Shown here: piece by piece, positions 1 to 64,000 of the stretch
Layout: each line of letters begins with the position of its first letter
Position numbering within the stretch: the first letter of the stretch is position 1
Source: an uncultured Gammaproteobacteria bacterium
GTDB taxonomy: Bacteria > Pseudomonadota > Gammaproteobacteria > Eutrophobiales > Eutrophobiaceae
Direction: 5' to 3'
DNA length: 64,000 nucleotides
NCBI GenBank assembly: GCA_943788815.1
Contig: CALSRS010000001.1
Span: 1,363,501 to 1,427,500 of the forward strand
Notes under the pieces: generated by a model
What the model saw: only the letters and a program-made list of their open reading frames with translations
Told to the model about the DNA's origin: nothing
The model's database searches: none
Translations under genes and position numbers: made by a program

Positions 1-910
1 CGTCTATGGGTATATAAAGATTATATTTTTTCATGGACTCAACAACATCAGGCACCGGACCTATCATGGTGCCATGGGCAAAACCGTATCTTGCATTACG
101 AACATAATCCATGGTCAGAAATTTGGGTCTCGCCTTCATGTGCTCTTCGAGTTTCTGCACAAATATGCGTATTGCATGAGTACCTACGCCATGTACGCCC
201 ACCCATCGCCAGCCGGAACGTACGCCACGCATCAGGGCCTGAACTGAGGGAGCATTGAAGTCAGGACATATTTCCAATACTTCTTTAACCTGTCTTACCT
301 CGACCCCGGCTTTAACTGCGAGGTCACCTTGCATACAACCTCGGTTCGGGGCATCCCAGTCTCCTTCAGATGTCATACCGGACGTCCATAACCATGGGTT
401 GTACTCAATGGTTTCCCATAATGCCCCGCGGTGTTCATAAAACCCCGCTGCTGCGGCTTCAGGGATTGCCTGCCTGGCCAGGTCCAGCGCCATCGCATGT
501 CGTATAGGTAATTTATTATCTCTGCGTAACAGGTAATGATAGGCACTCACCTGAGCCGCGGTATTTACCCTGGAACCAAATGTAGTCCTGCCAGCCGGAT
601 GAAAATTATCCGCGATCAGTTTCTTGAAGCCATCCCCATACTGTTCAGGTGTCGGTTGTTCCCTTAACAACTGGTTCAAGTGTGAGCGCAATGGAGCCTG
701 GTTTATTGCACCGCGTTGACCTGCGTTTTCCATACCCCTTGCCTGATTGTTCACTGACTCTTCGTAGTCCGGCCACATTTCCAGAATCTTATCCATCGCA
801 AAGTTATTGAAAAGAAGAACACGATGGGCGGCCTGCACGGGAACACAGAGTATCAACATGCTGAACAGGACTAAAAAAACTTTTGTCATTAATTGTTTAA
901 GTGTCACCAT
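1..910 (-). CDS. Secreted amidohydrolase C-terminal half, second copy (partial, runs off left edge)
   Basis: About 303 codons of a minus-strand gene are visible; its 3' end lies outside the window. I place the start at the ATG at 910, because AGGTG sits about seven bases upstream; a second in-frame ATG is at 889. The first ~27 residues form a signal peptide ending near VPVQA. The rest matches, residue for residue over long stretches, the neighbouring C-terminal half at 983-2386 (shared GDWDAPNRGC, GVHGVG and YGFAHGTM-type motifs). It therefore lacks the N-terminal part of the amidohydrolase that carries the HxH metal motif. It is the third gene of a minus-strand run (N half, C half, C half) and is probably periplasmic. 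It may be an alternative partner subunit for the single N half, or a duplicate under relaxed selection. Its catalytic role is unknown. Confidence 0.8.
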   Translation of the reverse strand, partial: MVTLKQLMTKVFLVLFSMLILCVPVQAAHRVLLFNNFAMDKILEMWPDYEESVNNQARGMENAGQRGAINQAPLRSHLNQLLREQPTPEQYGDGFKKLIADNFHPAGRTTFGSRVNTAAQVSAYHYLLRRDNKLPIRHAMALDLARQAIPEAAAAGFYEHRGALWETIEYNPWLWTSGMTSEGDWDAPNRGCMQGDLAVKAGVEVRQVKEVLEICPDFNAPSVQALMRGVRSGWRWVGVHGVGTHAIRIFVQKLEEHMKARPKFLTMDYVRNARYGFAHGTMIGPVPDVVESMKKYNLYIPID

Positions 911-982
911 TATTTTCACCTATGAATTATTTTTTTATATATCTGTATACAGATAACTGTGCTGTATTAATCTCGAGATTAG

Positions 983-2386
983 TTATCGCGTAATTGGATT
1001 GTATTCCGGATCCTTGTATCGAGTTTCATTTGCCAAAACAGTCATAATTGTCTTGTTGTCCCGGATTTCACGATCAGGTCCGGATAAATAAGGTTTATCG
1101 ACAACAACAAAGTCGGCGAATTTTCCAACCTCAAGACTACCGATCTTTGACTCTGCATAAAGAAATTCTGCTGAACGGTAAGTGAACAATTTGAGTGCAA
1201 CGACTCGGTCTACACCCTCCTCAGGGTTATAGACCTCACCTTCTCCATAAGTCTCTGGTGCCGTTGCTTCTGTTCCTGCACCAATTTCCACTTCCCGATT
1301 TACATAAACATCCAAAATATCAAAATAAGTTTCTGGATCTGGCCTGCCTATTTCAAATTCACCAACAACTTTCACTCCTTGATCAAGCAGTGTTTTAACG
1401 GGCCCAACAAATTTAAAACAGGCCTCAACATAATTCTGTCGGCAATTGTCCGGTTCAATGGCAAGGGCGCGCCTAAGATTTATGGGCAAATACAAATTAT
1501 ATTTGAGCATACCTTCAACCACATCAGGAACCGCACCGGTCATAGTGCCATGGGCAAATCCATGTCGGGAATTTCTAACATAATCCAGTGTCAGCACCTT
1601 GGGATTGGCCTTCATATGACCTTCCAGTTTTTCAATAAATAGCCTTAATCCGTGACTACCTACACCGTGTACACCTGCGTAACGCCAACCGGAGCGTATA
1701 CCACGCATTAATGCCTGGACAGTAGGCGCACTGAAGTCTGGACAGATTTCGATAATATCCTTGACCTGAGATTCATCCACGCCTGCCTTCACAGGTAAAT
1801 CATCCTGTAGACAACCACGGTTCGGGGCATCCCAGTCACCTTCACTGGCCATACCATGCAGCCATAACCAGGGATTGGCATCAATGGTATCCCACATCGC
1901 ACCACTATAATCATTCAGACCAGACGCAGCAGATGAAGGAATGGCCTGTCGTGCAAGATCATAGGCATAGGCATGCCGTACCGGTAATTTCCTGTCTCGA
2001 CGATATAAATAATGGTAGGCCGTGATCTGCTCATTGGTATTTACCCTCGAGCCAAAGGCAGTCATTCCTGCTTTGCTATAGAACTCATCAACCAGTTTTT
2101 TAAACCCATCACCATACTGTGAAGGTGTCGGCTGTTCTCTGAGTAACTGCCCTAGATGAGATCGCAATGGGCTTTGTGTAATGAGTCCGCGTGCACCCGC
2201 ATCTTGCATACCTCTGGCCTGATTGTTGACTGATTCTTCAAAATCCGGCCACATTTCCAGCACTTTATCCATGGCATACTGGTTAAACAGTAACGCCCTG
2301 TGACTTGCCTGGGTGGTACCAGATAGTAAGAGTGAAACAATTAATATGAAATACAACGATAAGTTTCGTTGATTCAGGATCTTCAT
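983..2386 (-). CDS. Secreted amidohydrolase C-terminal half (split enzyme, own signal peptide)
   Basis: The 467-residue product begins with a signal peptide (roughly residues 1-27, ending near GTTQAS). It then matches the C-terminal two thirds of the fused 730-residue amidohydrolase at 40960-43152. Shared landmarks are SHR near the start of the mature part, KLPVRHA, HGVGSHG, GFAHGTM, PDPETYFD and the final composite-domain strand GSLEVGKFADFVV. The HxH metal motif is not here but in the upstream gene at 2397-3152. The upstream stop codon TAG overlaps the AGGAGA ribosome binding site, and the ATG follows nine bases later, so the two are translationally coupled separate genes rather than the product of a frameshift. 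It is likely periplasmic and needs the N half to complete an active site. Substrate unknown. Confidence 0.85.
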   Translation of the reverse strand: MKILNQRNLSLYFILIVSLLLSGTTQASHRALLFNQYAMDKVLEMWPDFEESVNNQARGMQDAGARGLITQSPLRSHLGQLLREQPTPSQYGDGFKKLVDEFYSKAGMTAFGSRVNTNEQITAYHYLYRRDRKLPVRHAYAYDLARQAIPSSAASGLNDYSGAMWDTIDANPWLWLHGMASEGDWDAPNRGCLQDDLPVKAGVDESQVKDIIEICPDFSAPTVQALMRGIRSGWRYAGVHGVGSHGLRLFIEKLEGHMKANPKVLTLDYVRNSRHGFAHGTMTGAVPDVVEGMLKYNLYLPINLRRALAIEPDNCRQNYVEACFKFVGPVKTLLDQGVKVVGEFEIGRPDPETYFDILDVYVNREVEIGAGTEATAPETYGEGEVYNPEEGVDRVVALKLFTYRSAEFLYAESKIGSLEVGKFADFVVVDKPYLSGPDREIRDNKTIMTVLANETRYKDPEYNPITR

Positions 2387-2396
2387 CGCTGTTCTC

Positions 2397-3152
2397 CTAT
2401 GGAAGTTCTATGACCTTCTCTGATACGGGTTGACCATTTGGTCCCATCGTTACGTGATACCAAACGTTTTTTTCCGGCGCACTTAATATTGATGTTGCGC
2501 TGGATAATACGAATGGATAATTCGGCACAATTTCAGACAAGTCTTCTTTTGTAATTTGAACATCAACCAGGCGAGGAGCACTCATTAAGGTTGAAACATC
2601 TGCTGGCGTAGCAAATCCAAGCTCAGGATTATGAACGATAGAAATGTTGATCCACTCTTCAGGGGCTGGTTCAGCAACCGACAATAAGAGCTCCATCGCT
2701 TCGGCTACCGATGCCATGGTCTCATCGGATGAAGCACCAACGTCAAGGTTCAGCGCATATCCTTCTGGGGTATTTCTAAGATTGTAAATCTCCCTGGCAT
2801 AGGCCTCTGATGCCCCCATAGGGTGAACATGGCTTTCAACGATGCCAGGCAATACTGTCTTACCGAGAAGATCGACAATTTCCGTATTCGGTCCGGCCAT
2901 ACGTAACATTTCTTCATTAGACCCTATGCCAATAATGACTTCATCTCGTACCGCCATGGCCTGGGCAATGGTACCCGGATTAGAATTCATTTCATGATCG
3001 TCCAGGGTAACAATGGTTGCATTGGTATAAACAGTATCAGCAAATTGTAAAATTGCTGAAGGATAGTCCTGAGCCTGAACGGTCGAGTATATCCCCATAA
3101 TTATAAATAGAATCAAACCGTTTATTTTTTGATTACTAATGAAGTAGTTCAT
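2397..3152 (-). CDS. Secreted amidohydrolase N-terminal half (split enzyme, carries HxH)
   Basis: The 251-residue product has a signal peptide (to about residue 27, TVQAQ). It continues with the N-terminal beta-sandwich and first TIM-barrel strands of a YtcJ-type amidohydrolase: ATIVTLD, AMAVRDE, IGIGSNEEM, and LPGIVESHVHP with the metal-binding HVH at residues 108-110. It stops where the fused homologue (40960-43152) enters a linker, so the protein ends about one third of the way into the family length. It has a good ribosome binding site (CGGAGAAC) before the ATG at 3152. It is coupled to the C half at 983-2386. Both halves carry export signals, so assembly would have to occur in the periplasm. 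The conserved HxH and intact reading frame argue against simple decay. Confidence 0.85.
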   Translation of the reverse strand: MNYFISNQKINGLILFIIMGIYSTVQAQDYPSAILQFADTVYTNATIVTLDDHEMNSNPGTIAQAMAVRDEVIIGIGSNEEMLRMAGPNTEIVDLLGKTVLPGIVESHVHPMGASEAYAREIYNLRNTPEGYALNLDVGASSDETMASVAEAMELLLSVAEPAPEEWINISIVHNPELGFATPADVSTLMSAPRLVDVQITKEDLSEIVPNYPFVLSSATSILSAPEKNVWYHVTMGPNGQPVSEKVIELP

Positions 3153-3175
3153 TTACGTTCTCCGTTACCATATTG

Positions 3176-3204
3176 ATTATAATTTTTTTTAAAGGGGGTC
3201 TGTA
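3176..3204 (-). promoter_or_regulatory. Possible promoter of the split amidohydrolase operon
   Basis: On the minus strand a perfect TATAAT lies at 3181-3176, about 24 bases before the start codon at 3152. The hexamer 17 bases further upstream (TACAGA) matches the -35 consensus poorly. A run of G then T follows on the plus strand. The 260-base gap between the TonB receptor gene and this operon holds no convincing gene. This is a weak prediction resting mainly on the -10. Confidence 0.3.
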
Positions 3205-3412
3205 TATATTAAGGTGTATCCAGATACAGCAAGAAGGTGTTCGATATCCCTGACTTCCCCCCATTTTTATGAGTATAGTCTGTGTCCAATACCCAGACAT
3301 GTCAATAAATACCCGGAATTTTCACAAATAATGCCTAATTACAAAAATAAGGGGAAATATAATATTTTCTACGAACTGGCAGGCAGGATTTCTCCAAGTA
3401 TAATGCTCTTAA

Positions 3413-5536
3413 TTAAAAGCTTCCACTAAGGGTCAAGGTTATACGGCGACCGTTGTGTCTTACTCGAAATTCCTGTGATTCAATGGGTGAAAGGTCTCGT
3501 AGTCCGGAATAGAACGTCCGATATCGGTTTTGATCAAACCTTAATAGATTATCCCCTACCAGAGATACCTTGACCCCCTTCCATCGAGTAGTTTCAATGA
3601 AGGCATCGACTGCAAATCCTTCATTATGTATATCTAACTCGTTTACCTTAAACAGGGATCGTCGATCTCGTTCAGCCAGAGACCAACCCCAGGCGACTTT
3701 TGCCGCTTCCAGGTCCTGGCGAAATTTTAATCTGATAAGATATTTATTGTTATTATTTCCACCTAATAAAGAACGATAGGCATTCACCCCACCTTGTGCC
3801 GATAATACGCGACGGTTACCTGTTACCGGATCAATAACCGTTGAGCCCAACCACCTAAAATTCAGATCCAATTTAGCACCAGTCAATCCAAGCCATTGTA
3901 GTGGCCAGGTGCTTTCCAGTTCCAGTCCCCAACGCCTGCCATTGCCAATATTACCCGGCGCTTCATCTGTATCTGTTAAAGGCAGTAGATCAAGAACATT
4001 TGATATCCAGTGATGAAATGCAATTATCTTAATCACACTTTCCTGGCCAAAACGCCTTTCATGACTGAGTTCTGCTATCCAGGTGGCATCTGGTCTCAGA
4101 TTTGGATTTCCCAATGACAACTCATTATCTTCAAATACAGTGGTACTGATGAAATCATCAAAATTCAGTTGGGCGATCTCGCGCGCAACCCTTAACTTGG
4201 TTTGCCCCCTATTGGCCGATGAATAAGTCAGTATTGAGTGGGGTTTAAGAAAAAAGAAGTCTCTTTGCTGTTCAAAGTCGCCACTTTGAGAAATATTCGA
4301 AATTTCAGCACCCAGGCCGTAATCCAGTTCAATTTGGTCGTTACCCCAGGTATCTTTTATCAAAAAATCTGCCCGCAGCTCTTCTACCAGTGAATTTGAT
4401 CCAGGGATATCAACCACCACCGGGCCAGTTCCCCTATCTATAGTCTGCTCCAGGGTACCATCTACAGAGTTATAGGCACCTTCAATATTGAACTGAATGT
4501 TATGATCTTTTATGCCTGTCCAATCCAACTCAATTCTGGCAATGGTTTCAGTCGCAAGATCAGTAATATTTGCAATTCTCGATAATGTTTGTATTCCATC
4601 TTCATTGGTTATTGCGCGAGAAGTAATTCGAGGGACACTCTCGAGAAAAAATTGAAAGATTGCCTTTCCAACTAGTGATGTTGACAGGTTTCGTAACGCA
4701 TCTACGCCGATTTCAAATTGCTTTATGGTTGTATCATTACCCACAAACTCATTCCGTGGGTCTTCTTCAGGGACTAAAGGCGTAAAGTCGGAATCTTCTT
4801 TTCGGTCGCGGGTTTCATAATGGGCGCGGGTGTTAAACTGGGTCAATGTCTGACCAATTAACGTTGACGCATTTAAAGTTGCCGTCAGATCAATACCAGT
4901 CGCTACTTGTTCAACATATCTTTGTTCAATCGCGGCACTATTATCATCAAAAAATGTATCCGTACCTGTTTCACCGTTGGACTCCCGTTCAATTCTAATC
5001 CCTACGTTATAATCAATATCATTAAGACGATGGGACAATGAAGTATCTACTCCAGGTTTTAAAGGGGCATCAGAATGGTGCCTCACATAAGCGTCCCATC
5101 TGACAACAGGCGGCAGATCTCCCCTGAGAATGATATTGGCCACCTGAGATTGCCCCTGGAGATCTATCCCCCTGACCTGGCCACGAATCAGCTCAATTCT
5201 TGCCACCTGATTTGCTGAAATTCTGGCCAGAAGTGCTGAAGGTGTGTCCTGTTTTGCACTTGGATAAACATCGTTAATCAGGATATTGCCAGCTGCAGCA
5301 ATAAATCCCCTGTCCGAGGTGCCATCATCAATTTGAAATCCGGGTAATTGCCTGAGCATGTCCAGCGCCGTTGCTGGCTGATACCGCCGAAAAAAAGATG
5401 CCGGATATTCTACCAGCAGTTCATCTGTGGCTGATGAGCCATTGTTCTTCGATACACCACTACTTTGCTGGGCAACACAAATAGAACCAGCCAATAGAAA
5501 TAGAAGACATATTATTGGTTTTAATATTGGGTTCAC
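3413..5536 (-). CDS. TonB-dependent outer-membrane receptor (type with short plug)
   Basis: The 707-residue protein starts at GTG and has a signal peptide ending near CVAQQ. The plug domain follows (ALDMLRQLPGF, ILINDVYP, IARIELIRG-like segment, VANIILRG), then a long barrel of alternating strands ending in the terminal aromatic residue F, as expected for outer-membrane insertion. It is clearly different from the three large tandem receptors at 55-64 kb and lacks their EEVVVTAQRR TonB-box region. It would take up a substrate across the outer membrane with energy from TonB. It follows sodC on the minus strand after a hairpin, and precedes the split amidohydrolase genes. The substrate is not predictable. 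Context suggests an aromatic acid, an ester or an iron/metal complex. Confidence 0.85.
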   Translation of the reverse strand: MNPILKPIICLLFLLAGSICVAQQSSGVSKNNGSSATDELLVEYPASFFRRYQPATALDMLRQLPGFQIDDGTSDRGFIAAAGNILINDVYPSAKQDTPSALLARISANQVARIELIRGQVRGIDLQGQSQVANIILRGDLPPVVRWDAYVRHHSDAPLKPGVDTSLSHRLNDIDYNVGIRIERESNGETGTDTFFDDNSAAIEQRYVEQVATGIDLTATLNASTLIGQTLTQFNTRAHYETRDRKEDSDFTPLVPEEDPRNEFVGNDTTIKQFEIGVDALRNLSTSLVGKAIFQFFLESVPRITSRAITNEDGIQTLSRIANITDLATETIARIELDWTGIKDHNIQFNIEGAYNSVDGTLEQTIDRGTGPVVVDIPGSNSLVEELRADFLIKDTWGNDQIELDYGLGAEISNISQSGDFEQQRDFFFLKPHSILTYSSANRGQTKLRVAREIAQLNFDDFISTTVFEDNELSLGNPNLRPDATWIAELSHERRFGQESVIKIIAFHHWISNVLDLLPLTDTDEAPGNIGNGRRWGLELESTWPLQWLGLTGAKLDLNFRWLGSTVIDPVTGNRRVLSAQGGVNAYRSLLGGNNNNKYLIRLKFRQDLEAAKVAWGWSLAERDRRSLFKVNELDIHNEGFAVDAFIETTRWKGVKVSLVGDNLLRFDQNRYRTFYSGLRDLSPIESQEFRVRHNGRRITLTLSGSF

Positions 5537-5544
5537 AAATTATA

Positions 5545-5586
5545 CTCTTAAAGAAAAGGACCGATTGATTAGTTACCAATCAGTCC
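5545..5586 (-). terminator. Hairpin after sodC, before the TonB receptor
   Basis: Read on the minus strand, an imperfect stem (arms at 5577-5586 and 5558-5567, nine of ten paired) is followed by a T-rich stretch TTTTCTTT. It lies between the sodC stop and the receptor GTG, with no room for another typical promoter, so it may terminate or attenuate transcription into the receptor gene. Confidence 0.55.
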
Positions 5587-5605
5587 TTCGGGGATCAATG
5601 TTTAA

Positions 5606-6115
5606 TTATTTGATGACACCGCAATATGCCCTACCACCGCCGGGGCTGGAACCATAGTTATCTTTACCGGCATGGACCATAATGGAACGTCCGTTGAGAT
5701 CAGACAGTGATAATCTGGGTGCTAATGATGGAATAGTAACTGTTCCATCCTGTTCAACGATGAGTACTGGAAGGTCGCCAAGATGGCCATCACCGTACGG
5801 TCCTTCATGTGCGCCTTTGTTCATAGGATCATAATGAGAACCTGCGCCCATACCCGGCGCCCCATCAGAACTTGCAGCACAACTTGGATTTTGATGAACG
5901 TGTATACCGATTGGTCCTGGTTGCATCCCTTTAAGGTTTGGCTGTATCAATAATCCGTGCTGGCTATCGCTAAAACTTACCACACCTATCGATTCAGCAG
6001 TACCCTGGGGCGTTAAACGATGAACTGTTGCAGATTTACCAGATTCCTGTGCAATCAAACCACTACAACCAGTTGTTATTACAGTCCCCAAGATTAAATA
6101 AAACAAATTTCGCAT
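5606..6115 (-). CDS. sodC: Superoxide dismutase [Cu-Zn]
   Basis: This enzyme converts superoxide to oxygen and hydrogen peroxide in the periplasm. The family signatures are all present: GIHVHQNPSC (copper ligands and a disulfide Cys), HYDP then HEGPYGDGHLGDLP (zinc and bridging His, Asp), MVHAGKDNY (last copper His) and GGGRAYCGVI (catalytic Arg, second Cys). I choose the ATG at 6115, giving 169 residues, because AGGAG lies eight bases upstream; an upstream in-frame ATG at 6139 has no such site. The N-terminus is a signal peptide with a Cys in ITTGCSG, a weak lipobox, so it may be a lipoprotein or soluble. It sits next to oxygenase-pathway genes, where oxidative stress is expected. A hairpin follows the gene. 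Confidence 0.93.
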   Translation of the reverse strand: MRNLFYLILGTVITTGCSGLIAQESGKSATVHRLTPQGTAESIGVVSFSDSQHGLLIQPNLKGMQPGPIGIHVHQNPSCAASSDGAPGMGAGSHYDPMNKGAHEGPYGDGHLGDLPVLIVEQDGTVTIPSLAPRLSLSDLNGRSIMVHAGKDNYGSSPGGGRAYCGVIK

Positions 6116-6284
6116 AGATTTTCTCCTGTTAAAAAACATGAATGCTGGAAAGAACTACTTCAGAAACAAATCTGATTATTTTTTTCATTCCAAATTACCA
6201 AGCAACCTCCAAGAGAGGTCTGCATGATGAAGTATCATAACGAAAGATTGAGGAAGAAATATGAATCAGAGCCAGACCTGATAT

Positions 6285-7307
6285 CTATTTACCCCTTGCT
6301 TTTAAGGCCGAATCAAGACGCGGATAAACACGTCTGATATTTCCCTCAAACACTTTTTGTTTGTCCTGCTCAGGAATATCCAACGCGTCAACATATCGTT
6401 TAGTATCATCGAAATATTGTCCGGTTTCAGGATCGATGCCTTTTACTGCACCAAACATCTCGGAGGCAAAAAGGATGTTTTCAATATCAATGACCTTAAA
6501 CAACAGATCAATACCGGGCTGATGATAGACACAGGTATCAAAAAAGACATTCTTCATTAAGTGTTCTTTAAGCAAAGGCTTCTTCATCATATCGGCAAGA
6601 CCACGATATCGACCCCAATGATAAGGAACAGCGCCACCCCCATGTGGAATCACTAAACGCAACTCAGGAAAATCCTTAAATAAGTCTCCCTGTATAAGTT
6701 GCATAAAGACTGAGGTATCGCCATTGATATAATGTGCACCCGTTGGATGGAAATTAGGATTGCACGAGCCTGACACATGAATCATGGCTGGGACGTCCAA
6801 CTCCACCATTTTTTCATAAAATGGATACCATGACTTGTCAGTCATAGGCATACCCGTCCACATTCCGCCGGAGGCGTCCGGATTCAAGTTACACCCCACG
6901 AACCCAAGCTCATTTACACAACGCTCAAGTTCTTCAATGGAATTTTCTATTGATGCACCGGGAGATTGAGGCAACTGGCAAACACCAATAAAGTTGTCAG
7001 GAAACATCGTCGTAACTCGATGGATTAAGTCATTACATGTGCGAGTCCAGACTTTTGACATCTTTTCATCACCAATATGGTGCCCCATAGCCACCGCTCG
7101 CGGAGAAAAAATTGTCATATCTGCGCCACGATCTTTCAAGACTTTTAATTGATTAGCTTCAATGCTCTCACGGATCTCGTCATCAGAAATTTCCGCAAAG
7201 ATCGCTTCAGGTTTTGATGGATCTTCAAAGTGTGCAATTTGTGCATTCCTGTAATCAGTTAACTGAGCAGGTGATGTTGTGTAATGTCCATGACAATCTA
7301 TAATCAT
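6285..7307 (-). CDS. ligJ: 4-oxalomesaconate hydratase
   Basis: LigJ hydrates 4-oxalomesaconate to 4-carboxy-4-hydroxy-2-oxoadipate in the protocatechuate 4,5-cleavage pathway, in the cytosol. The 340-residue protein has the amidohydrolase-2 fold. The N-terminal metal motif is DCHGH (His 6 and 8), and the LigJ-specific segments ADMTIFSPRA, ELGFVGCNLNP, MIHVSGSCNP, IPHGGGAVPYHWGR, NVFFDTCVYHQPG and the C-terminal GN.RRV.PRLD resemble the characterised Sphingobium enzyme as I recall it. Ribosome binding site AGAGGA precedes the ATG. It lies 36 bases after ligK on the same strand, an operon order matching two consecutive steps. The upstream enzymes (ring dioxygenase, CHMS dehydrogenase, PDC hydrolase) are not in the window. 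Confidence 0.92.
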   Translation of the reverse strand: MIIDCHGHYTTSPAQLTDYRNAQIAHFEDPSKPEAIFAEISDDEIRESIEANQLKVLKDRGADMTIFSPRAVAMGHHIGDEKMSKVWTRTCNDLIHRVTTMFPDNFIGVCQLPQSPGASIENSIEELERCVNELGFVGCNLNPDASGGMWTGMPMTDKSWYPFYEKMVELDVPAMIHVSGSCNPNFHPTGAHYINGDTSVFMQLIQGDLFKDFPELRLVIPHGGGAVPYHWGRYRGLADMMKKPLLKEHLMKNVFFDTCVYHQPGIDLLFKVIDIENILFASEMFGAVKGIDPETGQYFDDTKRYVDALDIPEQDKQKVFEGNIRRVYPRLDSALKARGK

Positions 7308-7343
7308 TTCATTCCTCTATATAAAATATTTATCCAATCTAAT

Positions 7344-8021
7344 TTATCGATCTGGGTATTTTAGACCTTTCTCAGCCAGGACCGGGCGCATGTTATTCAT
7401 GTCCAATCCTAACTCACCAGCTGCATAACGTTTACGGATTCCGGCCTCTTTTTCTTCTCGATGCTGGGATTTTTTTAATACATCTTCCGCTTCATCCTTG
7501 CTTACCACGACCACGCCGTCATCATCTGCAATGATAGCATCACCGGGATGGATAGTTTGTCCAGCGCATACGACTGGAATATTGACACTACCTAATGTTT
7601 CTTTAACGGTTCCCTGCGCTGATATACATTTTGACCAAACCGGAAAACCCATTTCTTTAAGATCAGCAATGTCACGAACACCAGCATCAATTACCAGACC
7701 TTTAACCCCACGGGACATGAGCAAAGTTGCAAGCAAGTCACCGAAATAGCCCGCGTCCGAATAAGACGTCGGGGCAACAACCATAATATCGCCTGGTTGG
7801 CATAGCTCGGCAGCCACATGGATCATCCAGTTATCACATGGTGGGACAGAAACTGTGATAGCCGTACCTGAAATACGTGTACCTGAATATATTGGTCTCA
7901 TATTAGGAGCCATCAATCCCTTTCTCCCCTGGGCTTCATGTATGGTCGCCACACCATACTTTCCCAGTTCATCAATAATATTACTGTCTACACGTGAATA
8001 CTTTTCTATTACAACCGCCAT
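7344..8021 (-). CDS. ligK: 4-carboxy-4-hydroxy-2-oxoadipate aldolase
   Basis: This aldolase splits 4-carboxy-4-hydroxy-2-oxoadipate into pyruvate and oxaloacetate, the final step after LigJ. The 225-residue length is normal for the RraA-like HMG/CHA aldolase family. Key segments are GVATIHEAQGR, GDLLATLLMSRGVKGLVIDAG with the VRD that carries the active-site Arg-Asp pair, and IIADDDGVVVV. An AAGGAGA site precedes the ATG at 8021. It is followed after 36 bases by ligJ. A palindromic repeat lies just upstream, between it and the dehydrogenase gene, so it may have its own promoter or rely on readthrough. Confidence 0.9.
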   Translation of the reverse strand: MAVVIEKYSRVDSNIIDELGKYGVATIHEAQGRKGLMAPNMRPIYSGTRISGTAITVSVPPCDNWMIHVAAELCQPGDIMVVAPTSYSDAGYFGDLLATLLMSRGVKGLVIDAGVRDIADLKEMGFPVWSKCISAQGTVKETLGSVNIPVVCAGQTIHPGDAIIADDDGVVVVSKDEAEDVLKKSQHREEKEAGIRKRYAAGELGLDMNNMRPVLAEKGLKYPDR

Positions 8022-8044
8022 TACAATCTCCTTACTAGATAAGC

Positions 8045-8109
8045 AAGCGGGGTCAGATCAAACTTCCCTGTATTCATAATTGAATAGAAAGTTTAATCTG
8101 ACCCCGCTT
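8045..8109. repeat. Palindromic REP/MITE-like element with GGGGTCAGAT arms
   Basis: Two 21-base arms (8045-8065 and 8089-8109) are inverted copies of each other with one mismatch, enclosing a 23-base AT-rich loop. The arm core GGGGTCAGAT resembles short palindromes often seen scattered in gammaproteobacterial genomes near REP-associated tyrosine transposases. No transposase is nearby. It sits in the 119-base gap between the dehydrogenase and ligK genes. Confidence 0.75.
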
Positions 8110-8140
8110 TAAAACGAATTAGGAAAATCTAAATAATTGA

Positions 8141-9250
8141 TTATTCCCAGGGCATTAATGAAACGTGGATAACGCCTTCCATCTCTGTACCACCTACCGC
8201 CTTGATCGCAAGATCAGTATCCTTTAATCCAAACTTATGGGTGGTAATCAGGTCCAGAGGAAATCTGTCAGTCGCCAATTGTTTCATTGCAAGTTCGCAT
8301 GACAGAAAGTTATGCCCACGGGCACTCTTGATTGTGATGTATTTATTTGCAACTTTGCCTATGGGAAAATCTGGAAACGTGCCTATTTCACCCTGAATTA
8401 ACATTGTGCCACCCTTACGCTTTAAGGCCTCGATCCCGGTAAGATCAGGCACAGTACCGGCGCCCGCAGTACAATCCAGTGCAACATCCACTCCTTCGCC
8501 ACCTGTAATCTCCTTAATACGCTCTAGTGCATCTTCTTCCTGAACGTTAATTACATAATCTGCGCCGAGTTTTTTTGCAACATCAAGCCGAGCCTTATCC
8601 TTGGTTGTTCCGGTGACTATGATCAACGACGCGCCGGCCTGTTTACAGGCAACTGTCTGAGACAACCCTTGTTGACCTGGCCCTTGTATCAATACCCTTG
8701 AATCATACTCAACGCCGCAATCAAACAAGGCCCACTGAATACCATTAGACATGGGTGTCACAATTCCAGCCAATTCGGGGGAAACTCCATCCGGGACCTT
8801 ATGCAGGACCGTATTCCAGGGAAGATACATATACTGTGCAAAGCCTCCCCATAAATGTGGATCACGTTCAGCAGTACTATAACCGAACCTCAAACCCTCA
8901 GGATTCTTACGCCAGTCAGTTGATTTACATAATCGATACTCACCTTTATGGCACCACTCACATTGAAAGCATGGAATATAATGCTCAACAAATACCAGGT
9001 CGCCTTCCTTGACACCTTTTCTCTTCTGAAAAGTCTTACCAGCCTTGGCAATATAACCAATATTTTCATGCCCCATTATAACCGGCCCTTCAATAGGTGG
9101 TTTGGCATAAAATTTCACATCGGTACCACAAATCCCGGCGACTTCCATCTTAAGCATCGCGCCTTCATCTGAGATCTCTGGCATGGGATAATCACGAAAT
9201 TCTGTTTTATGTGGTCCCGTACGGACCGCAGCGGTAACTTGTTCAGTCAA
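8141..9250 (-). CDS. Zinc-dependent alcohol dehydrogenase (MDR family)
   Basis: This 369-residue medium-chain dehydrogenase/reductase oxidises an alcohol (or reduces a carbonyl) with NAD(P). The catalytic zinc region is GICGTD and MGHENIGY. The structural zinc is bound by four Cys in CFQCEWCHKGEYRLC. The nucleotide-binding turn is GPGQQG, and GGEGVDVALDCTAG follows in the Rossmann part. The start is TTG at 9250, supported by AGGGAG at the right distance. Its place ahead of ligK and ligJ suggests a role in the same aromatic pathway. The known dehydrogenases of that route (LigC, dihydrodiol dehydrogenase) belong to other families, so the exact step is unknown. Confidence 0.85.
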   Translation of the reverse strand: MTEQVTAAVRTGPHKTEFRDYPMPEISDEGAMLKMEVAGICGTDVKFYAKPPIEGPVIMGHENIGYIAKAGKTFQKRKGVKEGDLVFVEHYIPCFQCEWCHKGEYRLCKSTDWRKNPEGLRFGYSTAERDPHLWGGFAQYMYLPWNTVLHKVPDGVSPELAGIVTPMSNGIQWALFDCGVEYDSRVLIQGPGQQGLSQTVACKQAGASLIIVTGTTKDKARLDVAKKLGADYVINVQEEDALERIKEITGGEGVDVALDCTAGAGTVPDLTGIEALKRKGGTMLIQGEIGTFPDFPIGKVANKYITIKSARGHNFLSCELAMKQLATDRFPLDLITTHKFGLKDTDLAIKAVGGTEMEGVIHVSLMPWE

Positions 9251-9394
9251 AGAAGATCTCCCTTAAGAAATTATTATTATAAGAATATATAAAGCATTCT
9301 ATTTTACTTAAAAATACCTTTAAATTCCAGGGATAATCAGTAAATTCAGTTTACTCAATATGAATAAAATGTTAGCATATTGGACTGTTTCAGC

Positions 9395-9452
9395 GGGTAT
9401 ATACCCAATCTGGACCACATCCTGAAGACGAGATTGCACGTACTGCCCCCCC
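9395..9452. promoter_or_regulatory. Possible metal-responsive operator region (palindrome plus C-tract)
   Basis: GGGTATATACCC at 9395-9406 is a perfect 12-base palindrome. Thirty-five bases on, TACTGCCCCCCC at 9441-9452 reads on the other strand as a G-tract followed by CAGTA, which fits the right half of the RcnR-type operator (G6-N-AGTA). Both lie in the 330-base divergent gap between the dehydrogenase and the nickel/cobalt-type transporter. No CsoR/RcnR regulator gene is in the window, so this is a prediction from sequence alone. I see nothing else in this gap except AT-rich DNA. Confidence 0.4.
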
Positions 9453-9580
9453 GAAGGGTTTTCATTACTTATTCTGCAGTTATTTCAACAGTACAATAAA
9501 TGATGTACTTCACTGAATTCGCGTCTTTGTATAGTAATAATGATTTATAGCTGATTGTCTAACTAATACTGGAGATTGAA

Positions 9581-10288
9581 TTGGAATACTATCCCTTACT
9601 GATTCTGGGTATTTTTGTTGGTATGCAACATGCCCTGGAAGCAGATCACCTGGCGGCAGTTGCTGCCATGAGTGCCGGGCGCACATCCCGTAGGGCCTTG
9701 ATACTTAGGGGTAGTCTGTGGGGATTGGGTCATACCATGACACTTTTGACTATATGTGGCGTGTTACTCATCTGGGGTGGGACTATTTCCCCCAAATTGC
9801 AGTCCATGCTTGAAATGATGGTTGCGATTATGATCGTTGGCCTGGGCGCAAATGTACTAATAAAGCTATACCGACAACGCCCACATTTCCATTTTCATGA
9901 GCATGAGACAGGTGAACACCATCTCCATGCCCATACACATCAAAGTGAAACCAGAGAGCAAGTACTAAATAAACACAAGCACCAGCATTCAGATCTTGGA
10001 TTGGGCAGGGCTGTACTGGTCGGCATGATGCACGGCACGGCAGGGTCTGCAGGCCTTTTGGTATTAGCTGCAACAGCGAGTTCACTTATTAGTTCTATCG
10101 GCTATGTCATCGCCTTTGGTATCGGCTCGATTATAGGCATGGCAATACTATCCTTTGTTGCATCATATCCCATGCGTACTATGGAAAAATGTGCTAACTG
10201 GTTCAACAACCTCGCATTTGCAACGGTAGGATGCGCAGCAATCGTAATTGGAGTACGGTTATTCACAGATAACCTGGCCGCTCTGTAA
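9581..10288 (+). CDS. Nickel/cobalt-type membrane transporter with His-rich loop
   Basis: This 235-residue integral membrane protein belongs to the NiCoT/NicO/UreH group. The first helix carries GMQHALEADHLAAV, the HX4DH metal signature of these transporters, and a second copy-like motif MMHGTAGSAGLL occurs in the second half. Between them a cytoplasmic or periplasmic loop (about residues 105-140) contains more than a dozen His residues, as in the RcnA efflux pump. The start is TTG, chosen because GGAG lies six bases upstream and no better start exists. It begins a plus-strand run with a class II aldolase, a small protein and two permease halves. Direction of transport (uptake or efflux) cannot be decided. 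The operator-like sites upstream would fit efflux. Confidence 0.8.
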   Translation: MEYYPLLILGIFVGMQHALEADHLAAVAAMSAGRTSRRALILRGSLWGLGHTMTLLTICGVLLIWGGTISPKLQSMLEMMVAIMIVGLGANVLIKLYRQRPHFHFHEHETGEHHLHAHTHQSETREQVLNKHKHQHSDLGLGRAVLVGMMHGTAGSAGLLVLAATASSLISSIGYVIAFGIGSIIGMAILSFVASYPMRTMEKCANWFNNLAFATVGCAAIVIGVRLFTDNLAAL

Positions 10289-10292
10289 AGAG

Positions 10293-10982
10293 ATGACCAG
10301 CAAAGACCCCAAGGTAAATACATACCGGTCTGAACTAATACAGGCCATTTCATTATTAGAAAAGCTTGGAATAATAGATTTTAATGGTCACTTCAGCACC
10401 CGCTTAAGTGATGGTAATATTCTGATTAATATAGGCGCATCAGTACGGTGCAACTTAACCAATGCCGATTTTGTCATTGTCGATAAGTACGGTGATATCT
10501 CCGAAGGCGACCCGAAACCACCAGCAGAACTACCCTTACACCTGGCAATTTATGAATCACGTCCAGATGTAGATTCAATTGTCCATTGCCACCCAAGATG
10601 GTCAACCCTGCTGTCGTCTAGCGGACACAATTACCAGGTCACTATGCCGCAAGGGGCCTTACTGGGTAATGTTCCTTTGTTTGATTCCCCAATGTCTGTT
10701 AATAATTCCAAAATTGCCGCTGCTGTGGCGAAAAAACTGGGGAATGAAAAGGCGGCCTTACTTAAGGCGCATGGATCAGTCGTAACCGGCATTGATATTT
10801 TGGAAGCCACCGTCATGGCTATCTACCTGGAACTGAATGCGGAGCGACAGGCGCAGGGGCAGTTACTGGGGAAGCCCTATGTTTTTAATGATGAAGAAGC
10901 GGCATCCTTGAGTAAAGGGCTGTATAAAAGAGGCTTGTTTGAAAAATGCTGGAATTTCTATGTTTCAAAATTCAGCCTTTAA
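10293..10982 (+). CDS. Class II aldolase/adducin family protein
   Basis: The 229-residue cytoplasmic protein belongs to the zinc-dependent class II aldolase family (fuculose-phosphate aldolase and relatives, including decarboxylases and epimerases). The metal-binding core is visible as IVHCHPRW (paired His) and LLKAHGSVV (third His), with GHFSTRL near the N-terminus and the PPAELPLHLAIY helix carrying the catalytic acid position. I start at the ATG at 10293, four bases after the stop of the transporter gene. An upstream in-frame start would lie inside that gene. The substrate is not evident. Tight linkage to a metal transporter and permeases suggests one transcription unit. Confidence 0.8.
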   Translation: MTSKDPKVNTYRSELIQAISLLEKLGIIDFNGHFSTRLSDGNILINIGASVRCNLTNADFVIVDKYGDISEGDPKPPAELPLHLAIYESRPDVDSIVHCHPRWSTLLSSSGHNYQVTMPQGALLGNVPLFDSPMSVNNSKIAAAVAKKLGNEKAALLKAHGSVVTGIDILEATVMAIYLELNAERQAQGQLLGKPYVFNDEEAASLSKGLYKRGLFEKCWNFYVSKFSL

Positions 10983-11015
10983 ATGCATTGAGTAGCTAAT
11001 TACAGGAGAAAGACT

Positions 11016-11381
11016 ATGTGCGGAGACGAAGATGATCACAACCACCTGGACGACGATCTTTTTAATCATTTTTTAAAGGCCGCAGACAAGTTCGGTGTCA
11101 CGCCGGATGAAAATGCAGAAAATACACCATCAGATATAACTGAGAGTGATGCCAGAAGCCATTACATGGAAGGTCTATTCAAGGCTGGACTGACGCGCGC
11201 AATCAATGATACCAACCATATCCAAAATGGGCCTAAAATGGATCTGGTCGCGGGACAGGCAATTGTGTTTGCAAGGCTTGCAGGTATGCTAGCCGCACAA
11301 TTACCTCCTGAATCAAACCTGTTTCACACTGTAATAAGTGCATTAATGGAAGGTCACAAACAAGCAACGCATCATCATTAA
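11016..11381 (+). CDS. Small acidic protein with His-rich ends, function unknown
   Basis: I do not recognise this 121-residue protein. It has no signal peptide. The N-terminus is acidic with a Cys and several His (MCGDEDDHNHLDDD), the middle is helical, and it ends in three His. An AGGAGAA ribosome binding site precedes the ATG. It lies 33 bases after the aldolase gene and ahead of the permease halves. The His and Asp clusters, together with the transporter at the start of the operon, suggest divalent metal binding or chaperoning, which is only an inference. Confidence 0.65.
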   Translation: MCGDEDDHNHLDDDLFNHFLKAADKFGVTPDENAENTPSDITESDARSHYMEGLFKAGLTRAINDTNHIQNGPKMDLVAGQAIVFARLAGMLAAQLPPESNLFHTVISALMEGHKQATHHH

Positions 11382-11414
11382 GCTGTTGCTCACACCGATA
11401 ACCAAAATTCAACA

Positions 11415-12020
11415 TTGTCTACGAACAGTCAATTTGATACCCAAGCGATAACGCTACGCAGGCGTTTACACATTTTAATGCTGGCAAGCTTTGGTAAGAC
11501 ATTCTGGATCTTTGCCGGGTTTGCATTGGTAATGGGAATATTGACCCATAATATTCTTGGGCCGGAATTGTTCCATGAGGCACTCAGCAATGACATTGAT
11601 CATCTGCTTGGCATCATGCCCAGGGTCATTGCGGCACTCACCCTGGCGGGATTTATCTGGATATTAATGCCTCGAGACAAGTTTTCTCAACTGGTAGGAC
11701 GTTATCGTGGAATTAAAGGATTAATGCTAGCTGCACTGGCAGGATTCATTACGCCTGGTGGGCCATCAGCCGCATTTCCATTTCTAGCGATTATAGCAAG
11801 AGCAGGCGCTGATAGAGGCGTTATGGTTGCCTATATCACCAGCTGGGCAATCCTGGGGATACAAAGAATTTTGGTTTGGGACCTGCCATTCATGGGCGCT
11901 GAAATAACTGTGACACGATTTTTAATCAGCATACCTCTTCCAATCATTGCAGGATTGATTGCTCAGAGACTACCCCTGACTTTGACAATTGGCGAAGAAG
12001 AAAATAAGCCTACACCATGA
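11415..12020 (+). CDS. Half-size permease, first half
   Basis: The 201-residue membrane protein has about five hydrophobic segments and the motif TPGGPSAAFPFLAIIARAGA, resembling one repeat of the DUF318/ArsP-type permeases. The start is uncertain: TTG at 11415 gives the longest form but has no clear ribosome binding site, and ATG at 11478 is an alternative that still keeps the first helix. Its last four bases (ATGA) overlap the start of the next gene, which encodes a similar half with a matching PSGP motif. The two probably assemble as one transporter. The cargo is unknown. The operon context points to a metal, metalloid or organic acid. Confidence 0.65.
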   Translation: MSTNSQFDTQAITLRRRLHILMLASFGKTFWIFAGFALVMGILTHNILGPELFHEALSNDIDHLLGIMPRVIAALTLAGFIWILMPRDKFSQLVGRYRGIKGLMLAALAGFITPGGPSAAFPFLAIIARAGADRGVMVAYITSWAILGIQRILVWDLPFMGAEITVTRFLISIPLPIIAGLIAQRLPLTLTIGEEENKPTP

Positions 12021-12526
12021 ATATAGTAATGATAATAATTTATATCATGCCAGTTGCTCTGGGTATATATGCCTACTCTCGAGGAGATGACAGTTTCAAA
12101 AAAGGTCTCACGCGGGGACTAGAACAATTTATAATTATTGTGCCAAGAATGATCTGTGCTCTGATTGCCGCAGAATTTATGGCGATGTTAATACCGACAG
12201 AAGTTATTAGTCAGTTTCTTGGCGATGAAGCAGGAATAATTGCTATCTTAATTGGTGCCTTGACTGGAATGATGGTGCCATCGGGTCCTGTAATTTCTTT
12301 TTCCATCGCGGCTACCTTTGCCAATGCAGGTGCATCAACACCAGCAGTGATAGCATTTTTAACAGCATGGAGTATTTTCAGCGCACATCGAATCTTGATT
12401 TATGAAATCCCATTGCTGGGTGTGTCTTTCTTCAAAGTTAGATCTATCTCTGTGCTGATATTACCTGTGCTCGCAGGCGTTTTCACTATGCTTTCTACGA
12501 GTCTGCTCTCATTACTCTCTGGATAA
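12017..12526 (+). CDS. Half-size permease, second half
   Basis: The 169-residue protein has about five membrane segments, and a central GMMVPSGPVISFSIAATFA motif mirrors the GGP motif of the preceding gene. AHRILIYEIPLLG likewise mirrors IQRILVWDLPFMG there. The ATG overlaps the preceding stop by ATGA, so translation is coupled. The pair looks like the two inverted or parallel repeats of one permease kept as separate chains. It ends only 17 bases from the convergent Rieske gene. Confidence 0.65.
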   Translation: MNIVMIIIYIMPVALGIYAYSRGDDSFKKGLTRGLEQFIIIVPRMICALIAAEFMAMLIPTEVISQFLGDEAGIIAILIGALTGMMVPSGPVISFSIAATFANAGASTPAVIAFLTAWSIFSAHRILIYEIPLLGVSFFKVRSISVLILPVLAGVFTMLSTSLLSLLSG

Positions 12527-12543
12527 CTTGTAGTAAGTAATTA

Positions 12544-13863
12544 CTATACAGATGTATGCGGTTCACCTTCTTTTACTCGTAATGCTTCATCGGCACCCTC
12601 AATAAACTTTTCTTCTTTGGATAATAAAATAGATACCGACCTTACTTTATGATGTTCTGGATCGACTCCCTGCGGAATTTCCCCATTCTTCTCAAAAGCC
12701 TCAATCGCACTAAATATTTTACGTCGCGCTAACATGATCCCTCGATCAGTCGGGGCCAGCATTTCAAATGATCGGTCACAGACTCCTCCCCATGCAACGC
12801 GTTCGCCGGTTTCAGGATCGATGCTCGCCATACTTTCCTGCAACGAAGAATCCTGTATTGCAATTCCTTCTATACCACTATAGGTAGAACCTTCTTTCTG
12901 GGCTTTACGATTCATTAAATAATCATTTTCCCTGTTCGCACGAGGTATATATGTCCCCGGTGTATAGGCGCAGTGTATACCATGCCCCTCTTCCATCGCC
13001 TCTCGCTCGACATCCGTTAATGCGCGATTTGATTTGTAATCAAAACTCCACGCCCAACACGTTTTATCATCAATTGGCACCCAAAAGTGTCCGTGTACTG
13101 GATGGTCACCTCGTGGGGGCACCATGGTAAAAAAGGGCATTAGCCAGGGTGTAATTCGCCAATAATACTGTTCATCCTCTGCATTACGACGCGCGCCTAC
13201 AACAAGTCCACCTTGGTAATCTTCTACTTCAAAAACCGGCTTCAAATCTGAGAGGTTATATTCATTTCCCTTTGCGCCCTTAAAAAGCGGATCTGTTTCA
13301 AGATTATGACTATGTAAAAAAGAAACATGACTAGAGTCAATTCCTCCTTCAAGGGCTTGTAGCCAGTTACTTTCCTGCAGCCGTTTGGAAAAAAAGCTTT
13401 GTTCTTTGGGGACAGTGCAGGCTTCATATTCTGGCAATGGCGGCTGGTTTTCAGGTGCCCCCATATAGGTCCATAAAACTCCTCCTTTTTCCACCAAGGG
13501 ATAGGATTTTAATTTAATATTCTTGGCATATTCAGGCGATTCCGAAGGTACATCAGTACATTGGCCTGTAATGTCATACTTCCAACCATGATATGGGCAC
13601 CTTATTCCTTTGTCTTCTGTTCGCCCAAACCAAAGTGAAACACAGCGATGCGCACAAAATTCATCAATTAAACCATATTGACCATCACTGTCTCTAAACG
13701 CGACTAAATATTCAGACATTAATTGAACTCGCACAGGCGGACAGTCCGGAGCTGGCAGTTCCTCTGCTAATAATGCAGGTACCCAATAACACCTGAACAA
13801 GTTTCCCATAGGTGTTCCTGGCCCGGTTTTACAGATCAGATCATTTTTTTCTTTTGTAAGCAT
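12544..13863 (-). CDS. Rieske non-heme iron oxygenase, alpha subunit (phthalate 4,5-dioxygenase type)
   Basis: This oxygenase component adds O2 to an aromatic acid, or O-demethylates one, using electrons from a separate reductase. The Rieske [2Fe-2S] centre is C70-x-H72 and C89-x2-H92 (FCAHRC, CPYHGWKYD). The mononuclear iron site is D176-x2-H179-x4-H184 in GGIDSSHVSFLHS, with the preceding NWLQALEGG. The opening GPGTPMG segment is typical of phthalate 4,5-dioxygenase and LigX-like enzymes. Length, 439 residues, is normal. GAGGAAT precedes the ATG. A paralogue of identical length lies at 51375-52694. No reductase or ferredoxin gene is in the window. The neighbouring 4,5-dihydroxyphthalate decarboxylase makes a phthalate-type substrate the best guess. 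Confidence 0.88.
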   Translation of the reverse strand: MLTKEKNDLICKTGPGTPMGNLFRCYWVPALLAEELPAPDCPPVRVQLMSEYLVAFRDSDGQYGLIDEFCAHRCVSLWFGRTEDKGIRCPYHGWKYDITGQCTDVPSESPEYAKNIKLKSYPLVEKGGVLWTYMGAPENQPPLPEYEACTVPKEQSFFSKRLQESNWLQALEGGIDSSHVSFLHSHNLETDPLFKGAKGNEYNLSDLKPVFEVEDYQGGLVVGARRNAEDEQYYWRITPWLMPFFTMVPPRGDHPVHGHFWVPIDDKTCWAWSFDYKSNRALTDVEREAMEEGHGIHCAYTPGTYIPRANRENDYLMNRKAQKEGSTYSGIEGIAIQDSSLQESMASIDPETGERVAWGGVCDRSFEMLAPTDRGIMLARRKIFSAIEAFEKNGEIPQGVDPEHHKVRSVSILLSKEEKFIEGADEALRVKEGEPHTSV

Positions 13864-14192
13864 TTACCAAATTCCTCGCTTATAGATATTCATTCTATGC
13901 TTGTAAGCAGATAATTGTGATTTAAACTTTTCTTTTTAACGCTGGCAGGTAATTCAATAGGAAATTTTCGAGTTTATATTGAACACTGGGTCACAGCGTG
14001 TCCAGAACTTTATACTGGAATTTAAGCCAAAAATTATACCATTCCCCATGTTTTCTAACAATCCGTTACTTTATTTTTAATTCTTCATCCCTTAATCCGT
14101 ATGTTGCATGGAATCTCATCGCATTTACGCTTACACTTTCTGTTTTTTCAGTAATAAAGAATCACATTACAATAAAGCATTGAGGACAAAAA
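13864..14192. other. Divergent intergenic region, 329 bases
   Basis: This gap separates the Rieske gene (minus) from the PanB-like gene (plus) and must hold both promoters. I see no convincing -35/-10 pair. An imperfect dyad with CTGG and CCAG ends at 13986-14005 could be an operator. A short open frame at 13998-14183 has no ribosome binding site or family resemblance and is not counted. Confidence 0.4.
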
Positions 14193-15020
14193 ATGGCAGA
14201 TAAAGTGACAATTCCACATCTTCAACAAATGAAGGACAAGGGAGAAAAGATCATCGGTATAGTAGCCTGGGATTACCACATGGCCTGTATTGCCGATCGT
14301 GCCGGTGTTGATATCATCTCAGTGGGGGATACAGTCGGGATTAATTTGTGGGGACAGACCAATCCCCTCGAAATCACTATGGACCAGATGATAACTGTGA
14401 CCCAGGCAGTGCGACGTGGAACCAAACGCGCACTCGTGAGCGCCGATTTTCCCTATGGACCATTGCAAGAAGGTGCTAAGGCTGCGGTACGGGCGGGAGT
14501 ACGCATGGTCAAAGAGGCTGGTATTGATGTGATCAAACTCGATGGAGCAGCCGATTTTCCCGAGGCTGTGACAGCGCTAACCCGTGCGGGAATTCCTGTG
14601 TGGGCCCAGTTTGGGATCACCCCACAGACCGCACTGAAATACGGCATGGATTATTCCGCGGTCTCCAAACCGGGAGTCGAGGTCCCCTCTGCCATGTGTG
14701 AACATCTGATCAATGAAGCGAAAATGCTTGAGGAGGCCGGGGCAGTCATGCTGAATTTTACCAATTCAGGGCCGATTGTCGGCGCGGCAGTGACCGCTGC
14801 AGTTTCCATACCTGTAATTGGTGGCCTCGGTGGAGGTCCGTGGCTGGACGGCCGTGTAAGACTTGCGAATACGGCTATAGGGTATGGCGTCAAATTCCTC
14901 GACGAGGATCGTGACACCTATGCAAATATATCACGCTCTATACTGGAGGCATTCACGACGATGATTTCTGAGGCGCGTGACGGCCAGCAGATCAAGAGTG
15001 GGTCCCCTTTAAAGAAATAA
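14193..15020 (+). CDS. PanB-like (ketopantoate hydroxymethyltransferase superfamily) protein
   Basis: The 275-residue protein has the PEP-mutase/PanB TIM-barrel pattern. SVGDTVGINLWGQT (Asp46) and SADFPYG (Asp85) match the PanB metal ligands, KLDG (Lys115, Asp117) replaces the PanB KxEG, and QFGITPQ matches the HLGLTPQ segment. Aligned by eye, the PanB catalytic Glu181 position is a Thr here, and HLG has become QFG. It is therefore probably not the pantothenate enzyme but a catabolic relative acting on a 2-oxo acid or a C-C bond. No panC is nearby. GAGGA precedes the ATG, and an alpha/beta hydrolase gene follows after 12 bases. Confidence 0.7.
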   Translation: MADKVTIPHLQQMKDKGEKIIGIVAWDYHMACIADRAGVDIISVGDTVGINLWGQTNPLEITMDQMITVTQAVRRGTKRALVSADFPYGPLQEGAKAAVRAGVRMVKEAGIDVIKLDGAADFPEAVTALTRAGIPVWAQFGITPQTALKYGMDYSAVSKPGVEVPSAMCEHLINEAKMLEEAGAVMLNFTNSGPIVGAAVTAAVSIPVIGGLGGGPWLDGRVRLANTAIGYGVKFLDEDRDTYANISRSILEAFTTMISEARDGQQIKSGSPLKK

Positions 15021-15032
15021 ACGAGGTTAATC

Positions 15033-15887
15033 ATGTCAGTTGTAGAAATAAATGGAATCAAAACCAACTATGAAGTCAAGGGAGACGGTCCCCCGCTACT
15101 TATGTATTCTCCTGGTGGCTTTGACGCCTCCATGGATAAGTGGACCAATCTTGGCGTTTATAAAAAAATAAAATTACTCGACCATTTACCTGAAAAATAT
15201 ACCTGTATTATTTTTGACAGGCGCGAAACAGGTCTGTCCGGTGGCAAAGTCGAACGAATCTCCTGGGACCATTATGTGGCCCAGGGCAAAGGACTGCTGG
15301 AACACCTGGGCCATGATAAGGCCCACTTACTGGGTGGATGCATGGGAGTGTGTCCTGTCACCGTGTTTTCAGTGAAGCATCCTGAGATGGTCCTCAGTCA
15401 GATCCTGTATTGGCCCGTCGGAGGCGCCAAGTTCAGGATAAGAGGTCATGATCGTTTTAATACCCATCTCGCACTGATAGAAGAAAAGGGCCTTGAAGGT
15501 GTAGTTGAACTGGCACTGAATACTGAAGAGGGGTTTGGGAAAGATCCTCGTGTCGGTCCCTGGGCCCCGGTCATAAGAAGTGACAAAGCTTTTGCCGATC
15601 ACTATGCCAGTATGGATGTAGAGCAATATAAATTAATAATTAAAGGGATGTCACGCACCTTGCTGGACAGAGATACTGCCCCAGGCGCAGAACCAGAGGA
15701 TTTATTACGACTGACGGTTCCGACTTATATCGTACCAGGGAAAGATATTGCCCATTCAACCGCTGCTGCCAGGTATCTGGAAGAATGTATTCCGGGCTCG
15801 GAGTACTGGGACATAGCTCCAGATGATCAAACAGAGGAAAATGTTCCAGAGAAATTACTGAAGTTTCTGGACCGGGCTGCTGGATAA
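15033..15887 (+). CDS. Alpha/beta hydrolase-fold protein with Cys nucleophile elbow
   Basis: The 284-residue cytoplasmic protein has the alpha/beta hydrolase layout: early strand PLLMYSPGG, then FDRRETGLSG, then the nucleophile elbow LLGGCMGVC. The elbow residue is Cys103 instead of the usual Ser. The acid loop is PGKDIAH. At the place where the catalytic His normally sits, near the C-terminus, the sequence reads IAPDDQTEE with no His. The triad is therefore atypical. It could be a C-C bond hydrolase or lyase, a Cys hydrolase, or a non-hydrolytic member. It is 12 bases downstream of the PanB-like gene, and the two likely act in consecutive steps. GAGG precedes the ATG. Confidence 0.75.
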   Translation: MSVVEINGIKTNYEVKGDGPPLLMYSPGGFDASMDKWTNLGVYKKIKLLDHLPEKYTCIIFDRRETGLSGGKVERISWDHYVAQGKGLLEHLGHDKAHLLGGCMGVCPVTVFSVKHPEMVLSQILYWPVGGAKFRIRGHDRFNTHLALIEEKGLEGVVELALNTEEGFGKDPRVGPWAPVIRSDKAFADHYASMDVEQYKLIIKGMSRTLLDRDTAPGAEPEDLLRLTVPTYIVPGKDIAHSTAAARYLEECIPGSEYWDIAPDDQTEENVPEKLLKFLDRAAG

Positions 15888-15919
15888 ACCAGTCGCCCGG
15901 GCCTTATGATACCTGTTTA

Positions 15920-16864
15920 TTAAGCTATTAAATCTAGCGTTGAGGGGACAAACACCTTTTCAAATTCCACAGGCTTTTTAAGTATCTGCTGGGCAGTCGC
16001 AGTGGACAGCAGATATTCCAGCATGGGTAAATTCGATTTAATACCATAAGGTAATGGGTCATCACCCATATTATGTAATCTTAAATAGAGCTCATCCATA
16101 TCTGATAGTGAATCTATCTTTCCATTAATAAGCTTGTCCATATACGTGCGCTTGGATTCAGCAAAGGCATTGAACACCGAGACAGCCACATCGGGGTATT
16201 TCTCCAGAATTTCATCACGAAATACGATGAGATGATTGATTGGATAGTGACCATTTTTTTTATATGCAGCTATTCCGGCTTCTAATGGATCTTTGATAAC
16301 AGGTTGAATATCGTCATGACTGGGTTTTATATTCACTGCAGCGGCGAGTTCACCATTCACTAGCATTTCTTCAATATCTTTGCCGTCTTCAACTGGAATA
16401 ACATTAGCAGGTGGTTGATAGGCCTCTACATGTTCGTCACCTGACAACACCCAGGTAATTTTATCCAGATCAACACCATACTCATTTTGCAGCACTGATC
16501 TCGCCCACACTCCGGTAGTCACAGTATAACCACGATGTACACCTACCCGTTTGCCTTCAAGTTCCTTTGGATCATTAACAGGGTTATTTACATTATGGAA
16601 AATTGCACCATGATGAAATGCCCTGACTAGAAATACAGGTATGCCGGTAAATTTTACACCATGCTCCTTCGCGCAAAGATAAGTTGTTAATGCCATTTCA
16701 CAGACATCAAACTCCAATCCCCTGACCATTCTTCGAAATGCTTTTACGAGAACAGGAACCTCTTCGAATTCAAACTCAAAACCTTCTGGCTTTATTGAAC
16801 CATCTTTAATTGCTTGATTGTTTCCCTGGGTCCGGGTAACTGCCTTGAGTACGGGTACAGACAT
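15920..16864 (-). CDS. pht5: 4,5-dihydroxyphthalate decarboxylase
   Basis: This enzyme decarboxylates 4,5-dihydroxyphthalate to protocatechuate. The 314-residue protein has a solute-binding-protein-like fold without signal peptide, as known for the family. Diagnostic segments are CEMALTTYLCAKEHG, PVFLVRAFHHGAI, GKRVGVHRGYTVTTGVWAR, WVLSGDEHVEAY with PPANV, and YPINHLIVFRD. AGGAGAG precedes the ATG at 16864. It links the Rieske oxygenases in this window to the protocatechuate 4,5-cleavage genes ligJ and ligK. It is convergent with the alpha/beta hydrolase gene, with GCCCGGGC in the 32-base gap. Because close relatives may act on related aromatic carboxylates, the exact substrate should be taken as likely rather than certain. 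Confidence 0.87.
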   Translation of the reverse strand: MSVPVLKAVTRTQGNNQAIKDGSIKPEGFEFEFEEVPVLVKAFRRMVRGLEFDVCEMALTTYLCAKEHGVKFTGIPVFLVRAFHHGAIFHNVNNPVNDPKELEGKRVGVHRGYTVTTGVWARSVLQNEYGVDLDKITWVLSGDEHVEAYQPPANVIPVEDGKDIEEMLVNGELAAAVNIKPSHDDIQPVIKDPLEAGIAAYKKNGHYPINHLIVFRDEILEKYPDVAVSVFNAFAESKRTYMDKLINGKIDSLSDMDELYLRLHNMGDDPLPYGIKSNLPMLEYLLSTATAQQILKKPVEFEKVFVPSTLDLIA

Positions 16865-17036
16865 TTTTCTCTCCTGAATTTAGATAAATTATTATTATTT
16901 GCTATAGGATAAGATACCAGTCTGGCATGTGTCGAGACCAATAACGGTATCTATTGATAATAATTATATTACGCCATTTGCGCAGCAAAATTTATATAGT
17001 ATCCTTGATGTCATACGGAAACCTAAGGACTCAATA

Positions 17037-17720
17037 ATGTCCAAATTATTATATATACGCATTTTTTCACTTAAGTTGATAATTATTAGCTGTATTTCTT
17101 TCTCTTCAACCCTCTATGGGCATGAATACAGCAACCTTAATGAAATTATGATTGACCGCTCTAATGACTCCGTTGCAAATAGTGTTCTGCAGGTGCAATC
17201 TTTTCTCACAGAAATTTTCAGAAATACATATACCCCGGATGTGTGGCCCGACAGGAAGCTGACTATATTGCGAAATGATCTCATGCATCAGAAAGAAGAG
17301 GCCAATATGAGTCTGGATTATTTCGCCGCCAAGGGGGTCAATATACAGTCAAGTGACGTGTTATTTGACAACCCCCTGGCTGGAAGATCAATGGCAGCCA
17401 ATCAGGCAGTGGAAACAGCCTTCGCTTTCTTGAAATATATCACCACCCTGGAAAGTCAGGACCAATTCATCAAGGAGATTTACTCAGGCGGACAATCGGC
17501 GCATATGTATAACCTGCTCACCGCTTACCGTGAAAAAATGGAACTATATAAAGAAATATTTATTAATGTACCCGGACCAAATCAGATTATCGAAACAACA
17601 TTAGAGGAAGACGCTACCATACAGACATCAGAAACAACGGCCGTTCCCTATTTTGTTGGCATATTACTGTTTTTTATTGCTGTAATTGGCCTGATTTTAA
17701 GAAAACAGTCCATGCTGTAA
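17037..17720 (+). CDS. Membrane-anchored periplasmic protein, function unknown
   Basis: I do not recognise this 227-residue protein. It has an N-terminal signal peptide (to about residue 31, TLYGHE), a mostly helical periplasmic part, and one C-terminal membrane helix (VGILLFFIAVIGLIL) followed by RKQ. I start at the ATG at 17037, because AAGGA lies just upstream. A longer in-frame reading from 16929 adds 36 residues without export logic. It is convergent with the last gene of the MxaRSACKL-like operon, eight bases away, so a functional link to that operon is possible but unproven. Confidence 0.65.
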   Translation: MSKLLYIRIFSLKLIIISCISFSSTLYGHEYSNLNEIMIDRSNDSVANSVLQVQSFLTEIFRNTYTPDVWPDRKLTILRNDLMHQKEEANMSLDYFAAKGVNIQSSDVLFDNPLAGRSMAANQAVETAFAFLKYITTLESQDQFIKEIYSGGQSAHMYNLLTAYREKMELYKEIFINVPGPNQIIETTLEEDATIQTSETTAVPYFVGILLFFIAVIGLILRKQSML

Positions 17721-17728
17721 ATTCTCAC

Positions 17729-18682
17729 CTAGACAAACCACAGTAAAATCGCAAAGCTCAAAAACCAGAGAACTGAAACCACCGTAGTATACATAGGACC
17801 CGACGTGGACAGTGCTGACATTCGAATACCAAGAAAATCGCTAATATCCTCAACCGCATTAATACTTTCAGCCCTGACGTAAATTCCTGTATCCGTATCA
17901 TCACCTGCAATTAATTCCATAGTTTCGGTATTGGGGATCGTATATATCTGACCACCGATGTCTTGAAACCCAAGAAATGTTCCCGCATCATCAAAAACGG
18001 GTATGCCTTCTGGGGTGTCCAATAATCCAACCTGTAAGGAAATAATTTTTACGTTATTGGTACGTAATTCCTCAAGTGCAGTTTCAATCTCACCTCGCTC
18101 CAGGGTCCTTTCACCATCTGATATGACAATCAGGTACTTCCTGGTTTCTTGCTCCTGGTATTCTTCTGGCAAGTTTTCAAATAGCGGCAAGACACCTTGT
18201 AGGGCGGCACCAATGTCTGATCCAGGTTGAGTAAGAATACCCGGCGCCATTGAATACTCAATTACCTCCCTGATCTGCGGAAGGTTGCCGTCCCAGCCCA
18301 TAATCATCTCTGATTTAGCAGTAAAGCCGGTTATCCCTACCATTACATTGGCACCCGATGAATCCAGCGCATTCATTATTGGCAATAATATTTTCTGAGC
18401 TCGTTGCAAACGGGTACCGATATCACCATGCTCTCGTGGGTCCGGTGCAGCCCCCATACTCAGGGAAAGATCCGTAGTCATGGCTACCAGTACTGGTGTG
18501 TCTTCCAGCATAAAGGATCTGTCCATTTGTTCTATGTAAGCAATGACCAGGAGTGAAATCGTTAGTAATACGAACATGGCAATGGAAACTTGACGACTGG
18601 ATTTGCCGCCACTTACTATCCAATGACGTGCCCAGTAGACGATGACCAGAAAAACAACGGTTATTACACCTGCCAGTATCAT
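17729..18682 (-). CDS. VWA-domain membrane protein, MxaL-like (last gene of operon)
   Basis: The 317-residue protein has two N-terminal membrane helices, a von Willebrand A domain and a C-terminal helix. The metal-ion-dependent adhesion site is DLSLS (Asp71, Ser73, Ser75), with the later VWA segments GSDIGAAL and VISDGE. It is the sixth gene of a minus-strand operon whose order is the same as mxaRSACKL, which makes it the MxaL counterpart by position. In methylotrophs this set matures the periplasmic calcium-containing methanol dehydrogenase. Here the client is unknown. The VWA domain should face the periplasm. Confidence 0.75.
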   Translation of the reverse strand: MILAGVITVVFLVIVYWARHWIVSGGKSSRQVSIAMFVLLTISLLVIAYIEQMDRSFMLEDTPVLVAMTTDLSLSMGAAPDPREHGDIGTRLQRAQKILLPIMNALDSSGANVMVGITGFTAKSEMIMGWDGNLPQIREVIEYSMAPGILTQPGSDIGAALQGVLPLFENLPEEYQEQETRKYLIVISDGERTLERGEIETALEELRTNNVKIISLQVGLLDTPEGIPVFDDAGTFLGFQDIGGQIYTIPNTETMELIAGDDTDTGIYVRAESINAVEDISDFLGIRMSALSTSGPMYTTVVSVLWFLSFAILLWFV

Positions 18683-18701
18683 CTTATTAAACCTGCATTA
18701 G

Positions 18702-19715
18702 TCAGAACAATGGATCCGGTGTCGATACAGCGCCCGCTTCACCTTCTGTCAGTGTTGTTGGATCACCTTTTCCTGCACCTGGTGTTGATTCGGCCTCAGT
18801 GAGGGAAAGCATGTAATCGAATAAACGCTTGGACAGTTCAGCCTCAGGATCAGCCTGAAGGCTCTGACGTAGATAACTCGCTGCCTGATGATAGTTTTCA
18901 GGTTCAAGACGTGTCAGGAAGAGTTCCCACTGTAGTCTGCCCAGCCCGTAATAAACCAAACCCAGAATTTCATTGTCATCGCTATTGGAATACATGCCAC
19001 TCAACAACACCCGTGATGTCCCGATCTCACCAATTTGCGAGAGATAAATTGCGCGGTTGAACGTCACTGAGTTTAAATAACCCGACATTTCCCGTAGATA
19101 GTTTGCAGTCGGCCACAAGTATAAGGGAGGATTTTGCAAATCTGCATGTAGCTCATCAAACGGGATGGAATATATTTCCTGTAATTTCGTCATGTCCATT
19201 GAGAGTGTTGCGATGGCTGTGGTGGCCGTTTGCAAAGCTTCTGTTTGATCTGGCTCCAGTTCCTGTTCCTGCATTTCTTTTATCATGTCTTGTATGATTT
19301 GAAATTCAGCCTGGACTTGCTCCATTGTGCCAAGTGGTCCCTCCCTGAAATGCTCACCCATAACTTCAAACGTAGATTCAAAACGCGATGAGATCTCTGC
19401 CTGTCCTCTCAGTGCGGACATTAAAGATTGAAACTGGTCTTGTAGCTTACTCAAGTGTTCGCTTCTGGTTTTTTCCTGCATCAGAGCAAAAAGTTGTGCA
19501 TTAGTACTATCTATTTCAGGTGTATATTTGGCGTAAAAAAGCAGAGCTTGAACACCGGTAATCATCAGAGCAATGGCAACAGCCATGAGCAAATAGGAAA
19601 ACTGAGTTTTCCATTTCTTTATCCAGGATGCCATCAGGGATTCTTTTGTTCCCTGAATATTTTTATCATCGAACTCAGATGTTGTTTCATTGTTGACTTC
19701 TACTTCATTCTTCAT
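18702..19715 (-). CDS. MxaK-like membrane protein
   Basis: The protein (337 residues from the chosen start) has one membrane helix (YLLMAVAIALMITGVQALLFY), a helical coiled-coil stretch rich in Gln/Glu, and a C-terminal TPR-like region (LGLVYYGLGRLQWELF, SYLRQSLQADPEAE). I prefer ATG at 19715 with AGGAG upstream over the GTG at 19736, which overlaps the preceding gene. Its position between two VWA genes corresponds to MxaK. It may act as a scaffold for the two VWA proteins and the MoxR ATPase at the inner membrane. Sequence similarity to known MxaK cannot be shown by eye. Confidence 0.65.
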   Translation of the reverse strand: MKNEVEVNNETTSEFDDKNIQGTKESLMASWIKKWKTQFSYLLMAVAIALMITGVQALLFYAKYTPEIDSTNAQLFALMQEKTRSEHLSKLQDQFQSLMSALRGQAEISSRFESTFEVMGEHFREGPLGTMEQVQAEFQIIQDMIKEMQEQELEPDQTEALQTATTAIATLSMDMTKLQEIYSIPFDELHADLQNPPLYLWPTANYLREMSGYLNSVTFNRAIYLSQIGEIGTSRVLLSGMYSNSDDNEILGLVYYGLGRLQWELFLTRLEPENYHQAASYLRQSLQADPEAELSKRLFDYMLSLTEAESTPGAGKGDPTTLTEGEAGAVSTPDPLF

Positions 19716-19722
19716 GACTGTA

Positions 19723-20772
19723 TCAACTCCTTCCACTGAATGCCGCAGTCACTATGGTAGGGTGATATATCGTTGCAACTAACAATATCCATACCAACAT
19801 CAACCATCGGGCCAGAGTAAAAACAGATTCAGATAAATCCACCTGTTCATGTTTTGATTCTTCGTATGCATAACTTTCCAGTTTTCCAATTTCTTCCAAT
19901 GCCTGGTCAAGATTACCCTGGTCAAGATCCTCAATCGTATAAGCAGTACCGATACTGCGTGTACTCCTGAGAAAATCCAGCGCCTGTTGTGACACTTCTC
20001 CTGTAGAATCAGATGTAATCCACAACAGGTAAAAAGAAAGGTCTAACTGCCCTAATCTATATAATTGTTCTTGAAGGTCATCGGTATTCTTGGCTTCTGC
20101 ATCTGTTAATAAAATGACTGCCTGCTTGTTACGGCTAGGGTATCTCTCTACCATATTAAGCCCTTGTTCCAACGCCCAACGTATGTTGGTCCCGTATGTA
20201 ACATAGGGGTCCATAGCCTCAAGTTGTTGCGTGAGAAAACTAAAATTGGTCGTAAACCCTGACATCAAATATACCTGGGAATTAAAATAGGTAAGCTGTA
20301 TCCGATCTTCATTGGGATTTAGTGCTGACATGAAACGCAACAGACTCTCTCTGGCAAGCTCATAACGTGCAAGTTCCGGAATAGTACCCGGATCGTCTAC
20401 CTGCCCAGAATATAGTCCTGCTTTACGAGGAAAAGTAGTTGGAAAATTTTCACGTAACAACGGAGTATTTTCCCTCATTGATCTAGAAGTATCTACAATT
20501 ACCAGAAAATCTCTGGCAGTCTTTTCAATGACACTGGAACGAGTTGTGGTGATATCCATCATGGATATCATTAATAGCACAACGATGAATACACCTAGAA
20601 TTAATGGCAGCCTGTCAATTATTCCATTTATTGGTGCAGTATCAATGAGTAGGTTGACATCAGGAAACAATTCACCTTTTTTTCTAACCCAGATAATTGA
20701 AAGGCTTGCAATGACAAGAACACCAAATAATAGTGGCCACCAGTTACCTACCTGAATGTCGGATAATTCCAT
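19723..20772 (-). CDS. VWA-domain membrane protein, MxaC-like
   Basis: The 349-residue protein has two N-terminal membrane helices, a VWA domain with the complete site DTSRS (Asp94, Ser96, Ser98), TYGTNIRWAL and LLTDAEAK as further VWA strands, and a C-terminal helix (LMLVWILLVATIY). This is the BatA/MxaC arrangement. It lies 36 bases after the MxaA-like gene and seven bases before the MxaK-like start. In MoxR systems such proteins dock the AAA+ ATPase to a membrane or periplasmic metalloprotein client. Confidence 0.78.
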   Translation of the reverse strand: MELSDIQVGNWWPLLFGVLVIASLSIIWVRKKGELFPDVNLLIDTAPINGIIDRLPLILGVFIVVLLMISMMDITTTRSSVIEKTARDFLVIVDTSRSMRENTPLLRENFPTTFPRKAGLYSGQVDDPGTIPELARYELARESLLRFMSALNPNEDRIQLTYFNSQVYLMSGFTTNFSFLTQQLEAMDPYVTYGTNIRWALEQGLNMVERYPSRNKQAVILLTDAEAKNTDDLQEQLYRLGQLDLSFYLLWITSDSTGEVSQQALDFLRSTRSIGTAYTIEDLDQGNLDQALEEIGKLESYAYEESKHEQVDLSESVFTLARWLMLVWILLVATIYHPTIVTAAFSGRS

Positions 20773-20808
20773 ACGTTATCGTCAGTTAGTTATGATATTG
20801 ATGTATGG

Positions 20809-21798
20809 CTAGCTCGAAATTAATGTCGTAAAGCGACCCAATAACTCATCATTTTTATCACTAGGGCTTTGTAATACATCAATGAAGAGTTCTCGATATC
20901 CAGCCAGGTCACCGGTCCCTTTGTGATCATCTGACATGACTTCCTCTTCGTGTTTAAGCCAGTAGAACGGATCTACCTTGAGTTCATCAACACAGTACCA
21001 AACCAGACACTTTCGAAATGAATCAAGAAACTGCTTCTCATTCTGGATTTCACCGGATTTGAGAGTACTCAGAACTTCCTCCCATCGTTTATTAGACTTC
21101 TCTGCTAATGATTTACGTTTAAAGAAACTGAAAGGTGACATTAATATTCCTCCTAATAAGAAAATCAGACCGCCGGCAATCATACTTGTAAAAGATTGTC
21201 TCAAATCTTGTCCAGTCAAAGGGTTTGGATAGGCGCCCGTAGGAAAATAGGTAGCAAAACTATTTAATTCTCCTTCTTCTCCTAAAGGTATGGCAGAGGC
21301 AATCAATAAGTTTGTCGGCCATGGTCGAAATTGTATTGATTCTGAGGCAACATCATTCCCCGCCCCATCAATTGATGAATATTCAAGAGTAAATTCAGGC
21401 AAATCATAATTCCTTGAGCCCTTACATAAGACTTCGCCTTCGGGACAGGCCAGAATCTGGAAATTATAATAATTTGTGCTGGTGGTGAGTGATGCACTGG
21501 ATGTTGATGATGAAGTCGTCTCAAGCAAATATGCGCCCATCTCTTCTGGCCATGCCTGCGTAAAAAATTCTGGACCAATTTCCGGAAGTCGAACTGCACT
21601 GGCGTCATACTCAATTTCAATCACCATAGGCAGAAGGTCACCAAACTTAATGATCCGATTTTCCACATCCACAATGCCTGCGCGTACAGTGATGTTCTCA
21701 TCTTGATAGACACTGGCAATTAATGCTGGACTCTGAGCTTTTAACCCCATGGGCAATATCATCAACACCAGATAAAATATAATGGATCGTATCTTCAT
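20809..21798 (-). CDS. MxaA-like secreted, membrane-anchored protein
   Basis: The 329-residue protein has a signal peptide (to about residue 21, GLKAQ), a beta-rich periplasmic region, one membrane helix (MIAGGLIFLLGGILM) and a cytoplasmic tail. This topology and the gene position fit MxaA, which in methylotrophs is needed for calcium insertion into methanol dehydrogenase. Its ATG overlaps the stop of the DUF58 gene (TGATG) and is preceded by AGGAGGAG, so expression is tightly coupled. Family assignment rests on topology and gene order rather than on a motif. Confidence 0.6.
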   Translation of the reverse strand: MKIRSIIFYLVLMILPMGLKAQSPALIASVYQDENITVRAGIVDVENRIIKFGDLLPMVIEIEYDASAVRLPEIGPEFFTQAWPEEMGAYLLETTSSSTSSASLTTSTNYYNFQILACPEGEVLCKGSRNYDLPEFTLEYSSIDGAGNDVASESIQFRPWPTNLLIASAIPLGEEGELNSFATYFPTGAYPNPLTGQDLRQSFTSMIAGGLIFLLGGILMSPFSFFKRKSLAEKSNKRWEEVLSTLKSGEIQNEKQFLDSFRKCLVWYCVDELKVDPFYWLKHEEEVMSDDHKGTGDLAGYRELFIDVLQSPSDKNDELLGRFTTLISS

Positions 21799-22712
21799 CA
21801 GGATTTTCTCCTCCTGCGTAATCCTGTTAACTTGGAAAGCTGCGGATAGACATCCCTTTCATGTCTTACAATCAGGTAATCCAGCCCCAGTGATCTGAAA
21901 AAGTTTTCAACCTTTAGTACACGTTGCATTTCTTTCTCATTTATTTTTCTAATTCGAGATGGCGTGAGATAAATCAAACGTTGTTTCTGTCTTTCCGGAT
22001 CCCACAATTTAACTGACCCAACAATATCATCAGATAATTTAAAACTGACAATAACAGGAACAAAGTCTCCTGAGAGCCGCCGCAGAACAGCACGCCACAT
22101 TTGAGTACCCTGTCTTCCAAAAGATTCTGATAATTTAACAAAATCTGAAATAAGAAATATCAGGTCGTCTCTGTTCCCCCTGGACCTGAGAGTATATGAC
22201 TTTAGTGCTTCAAGTGGATTTAAACCTTCTCCCCAGCTACCTTGTCCCAATCGTCGACTCAATTTTTCCATCTGTGTTTTCAGATTCTTTTCTGAAAAAA
22301 ACTCACCTTCCTCACTGGTATACAAGACAGTGCGAATACTGTCACTGGCGCGCCATAATGAATACGTCAACTGTAACAGTGACAGGTTTCTAACGTTGTC
22401 CTTTGGTTGAAATGCCATGGAGCCTGACATATCGCATAGCAGGACTATGGATGCCCTGACTTCTGCCTCAAAATCATTGACCCATACCTGACCCGGTGGA
22501 CTGAATTTATCTATGTTTCTGGGGTTGTCTTCACCTGGCTCGTAGGGACGTGACCTGAGAAAGCGCATCCCTTCCCCTGCTCTGCCCAAGGGATGTCGAC
22601 CAGGTAAAAAGGTCAATGACTTAAGCTTTATGGGTAGTAAAACCCCTAAAGCCTGCAAGCGCCGTTTATCAAGTATGGTAGCGGCGGAAGACTTGTCTTC
22701 CTTAGTACGCAT
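21798..22712 (-). CDS. DUF58 protein, MxaS-like
   Basis: This 304-residue cytoplasmic protein has the DUF58 signature RPYEPGEDNPRNIDKF and a VWA-like fold with the intact site DMSGS (Asp94, Ser96, Ser98). DUF58 proteins accompany MoxR ATPases in nearly all MoxR gene clusters. Its start overlaps the end of the MoxR gene by 11 bases, and its stop overlaps the MxaA-like start. By position it corresponds to MxaS. Confidence 0.85.
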   Translation of the reverse strand: MRTKEDKSSAATILDKRRLQALGVLLPIKLKSLTFLPGRHPLGRAGEGMRFLRSRPYEPGEDNPRNIDKFSPPGQVWVNDFEAEVRASIVLLCDMSGSMAFQPKDNVRNLSLLQLTYSLWRASDSIRTVLYTSEEGEFFSEKNLKTQMEKLSRRLGQGSWGEGLNPLEALKSYTLRSRGNRDDLIFLISDFVKLSESFGRQGTQMWRAVLRRLSGDFVPVIVSFKLSDDIVGSVKLWDPERQKQRLIYLTPSRIRKINEKEMQRVLKVENFFRSLGLDYLIVRHERDVYPQLSKLTGLRRRRKS

Positions 22713-23694
22713 ACCCTCGCTCGCTCAGGATGAGATGAATGAGATGCTCGATATTGACCGGGAAGTTTGTTTCTATTCGGTGATTAAGCATTGAGTATGC
22801 TGTCGCAAATACATCATAAGGTAACACTCGATCGCGTCCATGAAACATCGCATGAGCTTTTAGTAATGGTGGCCAGAAACTGGTAGCTCGTGAGCTAACT
22901 CCACCACTGACACTGATAACTTCTCGACCAAATTCATCATTTTCATCCAGAGCCTCAGCTGGATATGAAACATCCGTAGGTCTGGTTGCTACTGTTATGG
23001 CATTCATCAAGTGCACGATGTCTTCAGTCACTTCTACATGTGATTGTGCCATCGCCTGAATCTCAACCAGCTCTTTCCTGGTAAGAACCGGTTTGAGCAT
23101 TGCAAGATTTTCCTTAAGATGCGCCTTTGCTTCTGTCGCGATCTTGTATTCGATATGCCGTGGTGGTGAGTACCAGTGAATTTTAACTAAGAACCGCTGT
23201 TTAGCTGCTGCGTCCAGTTCCCAGGTACCTTCTTGTGATAATGGGTTCTGAGTAGCAATAACATGGAACGGCTCAGGTAACAAATGCGTTGTATCACCCA
23301 CCGTCACCTGCATTTCCTGCATGGCCTCCAACAAGGCTGACTGTGCACGTGGATCAGTTCTGTTTAATTCATCAAACAGAACGATATTATGAAATATTGG
23401 TCCCTTGATTAGCTCGAACTTACCGTCTTTGCCCATGATCTCAGCACCAAGCATATCGGATGGCTTCAGCGTAGGCTGACCTGATACACGACCAACTTCT
23501 ATATCTTCCATAGAAGCTGCAAGCGCCGTTGCGAGCAGGGTCTTACCTTCCCCTGGGACAGACTCCAATAACATATGTCCTCTTGCGAGCACGGTGATGA
23601 CCGTCATATCCAGAGCAGCTTCATGCCCCTTTACGACTTTCCCTAGATTGCTTCTAACGGCCTGCGCTTTTGAAACAGCTTGCTTAAAGTCCAA
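22702..23694 (-). CDS. MoxR-family AAA+ ATPase, MxaR-like
   Basis: The 330-residue ATPase has Walker A ESVPGEGKT (residues 44-52), Walker B IVLFDELNR (Asp108, Glu109), the MoxR segments TLKPSDMLGAE, AQSALLEAMQE, and sensor 1 ATQNP. The Arg finger region GVSSRA follows. The start is TTG, with GGGGGA at proper spacing; no internal Met near the N-terminus is plausible. MoxR ATPases act as chaperones that activate or insert cofactors in partner proteins together with VWA proteins. It opens the six-gene operon. A small dyad ACAGG-N5-CCTGT lies 38 bases upstream. Confidence 0.9.
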   Translation of the reverse strand: MDFKQAVSKAQAVRSNLGKVVKGHEAALDMTVITVLARGHMLLESVPGEGKTLLATALAASMEDIEVGRVSGQPTLKPSDMLGAEIMGKDGKFELIKGPIFHNIVLFDELNRTDPRAQSALLEAMQEMQVTVGDTTHLLPEPFHVIATQNPLSQEGTWELDAAAKQRFLVKIHWYSPPRHIEYKIATEAKAHLKENLAMLKPVLTRKELVEIQAMAQSHVEVTEDIVHLMNAITVATRPTDVSYPAEALDENDEFGREVISVSGGVSSRATSFWPPLLKAHAMFHGRDRVLPYDVFATAYSMLNHRIETNFPVNIEHLIHLILSERGYAY

Positions 23695-24034
23695 AGGAAT
23701 TCCCCCATTAGTATTATAATTTTCAGGAAAAACAGGAATAACCTGTATTTTCAGGTTCGTGACTGAGATGTGTTATTACTACTGAACCTGCTGTGTAAAT
23801 AATAACTTTAAAATATATAATGTAAAGCTAAAACAACCATGTTTAACTGTGCAAATAATATGCAACGCAGACTTTTCTTGTAGTAATCTATAGAAAAATT
23901 TTTATCGTATATGAAACAAAAGTTGGATAAAAATTCACCTGGAGAAATTTGAACTCAATCTGACTTTTATCACGTCAAACCCTGCAGCATAGTAATAGCT
24001 TTAATATTTTAGACCAAATAACAGGACGTACCGA
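23695..24034. other. Divergent intergenic region, 340 bases
   Basis: The gap between the MoxR operon (minus) and the EamA gene (plus) is AT-rich and must hold both promoters. An inverted repeat ACAGG-N5-CCTGT at 23732-23746 lies 38 bases before the MoxR start and is a candidate operator. A TATAAT occurs at 23816-23821 on the plus strand but without a matching -35. I see no gene here. Confidence 0.4.
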
Positions 24035-24949
24035 ATGCCCGATCCACTAACAGGACAACTTTATGCATTGTTGTCTGCATTAAGTTTTTCCTTTGGCAGT
24101 GTCTTTATCTCCAAAGGAGCAAAAACAAGAAAAGACAAAGGAGTGTTATTTTCAGTATTTGTCACCATGCTGTTTTCCTTTGTTATCTGGTACGTAATGG
24201 AAGCTGGTGAAACACAAATTGATAATTCAGAACAATGGCTCAGCGGCGTATTCTGGTTTGTTATGGCAGGTGTCTTTGCCATGGTATTTGGCCGGACACT
24301 ACTTTATACATCAATACGCCACCTTGGGGTCACCCGGGCCGGTTCAGTAAAGCGTCTTAATCCGTTCTTTGCGGTCATATGTGCCTATATATTCCTCTCA
24401 GAACCCATATCAGGTATGGATACACTGGGAATGGGCGCGATTGGTGTCGCCTTTGGCCTGTTAATTTATGAATCTCGCAAAAGAGCCCAGACTGTCCATG
24501 AGGGAGAGATATTGTCTCCTACCCATTATTTATGGGGCGTGGGATCAGCACTGGCTTATGCGCTGGCAAACATTTGTAGAAAAAATGGCTTAATAGACTT
24601 TAATGCCCCGGCATTTGGGACATTTATCAGTGCTTCCAGTGGCTTTGTCTTTTTTATGATCGCTGCAATCTTTTCCACCGTCTATCGTGAAAACCTCAGA
24701 AATTTATTCAGCAATATCAACCGCTGGTTGTTTTTATCAGGAATATTTGTCTCTGCAGGGCAGATTTTTCTGTTTTCTGCCCTTTATCACGAAAAAATAT
24801 CGACAGTTGTGATGATAAATTCACTTGAAATATTTATTGCATCATTTTTGTCTGTTGTTGTATTCCGAGCAGAAGTCAGACCCGAGCTCACCACCTATAT
24901 TGCTGCTGTATTTGCCACAGTCGGCGTTATCCTCGTTGCAACATATTAA
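24035..24949 (+). CDS. EamA-family (DMT) inner-membrane transporter
   Basis: The 304-residue protein has about ten membrane helices in two EamA repeats. The first repeat ends with NPFFAVICAYIFLSEP and the second with NSLEIFIASFLSVVVFRAE, the usual helix of drug/metabolite exporters with a conserved acidic residue. AGGAC precedes the ATG. It stands alone, upstream of a small secreted-protein gene and an amidohydrolase. Such transporters usually export metabolites. The substrate cannot be predicted. Confidence 0.85.
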   Translation: MPDPLTGQLYALLSALSFSFGSVFISKGAKTRKDKGVLFSVFVTMLFSFVIWYVMEAGETQIDNSEQWLSGVFWFVMAGVFAMVFGRTLLYTSIRHLGVTRAGSVKRLNPFFAVICAYIFLSEPISGMDTLGMGAIGVAFGLLIYESRKRAQTVHEGEILSPTHYLWGVGSALAYALANICRKNGLIDFNAPAFGTFISASSGFVFFMIAAIFSTVYRENLRNLFSNINRWLFLSGIFVSAGQIFLFSALYHEKISTVVMINSLEIFIASFLSVVVFRAEVRPELTTYIAAVFATVGVILVATY

Positions 24950-25090
24950 TCTATAGTTTTAAATCCATACGTGAAAAATACTCATTGAGATTAATTTAGC
25001 TAAGAGGTCAAATGTGATAAATTCAGACTGCAAAGACACAATCCAGGCGTGACCAAATACATGCCACGACTGGCAGTGGAGGTGGAATAG

Positions 25091-25528
25091 ATGAAAGTAA
25101 CAACGACCATAAGATTAATATCATTCATTTACTTAACAGTGCTATGTACAATCAATACATATGCCTATGATGGTGATGTGGATTACAGTGCACCCTATGT
25201 CACCATTGATCCCGAGACTGGCAAACTTGTCACCATAGATCCAAAAGCACAGACCAAAACACCACATGCAACATCAGGAAATTCAACTACCAGAAGTAGT
25301 GATAATGATGTTAGCGCTGTCGAGTCCAACCCCACATCGACGAGTGCTATGGGGCAAACAACTTCTACAACTATTCAGCCTCAAACATCTGAAACTCAAA
25401 ATACAAATTCAAATTTATTAATTTTGTTTGGAATACTACTTGTTGGTTTTGTGACAGCATTTATTTATCGAAATAAAAAAGAAACTTCTAGCCGGAATCT
25501 TACAGAGGATCAACATCCTCAAGAATAA
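25091..25528 (+). CDS. Small exported membrane-anchored protein with DPETGK motif
   Basis: The 145-residue protein has a signal peptide (to about residue 25, NTYAYD), then the motif YVTIDPETGKLVTIDP, a low-complexity Ser/Thr/Gln-rich linker, a single membrane helix (LLILFGILLVGFVTAFIY) and a basic-acidic tail. It resembles the shorter protein at 34076-34378, which has MIYVDPLTGKYT, a Thr/Gln-rich linker and a C-terminal helix. Both sit beside a DGD-type amidohydrolase gene. GGAGGTGG precedes the ATG, and the amidohydrolase starts 40 bases downstream. The function is unknown. A periplasm-facing anchor or small partner for the enzyme is conceivable. Confidence 0.65.
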   Translation: MKVTTTIRLISFIYLTVLCTINTYAYDGDVDYSAPYVTIDPETGKLVTIDPKAQTKTPHATSGNSTTRSSDNDVSAVESNPTSTSAMGQTTSTTIQPQTSETQNTNSNLLILFGILLVGFVTAFIYRNKKETSSRNLTEDQHPQE

Positions 25529-25568
25529 TATTCATCATCATAATGAAATGCCATAGAGGACAACATAA

Positions 25569-27503
25569 ATGCAATCCGTTTTTTTTAACCGTATCACATT
25601 CGCTCTAGATAAAATCGTTAACCATGCTGTGTTGGCTATACTGATCTTAAGTTTATTTTTAGTTCCCAAATTCAGCCTTGCCCAAAATGAAATACCATCG
25701 GAACTTATACATTACCCAGATTTTGTTTTTTATAACGGCCAGGTATTAACAGCAGATGCTGATCGAGATTTTACTATTGCTGAAGCTGTGGCCGTCCGAG
25801 GTAACCGCATTCTGACCGTTGGCTCATCCGAACAAATCCAAAAGATGATCGGCCCTGCAACCCGGGCGATTGACCTGAATGGAAGGTCTTTAACACCGGG
25901 ATTTATCTACAATGATGGAGATAATTCTGTCCCTGCTGGCGATATTCTCAAGGACACACAATGGAAAGGAACGATACAACCCCGCCTCGGCGGACAAACT
26001 ATTGATCAGGCACTGGCCACGCTATCCTATATCGTTGAGAATGATAGTGAAACCGGGGAACCTATGTTCTTCAACCTACAGGATGCCTGGGCCAGTGTTG
26101 CCAAAGATTCCTGGGGTATTTCTACATTGGATGAAGTAGCTCCGAACAATCCCGTTGCAATCTATCTGGATAGTAGTTATGGCCTGATGAACACAGCCAT
26201 GATTAACCTCGCAATTGAACAGGGGTTCCCAGCTGATCATATTCACCTGGATCGTGATAAAAACGGCAAGCCAACGGGAATGGCCGGTGCACAACTGGTG
26301 GGTTTTGTAGGGCGCGAGGTCAGACCCTGGCCTGATCCAAAATGGTTTGATGATGTGGCAATGCCCGGGGCCGTTGAAACCCTGGCAAAATATGCCCGCC
26401 ACGGTGTCACTGTAGCTACCGGTCATATGAGTGCACTTACCATGACCGTACTGAACCGCTTGTTTCATGAGCAGCCACAAAGCCTCGCTGTGAGGGTCTA
26501 CCCTGGCCTGGATTTTCTAAGGCAGAACCCCAATGGAGAGATGTATCTGAAACGCATGGGAAACCTGGTGGATTTTTCCCTGGTGGATGATCGCGGTCCG
26601 ATGGTGACGATAGTGGGTGCCTCGGTAGGACCACATTCTGGATCGGAAGATGCGGCAGCCGGCCTTTTAACCATTGAACCCAAGAAGAATATCATTCCGG
26701 AAATCAGTCCCAATGCATACGGTTACAATCGCTGGACTGGACAATGGTTTACAAATCTCAGTCAGGGTGACCTGACTGAAGAGCAGATGCGGCAAACAGA
26801 TTATTATAATGTATTGCTAGCCAGGCAACATGGCTGGAATATGACGGGAATCCATAACCGCGGAAGCGAAGGCATACGTCTCGCAATGCAGAACGTTCTT
26901 GAGGCAGAAAACCAGGACAAGCTCTATGTCAAGAAGCTGTGGAGACCCCAGGGTTTCGACCATAATATTGACTGGATGCCCGAGATCTACGAATACTATA
27001 ATGCTCATCCTGAACTAAAAGATCTGATCCGCTTCGGCGTAAACCTCGGAACGCTCATCAGTCAAAGGAATAACGATGCCCTGGGCATAGAGAATGTTCT
27101 TGAGGCCCAGTATGGGGAAGAGGTTTTGCGACGTATCGCTCCACTGAGAACATTGCTGGAGGTGGGTATTCCTTTCCACATAGAGGGCACCGAGCCTGAC
27201 GATGACGAGGATTTCCCCACCTGGTATATCCAGAAAGCGGTAACTCGAATTGATGATCAGGGCAGAATAATTGCTGCCGAAGAGAGCCTGGACAGGGAAT
27301 CAGCCTTTCTGGCGCTTACTCGCTGGGCAGCAAGATTTATCGGCGCTCAAAATGATATGGGGTCCATCCAAGCAGGCATGCTGGCAGACATTGTTATATT
27401 TAATGGTAATTTGTTAGATGAGCCTATCGAGACTATAACCAATCTGAAACCTGTAATGACGCTGGTGGGGGGGAAAGTGGCCTATGAATCTCCGAATTTG
27501 TAG
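25569..27503 (+). CDS. Secreted amidohydrolase-like protein, DGD variant (paralogue b)
   Basis: The 644-residue protein has a signal peptide (about residues 1-39, ending FSLAQ) and the overall plan of YtcJ-type amidohydrolases: N-terminal strands (VFYNGQVLTAD, AVAVRGNRILTVGSS), TIM barrel, and closing strands (GSIQAGMLADIVIFNG). At the end of barrel strand 1, where the family has PGFID-x-HxH, it reads TPGFIYNDGDN (DGD at residues 116-118). Conserved His remain in TGHMS, GIHNRGS and FDHNIDW, and FHIEGTE occupies the strand-8 position. GAGGA precedes the ATG. It follows the small DPETGK protein gene and precedes two cupin genes. The reaction is unknown. The missing HxH makes ordinary hydrolysis uncertain. 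Confidence 0.82.
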   Translation: MQSVFFNRITFALDKIVNHAVLAILILSLFLVPKFSLAQNEIPSELIHYPDFVFYNGQVLTADADRDFTIAEAVAVRGNRILTVGSSEQIQKMIGPATRAIDLNGRSLTPGFIYNDGDNSVPAGDILKDTQWKGTIQPRLGGQTIDQALATLSYIVENDSETGEPMFFNLQDAWASVAKDSWGISTLDEVAPNNPVAIYLDSSYGLMNTAMINLAIEQGFPADHIHLDRDKNGKPTGMAGAQLVGFVGREVRPWPDPKWFDDVAMPGAVETLAKYARHGVTVATGHMSALTMTVLNRLFHEQPQSLAVRVYPGLDFLRQNPNGEMYLKRMGNLVDFSLVDDRGPMVTIVGASVGPHSGSEDAAAGLLTIEPKKNIIPEISPNAYGYNRWTGQWFTNLSQGDLTEEQMRQTDYYNVLLARQHGWNMTGIHNRGSEGIRLAMQNVLEAENQDKLYVKKLWRPQGFDHNIDWMPEIYEYYNAHPELKDLIRFGVNLGTLISQRNNDALGIENVLEAQYGEEVLRRIAPLRTLLEVGIPFHIEGTEPDDDEDFPTWYIQKAVTRIDDQGRIIAAEESLDRESAFLALTRWAARFIGAQNDMGSIQAGMLADIVIFNGNLLDEPIETITNLKPVMTLVGGKVAYESPNL

Positions 27504-27735
27504 GAATATCATTCAAATCTCGCTATAATCGCCGAACAACAACGGCATAGCATGGATTGAGCGTCTATGCCCATTCTTGAGTATATTCTTACTGTATACC
27601 AAATAATGTATCGGAATATTCAAATGTGATTAAAAGATTACAGATGAGTTTGCCAAAGCAATCTATATATAAAATATCTTGAACTAATACAGTTGAGTTG
27701 ATGTAATACAGACAAGTAAATCAGGAGTAAATTGA

Positions 27736-28308
27736 ATGAATAGTACGGTTTCAGATGAAGTAAAAGCTGGGGAACAAAAAGAAGAAGTGGTGTGGGAAAG
27801 GTGGTCAAAAAAACGCACCTTTGTACGCGCTCTGGAAGGCACTTATGGAGAGCTGATGGAAGAATTGTTCAACCAGCCTCGAATCTATCCTACCCAGGAC
27901 CTGGATTGGAAAGGTGGCCCACAGACTTTTGGTAAAAAAGTCATTAATCCACAGGCAGCCAAGGTAGCACAATCCATTGAAACCCATGTGGATGTCTATG
28001 CGCCGGGTGGTCATGGACAAAAACATGGACACATGAATAGCGCTGTATTTTTTGTACTAAAAGGTAAGGGCCACGACGTTCATGATGGTCGCACCATTCC
28101 CTGGGAAGCCGGAGATGCCTTGATTGTGGAAAACGGCTGTGTCCATCAACATTTTTGCGATGACCCGGATGATGATTCTATTTGTTTAATTATGAAGGCA
28201 AAGCCACTGTTCCTGTTTATGCATCTGATCTTCCAGAAGATGGTGGAGTACCCACCCAAGGAACCGGTACCAGGCCAAGAGGATTATGCGCCACCACCTT
28301 CACTTTAA
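27736..28308 (+). CDS. Single-domain cupin (matches C-terminal cupin of the bicupin at 43.3 kb)
   Basis: The 190-residue cytoplasmic protein has one cupin barrel. Motif 1 is GGHGQKHGHMNSAVFFVLKG (two metal-binding His, but no Glu at the usual place) and motif 2 is GDALIVENGCVHQHF. The pattern HxH...AVFFVLKGKG and HQHF is shared with the second cupin domain of the 405-residue bicupin at 43339-44556. AGGAG precedes the ATG. The next gene, 27 bases on, encodes a cupin resembling the first domain of that bicupin, so the two probably form one functional unit. Likely a metal-dependent dioxygenase, isomerase or binding protein acting on the imported aromatic or acid. Confidence 0.78.
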   Translation: MNSTVSDEVKAGEQKEEVVWERWSKKRTFVRALEGTYGELMEELFNQPRIYPTQDLDWKGGPQTFGKKVINPQAAKVAQSIETHVDVYAPGGHGQKHGHMNSAVFFVLKGKGHDVHDGRTIPWEAGDALIVENGCVHQHFCDDPDDDSICLIMKAKPLFLFMHLIFQKMVEYPPKEPVPGQEDYAPPPSL

Positions 28309-28335
28309 TTATAAAGAATTCAGAGGAAATATTTA

Positions 28336-28926
28336 ATGAGTACTGATATACCATTTGTTAACGACATCGAAAGGCAGCGAGCCCGGACTGACCTCAATGC
28401 AGACTTTTATTCACAGGCCCTGGAAGCATCCAAGGAATTCCGCAAGGAGTACAAAGAGCGAATAAATGTAGTTAAATCAAGTCAAATGCCTATGGAAAGA
28501 ACAGCAGACGGGCTGATCAAACACATCATCAACGAAGGCATGAATACCAAAGAGTGTTGCCTGGATATTTACATGCAGTTTATTCCGGCTAATGGCTCAA
28601 CTGGCACCAGTCGTCATCTCACCGAAGAAGTGGCATTTGTCATTGAAGGCACCGGATACGATCACCATTTTGACGTCAGCTTTCGCTGTGAAGATGAATT
28701 CATCTGGGAATGGGAAACAACCCCGAAAAAATTAGAATGGGGACCAGGTGATTTTATCTATATTCCTCCATACTGTGCCCATAAACGATTCAACACCGAC
28801 CCTGAAAACGAAGCCCGGGTCATAGTAATGAACAGTCGCATGATGAAGGCCATGGGGTTTGACTGGTTTGACCAGTTGGAACCAGCAGAGGGTTTTGAAG
28901 ACATCTGGGTTCCTCCATCAGAATAA
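28336..28926 (+). CDS. Single-domain cupin (matches N-terminal cupin of the bicupin at 43.3 kb)
   Basis: The 196-residue protein has a helical N-terminal part and one cupin barrel. Motif 1 is TSRHLTEEVAFVIEGTG, with one His and a Glu pair, and motif 2 is EWGPGDFIYIPPYCAHKRFN. The run EWGPG-x5-IP-x3-AHxR aligns with EWGPGSLFSIPLNAWHR in the first domain of the bicupin at 43339-44556. AGAGGAA precedes the ATG. It is 27 bases downstream of the other cupin and upstream of a strong hairpin and the TctCAB transporter. Function unknown. Confidence 0.78.
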   Translation: MSTDIPFVNDIERQRARTDLNADFYSQALEASKEFRKEYKERINVVKSSQMPMERTADGLIKHIINEGMNTKECCLDIYMQFIPANGSTGTSRHLTEEVAFVIEGTGYDHHFDVSFRCEDEFIWEWETTPKKLEWGPGDFIYIPPYCAHKRFNTDPENEARVIVMNSRMMKAMGFDWFDQLEPAEGFEDIWVPPSE

Positions 28927-28938
28927 TCAATTGACACA

Positions 28939-28976
28939 ATCTGTTCCCCCGTTAAATAAATTAACGGGGAACAGAT
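28939..28976 (+). terminator. Strong intergenic hairpin before tctC
   Basis: Arms at 28939-28955 and 28961-28976 pair over 16 bases (core CTGTTCCCC / GGGGAACAG) with one bulged C and a five-base loop. There is no U-tract after it, so it may be an mRNA-stabilising or attenuating stem between the cupin genes and the transporter genes rather than a classic terminator. Confidence 0.55.
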
Positions 28977-29023
28977 AACTTCATGTATCATTAATTAATT
29001 CAACGAGTTGGGGCGGGAAAACC

Positions 29024-30064
29024 ATGCTTAAAAAAATCACCATTTTGATACTATTCTCCTTGCTTGCCGGATGTTCTCAATCATCTAATGATAGCAATGC
29101 AAATCAACCGTCAGGCTCAGCAGAGACAGCAGGTTCGAGTAGCAGTGGAAATATTTTTGCTGGTGAAAACCTGAATTATATCGTCACAACAAATGCAGGT
29201 GGTGGATACGATGCCTATGCTCGGTTGATTGGTCGTTACCTGGTAAAAAAACTCGGTGGAGATAATGTCGTAATCAATAATATCCCGGGTGGGGGCCATA
29301 TTGTTGGTACTAACACATTGTGGAAGAGCAAAGCGGATGGACTAACTATAGGTACCGTCAATGCCGGGTTGATCTACAATCAGCTTATTGGCGTGAAAAC
29401 CCTTCAATTTGATATCAGCAAATTTTCCTGGATAGGAAAGGCCGCCGGCGAGCCTCGGTCACTGGTTATTTCCGAAGATTGCCAGGTACAATCTATGGAG
29501 GAACTCCTGGCCAGTGTTGAAGTCATCAAATTAGCTTCTGCAGGCGTGGGTTCGGCTTCTTATTTAGATACAAAATTACTCGCTGAAGCATTTGATCTCA
29601 ATGTGGATATTATTCCCGGCTTTGAAGGAAACGAAGGCGAGATGTCTATGATGCGTGGCGAGGTATGTGGACAATTTGGCACTACCAGTTCTGTTCAACC
29701 CTTTGTTGATTCGGGTTATGGTCATTTTATTTTAACCGTTGGTGGTGAGGTAGAAGGTGTACCCAATGCCATGGAGTTTGTCTCTACAGACAAGGCCAGG
29801 CGAATCGTGAGTTTAATTGGTGCACTGTCAGAACTGGGTCGGGTCACTGCCGCCCCTCCCGGAACGGATCCTGAAGTCATGGAACGACTCCGTGAAGCCT
29901 ATACCGCTACACTCAACGACCCGGAATTCCTGGCAGAGGCGGAAAAGATGAAATTACCCATCGATGCTGCATCTGGTGACACTGTTGATCAATTGGTAAT
30001 GGCTGCCATGAATCAGCCACAGGAAACCATTGATATCATCGCGGATTCAGTACGTGTTGAATAA
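29024..30064 (+). CDS. tctC: Tripartite tricarboxylate transporter solute-binding lipoprotein, set 1
   Basis: The 346-residue protein is a TctC-type periplasmic binding protein. The signal peptide ends in the lipobox LLAGC, followed by a Ser/Asn-rich tether. The two-lobed fold shows NAGGGYDAYAR (ligand loop), NIPGGGHIVGTN and a DGLTIGT segment, all characteristic of TctC proteins that bind carboxylates. The TctA and TctB genes follow directly, so the set is complete. Members of this family import citrate, terephthalate, protocatechuate or other carboxylic acids. An aromatic or hydroxy acid is likely here. The start is supported by GGGGCGGGA upstream. Confidence 0.88.
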   Translation: MLKKITILILFSLLAGCSQSSNDSNANQPSGSAETAGSSSSGNIFAGENLNYIVTTNAGGGYDAYARLIGRYLVKKLGGDNVVINNIPGGGHIVGTNTLWKSKADGLTIGTVNAGLIYNQLIGVKTLQFDISKFSWIGKAAGEPRSLVISEDCQVQSMEELLASVEVIKLASAGVGSASYLDTKLLAEAFDLNVDIIPGFEGNEGEMSMMRGEVCGQFGTTSSVQPFVDSGYGHFILTVGGEVEGVPNAMEFVSTDKARRIVSLIGALSELGRVTAAPPGTDPEVMERLREAYTATLNDPEFLAEAEKMKLPIDAASGDTVDQLVMAAMNQPQETIDIIADSVRVE

Positions 30065-30101
30065 GATTTCGCTAACTCTGCTTATTGTGTAGAAGAAAAA
30101 T

Positions 30102-31613
30102 ATGGACCTAGGCCCAATCTTTCAGGCACTCATGAATGTGATAGGTTCACCCTATAACATGGGCATGTTATTACTTGCCGTTCCCATAGGAATGTTCTTT
30201 GGTGCCATTCCTGGACTAGGCGGAAAACTGGGTATCGTCATGATGATCCCCTTTGTTTTTGGCATGGACCCCATCGCCGGTGCGATTTTCCTGATTTCCA
30301 TGCACGCGGTGGTGCATACCGGCGGTTCAGTACCGAGTATTTTATTCGGCGTTCCCGGTACCGGGGCCGATGCGGCAACTGTGGTGGATGGACTTCCCAT
30401 GACCCGCAACGGTGAGGCCGGACGGGCCATGGGTGCCTCTTTGGGCGCATCCGGCGTAGGTGGCGTTATTGGTGGTCTGTTTCTAATTTGCATCTTACCG
30501 GTGTTAAGACCAGTCATACTTGCCTTCAGTCCCGCTGAATTTTTCATGCTCGCTATCTTTGGAATTACCTTTATCGCCATGCTGTCTGGTAATTCACTGG
30601 TCAAAGGATTGCTGGTAGGTTTTTTCGGTTTGATGTTGTCATTTGTGAGCCTGGACCCCAATACCGGTGCAGAACGCTATACCTTTGGTCTACTTTTCCT
30701 CTGGGATGGAATGGACATCATTACTGTCATCCTTGCCATGTTTGCCATCCCTGAAATGATTGCCCTTGGGGTAGAAGGCGGTTCCATGTCTCTGGCCGGC
30801 AAACAAAAAGGAACCGCCGGTTACAAGGGAGTCTTCACCGGGTTGCTTGATGTCTTTCGCCACTGGGGACTAACCCTCAGGACATCCATCATGGGCGCCT
30901 TTATTGGCATGATCCCCGGGCTGGGTGGTGATGCCGCCACCTGGATCTGTTATGGCCATGCGATTCAGTCTTCAAAGAACCCGGAAAAATTTGGCAAAGG
31001 TGCAGTCGAAGGTGTGATTGCACCAGAAACTGCAAATAACTCAAAAGAAGGTGGTTCACTTTTACCCACACTCTTCTTTGCCGTACCAGGCTCCTCAGGT
31101 ATGGCAATCTTACTTGGTGCCTTTGTGATGTTAGGTATACAACCCGGTCCCGCCATGGCCCTGACAGGCATGGACATCGTCTGGACATTAATCTGGGCAT
31201 TGATGATTGCAAATATAGTTGCGGTATTCTTCTTCATAGCCTTTGTCCCCATGCTTGGTTATCTAAGTTATGTCAGGGGCAGCCTGCTCATACCTTTTGT
31301 GCTGGCATTGACCTTCCTTGGGGCCTTTTTAGGCCACCGCTCCTGGGAAAACCTTATCGTGTTATTCGTACTGGGTGGATTTGCGTACTTTTTGAAAAAA
31401 TATGGCTGGCCCAGACCACCATTTGTCATTGGCATAATACTCGGTCCAATTGCAGAGGATTCCTATCACAAGGCCTTCCAGTTATGGGGTTACGAATTTC
31501 TACTCCGGCCCGGTGCGTTGATTATGATTGCTCTGATAATTGGCAGTGTCGGCTTTTATATCTGGAAGTCTACCCGACCGAAAAAAGAGGGGGTTGTAGA
31601 GTATGTCGGCTAG
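30102..31613 (+). CDS. tctA: Tripartite tricarboxylate transporter large membrane subunit, set 1
   Basis: The 503-residue protein has about eleven or twelve membrane helices and the TctA repeats: FFGAIPGLGGKLG and later MIPGLGGDAATW, SILFGVPGTGADAATVVDG and FFAVPGSSGMAI, and EGVIAPETANNSKEGG. These conserved Pro-Gly-rich loops mark the family. It starts 37 bases after tctC, and its last 11 bases overlap tctB, so the three form one operon. It uses an ion gradient to move the acid delivered by TctC. Confidence 0.93.
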   Translation: MDLGPIFQALMNVIGSPYNMGMLLLAVPIGMFFGAIPGLGGKLGIVMMIPFVFGMDPIAGAIFLISMHAVVHTGGSVPSILFGVPGTGADAATVVDGLPMTRNGEAGRAMGASLGASGVGGVIGGLFLICILPVLRPVILAFSPAEFFMLAIFGITFIAMLSGNSLVKGLLVGFFGLMLSFVSLDPNTGAERYTFGLLFLWDGMDIITVILAMFAIPEMIALGVEGGSMSLAGKQKGTAGYKGVFTGLLDVFRHWGLTLRTSIMGAFIGMIPGLGGDAATWICYGHAIQSSKNPEKFGKGAVEGVIAPETANNSKEGGSLLPTLFFAVPGSSGMAILLGAFVMLGIQPGPAMALTGMDIVWTLIWALMIANIVAVFFFIAFVPMLGYLSYVRGSLLIPFVLALTFLGAFLGHRSWENLIVLFVLGGFAYFLKKYGWPRPPFVIGIILGPIAEDSYHKAFQLWGYEFLLRPGALIMIALIIGSVGFYIWKSTRPKKEGVVEYVG

Positions 31614-32082
31614 ACTTTTCCTCAACGGCCGGATTATTACAGCGTTTATAATGCTGTTAGTCTTTTCTGTTATGACCATCATGGCATTTGATTTTCCTGC
31701 CAAGGCCAGACTCATGCCGCTAATGTTCGGCATACCAGGAACGATTTTTGGATTACTTCAACTGTTGATGGAAATCAAGCATGCGATGGCAGAGGTACCC
31801 GATGAATCAGCAGAGGCAGTGGAAAAGGCAAAAGAAGAGAAAAAAAATGAAACTCAAATGTTTCTCTGGGTATTCCTTTACTTTATCTTCATCCTGGGTT
31901 TTGGATTTATTTATGCAAGCCCATTCCTGGTGTTTGGTTTCCTCTTCATCGCCAAGAAAGAATCCCTGAAAACTGCTATCATCAGTAGTATTTGCACATT
32001 TATTGTAATATATGGTGTATTTCAGACTTGGTTCCAGATTCCACTATTTGAAGGCCTGATAATAGAGTGGTTAACAGGCTAA
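31603..32082 (+). CDS. tctB: Tripartite tricarboxylate transporter small membrane subunit, set 1
   Basis: The 159-residue protein has four membrane helices with a charged cytoplasmic loop rich in Lys and Glu between the second and third, typical of TctB. The first helices contain FDFPAKARLMPLM, the family's AR.(F/L)P segment. It overlaps tctA by 11 bases. A hairpin with a U-tract follows about 40 bases after the stop. Confidence 0.85.
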   Translation: MSARLFLNGRIITAFIMLLVFSVMTIMAFDFPAKARLMPLMFGIPGTIFGLLQLLMEIKHAMAEVPDESAEAVEKAKEEKKNETQMFLWVFLYFIFILGFGFIYASPFLVFGFLFIAKKESLKTAIISSICTFIVIYGVFQTWFQIPLFEGLIIEWLTG

Positions 32083-32122
32083 CCGAAGTTTCCAGCTAAA
32101 ATCCTTTTTATCCACTAAATCT

Positions 32123-32145
32123 ACCGGACAATGTTCCGGTTTTTT
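32123..32145 (+). terminator. Rho-independent terminator after tctCAB set 1
   Basis: Stem ACCGGA/TCCGGT with a six-base loop is followed by TTTTTT. It lies 40 bases after the tctB stop and 60 bases before the next amidohydrolase gene. Confidence 0.75.
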
Positions 32146-32207
32146 CATTTTGTGTTTAGCGGTATTATTCTGAAGCTATATACCTATCCTGCCCCAGGAG
32201 GTTGACC

Positions 32208-34052
32208 ATGGTAAAATTTGAATATCGAATCACCCTATTAAGTATTTTTATACCTGTATTTTTTGCCGCTACAGCAAATGCTCAATCCTCATTACTTCTG
32301 AATTATGCAGATCTGGTTCTTTCCAACGGTCAGGTATTGAGTGTTGATGAGAATTTTACAATACATGAAGCAATTGCTGTCAGGGATGGTCGAGTTCTGG
32401 CATTAGGCTCAAGCAATGAAATACTTGCCCTTGCGGGCCCCGATACACAACATGTCGATCTCAACGGCAGGACCGTCACTCCGGGGTATATCTATAACGA
32501 TGGTGACAACTCAGTACCCGGCGGTGATATCTATAAGGACACCATGGTCAAGGGGTGGTTGTCTGGACGGATCCCCGGTGCAAGCCTGGAAGAACTCCTG
32601 GCATCATTGAATAAGCTCACTGAAGAGTCCGATGCTGGTGCACCTATATTCGTCAATATGCCTAAAGCATCACCTCGGGTTGCCGAAGAATGGACCGCTG
32701 ATGACCTGGATGAAATCGCGCCAAGCAATCCCATGGCACTCTTCTATAACGATTCCGTGGTGGTGGTCAATCACGCCATGTTGAACGACGCCTTTGCCGC
32801 AGGCTTACCTAAAGAACATTTCGGCGTAGTCCTTAATGAAGATGGCGAAGCCACCGGACAATTATTTCAACAGGCGGCCGGGTTTATCGGCTGGCAGGTC
32901 CGCCCCTGGCCCAGTCCGGAATATATCGACAGCGCACTGGAACAGACCGTTGCCAGTCTGCTCGGCTATGCCAGCATAGGTGCCACCACCGCCACAGGAC
33001 ACATGAGCGGCCTAACCATCAGTATGCTCAATGAACTCTACCATGATGGCAATCTCGTCATCCGGGTCTATCCGGGTCACGACTTCACCCGGCAAAATCC
33101 ATTTGCCGAACAATATTTAAAACGTGTAGGAAATCTGATTAATTTTTCCCTTACAGATCCGGAACTGGGACCCATGGTAAAGATAGTTGGTGCGGCAACT
33201 GGTCCTGTGGACGATGGTTCCAATAGCCAGTTCGGCATGCTCACTATTGATGAAAAGGAAAACATTGATTTTGAAATTGGTGGTACTCCCCATGGTTTGA
33301 ATAAATGGACCGGGGAAGTCTGGACCGGACTGACCTGGGACGATATGACCGATAGTCAGAAGGCACAAACTGATTTTAATACTATAGACCTGTTACACAA
33401 ATACGGCTGGAACATGAGTGGCAACCATAACATGGGCAGTGCGGCATTACGGACCAACCTCATGGCCATTGATAACTTCGTCAAATCCGGGGTAACACCG
33501 TATTTCAATACACAAAAAGTTGATGCCTTCGATCACAACCTGGTCTGGCATGAATCCAATTATCCCCTACTTGATGAATACAAAGACAATATCGCCATGG
33601 CCTTGAGCACAGAGATATTCGATCAACGAATTTCTGTCACCGGTCGAGAATTACTCGAGTCTCAATACGGTGAGCGTATGCATACCATGCAACCCGTCAA
33701 AACTCTGCTTGATCGCGGATACAATTTACATTTCGAAGGCACAGGCCCCAACAATCACCCCATGTGGATGGTAGAACGCTTTGTTACCCGGATAGATGAC
33801 CAGGGTAAAGTCTGGGGAGCAGACCAGGCCATAGACCGTGCGACAGCATTACGTATGCTGACAATTAACGCAGCACGCTTCATCAGCGAGGAAGATGAAC
33901 TGGGATCGCTGGAGCCCGGCAAATGGGCTGACCTTGTGGTACTCAATGGTAATTTCATGGAAGTGGCTGATAATGAAATCGATGATCTGGATATCGACTT
34001 TACCTTCGTCGGCGGTAAACTGGTTTACGATAAACGATTGTGGGAAGAGTAA
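32208..34052 (+). CDS. Secreted amidohydrolase-like protein, DGD variant (paralogue c)
   Basis: The protein (614 residues) starts at the ATG at 32208, six bases after a perfect AGGAGG. The signal peptide ends near ATANAQ. It is a YtcJ-type amidohydrolase by layout, with TPGYIYNDGDN (DGD at residues 98-100) replacing the HxH motif. Other conserved points are TGHMSGLT, VYPGHDFTRQNPF, GNHNMGS, FDHNLVWHE, FEGTGPNNHP and the closing LGSLEPGKWADLVV. It is closest by eye to the paralogue at 49474-51303 (shared FTRQNPF-EQYLKR). It follows tctCAB set 1 and is 23 bases upstream of a small DPLTGK protein gene. Likely periplasmic. Substrate and reaction unknown. Confidence 0.83.
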   Translation: MVKFEYRITLLSIFIPVFFAATANAQSSLLLNYADLVLSNGQVLSVDENFTIHEAIAVRDGRVLALGSSNEILALAGPDTQHVDLNGRTVTPGYIYNDGDNSVPGGDIYKDTMVKGWLSGRIPGASLEELLASLNKLTEESDAGAPIFVNMPKASPRVAEEWTADDLDEIAPSNPMALFYNDSVVVVNHAMLNDAFAAGLPKEHFGVVLNEDGEATGQLFQQAAGFIGWQVRPWPSPEYIDSALEQTVASLLGYASIGATTATGHMSGLTISMLNELYHDGNLVIRVYPGHDFTRQNPFAEQYLKRVGNLINFSLTDPELGPMVKIVGAATGPVDDGSNSQFGMLTIDEKENIDFEIGGTPHGLNKWTGEVWTGLTWDDMTDSQKAQTDFNTIDLLHKYGWNMSGNHNMGSAALRTNLMAIDNFVKSGVTPYFNTQKVDAFDHNLVWHESNYPLLDEYKDNIAMALSTEIFDQRISVTGRELLESQYGERMHTMQPVKTLLDRGYNLHFEGTGPNNHPMWMVERFVTRIDDQGKVWGADQAIDRATALRMLTINAARFISEEDELGSLEPGKWADLVVLNGNFMEVADNEIDDLDIDFTFVGGKLVYDKRLWEE

Positions 34053-34075
34053 CCCACTAAGCCGGAGTAAATATC

Positions 34076-34378
34076 TTGCGTAGCTTATTTGTTGTTGGTC
34101 TCATTATGGCTTTATCATTTACGTCTGTAATCGTAACGGGGAGTGATACAGAATCAGAGCCATTCATGATCTATGTGGATCCGCTAACTGGAAAATACAC
34201 CAAACAAAAACCTGAACATAAAACCACAACTCAACAAACACAAACTAATAGTACTGTATCGAATATCCCCAGGCCAAACCCACCCGTCACCCCACTTAGC
34301 ACTGGATTTTTTATTGCTGGCGGCCTGATACTGGCCAGTCACCTACTGTCACGGATGCTTGTTGGTCTCAGAAAATAA
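34076..34378 (+). CDS. Small exported membrane-anchored protein with DPLTGK motif
   Basis: The 100-residue protein starts at TTG with CGGAG upstream. It has a signal peptide or N-terminal helix, the motif MIYVDPLTGKYT, a Thr/Gln/Pro-rich linker and a C-terminal helix (FFIAGGLILASHLLSRML). Its plan matches the 145-residue protein at 25091-25528, including the DPxTGK motif after the signal peptide. It lies 23 bases after a DGD-type amidohydrolase and is probably co-transcribed with it. Function unknown. Confidence 0.6.
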   Translation: MRSLFVVGLIMALSFTSVIVTGSDTESEPFMIYVDPLTGKYTKQKPEHKTTTQQTQTNSTVSNIPRPNPPVTPLSTGFFIAGGLILASHLLSRMLVGLRK

Positions 34379-34496
34379 ATACAAGACATGTCTCGCTTTG
34401 CTACATATCTTCCAATTATTGATCCATTTTGAATAACATACACATTACAATACCAGCCAGAAGGTCAGCCAATAGCGGTGAAAAATAATAATTATT

Positions 34497-35573
34497 TTAA
34501 TATGTAATTGTTTCTTTCCTGTCACTAACACCGGATGGATAACGACCTAATAGATGCACACCCCACGCGGTTGCAATAACCAGCAACGCACCTACTGCCT
34601 GATGCCCAACCGCCAGATATATATTGACGCTAGTCATAACAGTCGCTATACCGATTAAAATCTGAATACCAAAAGCACTGTGGATTGCTATCGATGCGGA
34701 TCGAGACTGCCCACGTACACGCCTGGCTAACACAATCAGAACACCAACCGTCACCCAGGCCCACCAACGGTGGATGAAGTGGGTGACGACGGGGTGATTA
34801 TTGAGCATAGTCCAGACACCATCAGACCAATCTAATCCTGTTGGTATGAGAGTACCATTCATCAACGGCCAGGTGTTGGAAACATAACCCGCATTTAGAC
34901 CCGCTGTGTATGCACCAAATAACAATTGTATAAACAATATGCCAAAGACTATCAGACCAAAGGCCGTCAGTTTTGATCGTTGGTTTTGACCGCTAGCGAG
35001 CTGCCGAAGGTCCAGGGCTGTCCAGACCAGTCCAGCCAAAATAAGAAACGCCATCAACAAATGGGTCGCCAGCCGAAAATGGCTAACATCCGTTCGCTCG
35101 GTTAAACCGGAAACGACCATCCACCAGCCTATGACGCCCTGCATTCCACCTAATACCAGCAGTGCGGTTAGTCGCCCACCATAACCATCAGGTATAGCAC
35201 GTTTGAATGCAAACCAGGCAAGTGGCAGCGCAAAAGCTAACCCAATCAATCGACCCAAAAAGCGATGTACCCATTCCCAAAAATAGATGAACTTGAAGTC
35301 TTCCAGGGTCATACCTGCCGGGCCGTTTATCTCCAGGTATTCGGGGATCTGCTTATATTTTTCGAACTCTGATTCCCATACCGTTTCACTCATCGGTGGT
35401 ATAGCACCGGTGATGGGCTTCCACTCGGTAATTGAAAGTCCTGATTCAGTCAGTCGCGTAACACCGCCAACAATGACCATGATAAAAACCAGGAACGCGA
35501 CGGCATACAGCCAGTTAGAAATGGCAATCGGTTGCTGTGTGTGACGAATATCATTGTCTATACTGTGGCTCAT
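34497..35573 (-). CDS. ctaA: Heme A synthase (CtaA/Cox15)
   Basis: This inner-membrane enzyme oxidises the heme O methyl group to a formyl group to make heme A for aa3-type oxidase. The 358-residue protein has about eight helices and the hallmark GGVTRLTESGLSITEWKP, then FWEWVHRFLGR, HFRLATHLL, HPVVTHFIHRWWAW and VGHQAVGALL, which supply the four heme-ligand His. I start at ATG 35573. A longer reading from 35645 adds residues not seen in the family. It is a housekeeping gene alone among catabolic genes. No cox or ctaB genes are adjacent. Confidence 0.93.
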   Translation of the reverse strand: MSHSIDNDIRHTQQPIAISNWLYAVAFLVFIMVIVGGVTRLTESGLSITEWKPITGAIPPMSETVWESEFEKYKQIPEYLEINGPAGMTLEDFKFIYFWEWVHRFLGRLIGLAFALPLAWFAFKRAIPDGYGGRLTALLVLGGMQGVIGWWMVVSGLTERTDVSHFRLATHLLMAFLILAGLVWTALDLRQLASGQNQRSKLTAFGLIVFGILFIQLLFGAYTAGLNAGYVSNTWPLMNGTLIPTGLDWSDGVWTMLNNHPVVTHFIHRWWAWVTVGVLIVLARRVRGQSRSASIAIHSAFGIQILIGIATVMTSVNIYLAVGHQAVGALLVIATAWGVHLLGRYPSGVSDRKETITY

Positions 35574-35753
35574 AGTAGGCAAGGGAATTTTATATTTTGC
35601 GTAGTATAACAATATAAACTGCAGGCAGAAATAACTGTGTAACAATTTGGATCACAGTAAAATCTATTGATAACTGTCAGTCTCTCTAATGGTGTAGACG
35701 CATAAAACAAATCGTTCAAACGTGACCATCGCTATGGCCACTTAACTAAACCA

Positions 35754-37619
35754 TTACTGACCTGCTTCGTAAGCCACTCTCCCACCCACCAGTGTTAATA
35801 CGGTGGGGATCAAGTCGATCTCTTCTATGGGTGCCCCCATGATGTCACCATCAAATACCACCAGGTCTGCCCATTTACCCGCTTCAATCGTTCCCAGTTC
35901 GTCCTCAGCACTCATGAACCTGGCCGCCCAGCGAGTAATAGCAAGTATAGCCTGCTCCCGTGTTAAGGCTTCGTGGGCCGCCACGACCCTACCCTTTCTA
36001 TCTATACGGGTCACTGCATCCTTAACAATTTTCATTGGCTTATTTCGAGGATCAGTACCTTCAATATGAAACGGGATGTTATTGTCCACCAGACTCTTTA
36101 ATGGTGCCATACGTTCCACACCTTCCCAACCATATTGCAATTCTATGACGTCTTCGTATCCCAATATGTCTGCGTCCCGCTGACGCATGGCAGAACCCAG
36201 GCTAACGCCAAACCGTATTTTGTCTTTTAACATGGCTTCGTTTTGTTTATAGAATTCATAATTCTCTGGAACCCAGTCAATATTGTGATCCAGTGCCTGC
36301 GCCCTGGAGAGTTCCGGGACATATTTAACAGGGAGATTTTCTGCATCAATAATGGCCTGCATTGATAATTGTATTCCGCCGCTACCCATATTATGGACAC
36401 CGTTAACGTTATACCCATATTGTCTGGCCAACATCAGATTGTAGTACTCTGTATCTTTGAGTTCTTCCAGAGTCAGGTCCTGTGTTCCCTTACCGGTAAA
36501 CATTTCCGCACTCCATCGATCGTAACCATTGGGATTGCGACCCAGTTCAGGGATGATATTGGTCTTGGGTTCGATGGTCATCAGACTTATTGCGGCATCG
36601 GGTGCCCCGGTATGCGGTCCAACCGCGGTGCCGACGATCTGCACCATGGGCCCCCGCTCATCCACCAGGGCAAAGTCCATGATATTCCCAACACGCGCCA
36701 GGGTACGTTCGGGAAAGGCATTCTGGCGCATGAGATCTAGACCGGGATGTACACGGATTCTCAGGTCACCTGATTTGAATAAGCGGTTGAGGACCAATAC
36801 GGTTAAGCCCGTCATATGACCCGTTGCCGTGGTAATACCCGCTGCCGCATACTCTTGCATCTCTGCTTTGGCAGCATTTATACCAAATTCTTCAATCCAT
36901 TCAGGTGGTGGAAATGGTCGAAGTTCACGACCTACAAAACCGACTGCATTGGCACCAAGTTGACCCGTGGATTCACCCGATGCATCTTTAATCAAATGAA
37001 AATGATTTTGTGGAAAACCTTCATCGACCATCACTTCCAGAAGTTTGCTATTGGCAATTGCATGACAGCAATCTGGTAATAGCATTGTGGGATTCTGGGG
37101 AGACAACTCATCCAGGCGGCTCTTGTCCCAGGTTTCCAACATAGGTCCGGCCCATTGGTCGGACACTTTGAGAAAAATAATCTCACCTTCCAGAGCTTCG
37201 TTTTCAGCAATATAGGTAATAGTCTGTTCTACCTGTTCGATGGTCTCCCCACCGATGCGTCCTTGAATTGTTCCACCCCATTGAGATTCTTTAACCAGAT
37301 CACCACCTGGGATGGCATTATCACCATCAGAATATATAAAACCGGGCGTCACAGATTTTCCTTGCAGATCAATTCGTCTCGTATTGGGTCCTGCCAGGGG
37401 GAGTATGTCGTTGGAATCACCCACTGCCAGAAACTTACCATCGCGAATTGCGACTGCCTCGGCAATGGAAAAATCATTATCTGCGGTAATCACCTTTCCA
37501 TTTATCAAGATAATGTCAGCATATTTCATTATCAATGGTGACTGGGCATTAACACCAAAAGTCACAAACATCAGATTGATGGACAATAACGTGAATATCG
37601 TTTTGGTAAGAAATCTCAT
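35754..37619 (-). CDS. Secreted amidohydrolase-like protein, DGD variant (paralogue d)
   Basis: The 621-residue protein starts at ATG 37619 with GAGGGG upstream; the longer reading from 37640 overlaps that site. The signal peptide ends near GVNAQ. Its YtcJ-type layout has TPGFIYSDGDN (DGD at residues 98-100) in place of the metal HxH. TGHMTGLT, VHPGLDLMRQN, VHNMGSGG, LDHNIDW and FHIEGTDPRNKP are shared with paralogue b at 25569-27503, its closest relative by eye. C-terminal strands are GTIEAGKWADLVVFDGD. It is divergent from tctCAB set 2, 284 bases away. Likely periplasmic, reaction unknown. Confidence 0.83.
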   Translation of the reverse strand: MRFLTKTIFTLLSINLMFVTFGVNAQSPLIMKYADIILINGKVITADNDFSIAEAVAIRDGKFLAVGDSNDILPLAGPNTRRIDLQGKSVTPGFIYSDGDNAIPGGDLVKESQWGGTIQGRIGGETIEQVEQTITYIAENEALEGEIIFLKVSDQWAGPMLETWDKSRLDELSPQNPTMLLPDCCHAIANSKLLEVMVDEGFPQNHFHLIKDASGESTGQLGANAVGFVGRELRPFPPPEWIEEFGINAAKAEMQEYAAAGITTATGHMTGLTVLVLNRLFKSGDLRIRVHPGLDLMRQNAFPERTLARVGNIMDFALVDERGPMVQIVGTAVGPHTGAPDAAISLMTIEPKTNIIPELGRNPNGYDRWSAEMFTGKGTQDLTLEELKDTEYYNLMLARQYGYNVNGVHNMGSGGIQLSMQAIIDAENLPVKYVPELSRAQALDHNIDWVPENYEFYKQNEAMLKDKIRFGVSLGSAMRQRDADILGYEDVIELQYGWEGVERMAPLKSLVDNNIPFHIEGTDPRNKPMKIVKDAVTRIDRKGRVVAAHEALTREQAILAITRWAARFMSAEDELGTIEAGKWADLVVFDGDIMGAPIEEIDLIPTVLTLVGGRVAYEAGQ

Positions 37620-37903
37620 TGATATATCCCCTCGTATCAAATTCTAAATACACATAATGGTATAAACAAAGCCAATTGACCTGTTCTTTTTCAATAAAGT
37701 ATACGCATTTTCATAGTACTGTTAATGATGCCGTAATAATTTCTTTATTAATTCATAATAACTGAAAAATTCAGGTTTTTTTAAGTTTGGGTAGCGGTTT
37801 AAATTGCACCAGTTCGTGTAATTTGACACTATATAGTCGTTAATCTGTGATTTATAGAATCCACGTAATACAATAATATTTAAGATAAAAAAAGAATACA
37901 TTT

Positions 37904-38851
37904 ATGAAGAAACTAGTTCTTGCTGCTGCGTTTTTATTTACATTAGTGGGTTGCTCTGATTCATCAAACGACCCATTTCCCAACAGGGATATAGAGATCA
38001 TTATTCCCTACAATGCCGGTGGTGGGTTTGATGCCTACGCCCGTTCCCTTGCCCAGTACATGCAAAAATATTTACCAAATGACGTAAACATACTGCCTAT
38101 GAATATGCCAGGCGCTGGTGGCAGACGCGGTGCTTCACATGTCTATCGAGCTGATCCGGATGGTTACACCATCGGAATTTTCAATATGCCTGGAATCCTG
38201 TTACCGCAGATCCAGGGAGTAAAAATTAATTATGATGTTAACCTGTTAACCTGGTTGTCAACCTTAAGTGTTGATGGATATGGCATTATTGTGGACGATG
38301 AATCCCCATTAAATTCCATCGAAGATATAAAGAATATGGGACGTCCAATTGTATACGGCGCAACTGGACCTTCTTCGACATCCTACATTGCGACGACTAT
38401 TGTCAGTGAATCTCTGGAGATCCCTTATGAAGTGATTACCGGATATAAAGGCAGTGGGGAATATATTCTTGGCGTAATTCGCGGAGATGTTGATGCCGCT
38501 TTTGCCAATTACTCTACTATTCAACCCTACCTGGAGTCTGGTGATATCAAGGTTACTGCCATGATAGGCATAGACAGTAACGATCCAAATATTAAGGATG
38601 CAAACGATTTAGGTATACCTGAATTATCAAACTTAAAGGTGGTGAGGATGATGGCCGGACCACCGGGAATGCCAGAGGATATAAAAGCCACTCTGGAACA
38701 GGCCATGCTAAATGCGTTAAATGATGCTGATTTCAAGGCATGGCTGGAATCAACGGGAAATGATTCATTTCCTGTAAATAGCGCAGGTACTACGGCCTCA
38801 GTAAAGGAAATGACCTTATTTTATGATAAGTTTAAAGAATTCCTGGATTAA
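37904..38851 (+). CDS. tctC: Tripartite tricarboxylate transporter solute-binding lipoprotein, set 2
   Basis: The 315-residue protein has a lipobox (TLVGC) after a short signal peptide and the TctC landmarks IIIPYNAGGGFDAYARSLA, MNMPGAGGRRGA and DPDGYTIGIFN. It shares the NAGGG(Y/F)DAYAR ligand loop with the TctC of set 1, suggesting related ligands. The ribosome binding site is weak (AAAAAAAGAA). TctA and TctB genes follow, so a second complete transporter is present. Confidence 0.88.
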   Translation: MKKLVLAAAFLFTLVGCSDSSNDPFPNRDIEIIIPYNAGGGFDAYARSLAQYMQKYLPNDVNILPMNMPGAGGRRGASHVYRADPDGYTIGIFNMPGILLPQIQGVKINYDVNLLTWLSTLSVDGYGIIVDDESPLNSIEDIKNMGRPIVYGATGPSSTSYIATTIVSESLEIPYEVITGYKGSGEYILGVIRGDVDAAFANYSTIQPYLESGDIKVTAMIGIDSNDPNIKDANDLGIPELSNLKVVRMMAGPPGMPEDIKATLEQAMLNALNDADFKAWLESTGNDSFPVNSAGTTASVKEMTLFYDKFKEFLD

Positions 38852-38901
38852 CAATTCTGATAAAAAAACAGGGATGGACTTATTAATGCTGGACCGCAAA
38901 T

Positions 38902-40407
38902 ATGATTGATTTATTGCTCAACGCCCTATCGGATATCGCTTCTGTAAAAACACTACTTTTGCTTTTGATGGGTGTAATGTTCGGCCTGATGTTTGGTGTA
39001 ATACCCGGACTGGGTGGCACCACGGCATTGGCTATTCTTATGCCTCTGACCTTTGGAATGACTGCCATCAATGCCTTTGCCATGTCAGGTGGTATTATGG
39101 GCGCGGTTGCCATGGGCGGGGCAATCTCCGCTATCTTGCTTAATACACCGGGCACTGCGCCCAATGCAGCAACCACACTGGATGGTTACCCCATGGCAAA
39201 ACAGGGACGTGCCGCCGAGGCAATTGGAGCTGCTGCAACAGCCTCTCCTCTGGGTGGATTGTTTGGGGTGATGACATTACTTATGGTGTTACCCGTTGCT
39301 AAAGAGCTGATACTACTGTTTGGCCCCCCTGAGTTTTTTCTTCTTGCAGTGTTTGGCCTGGTGACTATCGCACTATCGGATTCCACAAATCTATTACGGG
39401 GTTTAATCTCCGCTGGTGTCGGCCTGATGCTAGCGTTTGTAGGTTATGACACAGTGACTGGAGGTGAACGATTTACCTATGGCTCTGATTACTTATTTGA
39501 TGGTATACCCCTGGTGCCTGCACTGGTAGGTCTATTTGGTGTTACAGAAATGATCCACCTGTCTATCACCGGCGGGACTGTAGCTGGCGATGCGGGTGAG
39601 GTTCGTTTACATGGTGTCGTAAAAGGGATTAAGGCAACTTTAAAAAACTGGAAAATCGTCATTCGAGGATCGCTGATTGGGACTATCATCGGATCCATCC
39701 CTGGTGTCGGTGGTACAGTTGCCACTTTCATTGCCTATTCAACAACCAAACGGGCAGATCCAGATCCTGAATCCTTTGGCACGGGAAGAATCGAAGGTGT
39801 TATTGCGCCCGAATCTGCCAATAATGCCAAGGACAGTGGAGCGCTGTTGCCCACCATTGCATTTGGTATTCCTGGTAGTGCAGAGATGGCGGTATTTCTG
39901 GGGATCCTGGTATTACATGGGATGCAACCTGGGCCTACGATGTTGTTGAACAATGAACGCGAGATCTATGTATTGATCATCGCTCTCACCTTAAGTGCCG
40001 TATTTTCAGCCATTATTGGAATTGCGCTGGTGAGATGGTTGGCCATGATCACTCTGGTAAAAGGCCAAATCCTTGCCCCTCTGGTCATAGCGGTGAGCCT
40101 GGTGGGCACCTATGCGATTGATTCAAGACCCGGTGATGTAGTGATAGCTGCGATCCTGGGTATGGTTGGTTACTTGATGTTGCGTTTTAATTACCCCAGG
40201 CTTCCTTTGGTCATTGCCCTGGTGCTGGGTGAAACGGCAGAACGCGGGTTTCTTCAATCCATGATGATAAGCCAGGGAAACTGGGAAATTTTCATATCCT
40301 CTATTACTTCAATCATCATGGTCCTGTTGATCCTGTTTACTTTGGGATGGTCATTTATCCCTGGCATACTTAAATCACGAAGAGAAGCAAGAGCGAAATC
40401 TAAATAA
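38902..40407 (+). CDS. tctA: Tripartite tricarboxylate transporter large membrane subunit, set 2
   Basis: The 501-residue TctA has FGVIPGLGGTTALAILMPLTFG, AILLNTPGTAPNAATTLDG with YPMAKQGRAAEA, SIPGVGGTVATFIAYS, EGVIAPESANNAKDSG and FGIPGSAEMA, all family repeats. It lies 50 bases after tctC, and its stop overlaps the tctB start (TAATG). It is more typical of the well-studied TctA type than the set 1 protein. Confidence 0.94.
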   Translation: MIDLLLNALSDIASVKTLLLLLMGVMFGLMFGVIPGLGGTTALAILMPLTFGMTAINAFAMSGGIMGAVAMGGAISAILLNTPGTAPNAATTLDGYPMAKQGRAAEAIGAAATASPLGGLFGVMTLLMVLPVAKELILLFGPPEFFLLAVFGLVTIALSDSTNLLRGLISAGVGLMLAFVGYDTVTGGERFTYGSDYLFDGIPLVPALVGLFGVTEMIHLSITGGTVAGDAGEVRLHGVVKGIKATLKNWKIVIRGSLIGTIIGSIPGVGGTVATFIAYSTTKRADPDPESFGTGRIEGVIAPESANNAKDSGALLPTIAFGIPGSAEMAVFLGILVLHGMQPGPTMLLNNEREIYVLIIALTLSAVFSAIIGIALVRWLAMITLVKGQILAPLVIAVSLVGTYAIDSRPGDVVIAAILGMVGYLMLRFNYPRLPLVIALVLGETAERGFLQSMMISQGNWEIFISSITSIIMVLLILFTLGWSFIPGILKSRREARAKSK

Positions 40408-40871
40408 TGGCTAAGACCGCAACAAACACCACGAGTATTGCCCCGGTAGTTTTTATATTTTGTTTTACTGTCGGGTATATCGCTACGGGTTATATATACC
40501 TAGATGAAGAATCAAGACATGTCCCGATACTTACGGGATACGTCACAATCTTCCTGCTAGCCCTTGAGACCTTAAAACGCTTTATGCCCTCTATGGCAGA
40601 GGAACCAAAGGACACATCAGGCATGGAAGCGGTAACGGTAGAGCTTAGCAGAGAGGTTATTGGACTGGCTTATGTGGTTTTTCTGGCAGCCATGATCTAC
40701 GTGTTCGGATTTTATGCGGCCATTCCTGTCTACCTGTTTGTCGCGATTGCATTTCTTGGTAGTCAAACTAAAAAAACTGCAGGAATTTCTGCGATTATCG
40801 CTTCCATAGTTATCTATGTCGTATTTGAGCTGATACTTGAAACACGCCTGTATCAAGGTCTGTTTTTCTAA
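40407..40871 (+). CDS. tctB: Tripartite tricarboxylate transporter small membrane subunit, set 2
   Basis: The 154-residue protein has four membrane helices with an acidic loop after the second (MPSMAEEPKDTSG) and ends in the short helix typical of TctB (ELILETRLYQGLFF). Its ATG overlaps the tctA stop by one base. A bidirectional terminator follows within 30 bases. Confidence 0.85.
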   Translation: MAKTATNTTSIAPVVFIFCFTVGYIATGYIYLDEESRHVPILTGYVTIFLLALETLKRFMPSMAEEPKDTSGMEAVTVELSREVIGLAYVVFLAAMIYVFGFYAAIPVYLFVAIAFLGSQTKKTAGISAIIASIVIYVVFELILETRLYQGLFF

Positions 40872-40896
40872 TCACTGCTACGCCAAACTCAGACAT

Positions 40897-40940
40897 AAAA
40901 AAACCTGCCCGTCGTATGAACAACGGACAGGTTTTTATTT
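40897..40940. terminator. Bidirectional terminator between tctB and the fused amidohydrolase
   Basis: A 17-base stem (arms 40899-40915 and 40920-40936) carries an A-tract on one side and a T-tract on the other, so it can stop transcription from both convergent genes. Two C/A mismatches in the plus-strand RNA become G-U pairs in the minus-strand RNA, so it is stronger for the amidohydrolase transcript. Confidence 0.85.
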
Positions 40941-40959
40941 AGAAAAGATTACTATCTGA

Positions 40960-43152
40960 TTACTTGATTTCCGGCTGGTAATCAGGATCTGTATACATAA
41001 TCTTATCTCCCACCACGGTCATGATGGCCTTGTTTAACGGGATCTCCATGGTCGGCACTGAAAAGTAGTCTTTATCAAGTACCGTAAAGTCCGCAAATTT
41101 TCCGGGTTCCAGAGTTCCAGCCAATTCTTCCGTAAACAACCACTCAGACGCCTTGCTGGTGAACATTCGCAATGCGGTTGCCCTGCTCACGGCTTCCTCT
41201 GGCATAACGATTTCGCCCGCCGACAATGGCTCACTCTCATGGCGTACTCGTCGATTCACAAACATATCAAAGGCATTGAAATAGATATCAGGACGCGGCC
41301 GGCTGTATTCCGTCTCACCAACGACATTGACGCCCGACTCTATCAGGGTCTTGGTAGGTGACAGAAATTCAAGCCCTTCGGGTCCATAGCGTTTTACCTG
41401 TTTCAATGACGCAGCAACATCGTTGGGTTGTAATGGGACATAGAAGTTATAGTCCTTCATGATTTCCATGACATCGGGTATCTTGCCAACGGCGCCACCA
41501 TGGGCAAAACCAATTCTCATTTCCCGTATGTCGTCCATCGTCATTCTACCTTCCACCCTGGCCTGTTCTATCCAGGCCATGTGTTTCCTGAAGGCTTCAC
41601 TACCAAAAGAGTGCAGGCTAAAAGGTCGCCAACCGGCCTTCATGGCAGGAATAAGCACATTGGTTATTCGATAGGCCTGGTCATCCCAGCATAACTCACG
41701 GTCCTTTAGCATTTCAGGGCCCGGCAGGTCTTCACCGAAACAGGCCACCTGACGGGAATCTCCTACGCCACCATCGGTAATACCTGTGGGCCAGAACCAG
41801 GGGTTCACATGGGCAGTGCTATGTTGCGCACCCATTTCTGCGACGATCAGATTATTATTCGGGTACATCACCGGGCTACGGAACATCTCGTAGCCAAACC
41901 CCCAACGTACAGGCAGACGTCTATCTTCGCGCAGTATGTCAAAGACCGCAGTCATGGCCGTTCCATATTCCACACTGGAGGAGATCATGGTAAGGCCGGC
42001 TGAGTTATAAAGCTTCAAGGCCTCTCTCATCAAGTTCTTGGTAAAGTCACGAGGCATACGCGGCGGGTTAATGACTCTTTCCCAGGCACCACTTTCCTGA
42101 AATACGCCACCCACAATCCCTCGATCGCCTTCACTACCAATATCACTCAAGCCGGTCATATCATTTGCGGCTTGTTTAAAGCCAGGCCATAACCTGACAG
42201 TCTCTTCCAGACCTTTACGATTTAACAGGATGTTTCGATGACTACAGTGTTGCATGTGGTGAGGAAACATCTCCGCATATCCGCAACCCTGGTCAATATG
42301 GGCATGAAACGAGTCTTCCCTGTCATTTTTAGCATTGTCTGCAAAAAGTTCTTTGAAGGGGTTGTCGTTGCTTGCAATCTCTGCCGCCTCTTTTACATGG
42401 CGCAATGCTGTTGGGACACTTAAGGGCTCCATGGTTGCTTTCCCGTCAGAAGCAAGATTTACCCTGATTACCAGGCCAGGTTGAACGATGGCGCTTGGGC
42501 CTGAACCGCTGCTTAAAGTTGCAGGATTATTCGGTATTACCCTACTTAACTCATCCATAGTGAATACATCTTTATATATCGCATTGGTCAAAGAGCCGAT
42601 ATCGGGATAGATGGTATCTTCATTTTCCACCAATCGAATATGTACCCACTCTCCTTGTTTGGGAGGATACTGACTAACAAATTGGGCAACGGCATTATAG
42701 GTATCCTGAGGATCATCACTGGGCAACAAGATGGCGGTATGTAAGCCGGAGGGTAAGGAATACGCATCGCGCTCTTCTTCATTCAAACGGACGGCATTCA
42801 TGGTGCTTTCAGGATGGACATGGGTCTCGATAATGCCTGGAATGACGGTCTTGCCCTTAACATCGATTATTCTTGTATCTGGGCCTTCAAACTTCAACAT
42901 GTCCTGATTGGAGCCAACAGCAAGAATCTTTTCATCACGGATGGCAATGGCCTGGACGATACTGCCTGGATCAGCAGAGAGCAGTTCCTGGTTATCCATG
43001 GTATAAATGGTACCGTTAATGACTATCGTGTCAGGGTAATTAACCAGTTCTTTTGGAACCGATAAGATATCCTGAGCATAGACAATAGATTGGCAAACAA
43101 ACAGAGCCAAACATAACCATAGCCCCGTGACCCGTTTTTTTTGTTTTTGCAT
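40960..43152 (-). CDS. Secreted amidohydrolase, full-length HxH form (paralogue e)
   Basis: The 730-residue protein has a signal peptide (to about residue 27, IVYAQ), the N-terminal sandwich strands (VINGTIYTMD, AIAIRDEKILAVGS), the metal motif IPGIIETHVHP (His 111 and 113), a long insertion with several His and Cys (GCGYAEMFPHHMQHC), and the C-terminal barrel and composite-site strands (GFAHGGAVGKIPDV, GETEYSRPRPD, GTLEPGKFADFTV). It is the uninterrupted counterpart of the split pair at 983-3152. GGGAG precedes the ATG. It is divergent from the bicupin gene and convergent with tctCAB set 2. Metal-dependent hydrolysis of an amide, ester or lactone in the periplasm is likely. Substrate unknown. 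Confidence 0.87.
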   Translation of the reverse strand: MQKQKKRVTGLWLCLALFVCQSIVYAQDILSVPKELVNYPDTIVINGTIYTMDNQELLSADPGSIVQAIAIRDEKILAVGSNQDMLKFEGPDTRIIDVKGKTVIPGIIETHVHPESTMNAVRLNEEERDAYSLPSGLHTAILLPSDDPQDTYNAVAQFVSQYPPKQGEWVHIRLVENEDTIYPDIGSLTNAIYKDVFTMDELSRVIPNNPATLSSGSGPSAIVQPGLVIRVNLASDGKATMEPLSVPTALRHVKEAAEIASNDNPFKELFADNAKNDREDSFHAHIDQGCGYAEMFPHHMQHCSHRNILLNRKGLEETVRLWPGFKQAANDMTGLSDIGSEGDRGIVGGVFQESGAWERVINPPRMPRDFTKNLMREALKLYNSAGLTMISSSVEYGTAMTAVFDILREDRRLPVRWGFGYEMFRSPVMYPNNNLIVAEMGAQHSTAHVNPWFWPTGITDGGVGDSRQVACFGEDLPGPEMLKDRELCWDDQAYRITNVLIPAMKAGWRPFSLHSFGSEAFRKHMAWIEQARVEGRMTMDDIREMRIGFAHGGAVGKIPDVMEIMKDYNFYVPLQPNDVAASLKQVKRYGPEGLEFLSPTKTLIESGVNVVGETEYSRPRPDIYFNAFDMFVNRRVRHESEPLSAGEIVMPEEAVSRATALRMFTSKASEWLFTEELAGTLEPGKFADFTVLDKDYFSVPTMEIPLNKAIMTVVGDKIMYTDPDYQPEIK

Positions 43153-43338
43153 TTGCAGTTACTCCCTGTGATAAACGATTTAATTTATATATTTATACTT
43201 TATATTATTATATTACCGGTTTTTTAAGGAATCAGCCTTAGTGAAGTTCACCAATTACCGACAAAATTCTGGTAATATATTCATAGTCTGGAATTATCAT
43301 ACATCAACACAAACAGAATAATAAACAGGAGTATCAGT

Positions 43339-44556
43339 ATGTCACGCGAAAAATGGATAGAGCCAAAAGACGGAAAAAGGACTGGCTTTGGCAAATTTAA
43401 AAAACTTCCGCTTCCTTATGACGATTTTATGGAATCTGAGGGGATCCCGGTGTTTCGTGGTATTGGTGTGCGTGACATCAGGGACCTACCCTTACAACCC
43501 TGGAAACGCGTTGGCGGTAAAGGCTCATATATCCAACTCTATGGAACGGAAGGGAAATGGGGTTGTTATGCGGTGGAAGTACCCGCTGCCGGCGAATTGA
43601 ACCCGGAAAAACACATGTTTGAAAAGATCTACCTGGTCATAGAAGGCCGGGGTTCCACAGAGGTCTGGCTGGAAGGTGATGAAAACAAGAAACACGTTTT
43701 TGAATGGGGCCCAGGTTCCCTGTTTTCGATTCCCCTAAATGCCTGGCACCGCATCGTCAATGCCAGCAATGATCCAGCCTTACTACAGGCAGGTACCACA
43801 GGTCCTGTCGTTGTAAACGCGCTGCAAAACATCGACGCAGTATTTAACAATCCTTACCTGTTTAAAGAACGCTTCAGTACAGCAGAAGATTTTTACAAAG
43901 AAAATAACGAGGTCGAACCGGATCCAGTTCGGGGTCTGGCCATGCGTCGCACCAATTTTGTTGCCGATGCCGTCAATTGCGACCTGCCTCTGGATAACCG
44001 GCGCTCACCAGGCTGGCGACGTATCGAACCGCACATGACTAAAAATTCACTATATTTCTGGATAGGTCAACATGCTGGCGGGCATTATTCCAAGGCCCAT
44101 GCCCATACCTCTGCCGCCATACTCTTTTGCCTTAAAGGGAAGGGTTACACTTATACCTGGCCGGAGCATCTTGGGGTGAACCCGTGGGCGGACGGCAATG
44201 AAGATCAGGTACAACGTATGGATTATATCCCCGGCGGGATGATCACCGCTGCACCTGGCGGCGCACGTTGGTTTCACCAACACTTTAGCGCCTCTTCAGA
44301 ACCACTGCGTTTGACTGCCTGGTTTGGTCCGCATAACCCGGGACGAGATCCTGGTTATCCCGGTCAGCAGCACCACGACTACACAGGTATGGAGATTCAA
44401 GAAGGGGGCACTTCAATACCCTACTGGATGGAAGACCCACATATTCGAAGTGAATACGAGGCATGCCTGATCGCAGATGGTGCAAAGAGTGCTATGGAGC
44501 CCAAACTTTACGAAACACCTGAAGAACATAAAGACTTTGTTTACCGGGGAATTTAA
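43339..44556 (+). CDS. Two-domain cupin (bicupin)
   Basis: The 405-residue cytoplasmic protein has two cupin barrels. Domain 1 has NPEKHMFEKIYLVIEGRG and EWGPGSLFSIPLNAWHR. Domain 2 has GGHYSKAHAHTSAAILFCLK and GARWFHQHF, a full set of metal-type His. The two domains correspond to the separate single cupins at 28336-28926 and 27736-28308 respectively. AGGAG precedes the ATG. It is followed by a perfect hairpin and an EutA-like gene. It could be a ring-cleaving dioxygenase of the gentisate/salicylate class or another cupin enzyme, but the diagnostic motifs of gentisate dioxygenase are not evident. Confidence 0.8.
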   Translation: MSREKWIEPKDGKRTGFGKFKKLPLPYDDFMESEGIPVFRGIGVRDIRDLPLQPWKRVGGKGSYIQLYGTEGKWGCYAVEVPAAGELNPEKHMFEKIYLVIEGRGSTEVWLEGDENKKHVFEWGPGSLFSIPLNAWHRIVNASNDPALLQAGTTGPVVVNALQNIDAVFNNPYLFKERFSTAEDFYKENNEVEPDPVRGLAMRRTNFVADAVNCDLPLDNRRSPGWRRIEPHMTKNSLYFWIGQHAGGHYSKAHAHTSAAILFCLKGKGYTYTWPEHLGVNPWADGNEDQVQRMDYIPGGMITAAPGGARWFHQHFSASSEPLRLTAWFGPHNPGRDPGYPGQQHHDYTGMEIQEGGTSIPYWMEDPHIRSEYEACLIADGAKSAMEPKLYETPEEHKDFVYRGI

Positions 44557-44585
44557 TCCCTGAATACTTCATGAGTATCACATTG

Positions 44586-44630
44586 CTAGACTGATGCTGA
44601 CAAAAATCAGCATCAGTCTAGTTGTTCATT
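44586..44630 (+). terminator. Perfect 15-base-pair hairpin between bicupin and eutA-like gene
   Basis: Arms at 44586-44600 and 44607-44621 are perfect inverted repeats (CTAGACTGATGCTGA and its complement) with a six-base A-rich loop, followed by TTGTTCATT. It probably terminates the bicupin transcript or attenuates readthrough into the EutA gene. Confidence 0.7.
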
Positions 44631-44653
44631 AACCACTCTACTCTCTATAAAAA

Positions 44654-46153
44654 ATGGCAGACGAATTTTCATATGACACCTCGGTGTTTTCCAATGTAGG
44701 ACGCACCCTAAATGATGAAGCAGAGATTGAATTGCTCAGTGTTGGCGTGGACATTGGGTCATCGACATCACACATGGTATTTTCAAAAATTGTCATGGAG
44801 CAATTTGGCAACCGCTATTTTGTGTCCAAACGTGAAGTCCTGTATGAATCGGGTATTTTGCTTACCCCTTATGCCAGCGGGATCACCATTGATGCAGACA
44901 TCCTGGGGAACTTTCTTGAAGATCAATACCGGCTCGCCGAGATCACACCCGCAGATATTGACACCGGCGCATTAATTCTTACGGGTGTCGCCGTACGTAG
45001 GCGCAATGCAAGGGCGATTGCCGACCTGTTTGCAGAGCACGCTGGAAAGTTCGTAGTGGTCAGTGCTGGTGATGCACTGGAAACCACATTAGTGGCGTAT
45101 GGTTCCGGGGCTGTTGCCCGTTCCTCTGAAGAAGACAAGATCATCATGAATGTTGACATCGGGGGCGGCACCACTAAGGTGGCCATATGTGAAAAGGGAG
45201 AGCTCGTGGACATGGCCGTGATCGATGTTGGCGCCAGGACCATTTGTCTCGATCACGAAGGTAACGTTGATCGCATTGAGCCCTCGGCTGAACGCTATGC
45301 CGAAGAACTTGAAATCGACCTTGAGTTGGGCAAACCTATTTCCAGGGAGACCATGCAGACCTTTGCCGACTGCATGATCAAAAAACTCTTTCAGGTCATG
45401 GGAGGAGATGAGTATGACGACTACACCTCTTTGTATCTCAGATTGCCCCCTTTAAAACGTACTAAAAAACCCGATGTCATCAGTTTTTCTGGTGGTGTTT
45501 CAGAATATATCTATGGCCGCGAAGAGCGAAATTTTGGTGACCTGGGCCCACTGCTGGCTACTGGGATAAAACAGCTAGTCGAAGCATGGGGGCCAGAAAT
45601 CATTCCACCAGTTGAAGGTATTCGGGCCACCGTGGTTGGTGCGTCACAATATACCGTGCAGGTCAGCGGCAATACGATCTACGTATCCCCCAATGATGTA
45701 CTGCCTCAACGAAATATTCCGGTCATTACACCGGCTATGCCTCTGGATGAGGATGAACTGGATAGTGCAAAGATAGCTGCCAGTATCATAGAGTCTCTGG
45801 CCAGAATGGAACTCACAGAAAGTGATATCCCTGTCGCGCTATGTTTTAAATGGCAACGTTCTGCCACCTATCGACGTCTGGATACTTTCTGCAAGGGAGT
45901 AATTCAGGGTATGCAGGGACTACTGGATAAAAATCTGCCGCTGGTACTGGTGAATAATGTTGATGTGGGGGGGCTTATCGGTTTGCATCTGCATAACGAA
46001 ATCAAGCTCAGTAATCCTGTGGTCTCTATCGACGGTATCGTACTGAATGAATTTGATTTTATAGACATCGGTGCGCTGTTTGAGGCATCAGGGACAGTAC
46101 CTGTCGTTATCAAATCACTGGTTTTTCCTGATAATAACGAGCAAACTGAATAA
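44654..46153 (+). CDS. eutA: EutA-family reactivating factor (ethanolamine ammonia-lyase reactivase type)
   Basis: EutA is an ATPase of the actin/Hsp70 fold that exchanges damaged cobalamin in ethanolamine ammonia-lyase. The 499-residue protein has phosphate-1 loop GVDIGSSTSHMVFSK (residues 31-45), DIDTGALILTGVAVRRRNAR, phosphate-2 loop NVDIGGGTTKVAI (residues 166-178) and a third loop ISFSGGVSEYIYG, all in EutA order. The ribosome binding site is poor. No eutB, eutC, cobalamin lyase or microcompartment gene is in the window. It sits after the bicupin gene and before a secreted hydrolase gene. It may serve a lyase elsewhere or a different client. Confidence 0.85.
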   Translation: MADEFSYDTSVFSNVGRTLNDEAEIELLSVGVDIGSSTSHMVFSKIVMEQFGNRYFVSKREVLYESGILLTPYASGITIDADILGNFLEDQYRLAEITPADIDTGALILTGVAVRRRNARAIADLFAEHAGKFVVVSAGDALETTLVAYGSGAVARSSEEDKIIMNVDIGGGTTKVAICEKGELVDMAVIDVGARTICLDHEGNVDRIEPSAERYAEELEIDLELGKPISRETMQTFADCMIKKLFQVMGGDEYDDYTSLYLRLPPLKRTKKPDVISFSGGVSEYIYGREERNFGDLGPLLATGIKQLVEAWGPEIIPPVEGIRATVVGASQYTVQVSGNTIYVSPNDVLPQRNIPVITPAMPLDEDELDSAKIAASIIESLARMELTESDIPVALCFKWQRSATYRRLDTFCKGVIQGMQGLLDKNLPLVLVNNVDVGGLIGLHLHNEIKLSNPVVSIDGIVLNEFDFIDIGALFEASGTVPVVIKSLVFPDNNEQTE

Positions 46154-46266
46154 CAACAAATATTCCAGTTTTCGCAGCAATCAACTATCATTCATTGTTG
46201 TATCGCATTGTTTTTTAAAACCGGATTCAACAGGCTTGTATATTATTCAAAAAATGGAGAGGGGAC

Positions 46267-47751
46267 ATGACTCGATTACATCATCTGCGTCGTAACACAT
46301 TACTTTGTATTTCAATCTTTCTGCTTAGCGCTCCCTTTACTCATTCCATTGCACAGTCTTATTTTCCTCCTACGGATATTACCAAGGAAGATACCACGGC
46401 AATGATTAGAAACTTCATGTCCAAACCAGACTTGCAATTAACTGGCGGTGATAAGGGATATGTAGAGGATATCATTCGATTTAACGCCGTCGACATGGAC
46501 TGGGACATCGGCATGTCGGTCCACGAACCTTTGGATGAAACCAAAATACCAAGAGGAGCGGACGGCAAAAAAATTGGCATATTTTTGTTGCATGGTGGCA
46601 GTGGTGATTTTAAGTCTATGCACAGGCAGGCAAAAATACTGGCATCCAAACTCGGCTACAAAGTCATTAGCATGAGTTACCCTGGCAGACATGCCTTTCA
46701 TACCCCTAGCCGTGACTGGCCAGGTCGCAATGTCACGGCCTATGACCACCACAAGTACTCACTGGAGGTGCGAACGCCTATTTGGTTGCAAGACGAATAC
46801 ATCACCCGTGACCAGTACGACATCGTAAAAGATCATAGCCAGCGAGCGCGATATGGGATCCGTACTCTGGCCAAGGCCAAGCCTGGTACCACGTTTTACA
46901 ATCGCATGGCGGGTTGGCCCATGGCGTTTGAAAAAGGTGGCATTGAAGCAATGAAGAAACATTTTCCGGAGGACGAGTATTCCATTTACGTTCATGGACA
47001 TTCAACGGGTGGGCCGTTCACCATGATGCTGTCTCAGCGGGTATCCAATATTCGTGGAATCCTCGCAGTAGAAAATTCTTCCTTTGGTTACATCAACCGC
47101 GCCAAGCACGCCTGGGGGGGAGAACTGGGTAAGATTGATGGCTATGAAAGAGTAGATGAATCCATACAACTGGAGTCACGCACGGATCCCTTTGATGAAC
47201 TCTACATCCGTAGCTGGCGAGATAGCGCCCGGTATCGAGGGCCAGAACTTTTAGGACAGGAAGGGCCAGAGGCCCTGATGCGCCTGCCCATGATCATGGA
47301 AGAGCTACTGGAGGAATGGGGTGATGTGCAAAAGCGAGCATCATTTAAAGCCGAATATCTTGTCACCCATGATATAGAACCTTCCCTAATCGAAGCAGCA
47401 AAAACCACCGCAGGGCGCATGGGTCTGGGGCCAGAAGAAACTGAAGAAATGATCGACCAGTATGTCGGTCTAAAACGGGAACTAAAAGGCAGAGGGGTCA
47501 AGCCCGTTCCGCCCATCATGTTCCAGATTACCGCTTTTAGTCGGGACCACAGCCGGGACGTGTATGAAGAAGTCATCATTCCCCTGTTTAAGGAAATGCA
47601 GCCTGCACCAAAAGTCTCATTGACCCAGTACCCGTTTGGTACCCATGGTTATATGAATGGCGAAGTAATAGAGGACGTAAAACTGGGTGTTGGCCCTGCG
47701 GTATTTCAGCAATGGGATGATGCCATCAAAGGCGGATATTTTCTGGAGTAA
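46267..47751 (+). CDS. Secreted alpha/beta hydrolase
   Basis: The 494-residue protein has a signal peptide (to about residue 30, HSIAQ) and an alpha/beta hydrolase fold. The oxyanion segment is FLLHGGSGD, the nucleophile elbow is HGHSTGGP (Ser246), and FGTHGYMNG near the C-terminus supplies the likely catalytic His. A long lid or cap region lies between. GAGAGGGG precedes the ATG. The elbow GHSTGG is shared with the secreted hydrolase at 53831-55201, but the two differ elsewhere. It is probably a periplasmic or outer-face esterase or related enzyme. Substrate unknown. Confidence 0.78.
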   Translation: MTRLHHLRRNTLLCISIFLLSAPFTHSIAQSYFPPTDITKEDTTAMIRNFMSKPDLQLTGGDKGYVEDIIRFNAVDMDWDIGMSVHEPLDETKIPRGADGKKIGIFLLHGGSGDFKSMHRQAKILASKLGYKVISMSYPGRHAFHTPSRDWPGRNVTAYDHHKYSLEVRTPIWLQDEYITRDQYDIVKDHSQRARYGIRTLAKAKPGTTFYNRMAGWPMAFEKGGIEAMKKHFPEDEYSIYVHGHSTGGPFTMMLSQRVSNIRGILAVENSSFGYINRAKHAWGGELGKIDGYERVDESIQLESRTDPFDELYIRSWRDSARYRGPELLGQEGPEALMRLPMIMEELLEEWGDVQKRASFKAEYLVTHDIEPSLIEAAKTTAGRMGLGPEETEEMIDQYVGLKRELKGRGVKPVPPIMFQITAFSRDHSRDVYEEVIIPLFKEMQPAPKVSLTQYPFGTHGYMNGEVIEDVKLGVGPAVFQQWDDAIKGGYFLE

Positions 47752-47754
47752 GGT

Positions 47755-48172
47755 GAACGCCTTCAGAGCACCTTATTTCATTAGATTCTCGCTTTGGCCA
47801 GAATGATGGATTATATACCGCCGTCATTCCGGGGGGCGTAGCGCAACCCGGAATCCAGATAATTTAATGGGCGCCCTTGGCGTACCTTATTTGACTAGAT
47901 TCCCGCTTGCGCGGGAATGACGCTATTAGAATTTGTCCAGAACCTTGAGCATGTCATGCCGGGCATAACCCGGAATCCATTCATTTCAATGAACGCCTTC
48001 AGAGCACCTTGTTTCATAAGATTCTCGCTTTGGCCAGAATGATGGATTACACACCGCCGTCATTCCGGGGGCGCGTAGCGCAACCCGGAATCCAGTTAAG
48101 TTAATGGGCGCCTGGCGCACCTTATTTGACTAGATTCCCGCCTGCGCGGGAATGACGTAGTTAGAAAATGTC
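47755..48172. repeat. REP-like repeat field with tandem duplication
   Basis: A unit of about 185 bases occurs twice as direct repeats (47755-47939 and 47991-48172, offset 236 bases). Each unit contains a palindrome with GTCATTCCGGGG and CCCGGAATCCA, and a second palindrome with GATTCCCGC and GCGGGAATGAC. A further partial copy of the first palindrome lies between them at about 47952-47979. These are typical of noncoding REP/BIME-type elements. The 442-base gap between the hydrolase and the NMT1 gene is filled by them, and I see no gene. Confidence 0.9.
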
Positions 48173-48193
48173 CACTAAGTGGATTCTTTATTT

Positions 48194-49219
48194 TTACTCA
48201 TACAACGCATCGATAAAACCACTCTCATCAATCTCTCGCATCAGGCTATCGTCATAAAACTGTTCTGCCTGATACTCAGGTGTCATATCGTATGTATCCA
48301 GTATTAGTTGGATTCCCTCCACCGCCGGATAGGGTTTTCTCGGCAAGGCATCGATATACGCGTACATCTGTTTTTGTATATCCGGGTCGGTCACACCGTA
48401 CCATTTATCCAATGCGTGATATACCGTTTCGGGTCGTTTTTTCATAATGGCGATGGCCTCTATGGTTGCCACCAAAAAGCGTTTCGCCATTTCTCGGTTG
48501 TTACCGGTCGCCATCCATGAGGAACTGGCACTAATTCCCGAACAGACAAATGGCAGTCCCCAGTCTTCCATATCAACAAGTGGCGTCAGACCCAGATTCC
48601 GTGCATAGACATCAGGTAATTCGGCCACCATCACAGCATCGTAAAAACCTTCCAGCATCTTGTCTACCCGGTGTTCGTGATTAGGAACCAGGGTAATGTC
48701 CTTGCCCACTTCCCAGCCCATACGATTGGCAAGGATATGTACCGCTGCACCAGTACAACTGGTGTTACCTGTACCAGATATCAACTTGCCTTTTAGATCT
48801 TCAATAGTATCAATTCCTTCCCTGGCATAAATCCACCAGGACAGGTGGTCTCCGGTAGTCCCCAGTATGACCCGGTCATTACCATCACTGATTCGACGAT
48901 TGATCTGGCCAACTCCGCCGCCAGTACTGAGTAATCTGTCAGTATCAGGATCGTCAATGTATTCTGGATTGGGCGTCATGCCATCTCCCGCACCTTTCTC
49001 AGCCGCGCCTGGCGTCATGTATAACTGGATATTCAATCCATACTTGTCAAATATGCCTTCCTCTTCTGCAACTATATAAGGCAGTTTGTTGGTGGACACA
49101 TCTGTTAGCGGAACCAGTAATGGGACATCCTGTGCCAAACTGACACCACTGACGAATAGACATAAATTAACAATAAAAATGAAACGTGCATGTAGACTGA
49201 CAACAGAATATTTATTCAT
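48194..49219 (-). CDS. NMT1/THI5-type ABC transporter solute-binding protein
   Basis: The 341-residue protein has a signal peptide (to about residue 30, VSLAQ) and the NMT1/SsuA-like two-lobed fold: NKLPYIVAEEEGIFDKYGL near the N-terminus, GTTGDHLSWWIYAREGI, LKGKLISGTGNTSCTG and VMVAELPDVYARN. Such proteins deliver sulfonates, nitrogen compounds or aromatic acids to an ABC importer. No permease or ATPase gene is adjacent, so it is an orphan binding protein, possibly sensing or serving a distant transporter. GGGGGAG precedes the ATG at 49219. Confidence 0.82.
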   Translation of the reverse strand: MNKYSVVSLHARFIFIVNLCLFVSGVSLAQDVPLLVPLTDVSTNKLPYIVAEEEGIFDKYGLNIQLYMTPGAAEKGAGDGMTPNPEYIDDPDTDRLLSTGGGVGQINRRISDGNDRVILGTTGDHLSWWIYAREGIDTIEDLKGKLISGTGNTSCTGAAVHILANRMGWEVGKDITLVPNHEHRVDKMLEGFYDAVMVAELPDVYARNLGLTPLVDMEDWGLPFVCSGISASSSWMATGNNREMAKRFLVATIEAIAIMKKRPETVYHALDKWYGVTDPDIQKQMYAYIDALPRKPYPAVEGIQLILDTYDMTPEYQAEQFYDDSLMREIDESGFIDALYE

Positions 49220-49473
49220 TGATACTCCCCCACGGCGAGTTAAAAATTAACTACTTGAAGTTGTTAGTTGAGTATATCGACAGTCCCTATTACCAGCAAA
49301 TCAGTAAAAATTGGCATTTTATCAAGCAATGGAATTATCTTTTTAAGATCAGATGGATAGAAATAATTTATCGACTATCAATCATAGCTTGCACAATTAA
49401 TACATTTTTACGAAACTGAATTTGCACTACTATCTTACAATAACAATTGAATCAATCGCTTATGAGGTCTGAC

Positions 49474-51303
49474 ATGAAGAAGATAACCAATGGTCTGATA
49501 ATAATATTGGCAGGAATTGTATCCACGACGGTCTCTGCCCAATCACAACTGCTAATGAACTATGCTGACATGGTGCTACACAATGGTCAGATACTCACAG
49601 TAGACAGCGAATTTTCAGTTGTTGATGCCATTGCGGTTCGTGATGGAAAAATTCTAGCAACAGGGTCCAACTCAGATATGCTGGCGCTGGCAGGACCGCA
49701 AACAGACAGGGTTGATCTCAGGGGAAGAACTGTCACGCCAGGTTATATATATAACGATGGAGATAATTCAGTACCCGGTGGTGATATCTATAAAGACACA
49801 CTGGTAGACGGCTTTTTATCTGGTCGAATTAAAGGCGAAGAGCTCGAAGAATTATTACGGTCTATCGATGAGGTACTAGGCAAGTCCCATAGCGGTGATC
49901 CTGTCTTTATCAATATGCCCAAAGATTATCCGCTAGAGGCCTCCCATTGGACCGCCGATGATATCGATGAGCTTGCGCCGGACAATCCATTGGCGCTGTT
50001 CTATACCAGTAGTGATGTCAAAGTGAATCACTCCATGTTGGAACGGGCCTTTGCCATGGGTCTACCCCGCGACCATTTCGGCGTAAAAAAAGACGAGGAC
50101 GGTGAGGCCACAGGAGAACTCTTTCACGAGGCCACCGGTTTTGTCGGCTGGCAAGTCAGACCTTATCCAAAACGCGAATATATTGAAGGTGCACTGGAAG
50201 AGGCCAAGGCATCATTTCTTGGTTATCTTAGTTCTGGTGTAACGACCACTACCGGACATATGAGTGGGTTGACCATTAGTATGTTGAATGAATTGTTTCA
50301 TAAAGGTGAATTAACCATGCGGGTCTACCCTGGCCATGACTTCACTCGGCAAAATCCATTTCCTGAACAATACCTCAAACGTATCGGGAATCTTGTGAAT
50401 TTTTCACTTTACGATCCACAAAATGGCCCCATGGTAAAAATTGTGGGTGCCGCACTAGCCTCACTGGACGACGGGCCCAATAGCCCTTCGGGAATCTTGA
50501 CCATACAGCCCAAAGACAAGATCCTGCCGGATCTGGGGGGAACCCCTTACGGCTGGAACAAGTGGACAGGTGAGGCTGTTACAGGCATGTCATGGGAAGA
50601 CCTGAGTGATGAACAAAGATACATGACGGACTGGAACACCATGCGATTACTAAACAAATACGGGTGGAATACCAGTGGTAACCATAACATGGGCAGTGGT
50701 GCCATGAAGGTGGTCCTGGATGCGGTTGAAAATGCCTACTCAGGTGAGATCCTGTTTAATCAATTAAAACCCAATGCCTATGATCATAATGTCATCTGGC
50801 ATGAAGATAACTACCCTATGATTTTAAAATACAATGACAAGCTTAGGTTCGCCCTGAATATTGGAGAAGTATTTGAACCACGTATGGTCAATGGTGTGGC
50901 CGCTTTACATTATGAGTATGAAAATCAACTGGACAATATTCAACCTGTGAAAGACCTGATTGAGCTGGGTATTAATGTCCACTTCGAGGGAACTGATGGT
51001 CACAACCACCCTATGAAAATTATCAAATATGCAGTGACCCGAACTGATGATAATGGCAAGGTAATTGGACCGAACCAGGCGATTGATCGACAAACAGCGC
51101 TACGTATGATCACATCCTATGGCGCCCGATTTATTAATGAAGAGGAAAATCTTGGGTCACTTGAACCTGGCAAATGGGCCGACCTGGTTGTATTAAATGG
51201 AAATTTTCTGGAAGTACCTGATCACGAACTGGAGTTGCTGGATATCGATCTGACATTTGTGGCAGGGAAGCTGGCATACGACGCCAGTCTCTGGACAGAA
51301 TAG
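49474..51303 (+). CDS. Secreted amidohydrolase-like protein, DGD variant (paralogue f)
   Basis: The 609-residue protein starts at ATG 49474, preceded by GAGGTC; earlier in-frame starts at 49447 or 49462 are possible. The signal peptide ends near TVSAQ. It has the YtcJ-type layout with TPGYIYNDGDN (DGD at residues 95-97) in place of HxH. TGHMSGLT, VYPGHDFTRQNPF, GNHNMGSG, YDHNVIWHE and FEGTDGHNHP are shared with paralogue c at 32208-34052, its closest relative by eye. It ends 71 bases before a convergent Rieske gene, with a bidirectional terminator between. Likely periplasmic. Reaction unknown. Confidence 0.83.
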   Translation: MKKITNGLIIILAGIVSTTVSAQSQLLMNYADMVLHNGQILTVDSEFSVVDAIAVRDGKILATGSNSDMLALAGPQTDRVDLRGRTVTPGYIYNDGDNSVPGGDIYKDTLVDGFLSGRIKGEELEELLRSIDEVLGKSHSGDPVFINMPKDYPLEASHWTADDIDELAPDNPLALFYTSSDVKVNHSMLERAFAMGLPRDHFGVKKDEDGEATGELFHEATGFVGWQVRPYPKREYIEGALEEAKASFLGYLSSGVTTTTGHMSGLTISMLNELFHKGELTMRVYPGHDFTRQNPFPEQYLKRIGNLVNFSLYDPQNGPMVKIVGAALASLDDGPNSPSGILTIQPKDKILPDLGGTPYGWNKWTGEAVTGMSWEDLSDEQRYMTDWNTMRLLNKYGWNTSGNHNMGSGAMKVVLDAVENAYSGEILFNQLKPNAYDHNVIWHEDNYPMILKYNDKLRFALNIGEVFEPRMVNGVAALHYEYENQLDNIQPVKDLIELGINVHFEGTDGHNHPMKIIKYAVTRTDDNGKVIGPNQAIDRQTALRMITSYGARFINEEENLGSLEPGKWADLVVLNGNFLEVPDHELELLDIDLTFVAGKLAYDASLWTE

Positions 51304-51312
51304 TAAAATAAT

Positions 51313-51340
51313 AAGGGGAGCAACTGCTCCCCTTTAATTT
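51313..51340. terminator. Bidirectional terminator
   Basis: A ten-base perfect stem (AAGGGGAGCA / TGCTCCCCTT) with a tiny loop lies between the convergent amidohydrolase and Rieske genes. T-rich sequence follows it on the plus strand, and TTATTATTTTA follows on the minus strand. Confidence 0.8.
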
Positions 51341-51374
51341 ACATTTAAATTTTTACTTTTATCGTTTCACCCAG

Positions 51375-52694
51375 CTACACAGAGGTATGCCCGGTTCCAG
51401 GATTGACACGCAGGACTTCTTCAACTTCCTCATGAAAGACCTTGTCTCTTTTTAACAAGGTAGAAACAGAACGGACCTTTTGTTGCTCAGGATCGACTCC
51501 CGGCGGTGTCTCGTCATTCTTGGCCAGCGCGTCTATAGCATCAAACATTTTACGCCTGGCCATCATTATTCCCTTATCGGTAGGTGCAAGGGCTTCCTTG
51601 GTTCGATCAACTGTTCCTCCCCAGGCAACGCGCCTACCTGTAATGGGATTAATTCCTACCATGCTTTCCTGTAATGAACCGTCCTGAATGGCTATACCTT
51701 CTACACCACTATAGGTTGATCCCATTCGTTGTGCCTCACGATCCATCAGGTAATTATTGTCCTTATTTGCCTTGGGAATGTAAGTACCAGGAACGTACTC
51801 ACAATGAACTCCCTTACCCTGACTCATGGCCCATATCTCCTTTTCAGTAAGGTCTCGATCGGGTTTGTAATCATAACTCCAGGCCCAACAATTATCGTCG
51901 TCGATAGGGATCCAGAAATGACCATGGACCGGATGGTCACCACGCGGTGGTACCTGGGTATAACTTGGTATTAGAAATGGCGTAATACGCCAGTAGTACT
52001 GGTCGTCTTCGGCATTACGTCTCGCACCAATTACAATACCGCCTTGTGTTTCCACAACTTCAAATACCGGTTGAAGATCCTGAATATTGTATTTATTCCC
52101 ACCAGCACTCTTGAACAAGGGATCATCCTCTAGATTACTGCTGTGCAGAAATGAAACATGGCTGGAATCTATCCCACCCTCGAGTGCTTGTAACCAGTTG
52201 GATTCCTGATGACGTTTGGAGATAAACCTGCGAGTTGCAGGCACTGTACAAAACTCATATTCAGGCAGCGGAGGTTGCTTGTCTGGTGGCCCCATATAGG
52301 TCCACAATACACCGCCCCTTTCCACTAATGGGTATGACTGTAATTTAATATTTTTACAAAATTCTGGAGACTCTGAAGGGACGTCTATACATTGACCATT
52401 GATATCAAACTTCCAGCCATGATAAGGACAGCGCAAACCTTTGTCTTCATTTCTCCCAAACCATAAAGACACACAACGATGGGCACAAAACTCATCGATT
52501 AATCCAAGACGACCTTCTGAATCACGAAACCCCACCAGAAATTCTGACAATATCTGTACTCGTACCGGTGGACAATTCGCTTCTGGAAGTTCTTCAGCGA
52601 GCAGCGCTGGCAACCAGTACCGCCTGTACACATCTCCCATAGGTGTACCTGGACCGGTTTGTGTAATTTGATCATTTTTTTCTTTTGTAAGCAT
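51375..52694 (-). CDS. Rieske non-heme iron oxygenase, alpha subunit (second paralogue)
   Basis: The protein is 439 residues, exactly as long as the paralogue at 12544-13863 and alignable to it without gaps. The Rieske ligands (C70-x-H72, C89-x2-H92) and the iron site (GGIDSSHVSFLHS) are conserved. Differences cluster in the substrate-side half (for example ITPFLIPSYTQ against ITPWLMPFFTM), so the two may act on related but different substrates. AAAGGAG precedes the ATG at 52694. A perfect FNR box lies about 150 bases upstream, and the fnr-type gene is the next gene. No reductase gene is nearby. Confidence 0.88.
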   Translation of the reverse strand: MLTKEKNDQITQTGPGTPMGDVYRRYWLPALLAEELPEANCPPVRVQILSEFLVGFRDSEGRLGLIDEFCAHRCVSLWFGRNEDKGLRCPYHGWKFDINGQCIDVPSESPEFCKNIKLQSYPLVERGGVLWTYMGPPDKQPPLPEYEFCTVPATRRFISKRHQESNWLQALEGGIDSSHVSFLHSSNLEDDPLFKSAGGNKYNIQDLQPVFEVVETQGGIVIGARRNAEDDQYYWRITPFLIPSYTQVPPRGDHPVHGHFWIPIDDDNCWAWSYDYKPDRDLTEKEIWAMSQGKGVHCEYVPGTYIPKANKDNNYLMDREAQRMGSTYSGVEGIAIQDGSLQESMVGINPITGRRVAWGGTVDRTKEALAPTDKGIMMARRKMFDAIDALAKNDETPPGVDPEQQKVRSVSTLLKRDKVFHEEVEEVLRVNPGTGHTSV

Positions 52695-52842
52695 AGCTAG
52701 ACTCCTTTCACTAACTTGATTTGTCTTTTAATAAAAGAATATTGAAATTTCTAAAAACCGAAATCCATTCCAAATTAAAGACAAATTTTTATAAATAATT
52801 TTGGTAGTGTTGGGAGGCTAACATGAGGAAAAAACCTGGATT

Positions 52843-52856
52843 TTGATCCAGATCAA
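52843..52856. promoter_or_regulatory. FNR/ANR binding site
   Basis: TTGATCCAGATCAA matches the FNR consensus TTGAT-N4-ATCAA at all ten defined positions. It lies in the 207-base gap between the fnr-type gene and the second Rieske gene, both on the minus strand. It could control the Rieske gene downstream, or act at the end of the fnr gene. Confidence 0.75.
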
Positions 52857-52901
52857 TTATTAAATTAATAAGAAATACAAAATGAAAATCTTAGAAAAGA
52901 T

Positions 52902-53654
52902 TCAAGGGGCAGTCTTGCTTTCCTTTGAGGGAAGATCTTTTTCATTACAGATGTGATGTAAAGAGTCCATGTCCTCAATTGTAATATATTTTTGATTAAT
53001 ACTAATCAAACCCTGCTTTTGCAACTTACTCATACTCCGGCTAACAGTCTCAAAGGTTAGACCGAGATAATTTCCAACTTCTGAGCGCGACATTGCCAGT
53101 CTGAATTCAGTTTCTGAGTAACCAAGTTGTTTAAATCGTCCGGACAATGACAATAGAAACGTCGCAATCCTACCCTCGGCATGTTTTTTTGTTATGGTAA
53201 GCAGTAACTGGTTTTCATGGGAGATCTCTCTGCCCATCACCCGAAACATCTCATGATTTAATGACGGAACCTGTGTGCAGACAGTCGTCATATTATCAAA
53301 CGGAATAGCACATAAGGAGCTGGTATCCAGCGCCTCGGCCGTACAGCTGTGTATATCTTTCTCAATCCCATCAAGACCTATGATCTCACCGGGCAGATAA
53401 AACCCAATTATTTGTTCTTCGCCCTGTTCGGTACTGGTCGTTAATTTGATACAGCCTGTACGTACAGCATAAATATTTGTAAAAGTATCACCAGAACGAA
53501 ACAGGACATCTCCCTTATGCAGTGGTTGTGTTCTATTAACAATACTGTCCAACTTTTCCAGCTCATTTTTTTCTAGTCCCCTGGGGAGACATAATTCATG
53601 CAAACTGCAGTTTTCACAGCTGACCTTGATTTTAGTAAAGTCAATTACATACAT
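52902..53654 (-). CDS. fnr: Oxygen-sensing FNR/ANR-type transcription regulator
   Basis: The 250-residue Crp/FNR-family protein has the Cys set for an oxygen-labile [4Fe-4S] cluster: Cys13, Cys16 and Cys22 (CENCSLHELC) and Cys115 (SSLCAIPF), with the same 102-residue span as in E. coli FNR. The cyclic-nucleotide-like barrel follows, then the dimer helix and the helix-turn-helix MSRSEVGNYLGLTFETVSRS, whose E-SR residues read TTGAT sites. GAGGAAG precedes the ATG. It would switch genes between aerobic and low-oxygen states. A perfect FNR box lies just downstream of its own stop. Confidence 0.93.
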   Translation of the reverse strand: MYVIDFTKIKVSCENCSLHELCLPRGLEKNELEKLDSIVNRTQPLHKGDVLFRSGDTFTNIYAVRTGCIKLTTSTEQGEEQIIGFYLPGEIIGLDGIEKDIHSCTAEALDTSSLCAIPFDNMTTVCTQVPSLNHEMFRVMGREISHENQLLLTITKKHAEGRIATFLLSLSGRFKQLGYSETEFRLAMSRSEVGNYLGLTFETVSRSMSKLQKQGLISINQKYITIEDMDSLHHICNEKDLPSKESKTAP

Positions 53655-53830
53655 TAATTTCTTCCTCAGAAAACTTAATCTTGATGAGATAAGCAGTTAA
53701 TTTACATCTTCTATTATGAACAATATAGGGATAGATTAATAACTCTCAATCCCAAGTTCTGGTGATCTGATGAGATTATTCATAGAATAAGACATACAAC
53801 CGATAAAATATCACCAATCAGGAGTTAATA

Positions 53831-55201
53831 ATGGTAATTTCCAGATTAAGTCAATATGGAATTCTTTTTCTAACAGGGTTCTATTTCACAACAGTATCCG
53901 CACAATCCAATTCAGAACAGGAAATCATAAGCATGCTGAAAAATGCACAACCCTATCATGCCGTGTCTGAAGACCGTTTTTTACAACTAGGCTGGGAGCT
54001 GCCAGATGATGGAATGACTGTTAAGGCATTGGCAGACGCCGCACCTGGCATCGCCTTTGATCCCCGAGATCTGGAAAAACTACCCGCAGAAAAATTGGGA
54101 TACTCTGTAAAGTGGCATGAACAACGTTACCAGGTGTATGGACTGGACTGGGATATCCCCGGGTTACACCTGATACCTAATGATCCACTCCCAGGCATGC
54201 CAACGTTAGTCATCATAAACGGTGGCGCATCCAACTGGTATGAATTTTATGTGGATTCACTAAACCGTCCTGGAATTGGACAGTATCTGGCACAGAAAAT
54301 ACCGGTCATGCTGGTTACCATTCCCGGAAACTTTCGCCATGGCGGATGGACTGAAAATGAACTCGATAAAAGAATTCCCGGCTACGTGCTTGACAGAGAC
54401 GTATCGCAACAGGAATTAAAAGTAAGAAATGCAAGCTACACTTTTAAGGTCATCACTGAAGGCGTCAGACAACTACTTGAAGCCACCACTACTGGCCCCA
54501 TCAGTATCATAGGCCATTCCACGGGTGGTGAGATCCAGTACATACTCAAGGACTCTTCGCTAAAAGACAGACTTGGAGACCGAATGATCGGCTGGGGCAC
54601 AGGTGGCCCGGCAGGACTGGATGCCATGCGGGGATTCCGTCGCGTCATTAAGCCTGGTGAGTATCCACATGTCTCCCAAATCAAGGCACGTCCTTCTGAA
54701 GATTACACCAGAGGGTACCTTGGACCATTAAACCCATTTTGGGACGAAACAAAAACGCGGTATGAAATGGCTGACCATTGGCAGGACCTGGAACGCCGAC
54801 GGAAAACGGATTTCAAACAACCGCTACAGGACTACGAACACTCCAGTGCAAACTACTTAACCGACTATATTGCTGGGCAAATTACAGAGACACTGGAAGA
54901 TAACGAATTTGGGGTAGATACCAATGAAGTAATCGGCGACCTGTTTACCACTATGGATTTACCGCATACCGGATATAAACGTATGATCTGGACCACCGCC
55001 CGTCAGGACACGGGGCACTGGAATACTAATATCAGTGAAGCCAGGGAATTGCTGATTGCCAACGAATTTCGCCAGAAGAATCCTGATGCGCAAATCCGAG
55101 TAATGATGTTTGATCTCCCAATGACCCATTACGGCCATATTGAAAAACCCCGACAACTGGCTGGGGGTATTCTTGCTGCATTAAAATGGTTGTACCAATA
55201 G
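53831..55201 (+). CDS. Secreted alpha/beta hydrolase, upstream of TonB receptor array
   Basis: The 456-residue protein has a signal peptide (to about residue 25, VSAQS) and the alpha/beta hydrolase fold. The oxyanion strand is LVIINGGASNW, the elbow is IIGHSTGGE (Ser230), and MTHYGHIEKP near the C-terminus supplies a candidate catalytic His. AGGAG precedes the ATG. It is divergent from the fnr gene and followed by three TonB receptors in the same direction, so it may process the ligand they import. Esterase activity is the most likely but unproven. Confidence 0.77.
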   Translation: MVISRLSQYGILFLTGFYFTTVSAQSNSEQEIISMLKNAQPYHAVSEDRFLQLGWELPDDGMTVKALADAAPGIAFDPRDLEKLPAEKLGYSVKWHEQRYQVYGLDWDIPGLHLIPNDPLPGMPTLVIINGGASNWYEFYVDSLNRPGIGQYLAQKIPVMLVTIPGNFRHGGWTENELDKRIPGYVLDRDVSQQELKVRNASYTFKVITEGVRQLLEATTTGPISIIGHSTGGEIQYILKDSSLKDRLGDRMIGWGTGGPAGLDAMRGFRRVIKPGEYPHVSQIKARPSEDYTRGYLGPLNPFWDETKTRYEMADHWQDLERRRKTDFKQPLQDYEHSSANYLTDYIAGQITETLEDNEFGVDTNEVIGDLFTTMDLPHTGYKRMIWTTARQDTGHWNTNISEARELLIANEFRQKNPDAQIRVMMFDLPMTHYGHIEKPRQLAGGILAALKWLYQ

Positions 55202-55379
55202 TCGAGGAATTTAACAACCACACTCAAACTGGATTTGACGCATATAGAAAATACCTCGTTAATTTAAATTTTAATGAAATAGAGACATTTCTCATTTAAA
55301 ACACTGCATTGGTATTCACGTATTAACTTCATCTTAAAGCGACTTATAACTATCTGTATTTTATAGTTATAATTATCAT

Positions 55380-55396
55380 TTGTTGTATTTTTACAA
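55380..55396 (+). promoter_or_regulatory. Shared operator-like motif upstream of receptor 1
   Basis: TTGTTGTATTTTTACAA, containing the dyad TTGTA-N4-TACAA, lies 94 bases before the first receptor start. The identical 17 bases occur at 58446-58462 before the second receptor. The surrounding intergenic DNA is otherwise dissimilar, which suggests a retained binding site. Confidence 0.55.
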
Positions 55397-55489
55397 TTTC
55401 ATTGTATTTGTGATATTTCTCTCCTATGCTTAGTGTTAATAATGTTGTGTAGATCATTCAATACTAAATTATGACTATAAAGGGGATTA

Positions 55490-58252
55490 ATGAACATGAA
55501 TATCTGTACACGCTTATTTACCATTCTTATTACACCTGCATTTCTTTTTCCGATAAACCTATCTGCCCAGCAGCTTGAAGAAATTATCGTAACGGCGCAG
55601 CGCCGTGAGCAATCCATTCAAGAGGTCCCAATATCTCTTGAGGCCTATACAGGAGACATGCTTAACAAAGAAGGTTTCAGAACGATTGAGGACATGTCCA
55701 ACTTCTCACCCAGCGTGGAGATCGACGTGCGTACCCAGGAGCAGGACGTCTCCATCCGTGGCATGGGGACTACCGGTAATAATCTTGGTCTTGAGGCAGC
55801 AACACCGATCTTTAATGATGGTATCCACTTCGCACGAACTTCAATGGTACAGGGCGCATTTCTGGATCTGGAGCGGGTCGAGGTACTACGCGGACCACAG
55901 CCTATCGCCTTTGGCCAGAACGCCACAGCAGGGGCTTTTAACCTGGTTACCAGAAAGCCGACCCCTGAATGGGAAGGTACTGTTACTGCAGAGGTTGGAA
56001 ACTGGGGACGCAAGAGTGTAGAAGGCGGCATAGGTGGACCCATTAATGACACCTGGGGAATTCGCCTTGCTGGTCAGCATGATCGACTCGATTCCGGTTA
56101 CATTACCGATATTATCACCGGAGACAAGTTTCCACAGGGAGAAGAATCAGCTGCAAGGATCACCCTGCAATGGAATCCTACCGATAACTTTCAAGCTACC
56201 CTGAAAGCAGAGTGGGCACAGCGCCGTAAGGGCGGTGATGGCCATGTGATTTGTCTGACAGAAACTGGCGAATTTCGGATGACAGAACGCGCTATCCTGA
56301 TTCCCGGGGCAACCATATTTGATGATGTGGCCAATGTTCAGCCCATTTCAAGAGCTTGTGAAGACGGCTTTGACCGCAGCTCCGGAATACGTGAGGGCGC
56401 GCAACCTTTCTTCAAACCCGTCCATGGGATTGATCAGGAAGATAGCAGAGGGGGGATAATAGACATCACCACCGTTGGGCAATCCATCATGGAAAATAAC
56501 GAGGCCCACGATGATGCCGATGACATGAATTATCGTCTGGGTCTGGATTATGAGTTTGATAATGGCATCACCCTGAGTTCGAATACCGGTTACATCGACC
56601 ACGAACGAACCACCCACTTTGATAATTCCAGTACCGCCATCGTCACCAACCTTCAACACCGGGGACAAAAATTTGATATGTTCAGCACGGAGTTAAGGGC
56701 ATTGGGACCACGAGGAGGACAGCTAGAATGGGAGGCTGGTGTCTTCTATCAAACAGAAGACCTGGATCTTGGCAACCTGGGTGACCCTCGTTTCCAGACC
56801 ATCACCATGCGCGCCAACATTCGCCGCCCCGCCCGTGCCCAGCATGCCTGACAGGACACCGAGTGGTTAAGTGCCTTTGCGGCTGCCACCTTCAACTTCA
56901 TGGATGATAAGGCCTCCATAGACGTCGGTGCGCGCTTTACTGACATCAGTAAACAATCCTATATCCAGGGATTTGGTGCCACCTGGATATTCGATGTTGA
57001 TCCTGATGGTATCGATACCGATGGGGCTGGCCCTGATGCAGCAGGAGACGGAGTAATTTATACAACGGATCACGACAATGGTTGCGGCCAGGGGATACAA
57101 GGGTGGAGAGACTGTTCAGACAGGTCGCGTGATAATGATGTTGTCGATGTCATCATTGATTGTGGAGATGTAACAGATCCCAGGACCCGTCAGTGTGGGT
57201 CGTATGGCGCAGGTTTCTACACTAATGTCTGGCAGACCCGTGAAATACCCGATGCCTGGGATACTTTGTCACCAGTCGACCTGGGCCCTATGCTCTGGGG
57301 AATTCGTCGAGCTAATAGTAATGACATCTATTACAGGGATTACAACGAAAACTTCTTTGACCCGCAGATTACCCTGCGCTATCGACCCACAGACAATATG
57401 TCCCTGTATGCCAAGTGGGCCAGAGCAACCAAGGGTGGTGGCGCTGACGTTTCCACCGCAGGATTACCAGATAATCAAGATGCTTTTCTCATCGAGGATG
57501 AAAAGGCAGAAAACTGGGAGATCGGAGCTAAAGGAAGTCTGATGGATGGTGCTGCTCAATACAATATCACGGCTTTTAATATCACCATCAATGATCTTCA
57601 AATTGCTACCACTACACCCGGTGATCTAGGTGGCGGCAGTGTCTCAACCAATGCTGGCAAGCAACGCACCCGAGGAATTGAATGGGACACCCGTTGGGCA
57701 GCGACAGACCGCCTGACTCTCGGCTTTGCTGGGGCAATCATGGACGGCAAGATGTTGTCCTTCGAGGGTGCTGGCTGTAACGATCTTGAGTTTGAGCAGG
57801 CAGACACTGGACCTTGTATCAGTGAAGATGAATCTGATGCACTGGTAGGAGATGACTCTCTGGAAGGAACGATTGATCGATCAGGTTCTGATGCACCTCG
57901 TACACCAAACTGGTCCTTCATAGTTGATCTAGACTACTGGTACCCATTAAGTGATAACCTTAAATATCAGTTTTCATCCAAGATGAACTACACCGATGGT
58001 TATATCGTAAATGTTGAAGACTTTAACGAGATACTGAAATACGGCACACGTATCATTGCAAACTTTAACGTTGGTGTCGGTGATATGGATGATACCTGGA
58101 GCCTGAATTTTTACCTTAGAAATGCCTTCAGTGAAGGACTTCAATATTTCCCGGAAAATGATTCAGTAGAGGCGAGGATCATCAAACCCGCCAACCTCAG
58201 TCCCAGGAACTGGGCCAGCTACGGGGTGAACCTCACTTATAACTGGCGGTAA
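55490..58252 (+). pseudogene. TonB-dependent receptor 1 of tandem array, broken by in-frame TGA
   Basis: The reading frame encodes a 920-codon receptor homologous along its whole length to the intact receptors at 58578-61460 and 61873-64000. A TGA at 56849-56851 interrupts it after residue 453. Both paralogues have Trp (TGG) there, in the shared context of Ala then Gln-Asp-Thr. The frame continues unchanged after the stop, with intact barrel strands to the terminal motif. Signal peptide (to LSAQ), TonB-box-like LEEIIVTAQRR and plug domain (VEVLRGPQ, FGQNATAGAF) are normal. It is most simply a recent nonsense mutation. A sequencing error or UGA readthrough are alternatives. AGGGG precedes the ATG. 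Confidence 0.85.
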
Positions 58253-58271
58253 TTCTCAACCAATAGTTAAA

Positions 58272-58299
58272 AAGGCCCTTTTGTAAGGGCCTTTTTTTT
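58272..58299 (+). terminator. Rho-independent terminator after receptor 1
   Basis: A nine-base stem AAGGCCCTT/AAGGGCCTT with a four-base loop is followed by eight T in a row. It lies 20 bases after the receptor stop. Confidence 0.92.
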
Positions 58300-58445
58300 G
58301 GCTTCCAATTATTCATTCAACTTTTTAAATCATTTCATTCACAGAATATTTTCGATTTATTAAAGACTGACTTTAGCTAATTTGAGACACCTCGCTATCA
58401 TATTAATTTAGTCTACTAACTATTTTTATTACATTAATTTGTATA

Positions 58446-58462
58446 TTGTTGTATTTTTACAA
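58446..58462 (+). promoter_or_regulatory. Shared operator-like motif upstream of receptor 2
   Basis: Identical to the motif at 55380-55396 (TTGTTGTATTTTTACAA with dyad TTGTA-N4-TACAA), 116 bases before the receptor 2 start. The third receptor has only a loosely similar CTGTTGTGTTTTAAC at about 61762-61776. Confidence 0.55.
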
Positions 58463-58577
58463 ATGTACTTGAGTTTTATTGCAATAATAAGATATATTCC
58501 CTTTATGCCTATATTTAGTTGTATAAGCATTTATTAAATAATTATTTAGATTCAAATCTTTTAGGGGATACAAACAA

Positions 58578-61460
58578 ATGAAGAAACCAAACATGGCCTT
58601 TAAAGGCTTATTATCCATTTTCGGTGCCCTTGTTGCGCCAGCGTTACTGTTTCCAGTAGCACTGCACGCACAAGCACTGGAAGAGGTTGTGGTCACGGCC
58701 CAGCGTCGTACACAGTCTATCCAGGAAGTGCCTATTTCACTCGAAGCCTATACTGGCGACGTGTTAAACAAAGAAGGCTTTCGTACTATGGAAGACCTCT
58801 CTAACTTCTCACCTTCCGTTGAGATCGATGTGCGTACCCAGGACCAGGACATCGCTGTCCGTGGTATGGGCACCACCGGTAACAACCTGGGTCTGGAAGG
58901 CGCTGTACCAATTTTCGTAGACGGTGTTCACTTTTCCAGAACCTCCATGATTATGGGAGCGTTTTTGGACCTGGAACGTGTTGAAGTCCTGCGTGGCCCA
59001 CAGCCTGTCGCCTTTGGCCAGAACGCCACCGCCGGTGCCTTCAGCTTGACCACTAAAAAACCTACCGCCGAGTGGGAAGGTGACCTCACTGCTGAATACG
59101 GTAACTGGGAACGCGCCAGTATTGAAGGCGGTGTCGGTGGTCCTATCTCCGATACCTGGGGTATCCGCCTGGCAGGTCAGTTCGACAAGACCGGTGGCTA
59201 TATCACCGATGTGATTACTGGTGATAAATTCCCTAATGGTAAAGAAGTGGCTGGCCGTATGACCCTGCAGTGGATGCCTACGGACAACTTTGCTGCGACG
59301 TTCAAGGCTGAATATGCCCGTCGCCGCAGTGAGGCAGAAGGTATCGCGGTGTGCCGTACCGCAGGTCTGACTGAACAAACCGAACGTGCCTATACGATCC
59401 CCGGTCAGACCGACTATCCGGTCAGGGCCATCCAGTATCCCACAGATTGTGATGAGGGTTACAAGCGCATTGGTAATAAGGCAGGTAATGTGCCTTTGGG
59501 CTCACCTGTCAATGGCGTGAACCAGGAAGACAGTAGCGGTGGTATCGTTGATATGTCCAGGGTCTCTTCCACGATTATGGAAAATAATAGTGCCCATGAC
59601 CATATGGACTCCATTAACTACCGCCTGGGACTGGATTACGAGTTTGATAACGGTATCACACTGTTTTCTAACACCGGCTATATCGACTACGAGAGGAAAA
59701 CCAACCATGACAACTCCAGTTCACCGGTTATCACCAACGTACAGTACCGTGGTGAGGTCTTTGACCTGTTTAGTCAGGAAATCCGTTTTGCCTCCCCACG
59801 CGGTGGCATGATCGAGTGGGAAGCTGGTGGTTCCTTCCAACGTGAAGATTTAGACATTGGTAACCCCGGCAATGCTGAGTTCCAAACTATCACTATACGC
59901 GCCAACACCCGTCGTCCAGCGCGTTCCCAGGATGCCTGGCAGGACACCAAATGGATGAGTGCCTTCGCCAGTGTGACCTTTAACTTCCTGGATGACAAAA
60001 TGTCACTGGACGTCGGTGCACGCTACAGTGACATCAGCAAGACCTCGCATATTCAGGGCTTTGCCCATACCTGGATCTATGATGTGGATCCGGACAGTGT
60101 CGCGGTACCCAACGGTATTGATATGGTAGGCGATGGTATCATCTGGGGTACCGACCATGAAGACGATTGTGTCGATCGTGGCGATGGGGTTGCCCGATGC
60201 ACAGATGGATATAACATCGTTGGTGGTATCGGTGTCGATCTGACTCAAGGCGGCGCCTATGTTGGTCCTGGAAGTGGTTTGCAGTCCATCATCGATTGTG
60301 GTGATGCAACCGATCCTAGAACACAGGGATCACGTAACCAGTGCGGTAGTTTTGGCGCCGGCTACTGGACCCATGCCTATAACCCTGGCAGACTCGGTAG
60401 ATCCAGTGAAGCCCATAACGCCATACTTGATGGCCGCGGTATCCGTACCGTACCAGAGGCCTGGGATACCGTATCACCGGTGGCCCTGGGACCAGCAGTT
60501 TGGGGTATTCGAGCACAAACTGGTAACAACCTGTTGTATGACCGTCCTTATGACGATAACAGTTTAGACCCGCAGGTCACCCTGCGTTACCGACCAACAG
60601 ACAATGTCTCCCTGTACGCCAAGTGGGCCCGTGCCTTCAAGGGCGGCGGTGCAGACATCTCCACAGCCTCCCTGCCTTCTGATCTGGACGCCTTCCCGCT
60701 CCTGGCTGAGAATGCAGAGAACTTCGAGATTGGTGCCAAGGGTACCCTGTTAGACGGCGCAGCGAACTTCAACATCACCGCCTTCCAGATCACCATTAGT
60801 GACCTGCAGATTGCGACCACGGTGCCTGAAGCCCTGCAAACCCAGAACAGTGTCTCCACCAATGCCGGTAAGCAACGTACCCGCGGTATCGAGTTTGATA
60901 GCCGCTGGGCGGCGACTGACCGCTTGACGCTGGGCATCGCTGGTGCCTTCATGGACGGCGAGATGGTCAGCTTCGTTGGTGCCGGGTGTACCGATATTGA
61001 GCTGGCAAATGCCGATAGCGGACCGTGTATCAGCCGAGCTGAGTCTGAAGCAATTCAGGGCAATCGTGATCTTGAAGGAACAATCGACCGTTCCGGCGCC
61101 AGGGCTCCACGTACACCGAAGTACAAGATCATTACTGACGTGGACTGGTGGTATCCGATTACGGATAACCTGAAGTACACCTTCAGCGGTCGGGTCAGTT
61201 TTATCGATGGTTACATCTACAACACGGAAGACTTTGATGAAGTCACCAAGTACGATGACCGTAAAGTTATCAACCTGAACATTGGTCTGGCCGACATGGA
61301 TGACAAATGGAATGTCACCTTATGGGGACGTAACATGTTATCAGAGGGCTTTACCTACTTCCCCGAATTCCATGCCGATGCCGAAGGTCGTGAGGACAAA
61401 GAAGTCACCTCACGTCAATGGTTCAGCTACGGCGTTCAGTTCCAGTATAACTTCAGATAA
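58578..61460 (+). CDS. TonB-dependent outer-membrane receptor 2 of tandem array
   Basis: The 960-residue receptor has a signal peptide (to about residue 34, LHAQ) and a TonB-box-like LEEVVVTAQRR. The plug domain shows IRGMG-type AVRGMGTTGNN, DLERVEVLRGPQ and FGQNATAGAFS, and a 22-strand-type barrel ends in FQYNFR. Long extracellular loops carry Cys pairs and acidic repeats (around residues 515-600). Codon choice looks more biased (CGT, GGT, ACC, AAC) than in neighbouring genes, hinting at high expression. AGGGG precedes the ATG, and it has its own terminator. It is most similar to receptor 3, including long stretches nearly identical in DNA. The ligand is unknown. The upstream secreted hydrolase and the catabolic genes suggest an organic substrate rather than a siderophore. 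Confidence 0.92.
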   Translation: MKKPNMAFKGLLSIFGALVAPALLFPVALHAQALEEVVVTAQRRTQSIQEVPISLEAYTGDVLNKEGFRTMEDLSNFSPSVEIDVRTQDQDIAVRGMGTTGNNLGLEGAVPIFVDGVHFSRTSMIMGAFLDLERVEVLRGPQPVAFGQNATAGAFSLTTKKPTAEWEGDLTAEYGNWERASIEGGVGGPISDTWGIRLAGQFDKTGGYITDVITGDKFPNGKEVAGRMTLQWMPTDNFAATFKAEYARRRSEAEGIAVCRTAGLTEQTERAYTIPGQTDYPVRAIQYPTDCDEGYKRIGNKAGNVPLGSPVNGVNQEDSSGGIVDMSRVSSTIMENNSAHDHMDSINYRLGLDYEFDNGITLFSNTGYIDYERKTNHDNSSSPVITNVQYRGEVFDLFSQEIRFASPRGGMIEWEAGGSFQREDLDIGNPGNAEFQTITIRANTRRPARSQDAWQDTKWMSAFASVTFNFLDDKMSLDVGARYSDISKTSHIQGFAHTWIYDVDPDSVAVPNGIDMVGDGIIWGTDHEDDCVDRGDGVARCTDGYNIVGGIGVDLTQGGAYVGPGSGLQSIIDCGDATDPRTQGSRNQCGSFGAGYWTHAYNPGRLGRSSEAHNAILDGRGIRTVPEAWDTVSPVALGPAVWGIRAQTGNNLLYDRPYDDNSLDPQVTLRYRPTDNVSLYAKWARAFKGGGADISTASLPSDLDAFPLLAENAENFEIGAKGTLLDGAANFNITAFQITISDLQIATTVPEALQTQNSVSTNAGKQRTRGIEFDSRWAATDRLTLGIAGAFMDGEMVSFVGAGCTDIELANADSGPCISRAESEAIQGNRDLEGTIDRSGARAPRTPKYKIITDVDWWYPITDNLKYTFSGRVSFIDGYIYNTEDFDEVTKYDDRKVINLNIGLADMDDKWNVTLWGRNMLSEGFTYFPEFHADAEGREDKEVTSRQWFSYGVQFQYNFR

Positions 61461-61872
61461 TTCAGTTACGGCAACGCGCCGAAACTAAGACTAAACTTAA
61501 AGGCCCTGGAAACAGGGCCTTTTTTTTGTCCATAAATTTTCAAACAAAAAATCCTTCTCATCTGCATTATCAGATTTTATTACTCATTAAAGTTCGATCA
61601 GGCTGATGTATATTGGCTAGATAATTTCTATACTCATATTCAACAAAGGTAAGTATGGATTTGCAACAAATCAAATGTAGAAGAATCCGTCCGAATATCA
61701 CCTTTGCCTCTCTCTCAGAGTTATTCAAGATTAAAGACAATACGTACAACAATTAAAATAACTGTTGTGTTTTAACCTAAATATACTACTATTAGCTAAC
61801 TTATTGTTTTATAAGGATTTTTTACTTATAACTCTAAGTATATTCTAATTTAAAACCTTAGGGGAAAAATTA
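61461..61872 (+). other. Intergenic region before receptor 3, 412 bases
   Basis: It contains the terminator of receptor 2 near its left end, then AT-rich DNA without a credible gene. A weak dyad ACAAC-N13-GTTGT at 61746-61768 may be the counterpart of the operator-like motifs before receptors 1 and 2. AGGGG lies just before the receptor 3 start. Confidence 0.45.
61500..61528 (+). terminator. Rho-independent terminator after receptor 2
   Basis: A nine-base stem AAGGCCCTG/CAGGGCCTT closed by a GAAA tetraloop is followed by eight or more T. It lies about 40 bases after the receptor stop. Confidence 0.93.
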
Positions 61873-64000
61873 ATGAAACCAGATATATTTCCGAGAAATT
61901 TAATATTGAGTGCAATTGTCAGCACATTCTTTGCGCCAATATTACTTACACCTCTAACCATTCACGCTCAGGTACTGGAAGAAATAGTGGTATCGGCCCA
62001 GCGTCGTGACCAGTCTATCCAGGAAGTGCCTATTTCACTCGAAGCCTATACTGGCGACGTTTTAAACAAACAAGGCTTCCGTACCATGGAAGACCTGTCT
62101 AGCTTCTCACCATCGGTTGAAATCGATGTGCGTACCCAGGACCAGGACATCGCTGTCCGTGGTATGGGCACCACCGGTAACAACCTGGGTCTCGAAGGCG
62201 CTGTACCAATTTTCGTAGACGGTGTTCACTTTTCACGTACCTCTATGATCATGGGCGCATTTTTAGATCTCGAGCGTATCGAAGTCCTGCGTGGTCCGCA
62301 GCCTGTCGCCTTTGGCCAAAACGCCACGGCCGGTGCCTTCAGCTTGACCACCAAGAAACCTACTGCTGAGTGGGAAGGTGACCTCACCGCCGAATACGGT
62401 AACTGGGAACGCGCCAGTATTGAAGGCGGTGTCGGTGGTCCTCTCTCTGATACCTGGGGTATCCGCCTGGCAGGCCAGTTCGACAAGACCGGTGGCTATA
62501 TCACCGATGTGATTTCAGGTGATAAATTCCCTAATGGTAAAGAAGTCGCAAGTCGTATGACCCTGCAATGGACGCCTACAGATAACTTAATGGCTACCTT
62601 TAAGGCTGAATATGCACAACGCCGCAGTGAAGCAGAAGGTATCGCGGTTTGTCGTACCCCAACAGGGATCACACCTCAAACCGAGCGTGCCTACACTATC
62701 CCGGGGCAAACCGATTATCCTGTGAAGGCAATTCATTACCCCAAGGATTGTGCTACCAATGGTTACCAACGTCTTGGTAACAAGGCCGGTAATGTCCCCC
62801 TGGGCGCACCAGTTGATGGCGTGGATCAGGAAGACAGCGCGGGCGGCATCGTTGATTTGTCCAGGGTCTCTGCCAGCATTATGAATAATAATAATGCCCA
62901 TGATCACATGGACGCTTATAACTACCGACTTGGCGTAGATTACGAGTTCGATAACGGTATTACACTGTTCTCCAACACCGGGTATATCGACTACAAGCGT
63001 AAATCCAACCATGACAACTCCAGTTCACCAGTGGTCACCAACGTGCAGTATCGTGGTGAGATCTTTAACCTGTTTAGTCAGGAACTCCGCTTTGCCTCTC
63101 CACGTGGTGGTCAGATTGAGTGGGAAGCTGGTGTCTCCTTCCAACGCGAAGATTTGGACCTGGGTAACCCTGGTGACCCTGATTATCAAACCATCACCAT
63201 ACGCGCCAACACCCGACGCCCTGCACGTTCCCAGGATGCCTGGCAGGACACGAAATGGATGAGTGGCTTCGCCAGTGTGACCTTTAACTTCCTGGATGAT
63301 AAAGCCTCTCTTGACGTGGGTGCACGCTATAGTGACATCAGCAAGACCTCACATATTCAGGGCTTTGCTCATACCTGGATCTATGATATTGACCCTGATA
63401 GTGTCGCCGTACCCAATGGTATCGACATGGTAGGCGACGGTGTCATCTGGGGTACTGATCACAATAACAATTGCGTAGACCGTGGCGATGGGGTTGCCCG
63501 GTGTACAGATAGGTATCGTGAGGTTGGCGGAATTGGTGTCGATCTGCTTCAAGGTGGTGCCTATGTCGGACCAGGAAGTGGTTTGCAATCCATCATCGAT
63601 TGTGGTGATGCTACCGATCCTAGAACACAGGGATCACGTAACCAGTGCGGTAGTTTTGGCGCCGGTTACTGGACCCATGCCTATAACCCTGGCAGACTCG
63701 GCAGATCTTCTGAAGCCCATAACGCCATACTAGATGGACGGGGTATCCGCACCACACCTGAGGCCTGGGATACCGCTTCACCTGTTGCCCTGGGACCTGC
63801 AGTTTGGGGTATCCGGGCGCAAACCGGTAACAACCTGCTGTATGACCGTCCTTATGACGATAACAGCTTAGACCCGCAGGTCACTCTGCGTTACCGGCCA
63901 ACGGATAACATGTCCCTTTACGCCAAGTGGTCCCGTGCCTTCAAGGGCGGCGGTGCTGATATCTCCACGGCCTCTTTGCCATCTAACCTGGACGCCTTCC
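61873..64000 (+). CDS. TonB-dependent outer-membrane receptor 3 of tandem array (partial, runs off right edge)
   Basis: About 709 codons are visible from the ATG at 61873, with AGGGG upstream; the frame is open to the edge. The signal peptide region (to TIHAQ) differs clearly from that of receptor 2, but from LEEIVVSAQRR onward the two are almost the same protein, with plug motifs AVRGMGTTGNN, DLERIEVLRGPQ and FGQNATAGAFS. The Trp codon mutated in receptor 1 is intact here. By comparison with receptor 2, some 250 residues lie beyond the window. Confidence 0.9.
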   Translation, partial: MKPDIFPRNLILSAIVSTFFAPILLTPLTIHAQVLEEIVVSAQRRDQSIQEVPISLEAYTGDVLNKQGFRTMEDLSSFSPSVEIDVRTQDQDIAVRGMGTTGNNLGLEGAVPIFVDGVHFSRTSMIMGAFLDLERIEVLRGPQPVAFGQNATAGAFSLTTKKPTAEWEGDLTAEYGNWERASIEGGVGGPLSDTWGIRLAGQFDKTGGYITDVISGDKFPNGKEVASRMTLQWTPTDNLMATFKAEYAQRRSEAEGIAVCRTPTGITPQTERAYTIPGQTDYPVKAIHYPKDCATNGYQRLGNKAGNVPLGAPVDGVDQEDSAGGIVDLSRVSASIMNNNNAHDHMDAYNYRLGVDYEFDNGITLFSNTGYIDYKRKSNHDNSSSPVVTNVQYRGEIFNLFSQELRFASPRGGQIEWEAGVSFQREDLDLGNPGDPDYQTITIRANTRRPARSQDAWQDTKWMSGFASVTFNFLDDKASLDVGARYSDISKTSHIQGFAHTWIYDIDPDSVAVPNGIDMVGDGVIWGTDHNNNCVDRGDGVARCTDRYREVGGIGVDLLQGGAYVGPGSGLQSIIDCGDATDPRTQGSRNQCGSFGAGYWTHAYNPGRLGRSSEAHNAILDGRGIRTTPEAWDTASPVALGPAVWGIRAQTGNNLLYDRPYDDNSLDPQVTLRYRPTDNMSLYAKWSRAFKGGGADISTASLPSNLDAF

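Follow-up and report, generated by a model that had tools for sequence, protein, structure and literature searches.

Predicted exported amidohydrolases with Asp-x-Asp aligned to the strand-1 His-x-His motif

Annotation of the amidohydrolase superfamily makes use of the strand-1 His-x-His (HxH) motif, its most dependable signature. Four genes in the window, the 64,000-nucleotide stretch of DNA from an uncultured gammaproteobacterium that was analysed here, encode amidohydrolase-like proteins (paralogues b, c, d and f) whose strand-1 segment reads PG(F/Y)IY(N/S)DGDN. Does Asp-Gly-Asp (DGD) really take the position of the His pair, as an earlier note had claimed for these four secreted paralogues, and if so, what has become of the metal site? 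A DNA pattern for G(F/Y)IYxDGDN matched exactly four sites in the window, at 25899-25925 (+), 32484-32510 (+), 37317-37343 (-) and 49741-49767 (+), with zero expected from shuffling; these matches, together with the alignments and two structure models described below, bear out the claim. The HxH relatives that had been said to read PGI(I/V)E(T/S)HVHP were found as well, one at 40960-43152 and a second at 2397-3152 (PGIVESHVHP). The genes and motif sites are as follows.

25569..27503, + strand: Asp-x-Asp (DxD) amidohydrolase paralogue b, 644 aa, predicted to be exported
25914..25922, + strand: Asp-Gly-Asp codons at the HxH position of paralogue b, from the DNA pattern match and alignments
32202..34052, + strand: DxD amidohydrolase paralogue c, 616 aa from a TTG; the likelier start is the ATG at 32208
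32499..32507, + strand: Asp-Gly-Asp codons of paralogue c, from the DNA pattern match
35754..37640, - strand: DxD amidohydrolase paralogue d, 628 aa, the DxD copy chosen for a structure model
37320..37328, - strand: Asp105-Gly106-Asp107 codons of paralogue d, from the pattern match; D105 and D107 are invariant in 39 proteins
49447..51303, + strand: DxD amidohydrolase paralogue f, 618 aa from a TTG; an internal ATG start is likely
49756..49764, + strand: Asp-Gly-Asp codons of paralogue f, from the DNA pattern match
40960..43152, - strand: HVH-bearing paralogue, 730 aa, reading PGIIETHVHP; the control within the window

All four DxD proteins matched Pfam Amidohydro_3 (PF07969) with 75 to 103 bits (cut-off, 29.7). 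Their N-termini, judged by eye, are hydrophobic and signal-peptide-like and end in a site of the type A-x-A followed by Q. The other His motifs that had been described as kept, TGHM, HN(M/R)GS and DHN, are indeed present in each of the four.

In a MAFFT alignment of 52 DxD and HxH sequences, D-x-D fell in the H-x-H columns without a gap, and a profile of eight DxD proteins placed "yndgdns" opposite "NAHGHSA" of the solved structure 4dyk, also ungapped. These two comparisons uphold the gap-free match reported earlier, whereas a five-sequence MAFFT alignment placed a two-residue gap inside the motif and hhalign paired the first Asp with the first His but opened a gap after it. The second Asp is therefore slightly less certain from sequence alone. 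In the model of paralogue d (pLDDT 93.5), strand 1 comprises residues 101 to 103 and the Asp residues follow at its C-terminal end, at 105 and 107; in the model of the HVH paralogue (pLDDT 81), strand 1 comprises residues 107 to 109 and the His residues follow at 111 and 113. The offset from strand 1 is thus +2/+4 in both models. We also looked for an HxH that had moved to a nearby position, but none was found near strand 1 of the DxD proteins. The only recurrent HxH, at residues 213 to 215, lies downstream by some 110 residues, and subgroups c and f do not have it; for these two reasons it was rejected as a displaced site. Asp-x-Asp is thus placed, by alignment and by model, where the relatives have His-x-His.

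This genome has 72 Amidohydro_3 match stretches, and it encodes eight full-length DxD proteins, the four in the window plus a tandem array of four on another contig, in which one protein reads DAD. Overall, we collected 39 non-redundant full-length DxD proteins, most of them 38 to 51% identical to paralogue d, and D105 and D107 were invariant in all of them. The middle residue was Ala in 2 of the 39 and Ser in a broken gene (L059). Since it is not always Gly, the motif is better written D-x-D; of the motif as first described, both Asp residues stand and the fixed Gly does not. DxD proteins were present in all five genomes of the genus that were searched; the other genera of the same family showed none, and none was found in the 368 other genomes of the class and 397 of the phylum that were drawn (E <= 1e-60). 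Among 84,980 species genomes scanned, 22 loci were found, including one in an alphaproteobacterial metagenome-assembled genome (MAG) that reads DAD and damaged copies in L059 and the acidobacterial MAG L060. In the tree, a single branch with 100/100 support sets the DxD proteins apart. The lowest-scoring DxD protein still reaches about 900 bits against the profile, and the next relative scores about 120. HxD or DxH intermediates were not found among the next-best relatives from the family and phylum, in which every readable motif was HxH; four of the fetched loci had no readable motif. The DxD proteins form a real, distinct subfamily, and the earlier proposal of a subfamily holds for these 39 proteins in one clade.

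Between orthologues of c, d and f, dN was about 0.09, with dS saturated, a level similar to those of the HVH paralogue and the transporter genes nearby. The DxD family is under strong purifying selection. Pseudogene decay is ruled out by this selection (c, d and f) and by intact frames in all four genes, in agreement with the previous description of the copies as full-length, exported (by eye) and not decaying. Both synonymous codons are in use at each of D105, D107, H416 and H452. Of the 31 polar invariants in the barrel, 16 lie in the 80 of 450 positions around the C-terminal strand ends (p = 8e-6, an indicative value because we set the strand-end windows ourselves from the model). The invariant residues near strand ends include D105, D107, H275, D302, Q306, H416, N417, S420, D451, H452, N453, W456 and E527. 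Such clustering would be expected of a working active site and argues against a purely structural relic.

The DxD proteins are predicted to have the TIM-barrel amidohydrolase fold. The best matches to the model of paralogue d were 3icj and 3igh (Z 36.8, with 451 to 457 residues aligned at an rmsd of about 6 Å). These Pyrococcus YtcJ-like metal-dependent hydrolases, also of Amidohydro_3, share the fold, the domain order and the strand-5 and strand-6 His residues, but they have HLH, the Lys of GVKLFVDGS and the strand-8 Asp of STDSP, whereas the DxD proteins have D-x-D and lack both the Lys and the Asp. Three further residues of paralogue d bear on the metal site.

36393..36395, - strand: His416, the strand-5 metal His, common to DxD and HxH proteins
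36285..36287, - strand: His452, the strand-6 metal His, common to DxD and HxH proteins
36060..36062, - strand: Glu527, which does not vary in the DxD subfamily, at the end of strand 8

H416 and H452 are invariant in the 52 DxD and HxH sequences, which have no other metal ligand in common. The columns of the Lys (K373 of the bile salt hydrolase BwBSH1; GVKLFVDGS of 3ICJ) hold S/A and V/L/T in the DxD proteins, never Lys. Residue 334 (K/T/Q) had been considered as the carboxy-Lys column and was dropped, as the 3ICJ alignment puts the Lys at columns 339-340. The column of the strand-8 Asp holds T/S/G, with the invariant Glu527 two residues earlier and a D or E directly after it in 28 of 39 proteins. 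Asp302 and His275 are likewise invariant in the subfamily; D302 lies at the end of strand 4 and is aligned with E/D in many HxH relatives. Of the canonical binuclear centre, the strand-5 and strand-6 His are there, but HxH, the bridging Lys and the strand-8 Asp are not. The metal-site change that had been noted, DxD for HxH, is right as far as it goes but gives an incomplete picture, with the carboxy-Lys and the strand-8 Asp also gone. The HxH paralogues of this genome are mostly without the Lys too and are variable at strand 8, so that, in this expanded set, even the members with HxH deviate from the textbook centre.

BwBSH1, a secreted metallo bile salt hydrolase, is also exported and also belongs to Amidohydro_3; its six predicted ligands are H110, H112, K373, H441, H474 and D583, and the Ala mutant of each is inactive (PMC13081902). 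The equivalents of H441 and H474 are kept in the DxD proteins, but those of H110, H112, K373 and D583, each essential in BwBSH1, are replaced. Membrane (renal) dipeptidases have HxD on strand 1, thus likewise an Asp in the motif, but only one His is replaced there. The N-acetylglucosamine-6-phosphate deacetylase NagA keeps its beta-site His, and its strand-8 Asp is the catalytic base. The nearest precedent for the replacement of HxH is NagA of the QxN type, found in E. coli and V. cholerae, which has QxN for HxH and one metal (PMC6016474). In both cases two non-His residues replace the strand-1 HxH, but NagA has QxN and not DxD, belongs to a different family with a different substrate, and its strand-8 Asp is without a strict equivalent in the DxD proteins. 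The NCBIfam nagA equivalog gave about 19 to 32 bits, below its cut-off of 225.65. A literature search for metal-free or DxD amidohydrolases returned nothing relevant. The fold and the Pfam family are known; what the literature searched did not contain is a conserved acidic D-x-D at the HxH position combined with the loss of the Lys and the strand-8 Asp.

The neighbouring genes give a hint at the substrates.

27736-28308 and 28336-28926, + strand: two cupin genes, between b and a TctC gene
29024..32082, + strand: TctC, TctA and TctB genes of a tripartite tricarboxylate transporter, directly upstream of c; linkage kept in L039
37904..40871, + strand: TctC, TctA and TctB genes, divergent from d; linkage kept in L039
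46267..47751, + strand: alpha/beta-hydrolase-like exported protein, by its GHSTGG motif and with no Pfam match; an f-clade neighbour in other MAGs
48194..49219, - strand: NMT1/THI5-like solute-binding protein, divergent from f
53831..55201, + strand: exported protein of the alpha/beta-hydrolase-like kind (GHSTGG), likewise linked to the f clade in other MAGs

TctABC-type genes also flank c- and d-clade relatives in L039 to L041, and relatives of both alpha/beta-hydrolase-like proteins follow f-type genes in several other MAGs. Neither of these two neighbours had a direct sequence match in the PDB, and the homologue of the second one in L056 had a marginal Abhydrolase_6 match. A LigXa-type Rieske oxygenase adjoins f. 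The transporter linkage is absent for the tandem b-type clusters and for the f clade. This neighbourhood suggests that carboxylate, possibly aromatic, compounds are processed outside the cytoplasm before uptake, the substrate itself being a guess.

With two Asp residues in place of the hallmark His pair, the proteins probably work with a remodelled metal site or by another chemistry. The reading that we put forward, at a little under an even chance, is an active periplasmic or otherwise exported hydrolase in which D105, D107, H416 and H452 make up one rebuilt metal site. Asp105 and Asp107 of strand 1 would replace His-x-His and form, with His416 and His452, a single 2-Asp/2-His site, perhaps assisted by the invariant Glu527, Asp302 and His275. 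Water, or the carbonyl of the substrate, would be activated there, a carboxylate-containing compound would be hydrolysed, and the product would be imported by the neighbouring tripartite carboxylate transporters. We infer here that a metal is bound, that there is one site and that hydrolysis takes place, and likewise what kind of substrate is used. The proposal is favoured by the invariance of the four residues in 39 proteins, with both synonymous codons in use, by the same strand-1 offset in the models, the fold match to 3icj/3igh, the gathering of polar invariants at the strand ends and the dN of about 0.09, and by the TctABC genes found next to c- and d-clade members in several genomes. Against it, K373 and D583 are essential in BwBSH1 (PMC13081902) and lost here, so that the centre may bind no metal, and the linkage to the transporters is missing for the b-type clusters and the f clade.

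If only the beta site held a metal, bound by His416, His452 and possibly Asp302, the centre would resemble that of NagA, and Asp105 and Asp107 would position the substrate or act as acid/base. The two beta-site His are, after all, the only ligands common to all DxD and HxH proteins, QxN NagA with its one metal provides a precedent (PMC6016474), and D302 is invariant in the DxD proteins and stands opposite E/D in many HxH relatives. However, two invariant Asp look like a ligand-for-ligand swap, whereas the Q and N in NagA carry no charge. The DxD proteins, moreover, have not kept the Asp that serves NagA as catalytic base on strand 8, and we consider the beta-site arrangement unlikely.

The loss of four of the six canonical ligands and the adjoining solute-binding and transporter genes could also be explained if catalysis was lost altogether and the exported proteins now captured a ligand that DxD touches, as binding proteins or decoys that perhaps serve the tripartite transporters. 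But the transporter operons have their own TctC binding proteins, the polar invariants cluster at the catalytic face and include both beta-site His, and the retention of many copies with the same barrel-end residues in five genomes looks like enzymes diverging on substrates; in our view a purely binding role is distinctly unlikely. The earlier note had suggested an altered metal choice, for example Mg or Ca, or a non-hydrolytic function. A carboxylate-rich Mg2+ or Ca2+ site supporting a non-hydrolytic reaction, for example that of a lyase or isomerase, would fit the invariance of Asp105, Asp107, Asp302 and Glu527. Yet Zn, Mn, Fe or Co would suit the two invariant beta-site His better, the proteins showed no signature of a lyase, and the family and fold matches are hydrolases and deaminases. 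We regard such a site as very improbable.

Returning to the rebuilt hydrolase site, we propose tentatively, and with less than even confidence, that it represents a new subtype of amidohydrolase metal centre, with D-x-D on strand 1 and the His of strands 5 and 6 but no Lys or strand-8 Asp, in a multiplied set of exported enzymes. A stable DxD subfamily with some six to ten copies per genome would mean either another metal-centre subtype or a barrel reused without metals. Since HxH paralogues are present in the same genome, the change to DxD can be tested by residue swaps.

The genome that holds the window (G000) is 3.2 Mb in size and contains 72 stretches matching Amidohydro_3, a very large expansion relative to genome size. 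Some amidohydrolases of this genome are split into two separate neighbouring ORFs, one encoding an N-terminal half of about 215 to 273 aa with the HxH motif and the other a C-terminal half of about 475 aa. At least five such pairs were found in G000, and in several of them each of the two halves opens with its own signal-peptide-like stretch.

Window 983-2386 and 2397-3152, minus strand: split amidohydrolase pair, two adjacent ORFs
Loci L092, L093, L100 and L107: further split amidohydrolase pairs
Window 44654-46153: EutA-like gene
Window 55490-58252: TonB-dependent receptor, two ORFs
55490-56851: plug part of the receptor
56900-58252: barrel part of the receptor

At the place equivalent to that of the two-ORF receptor, locus L058 carries one homologue of 837 aa; the version in the window is possibly a broken gene. 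On one side of the EutA-like gene lies a cupin gene and on the other an alpha/beta-hydrolase-like gene, and no further ethanolamine utilisation genes were seen among its scanned neighbours.

DxD genes were also present in public MAG records labelled 'Klebsiella pneumoniae' (isolates MH-09jul19-253 and TrH-03may19-115; loci L041, L046, L048, L050, L051 and L053). Since these genes match those of G001 and G004, two genomes of the same genus as G000, in frame length and score, the species name on these records looks wrong.

The bridging carboxylated lysine is absent from most HxH paralogues of G000 (for example, L006, L031 and L096), and the strand-8 Asp is often missing too. Therefore, most of the paralogues that retain HxH have non-canonical metal centres as well.
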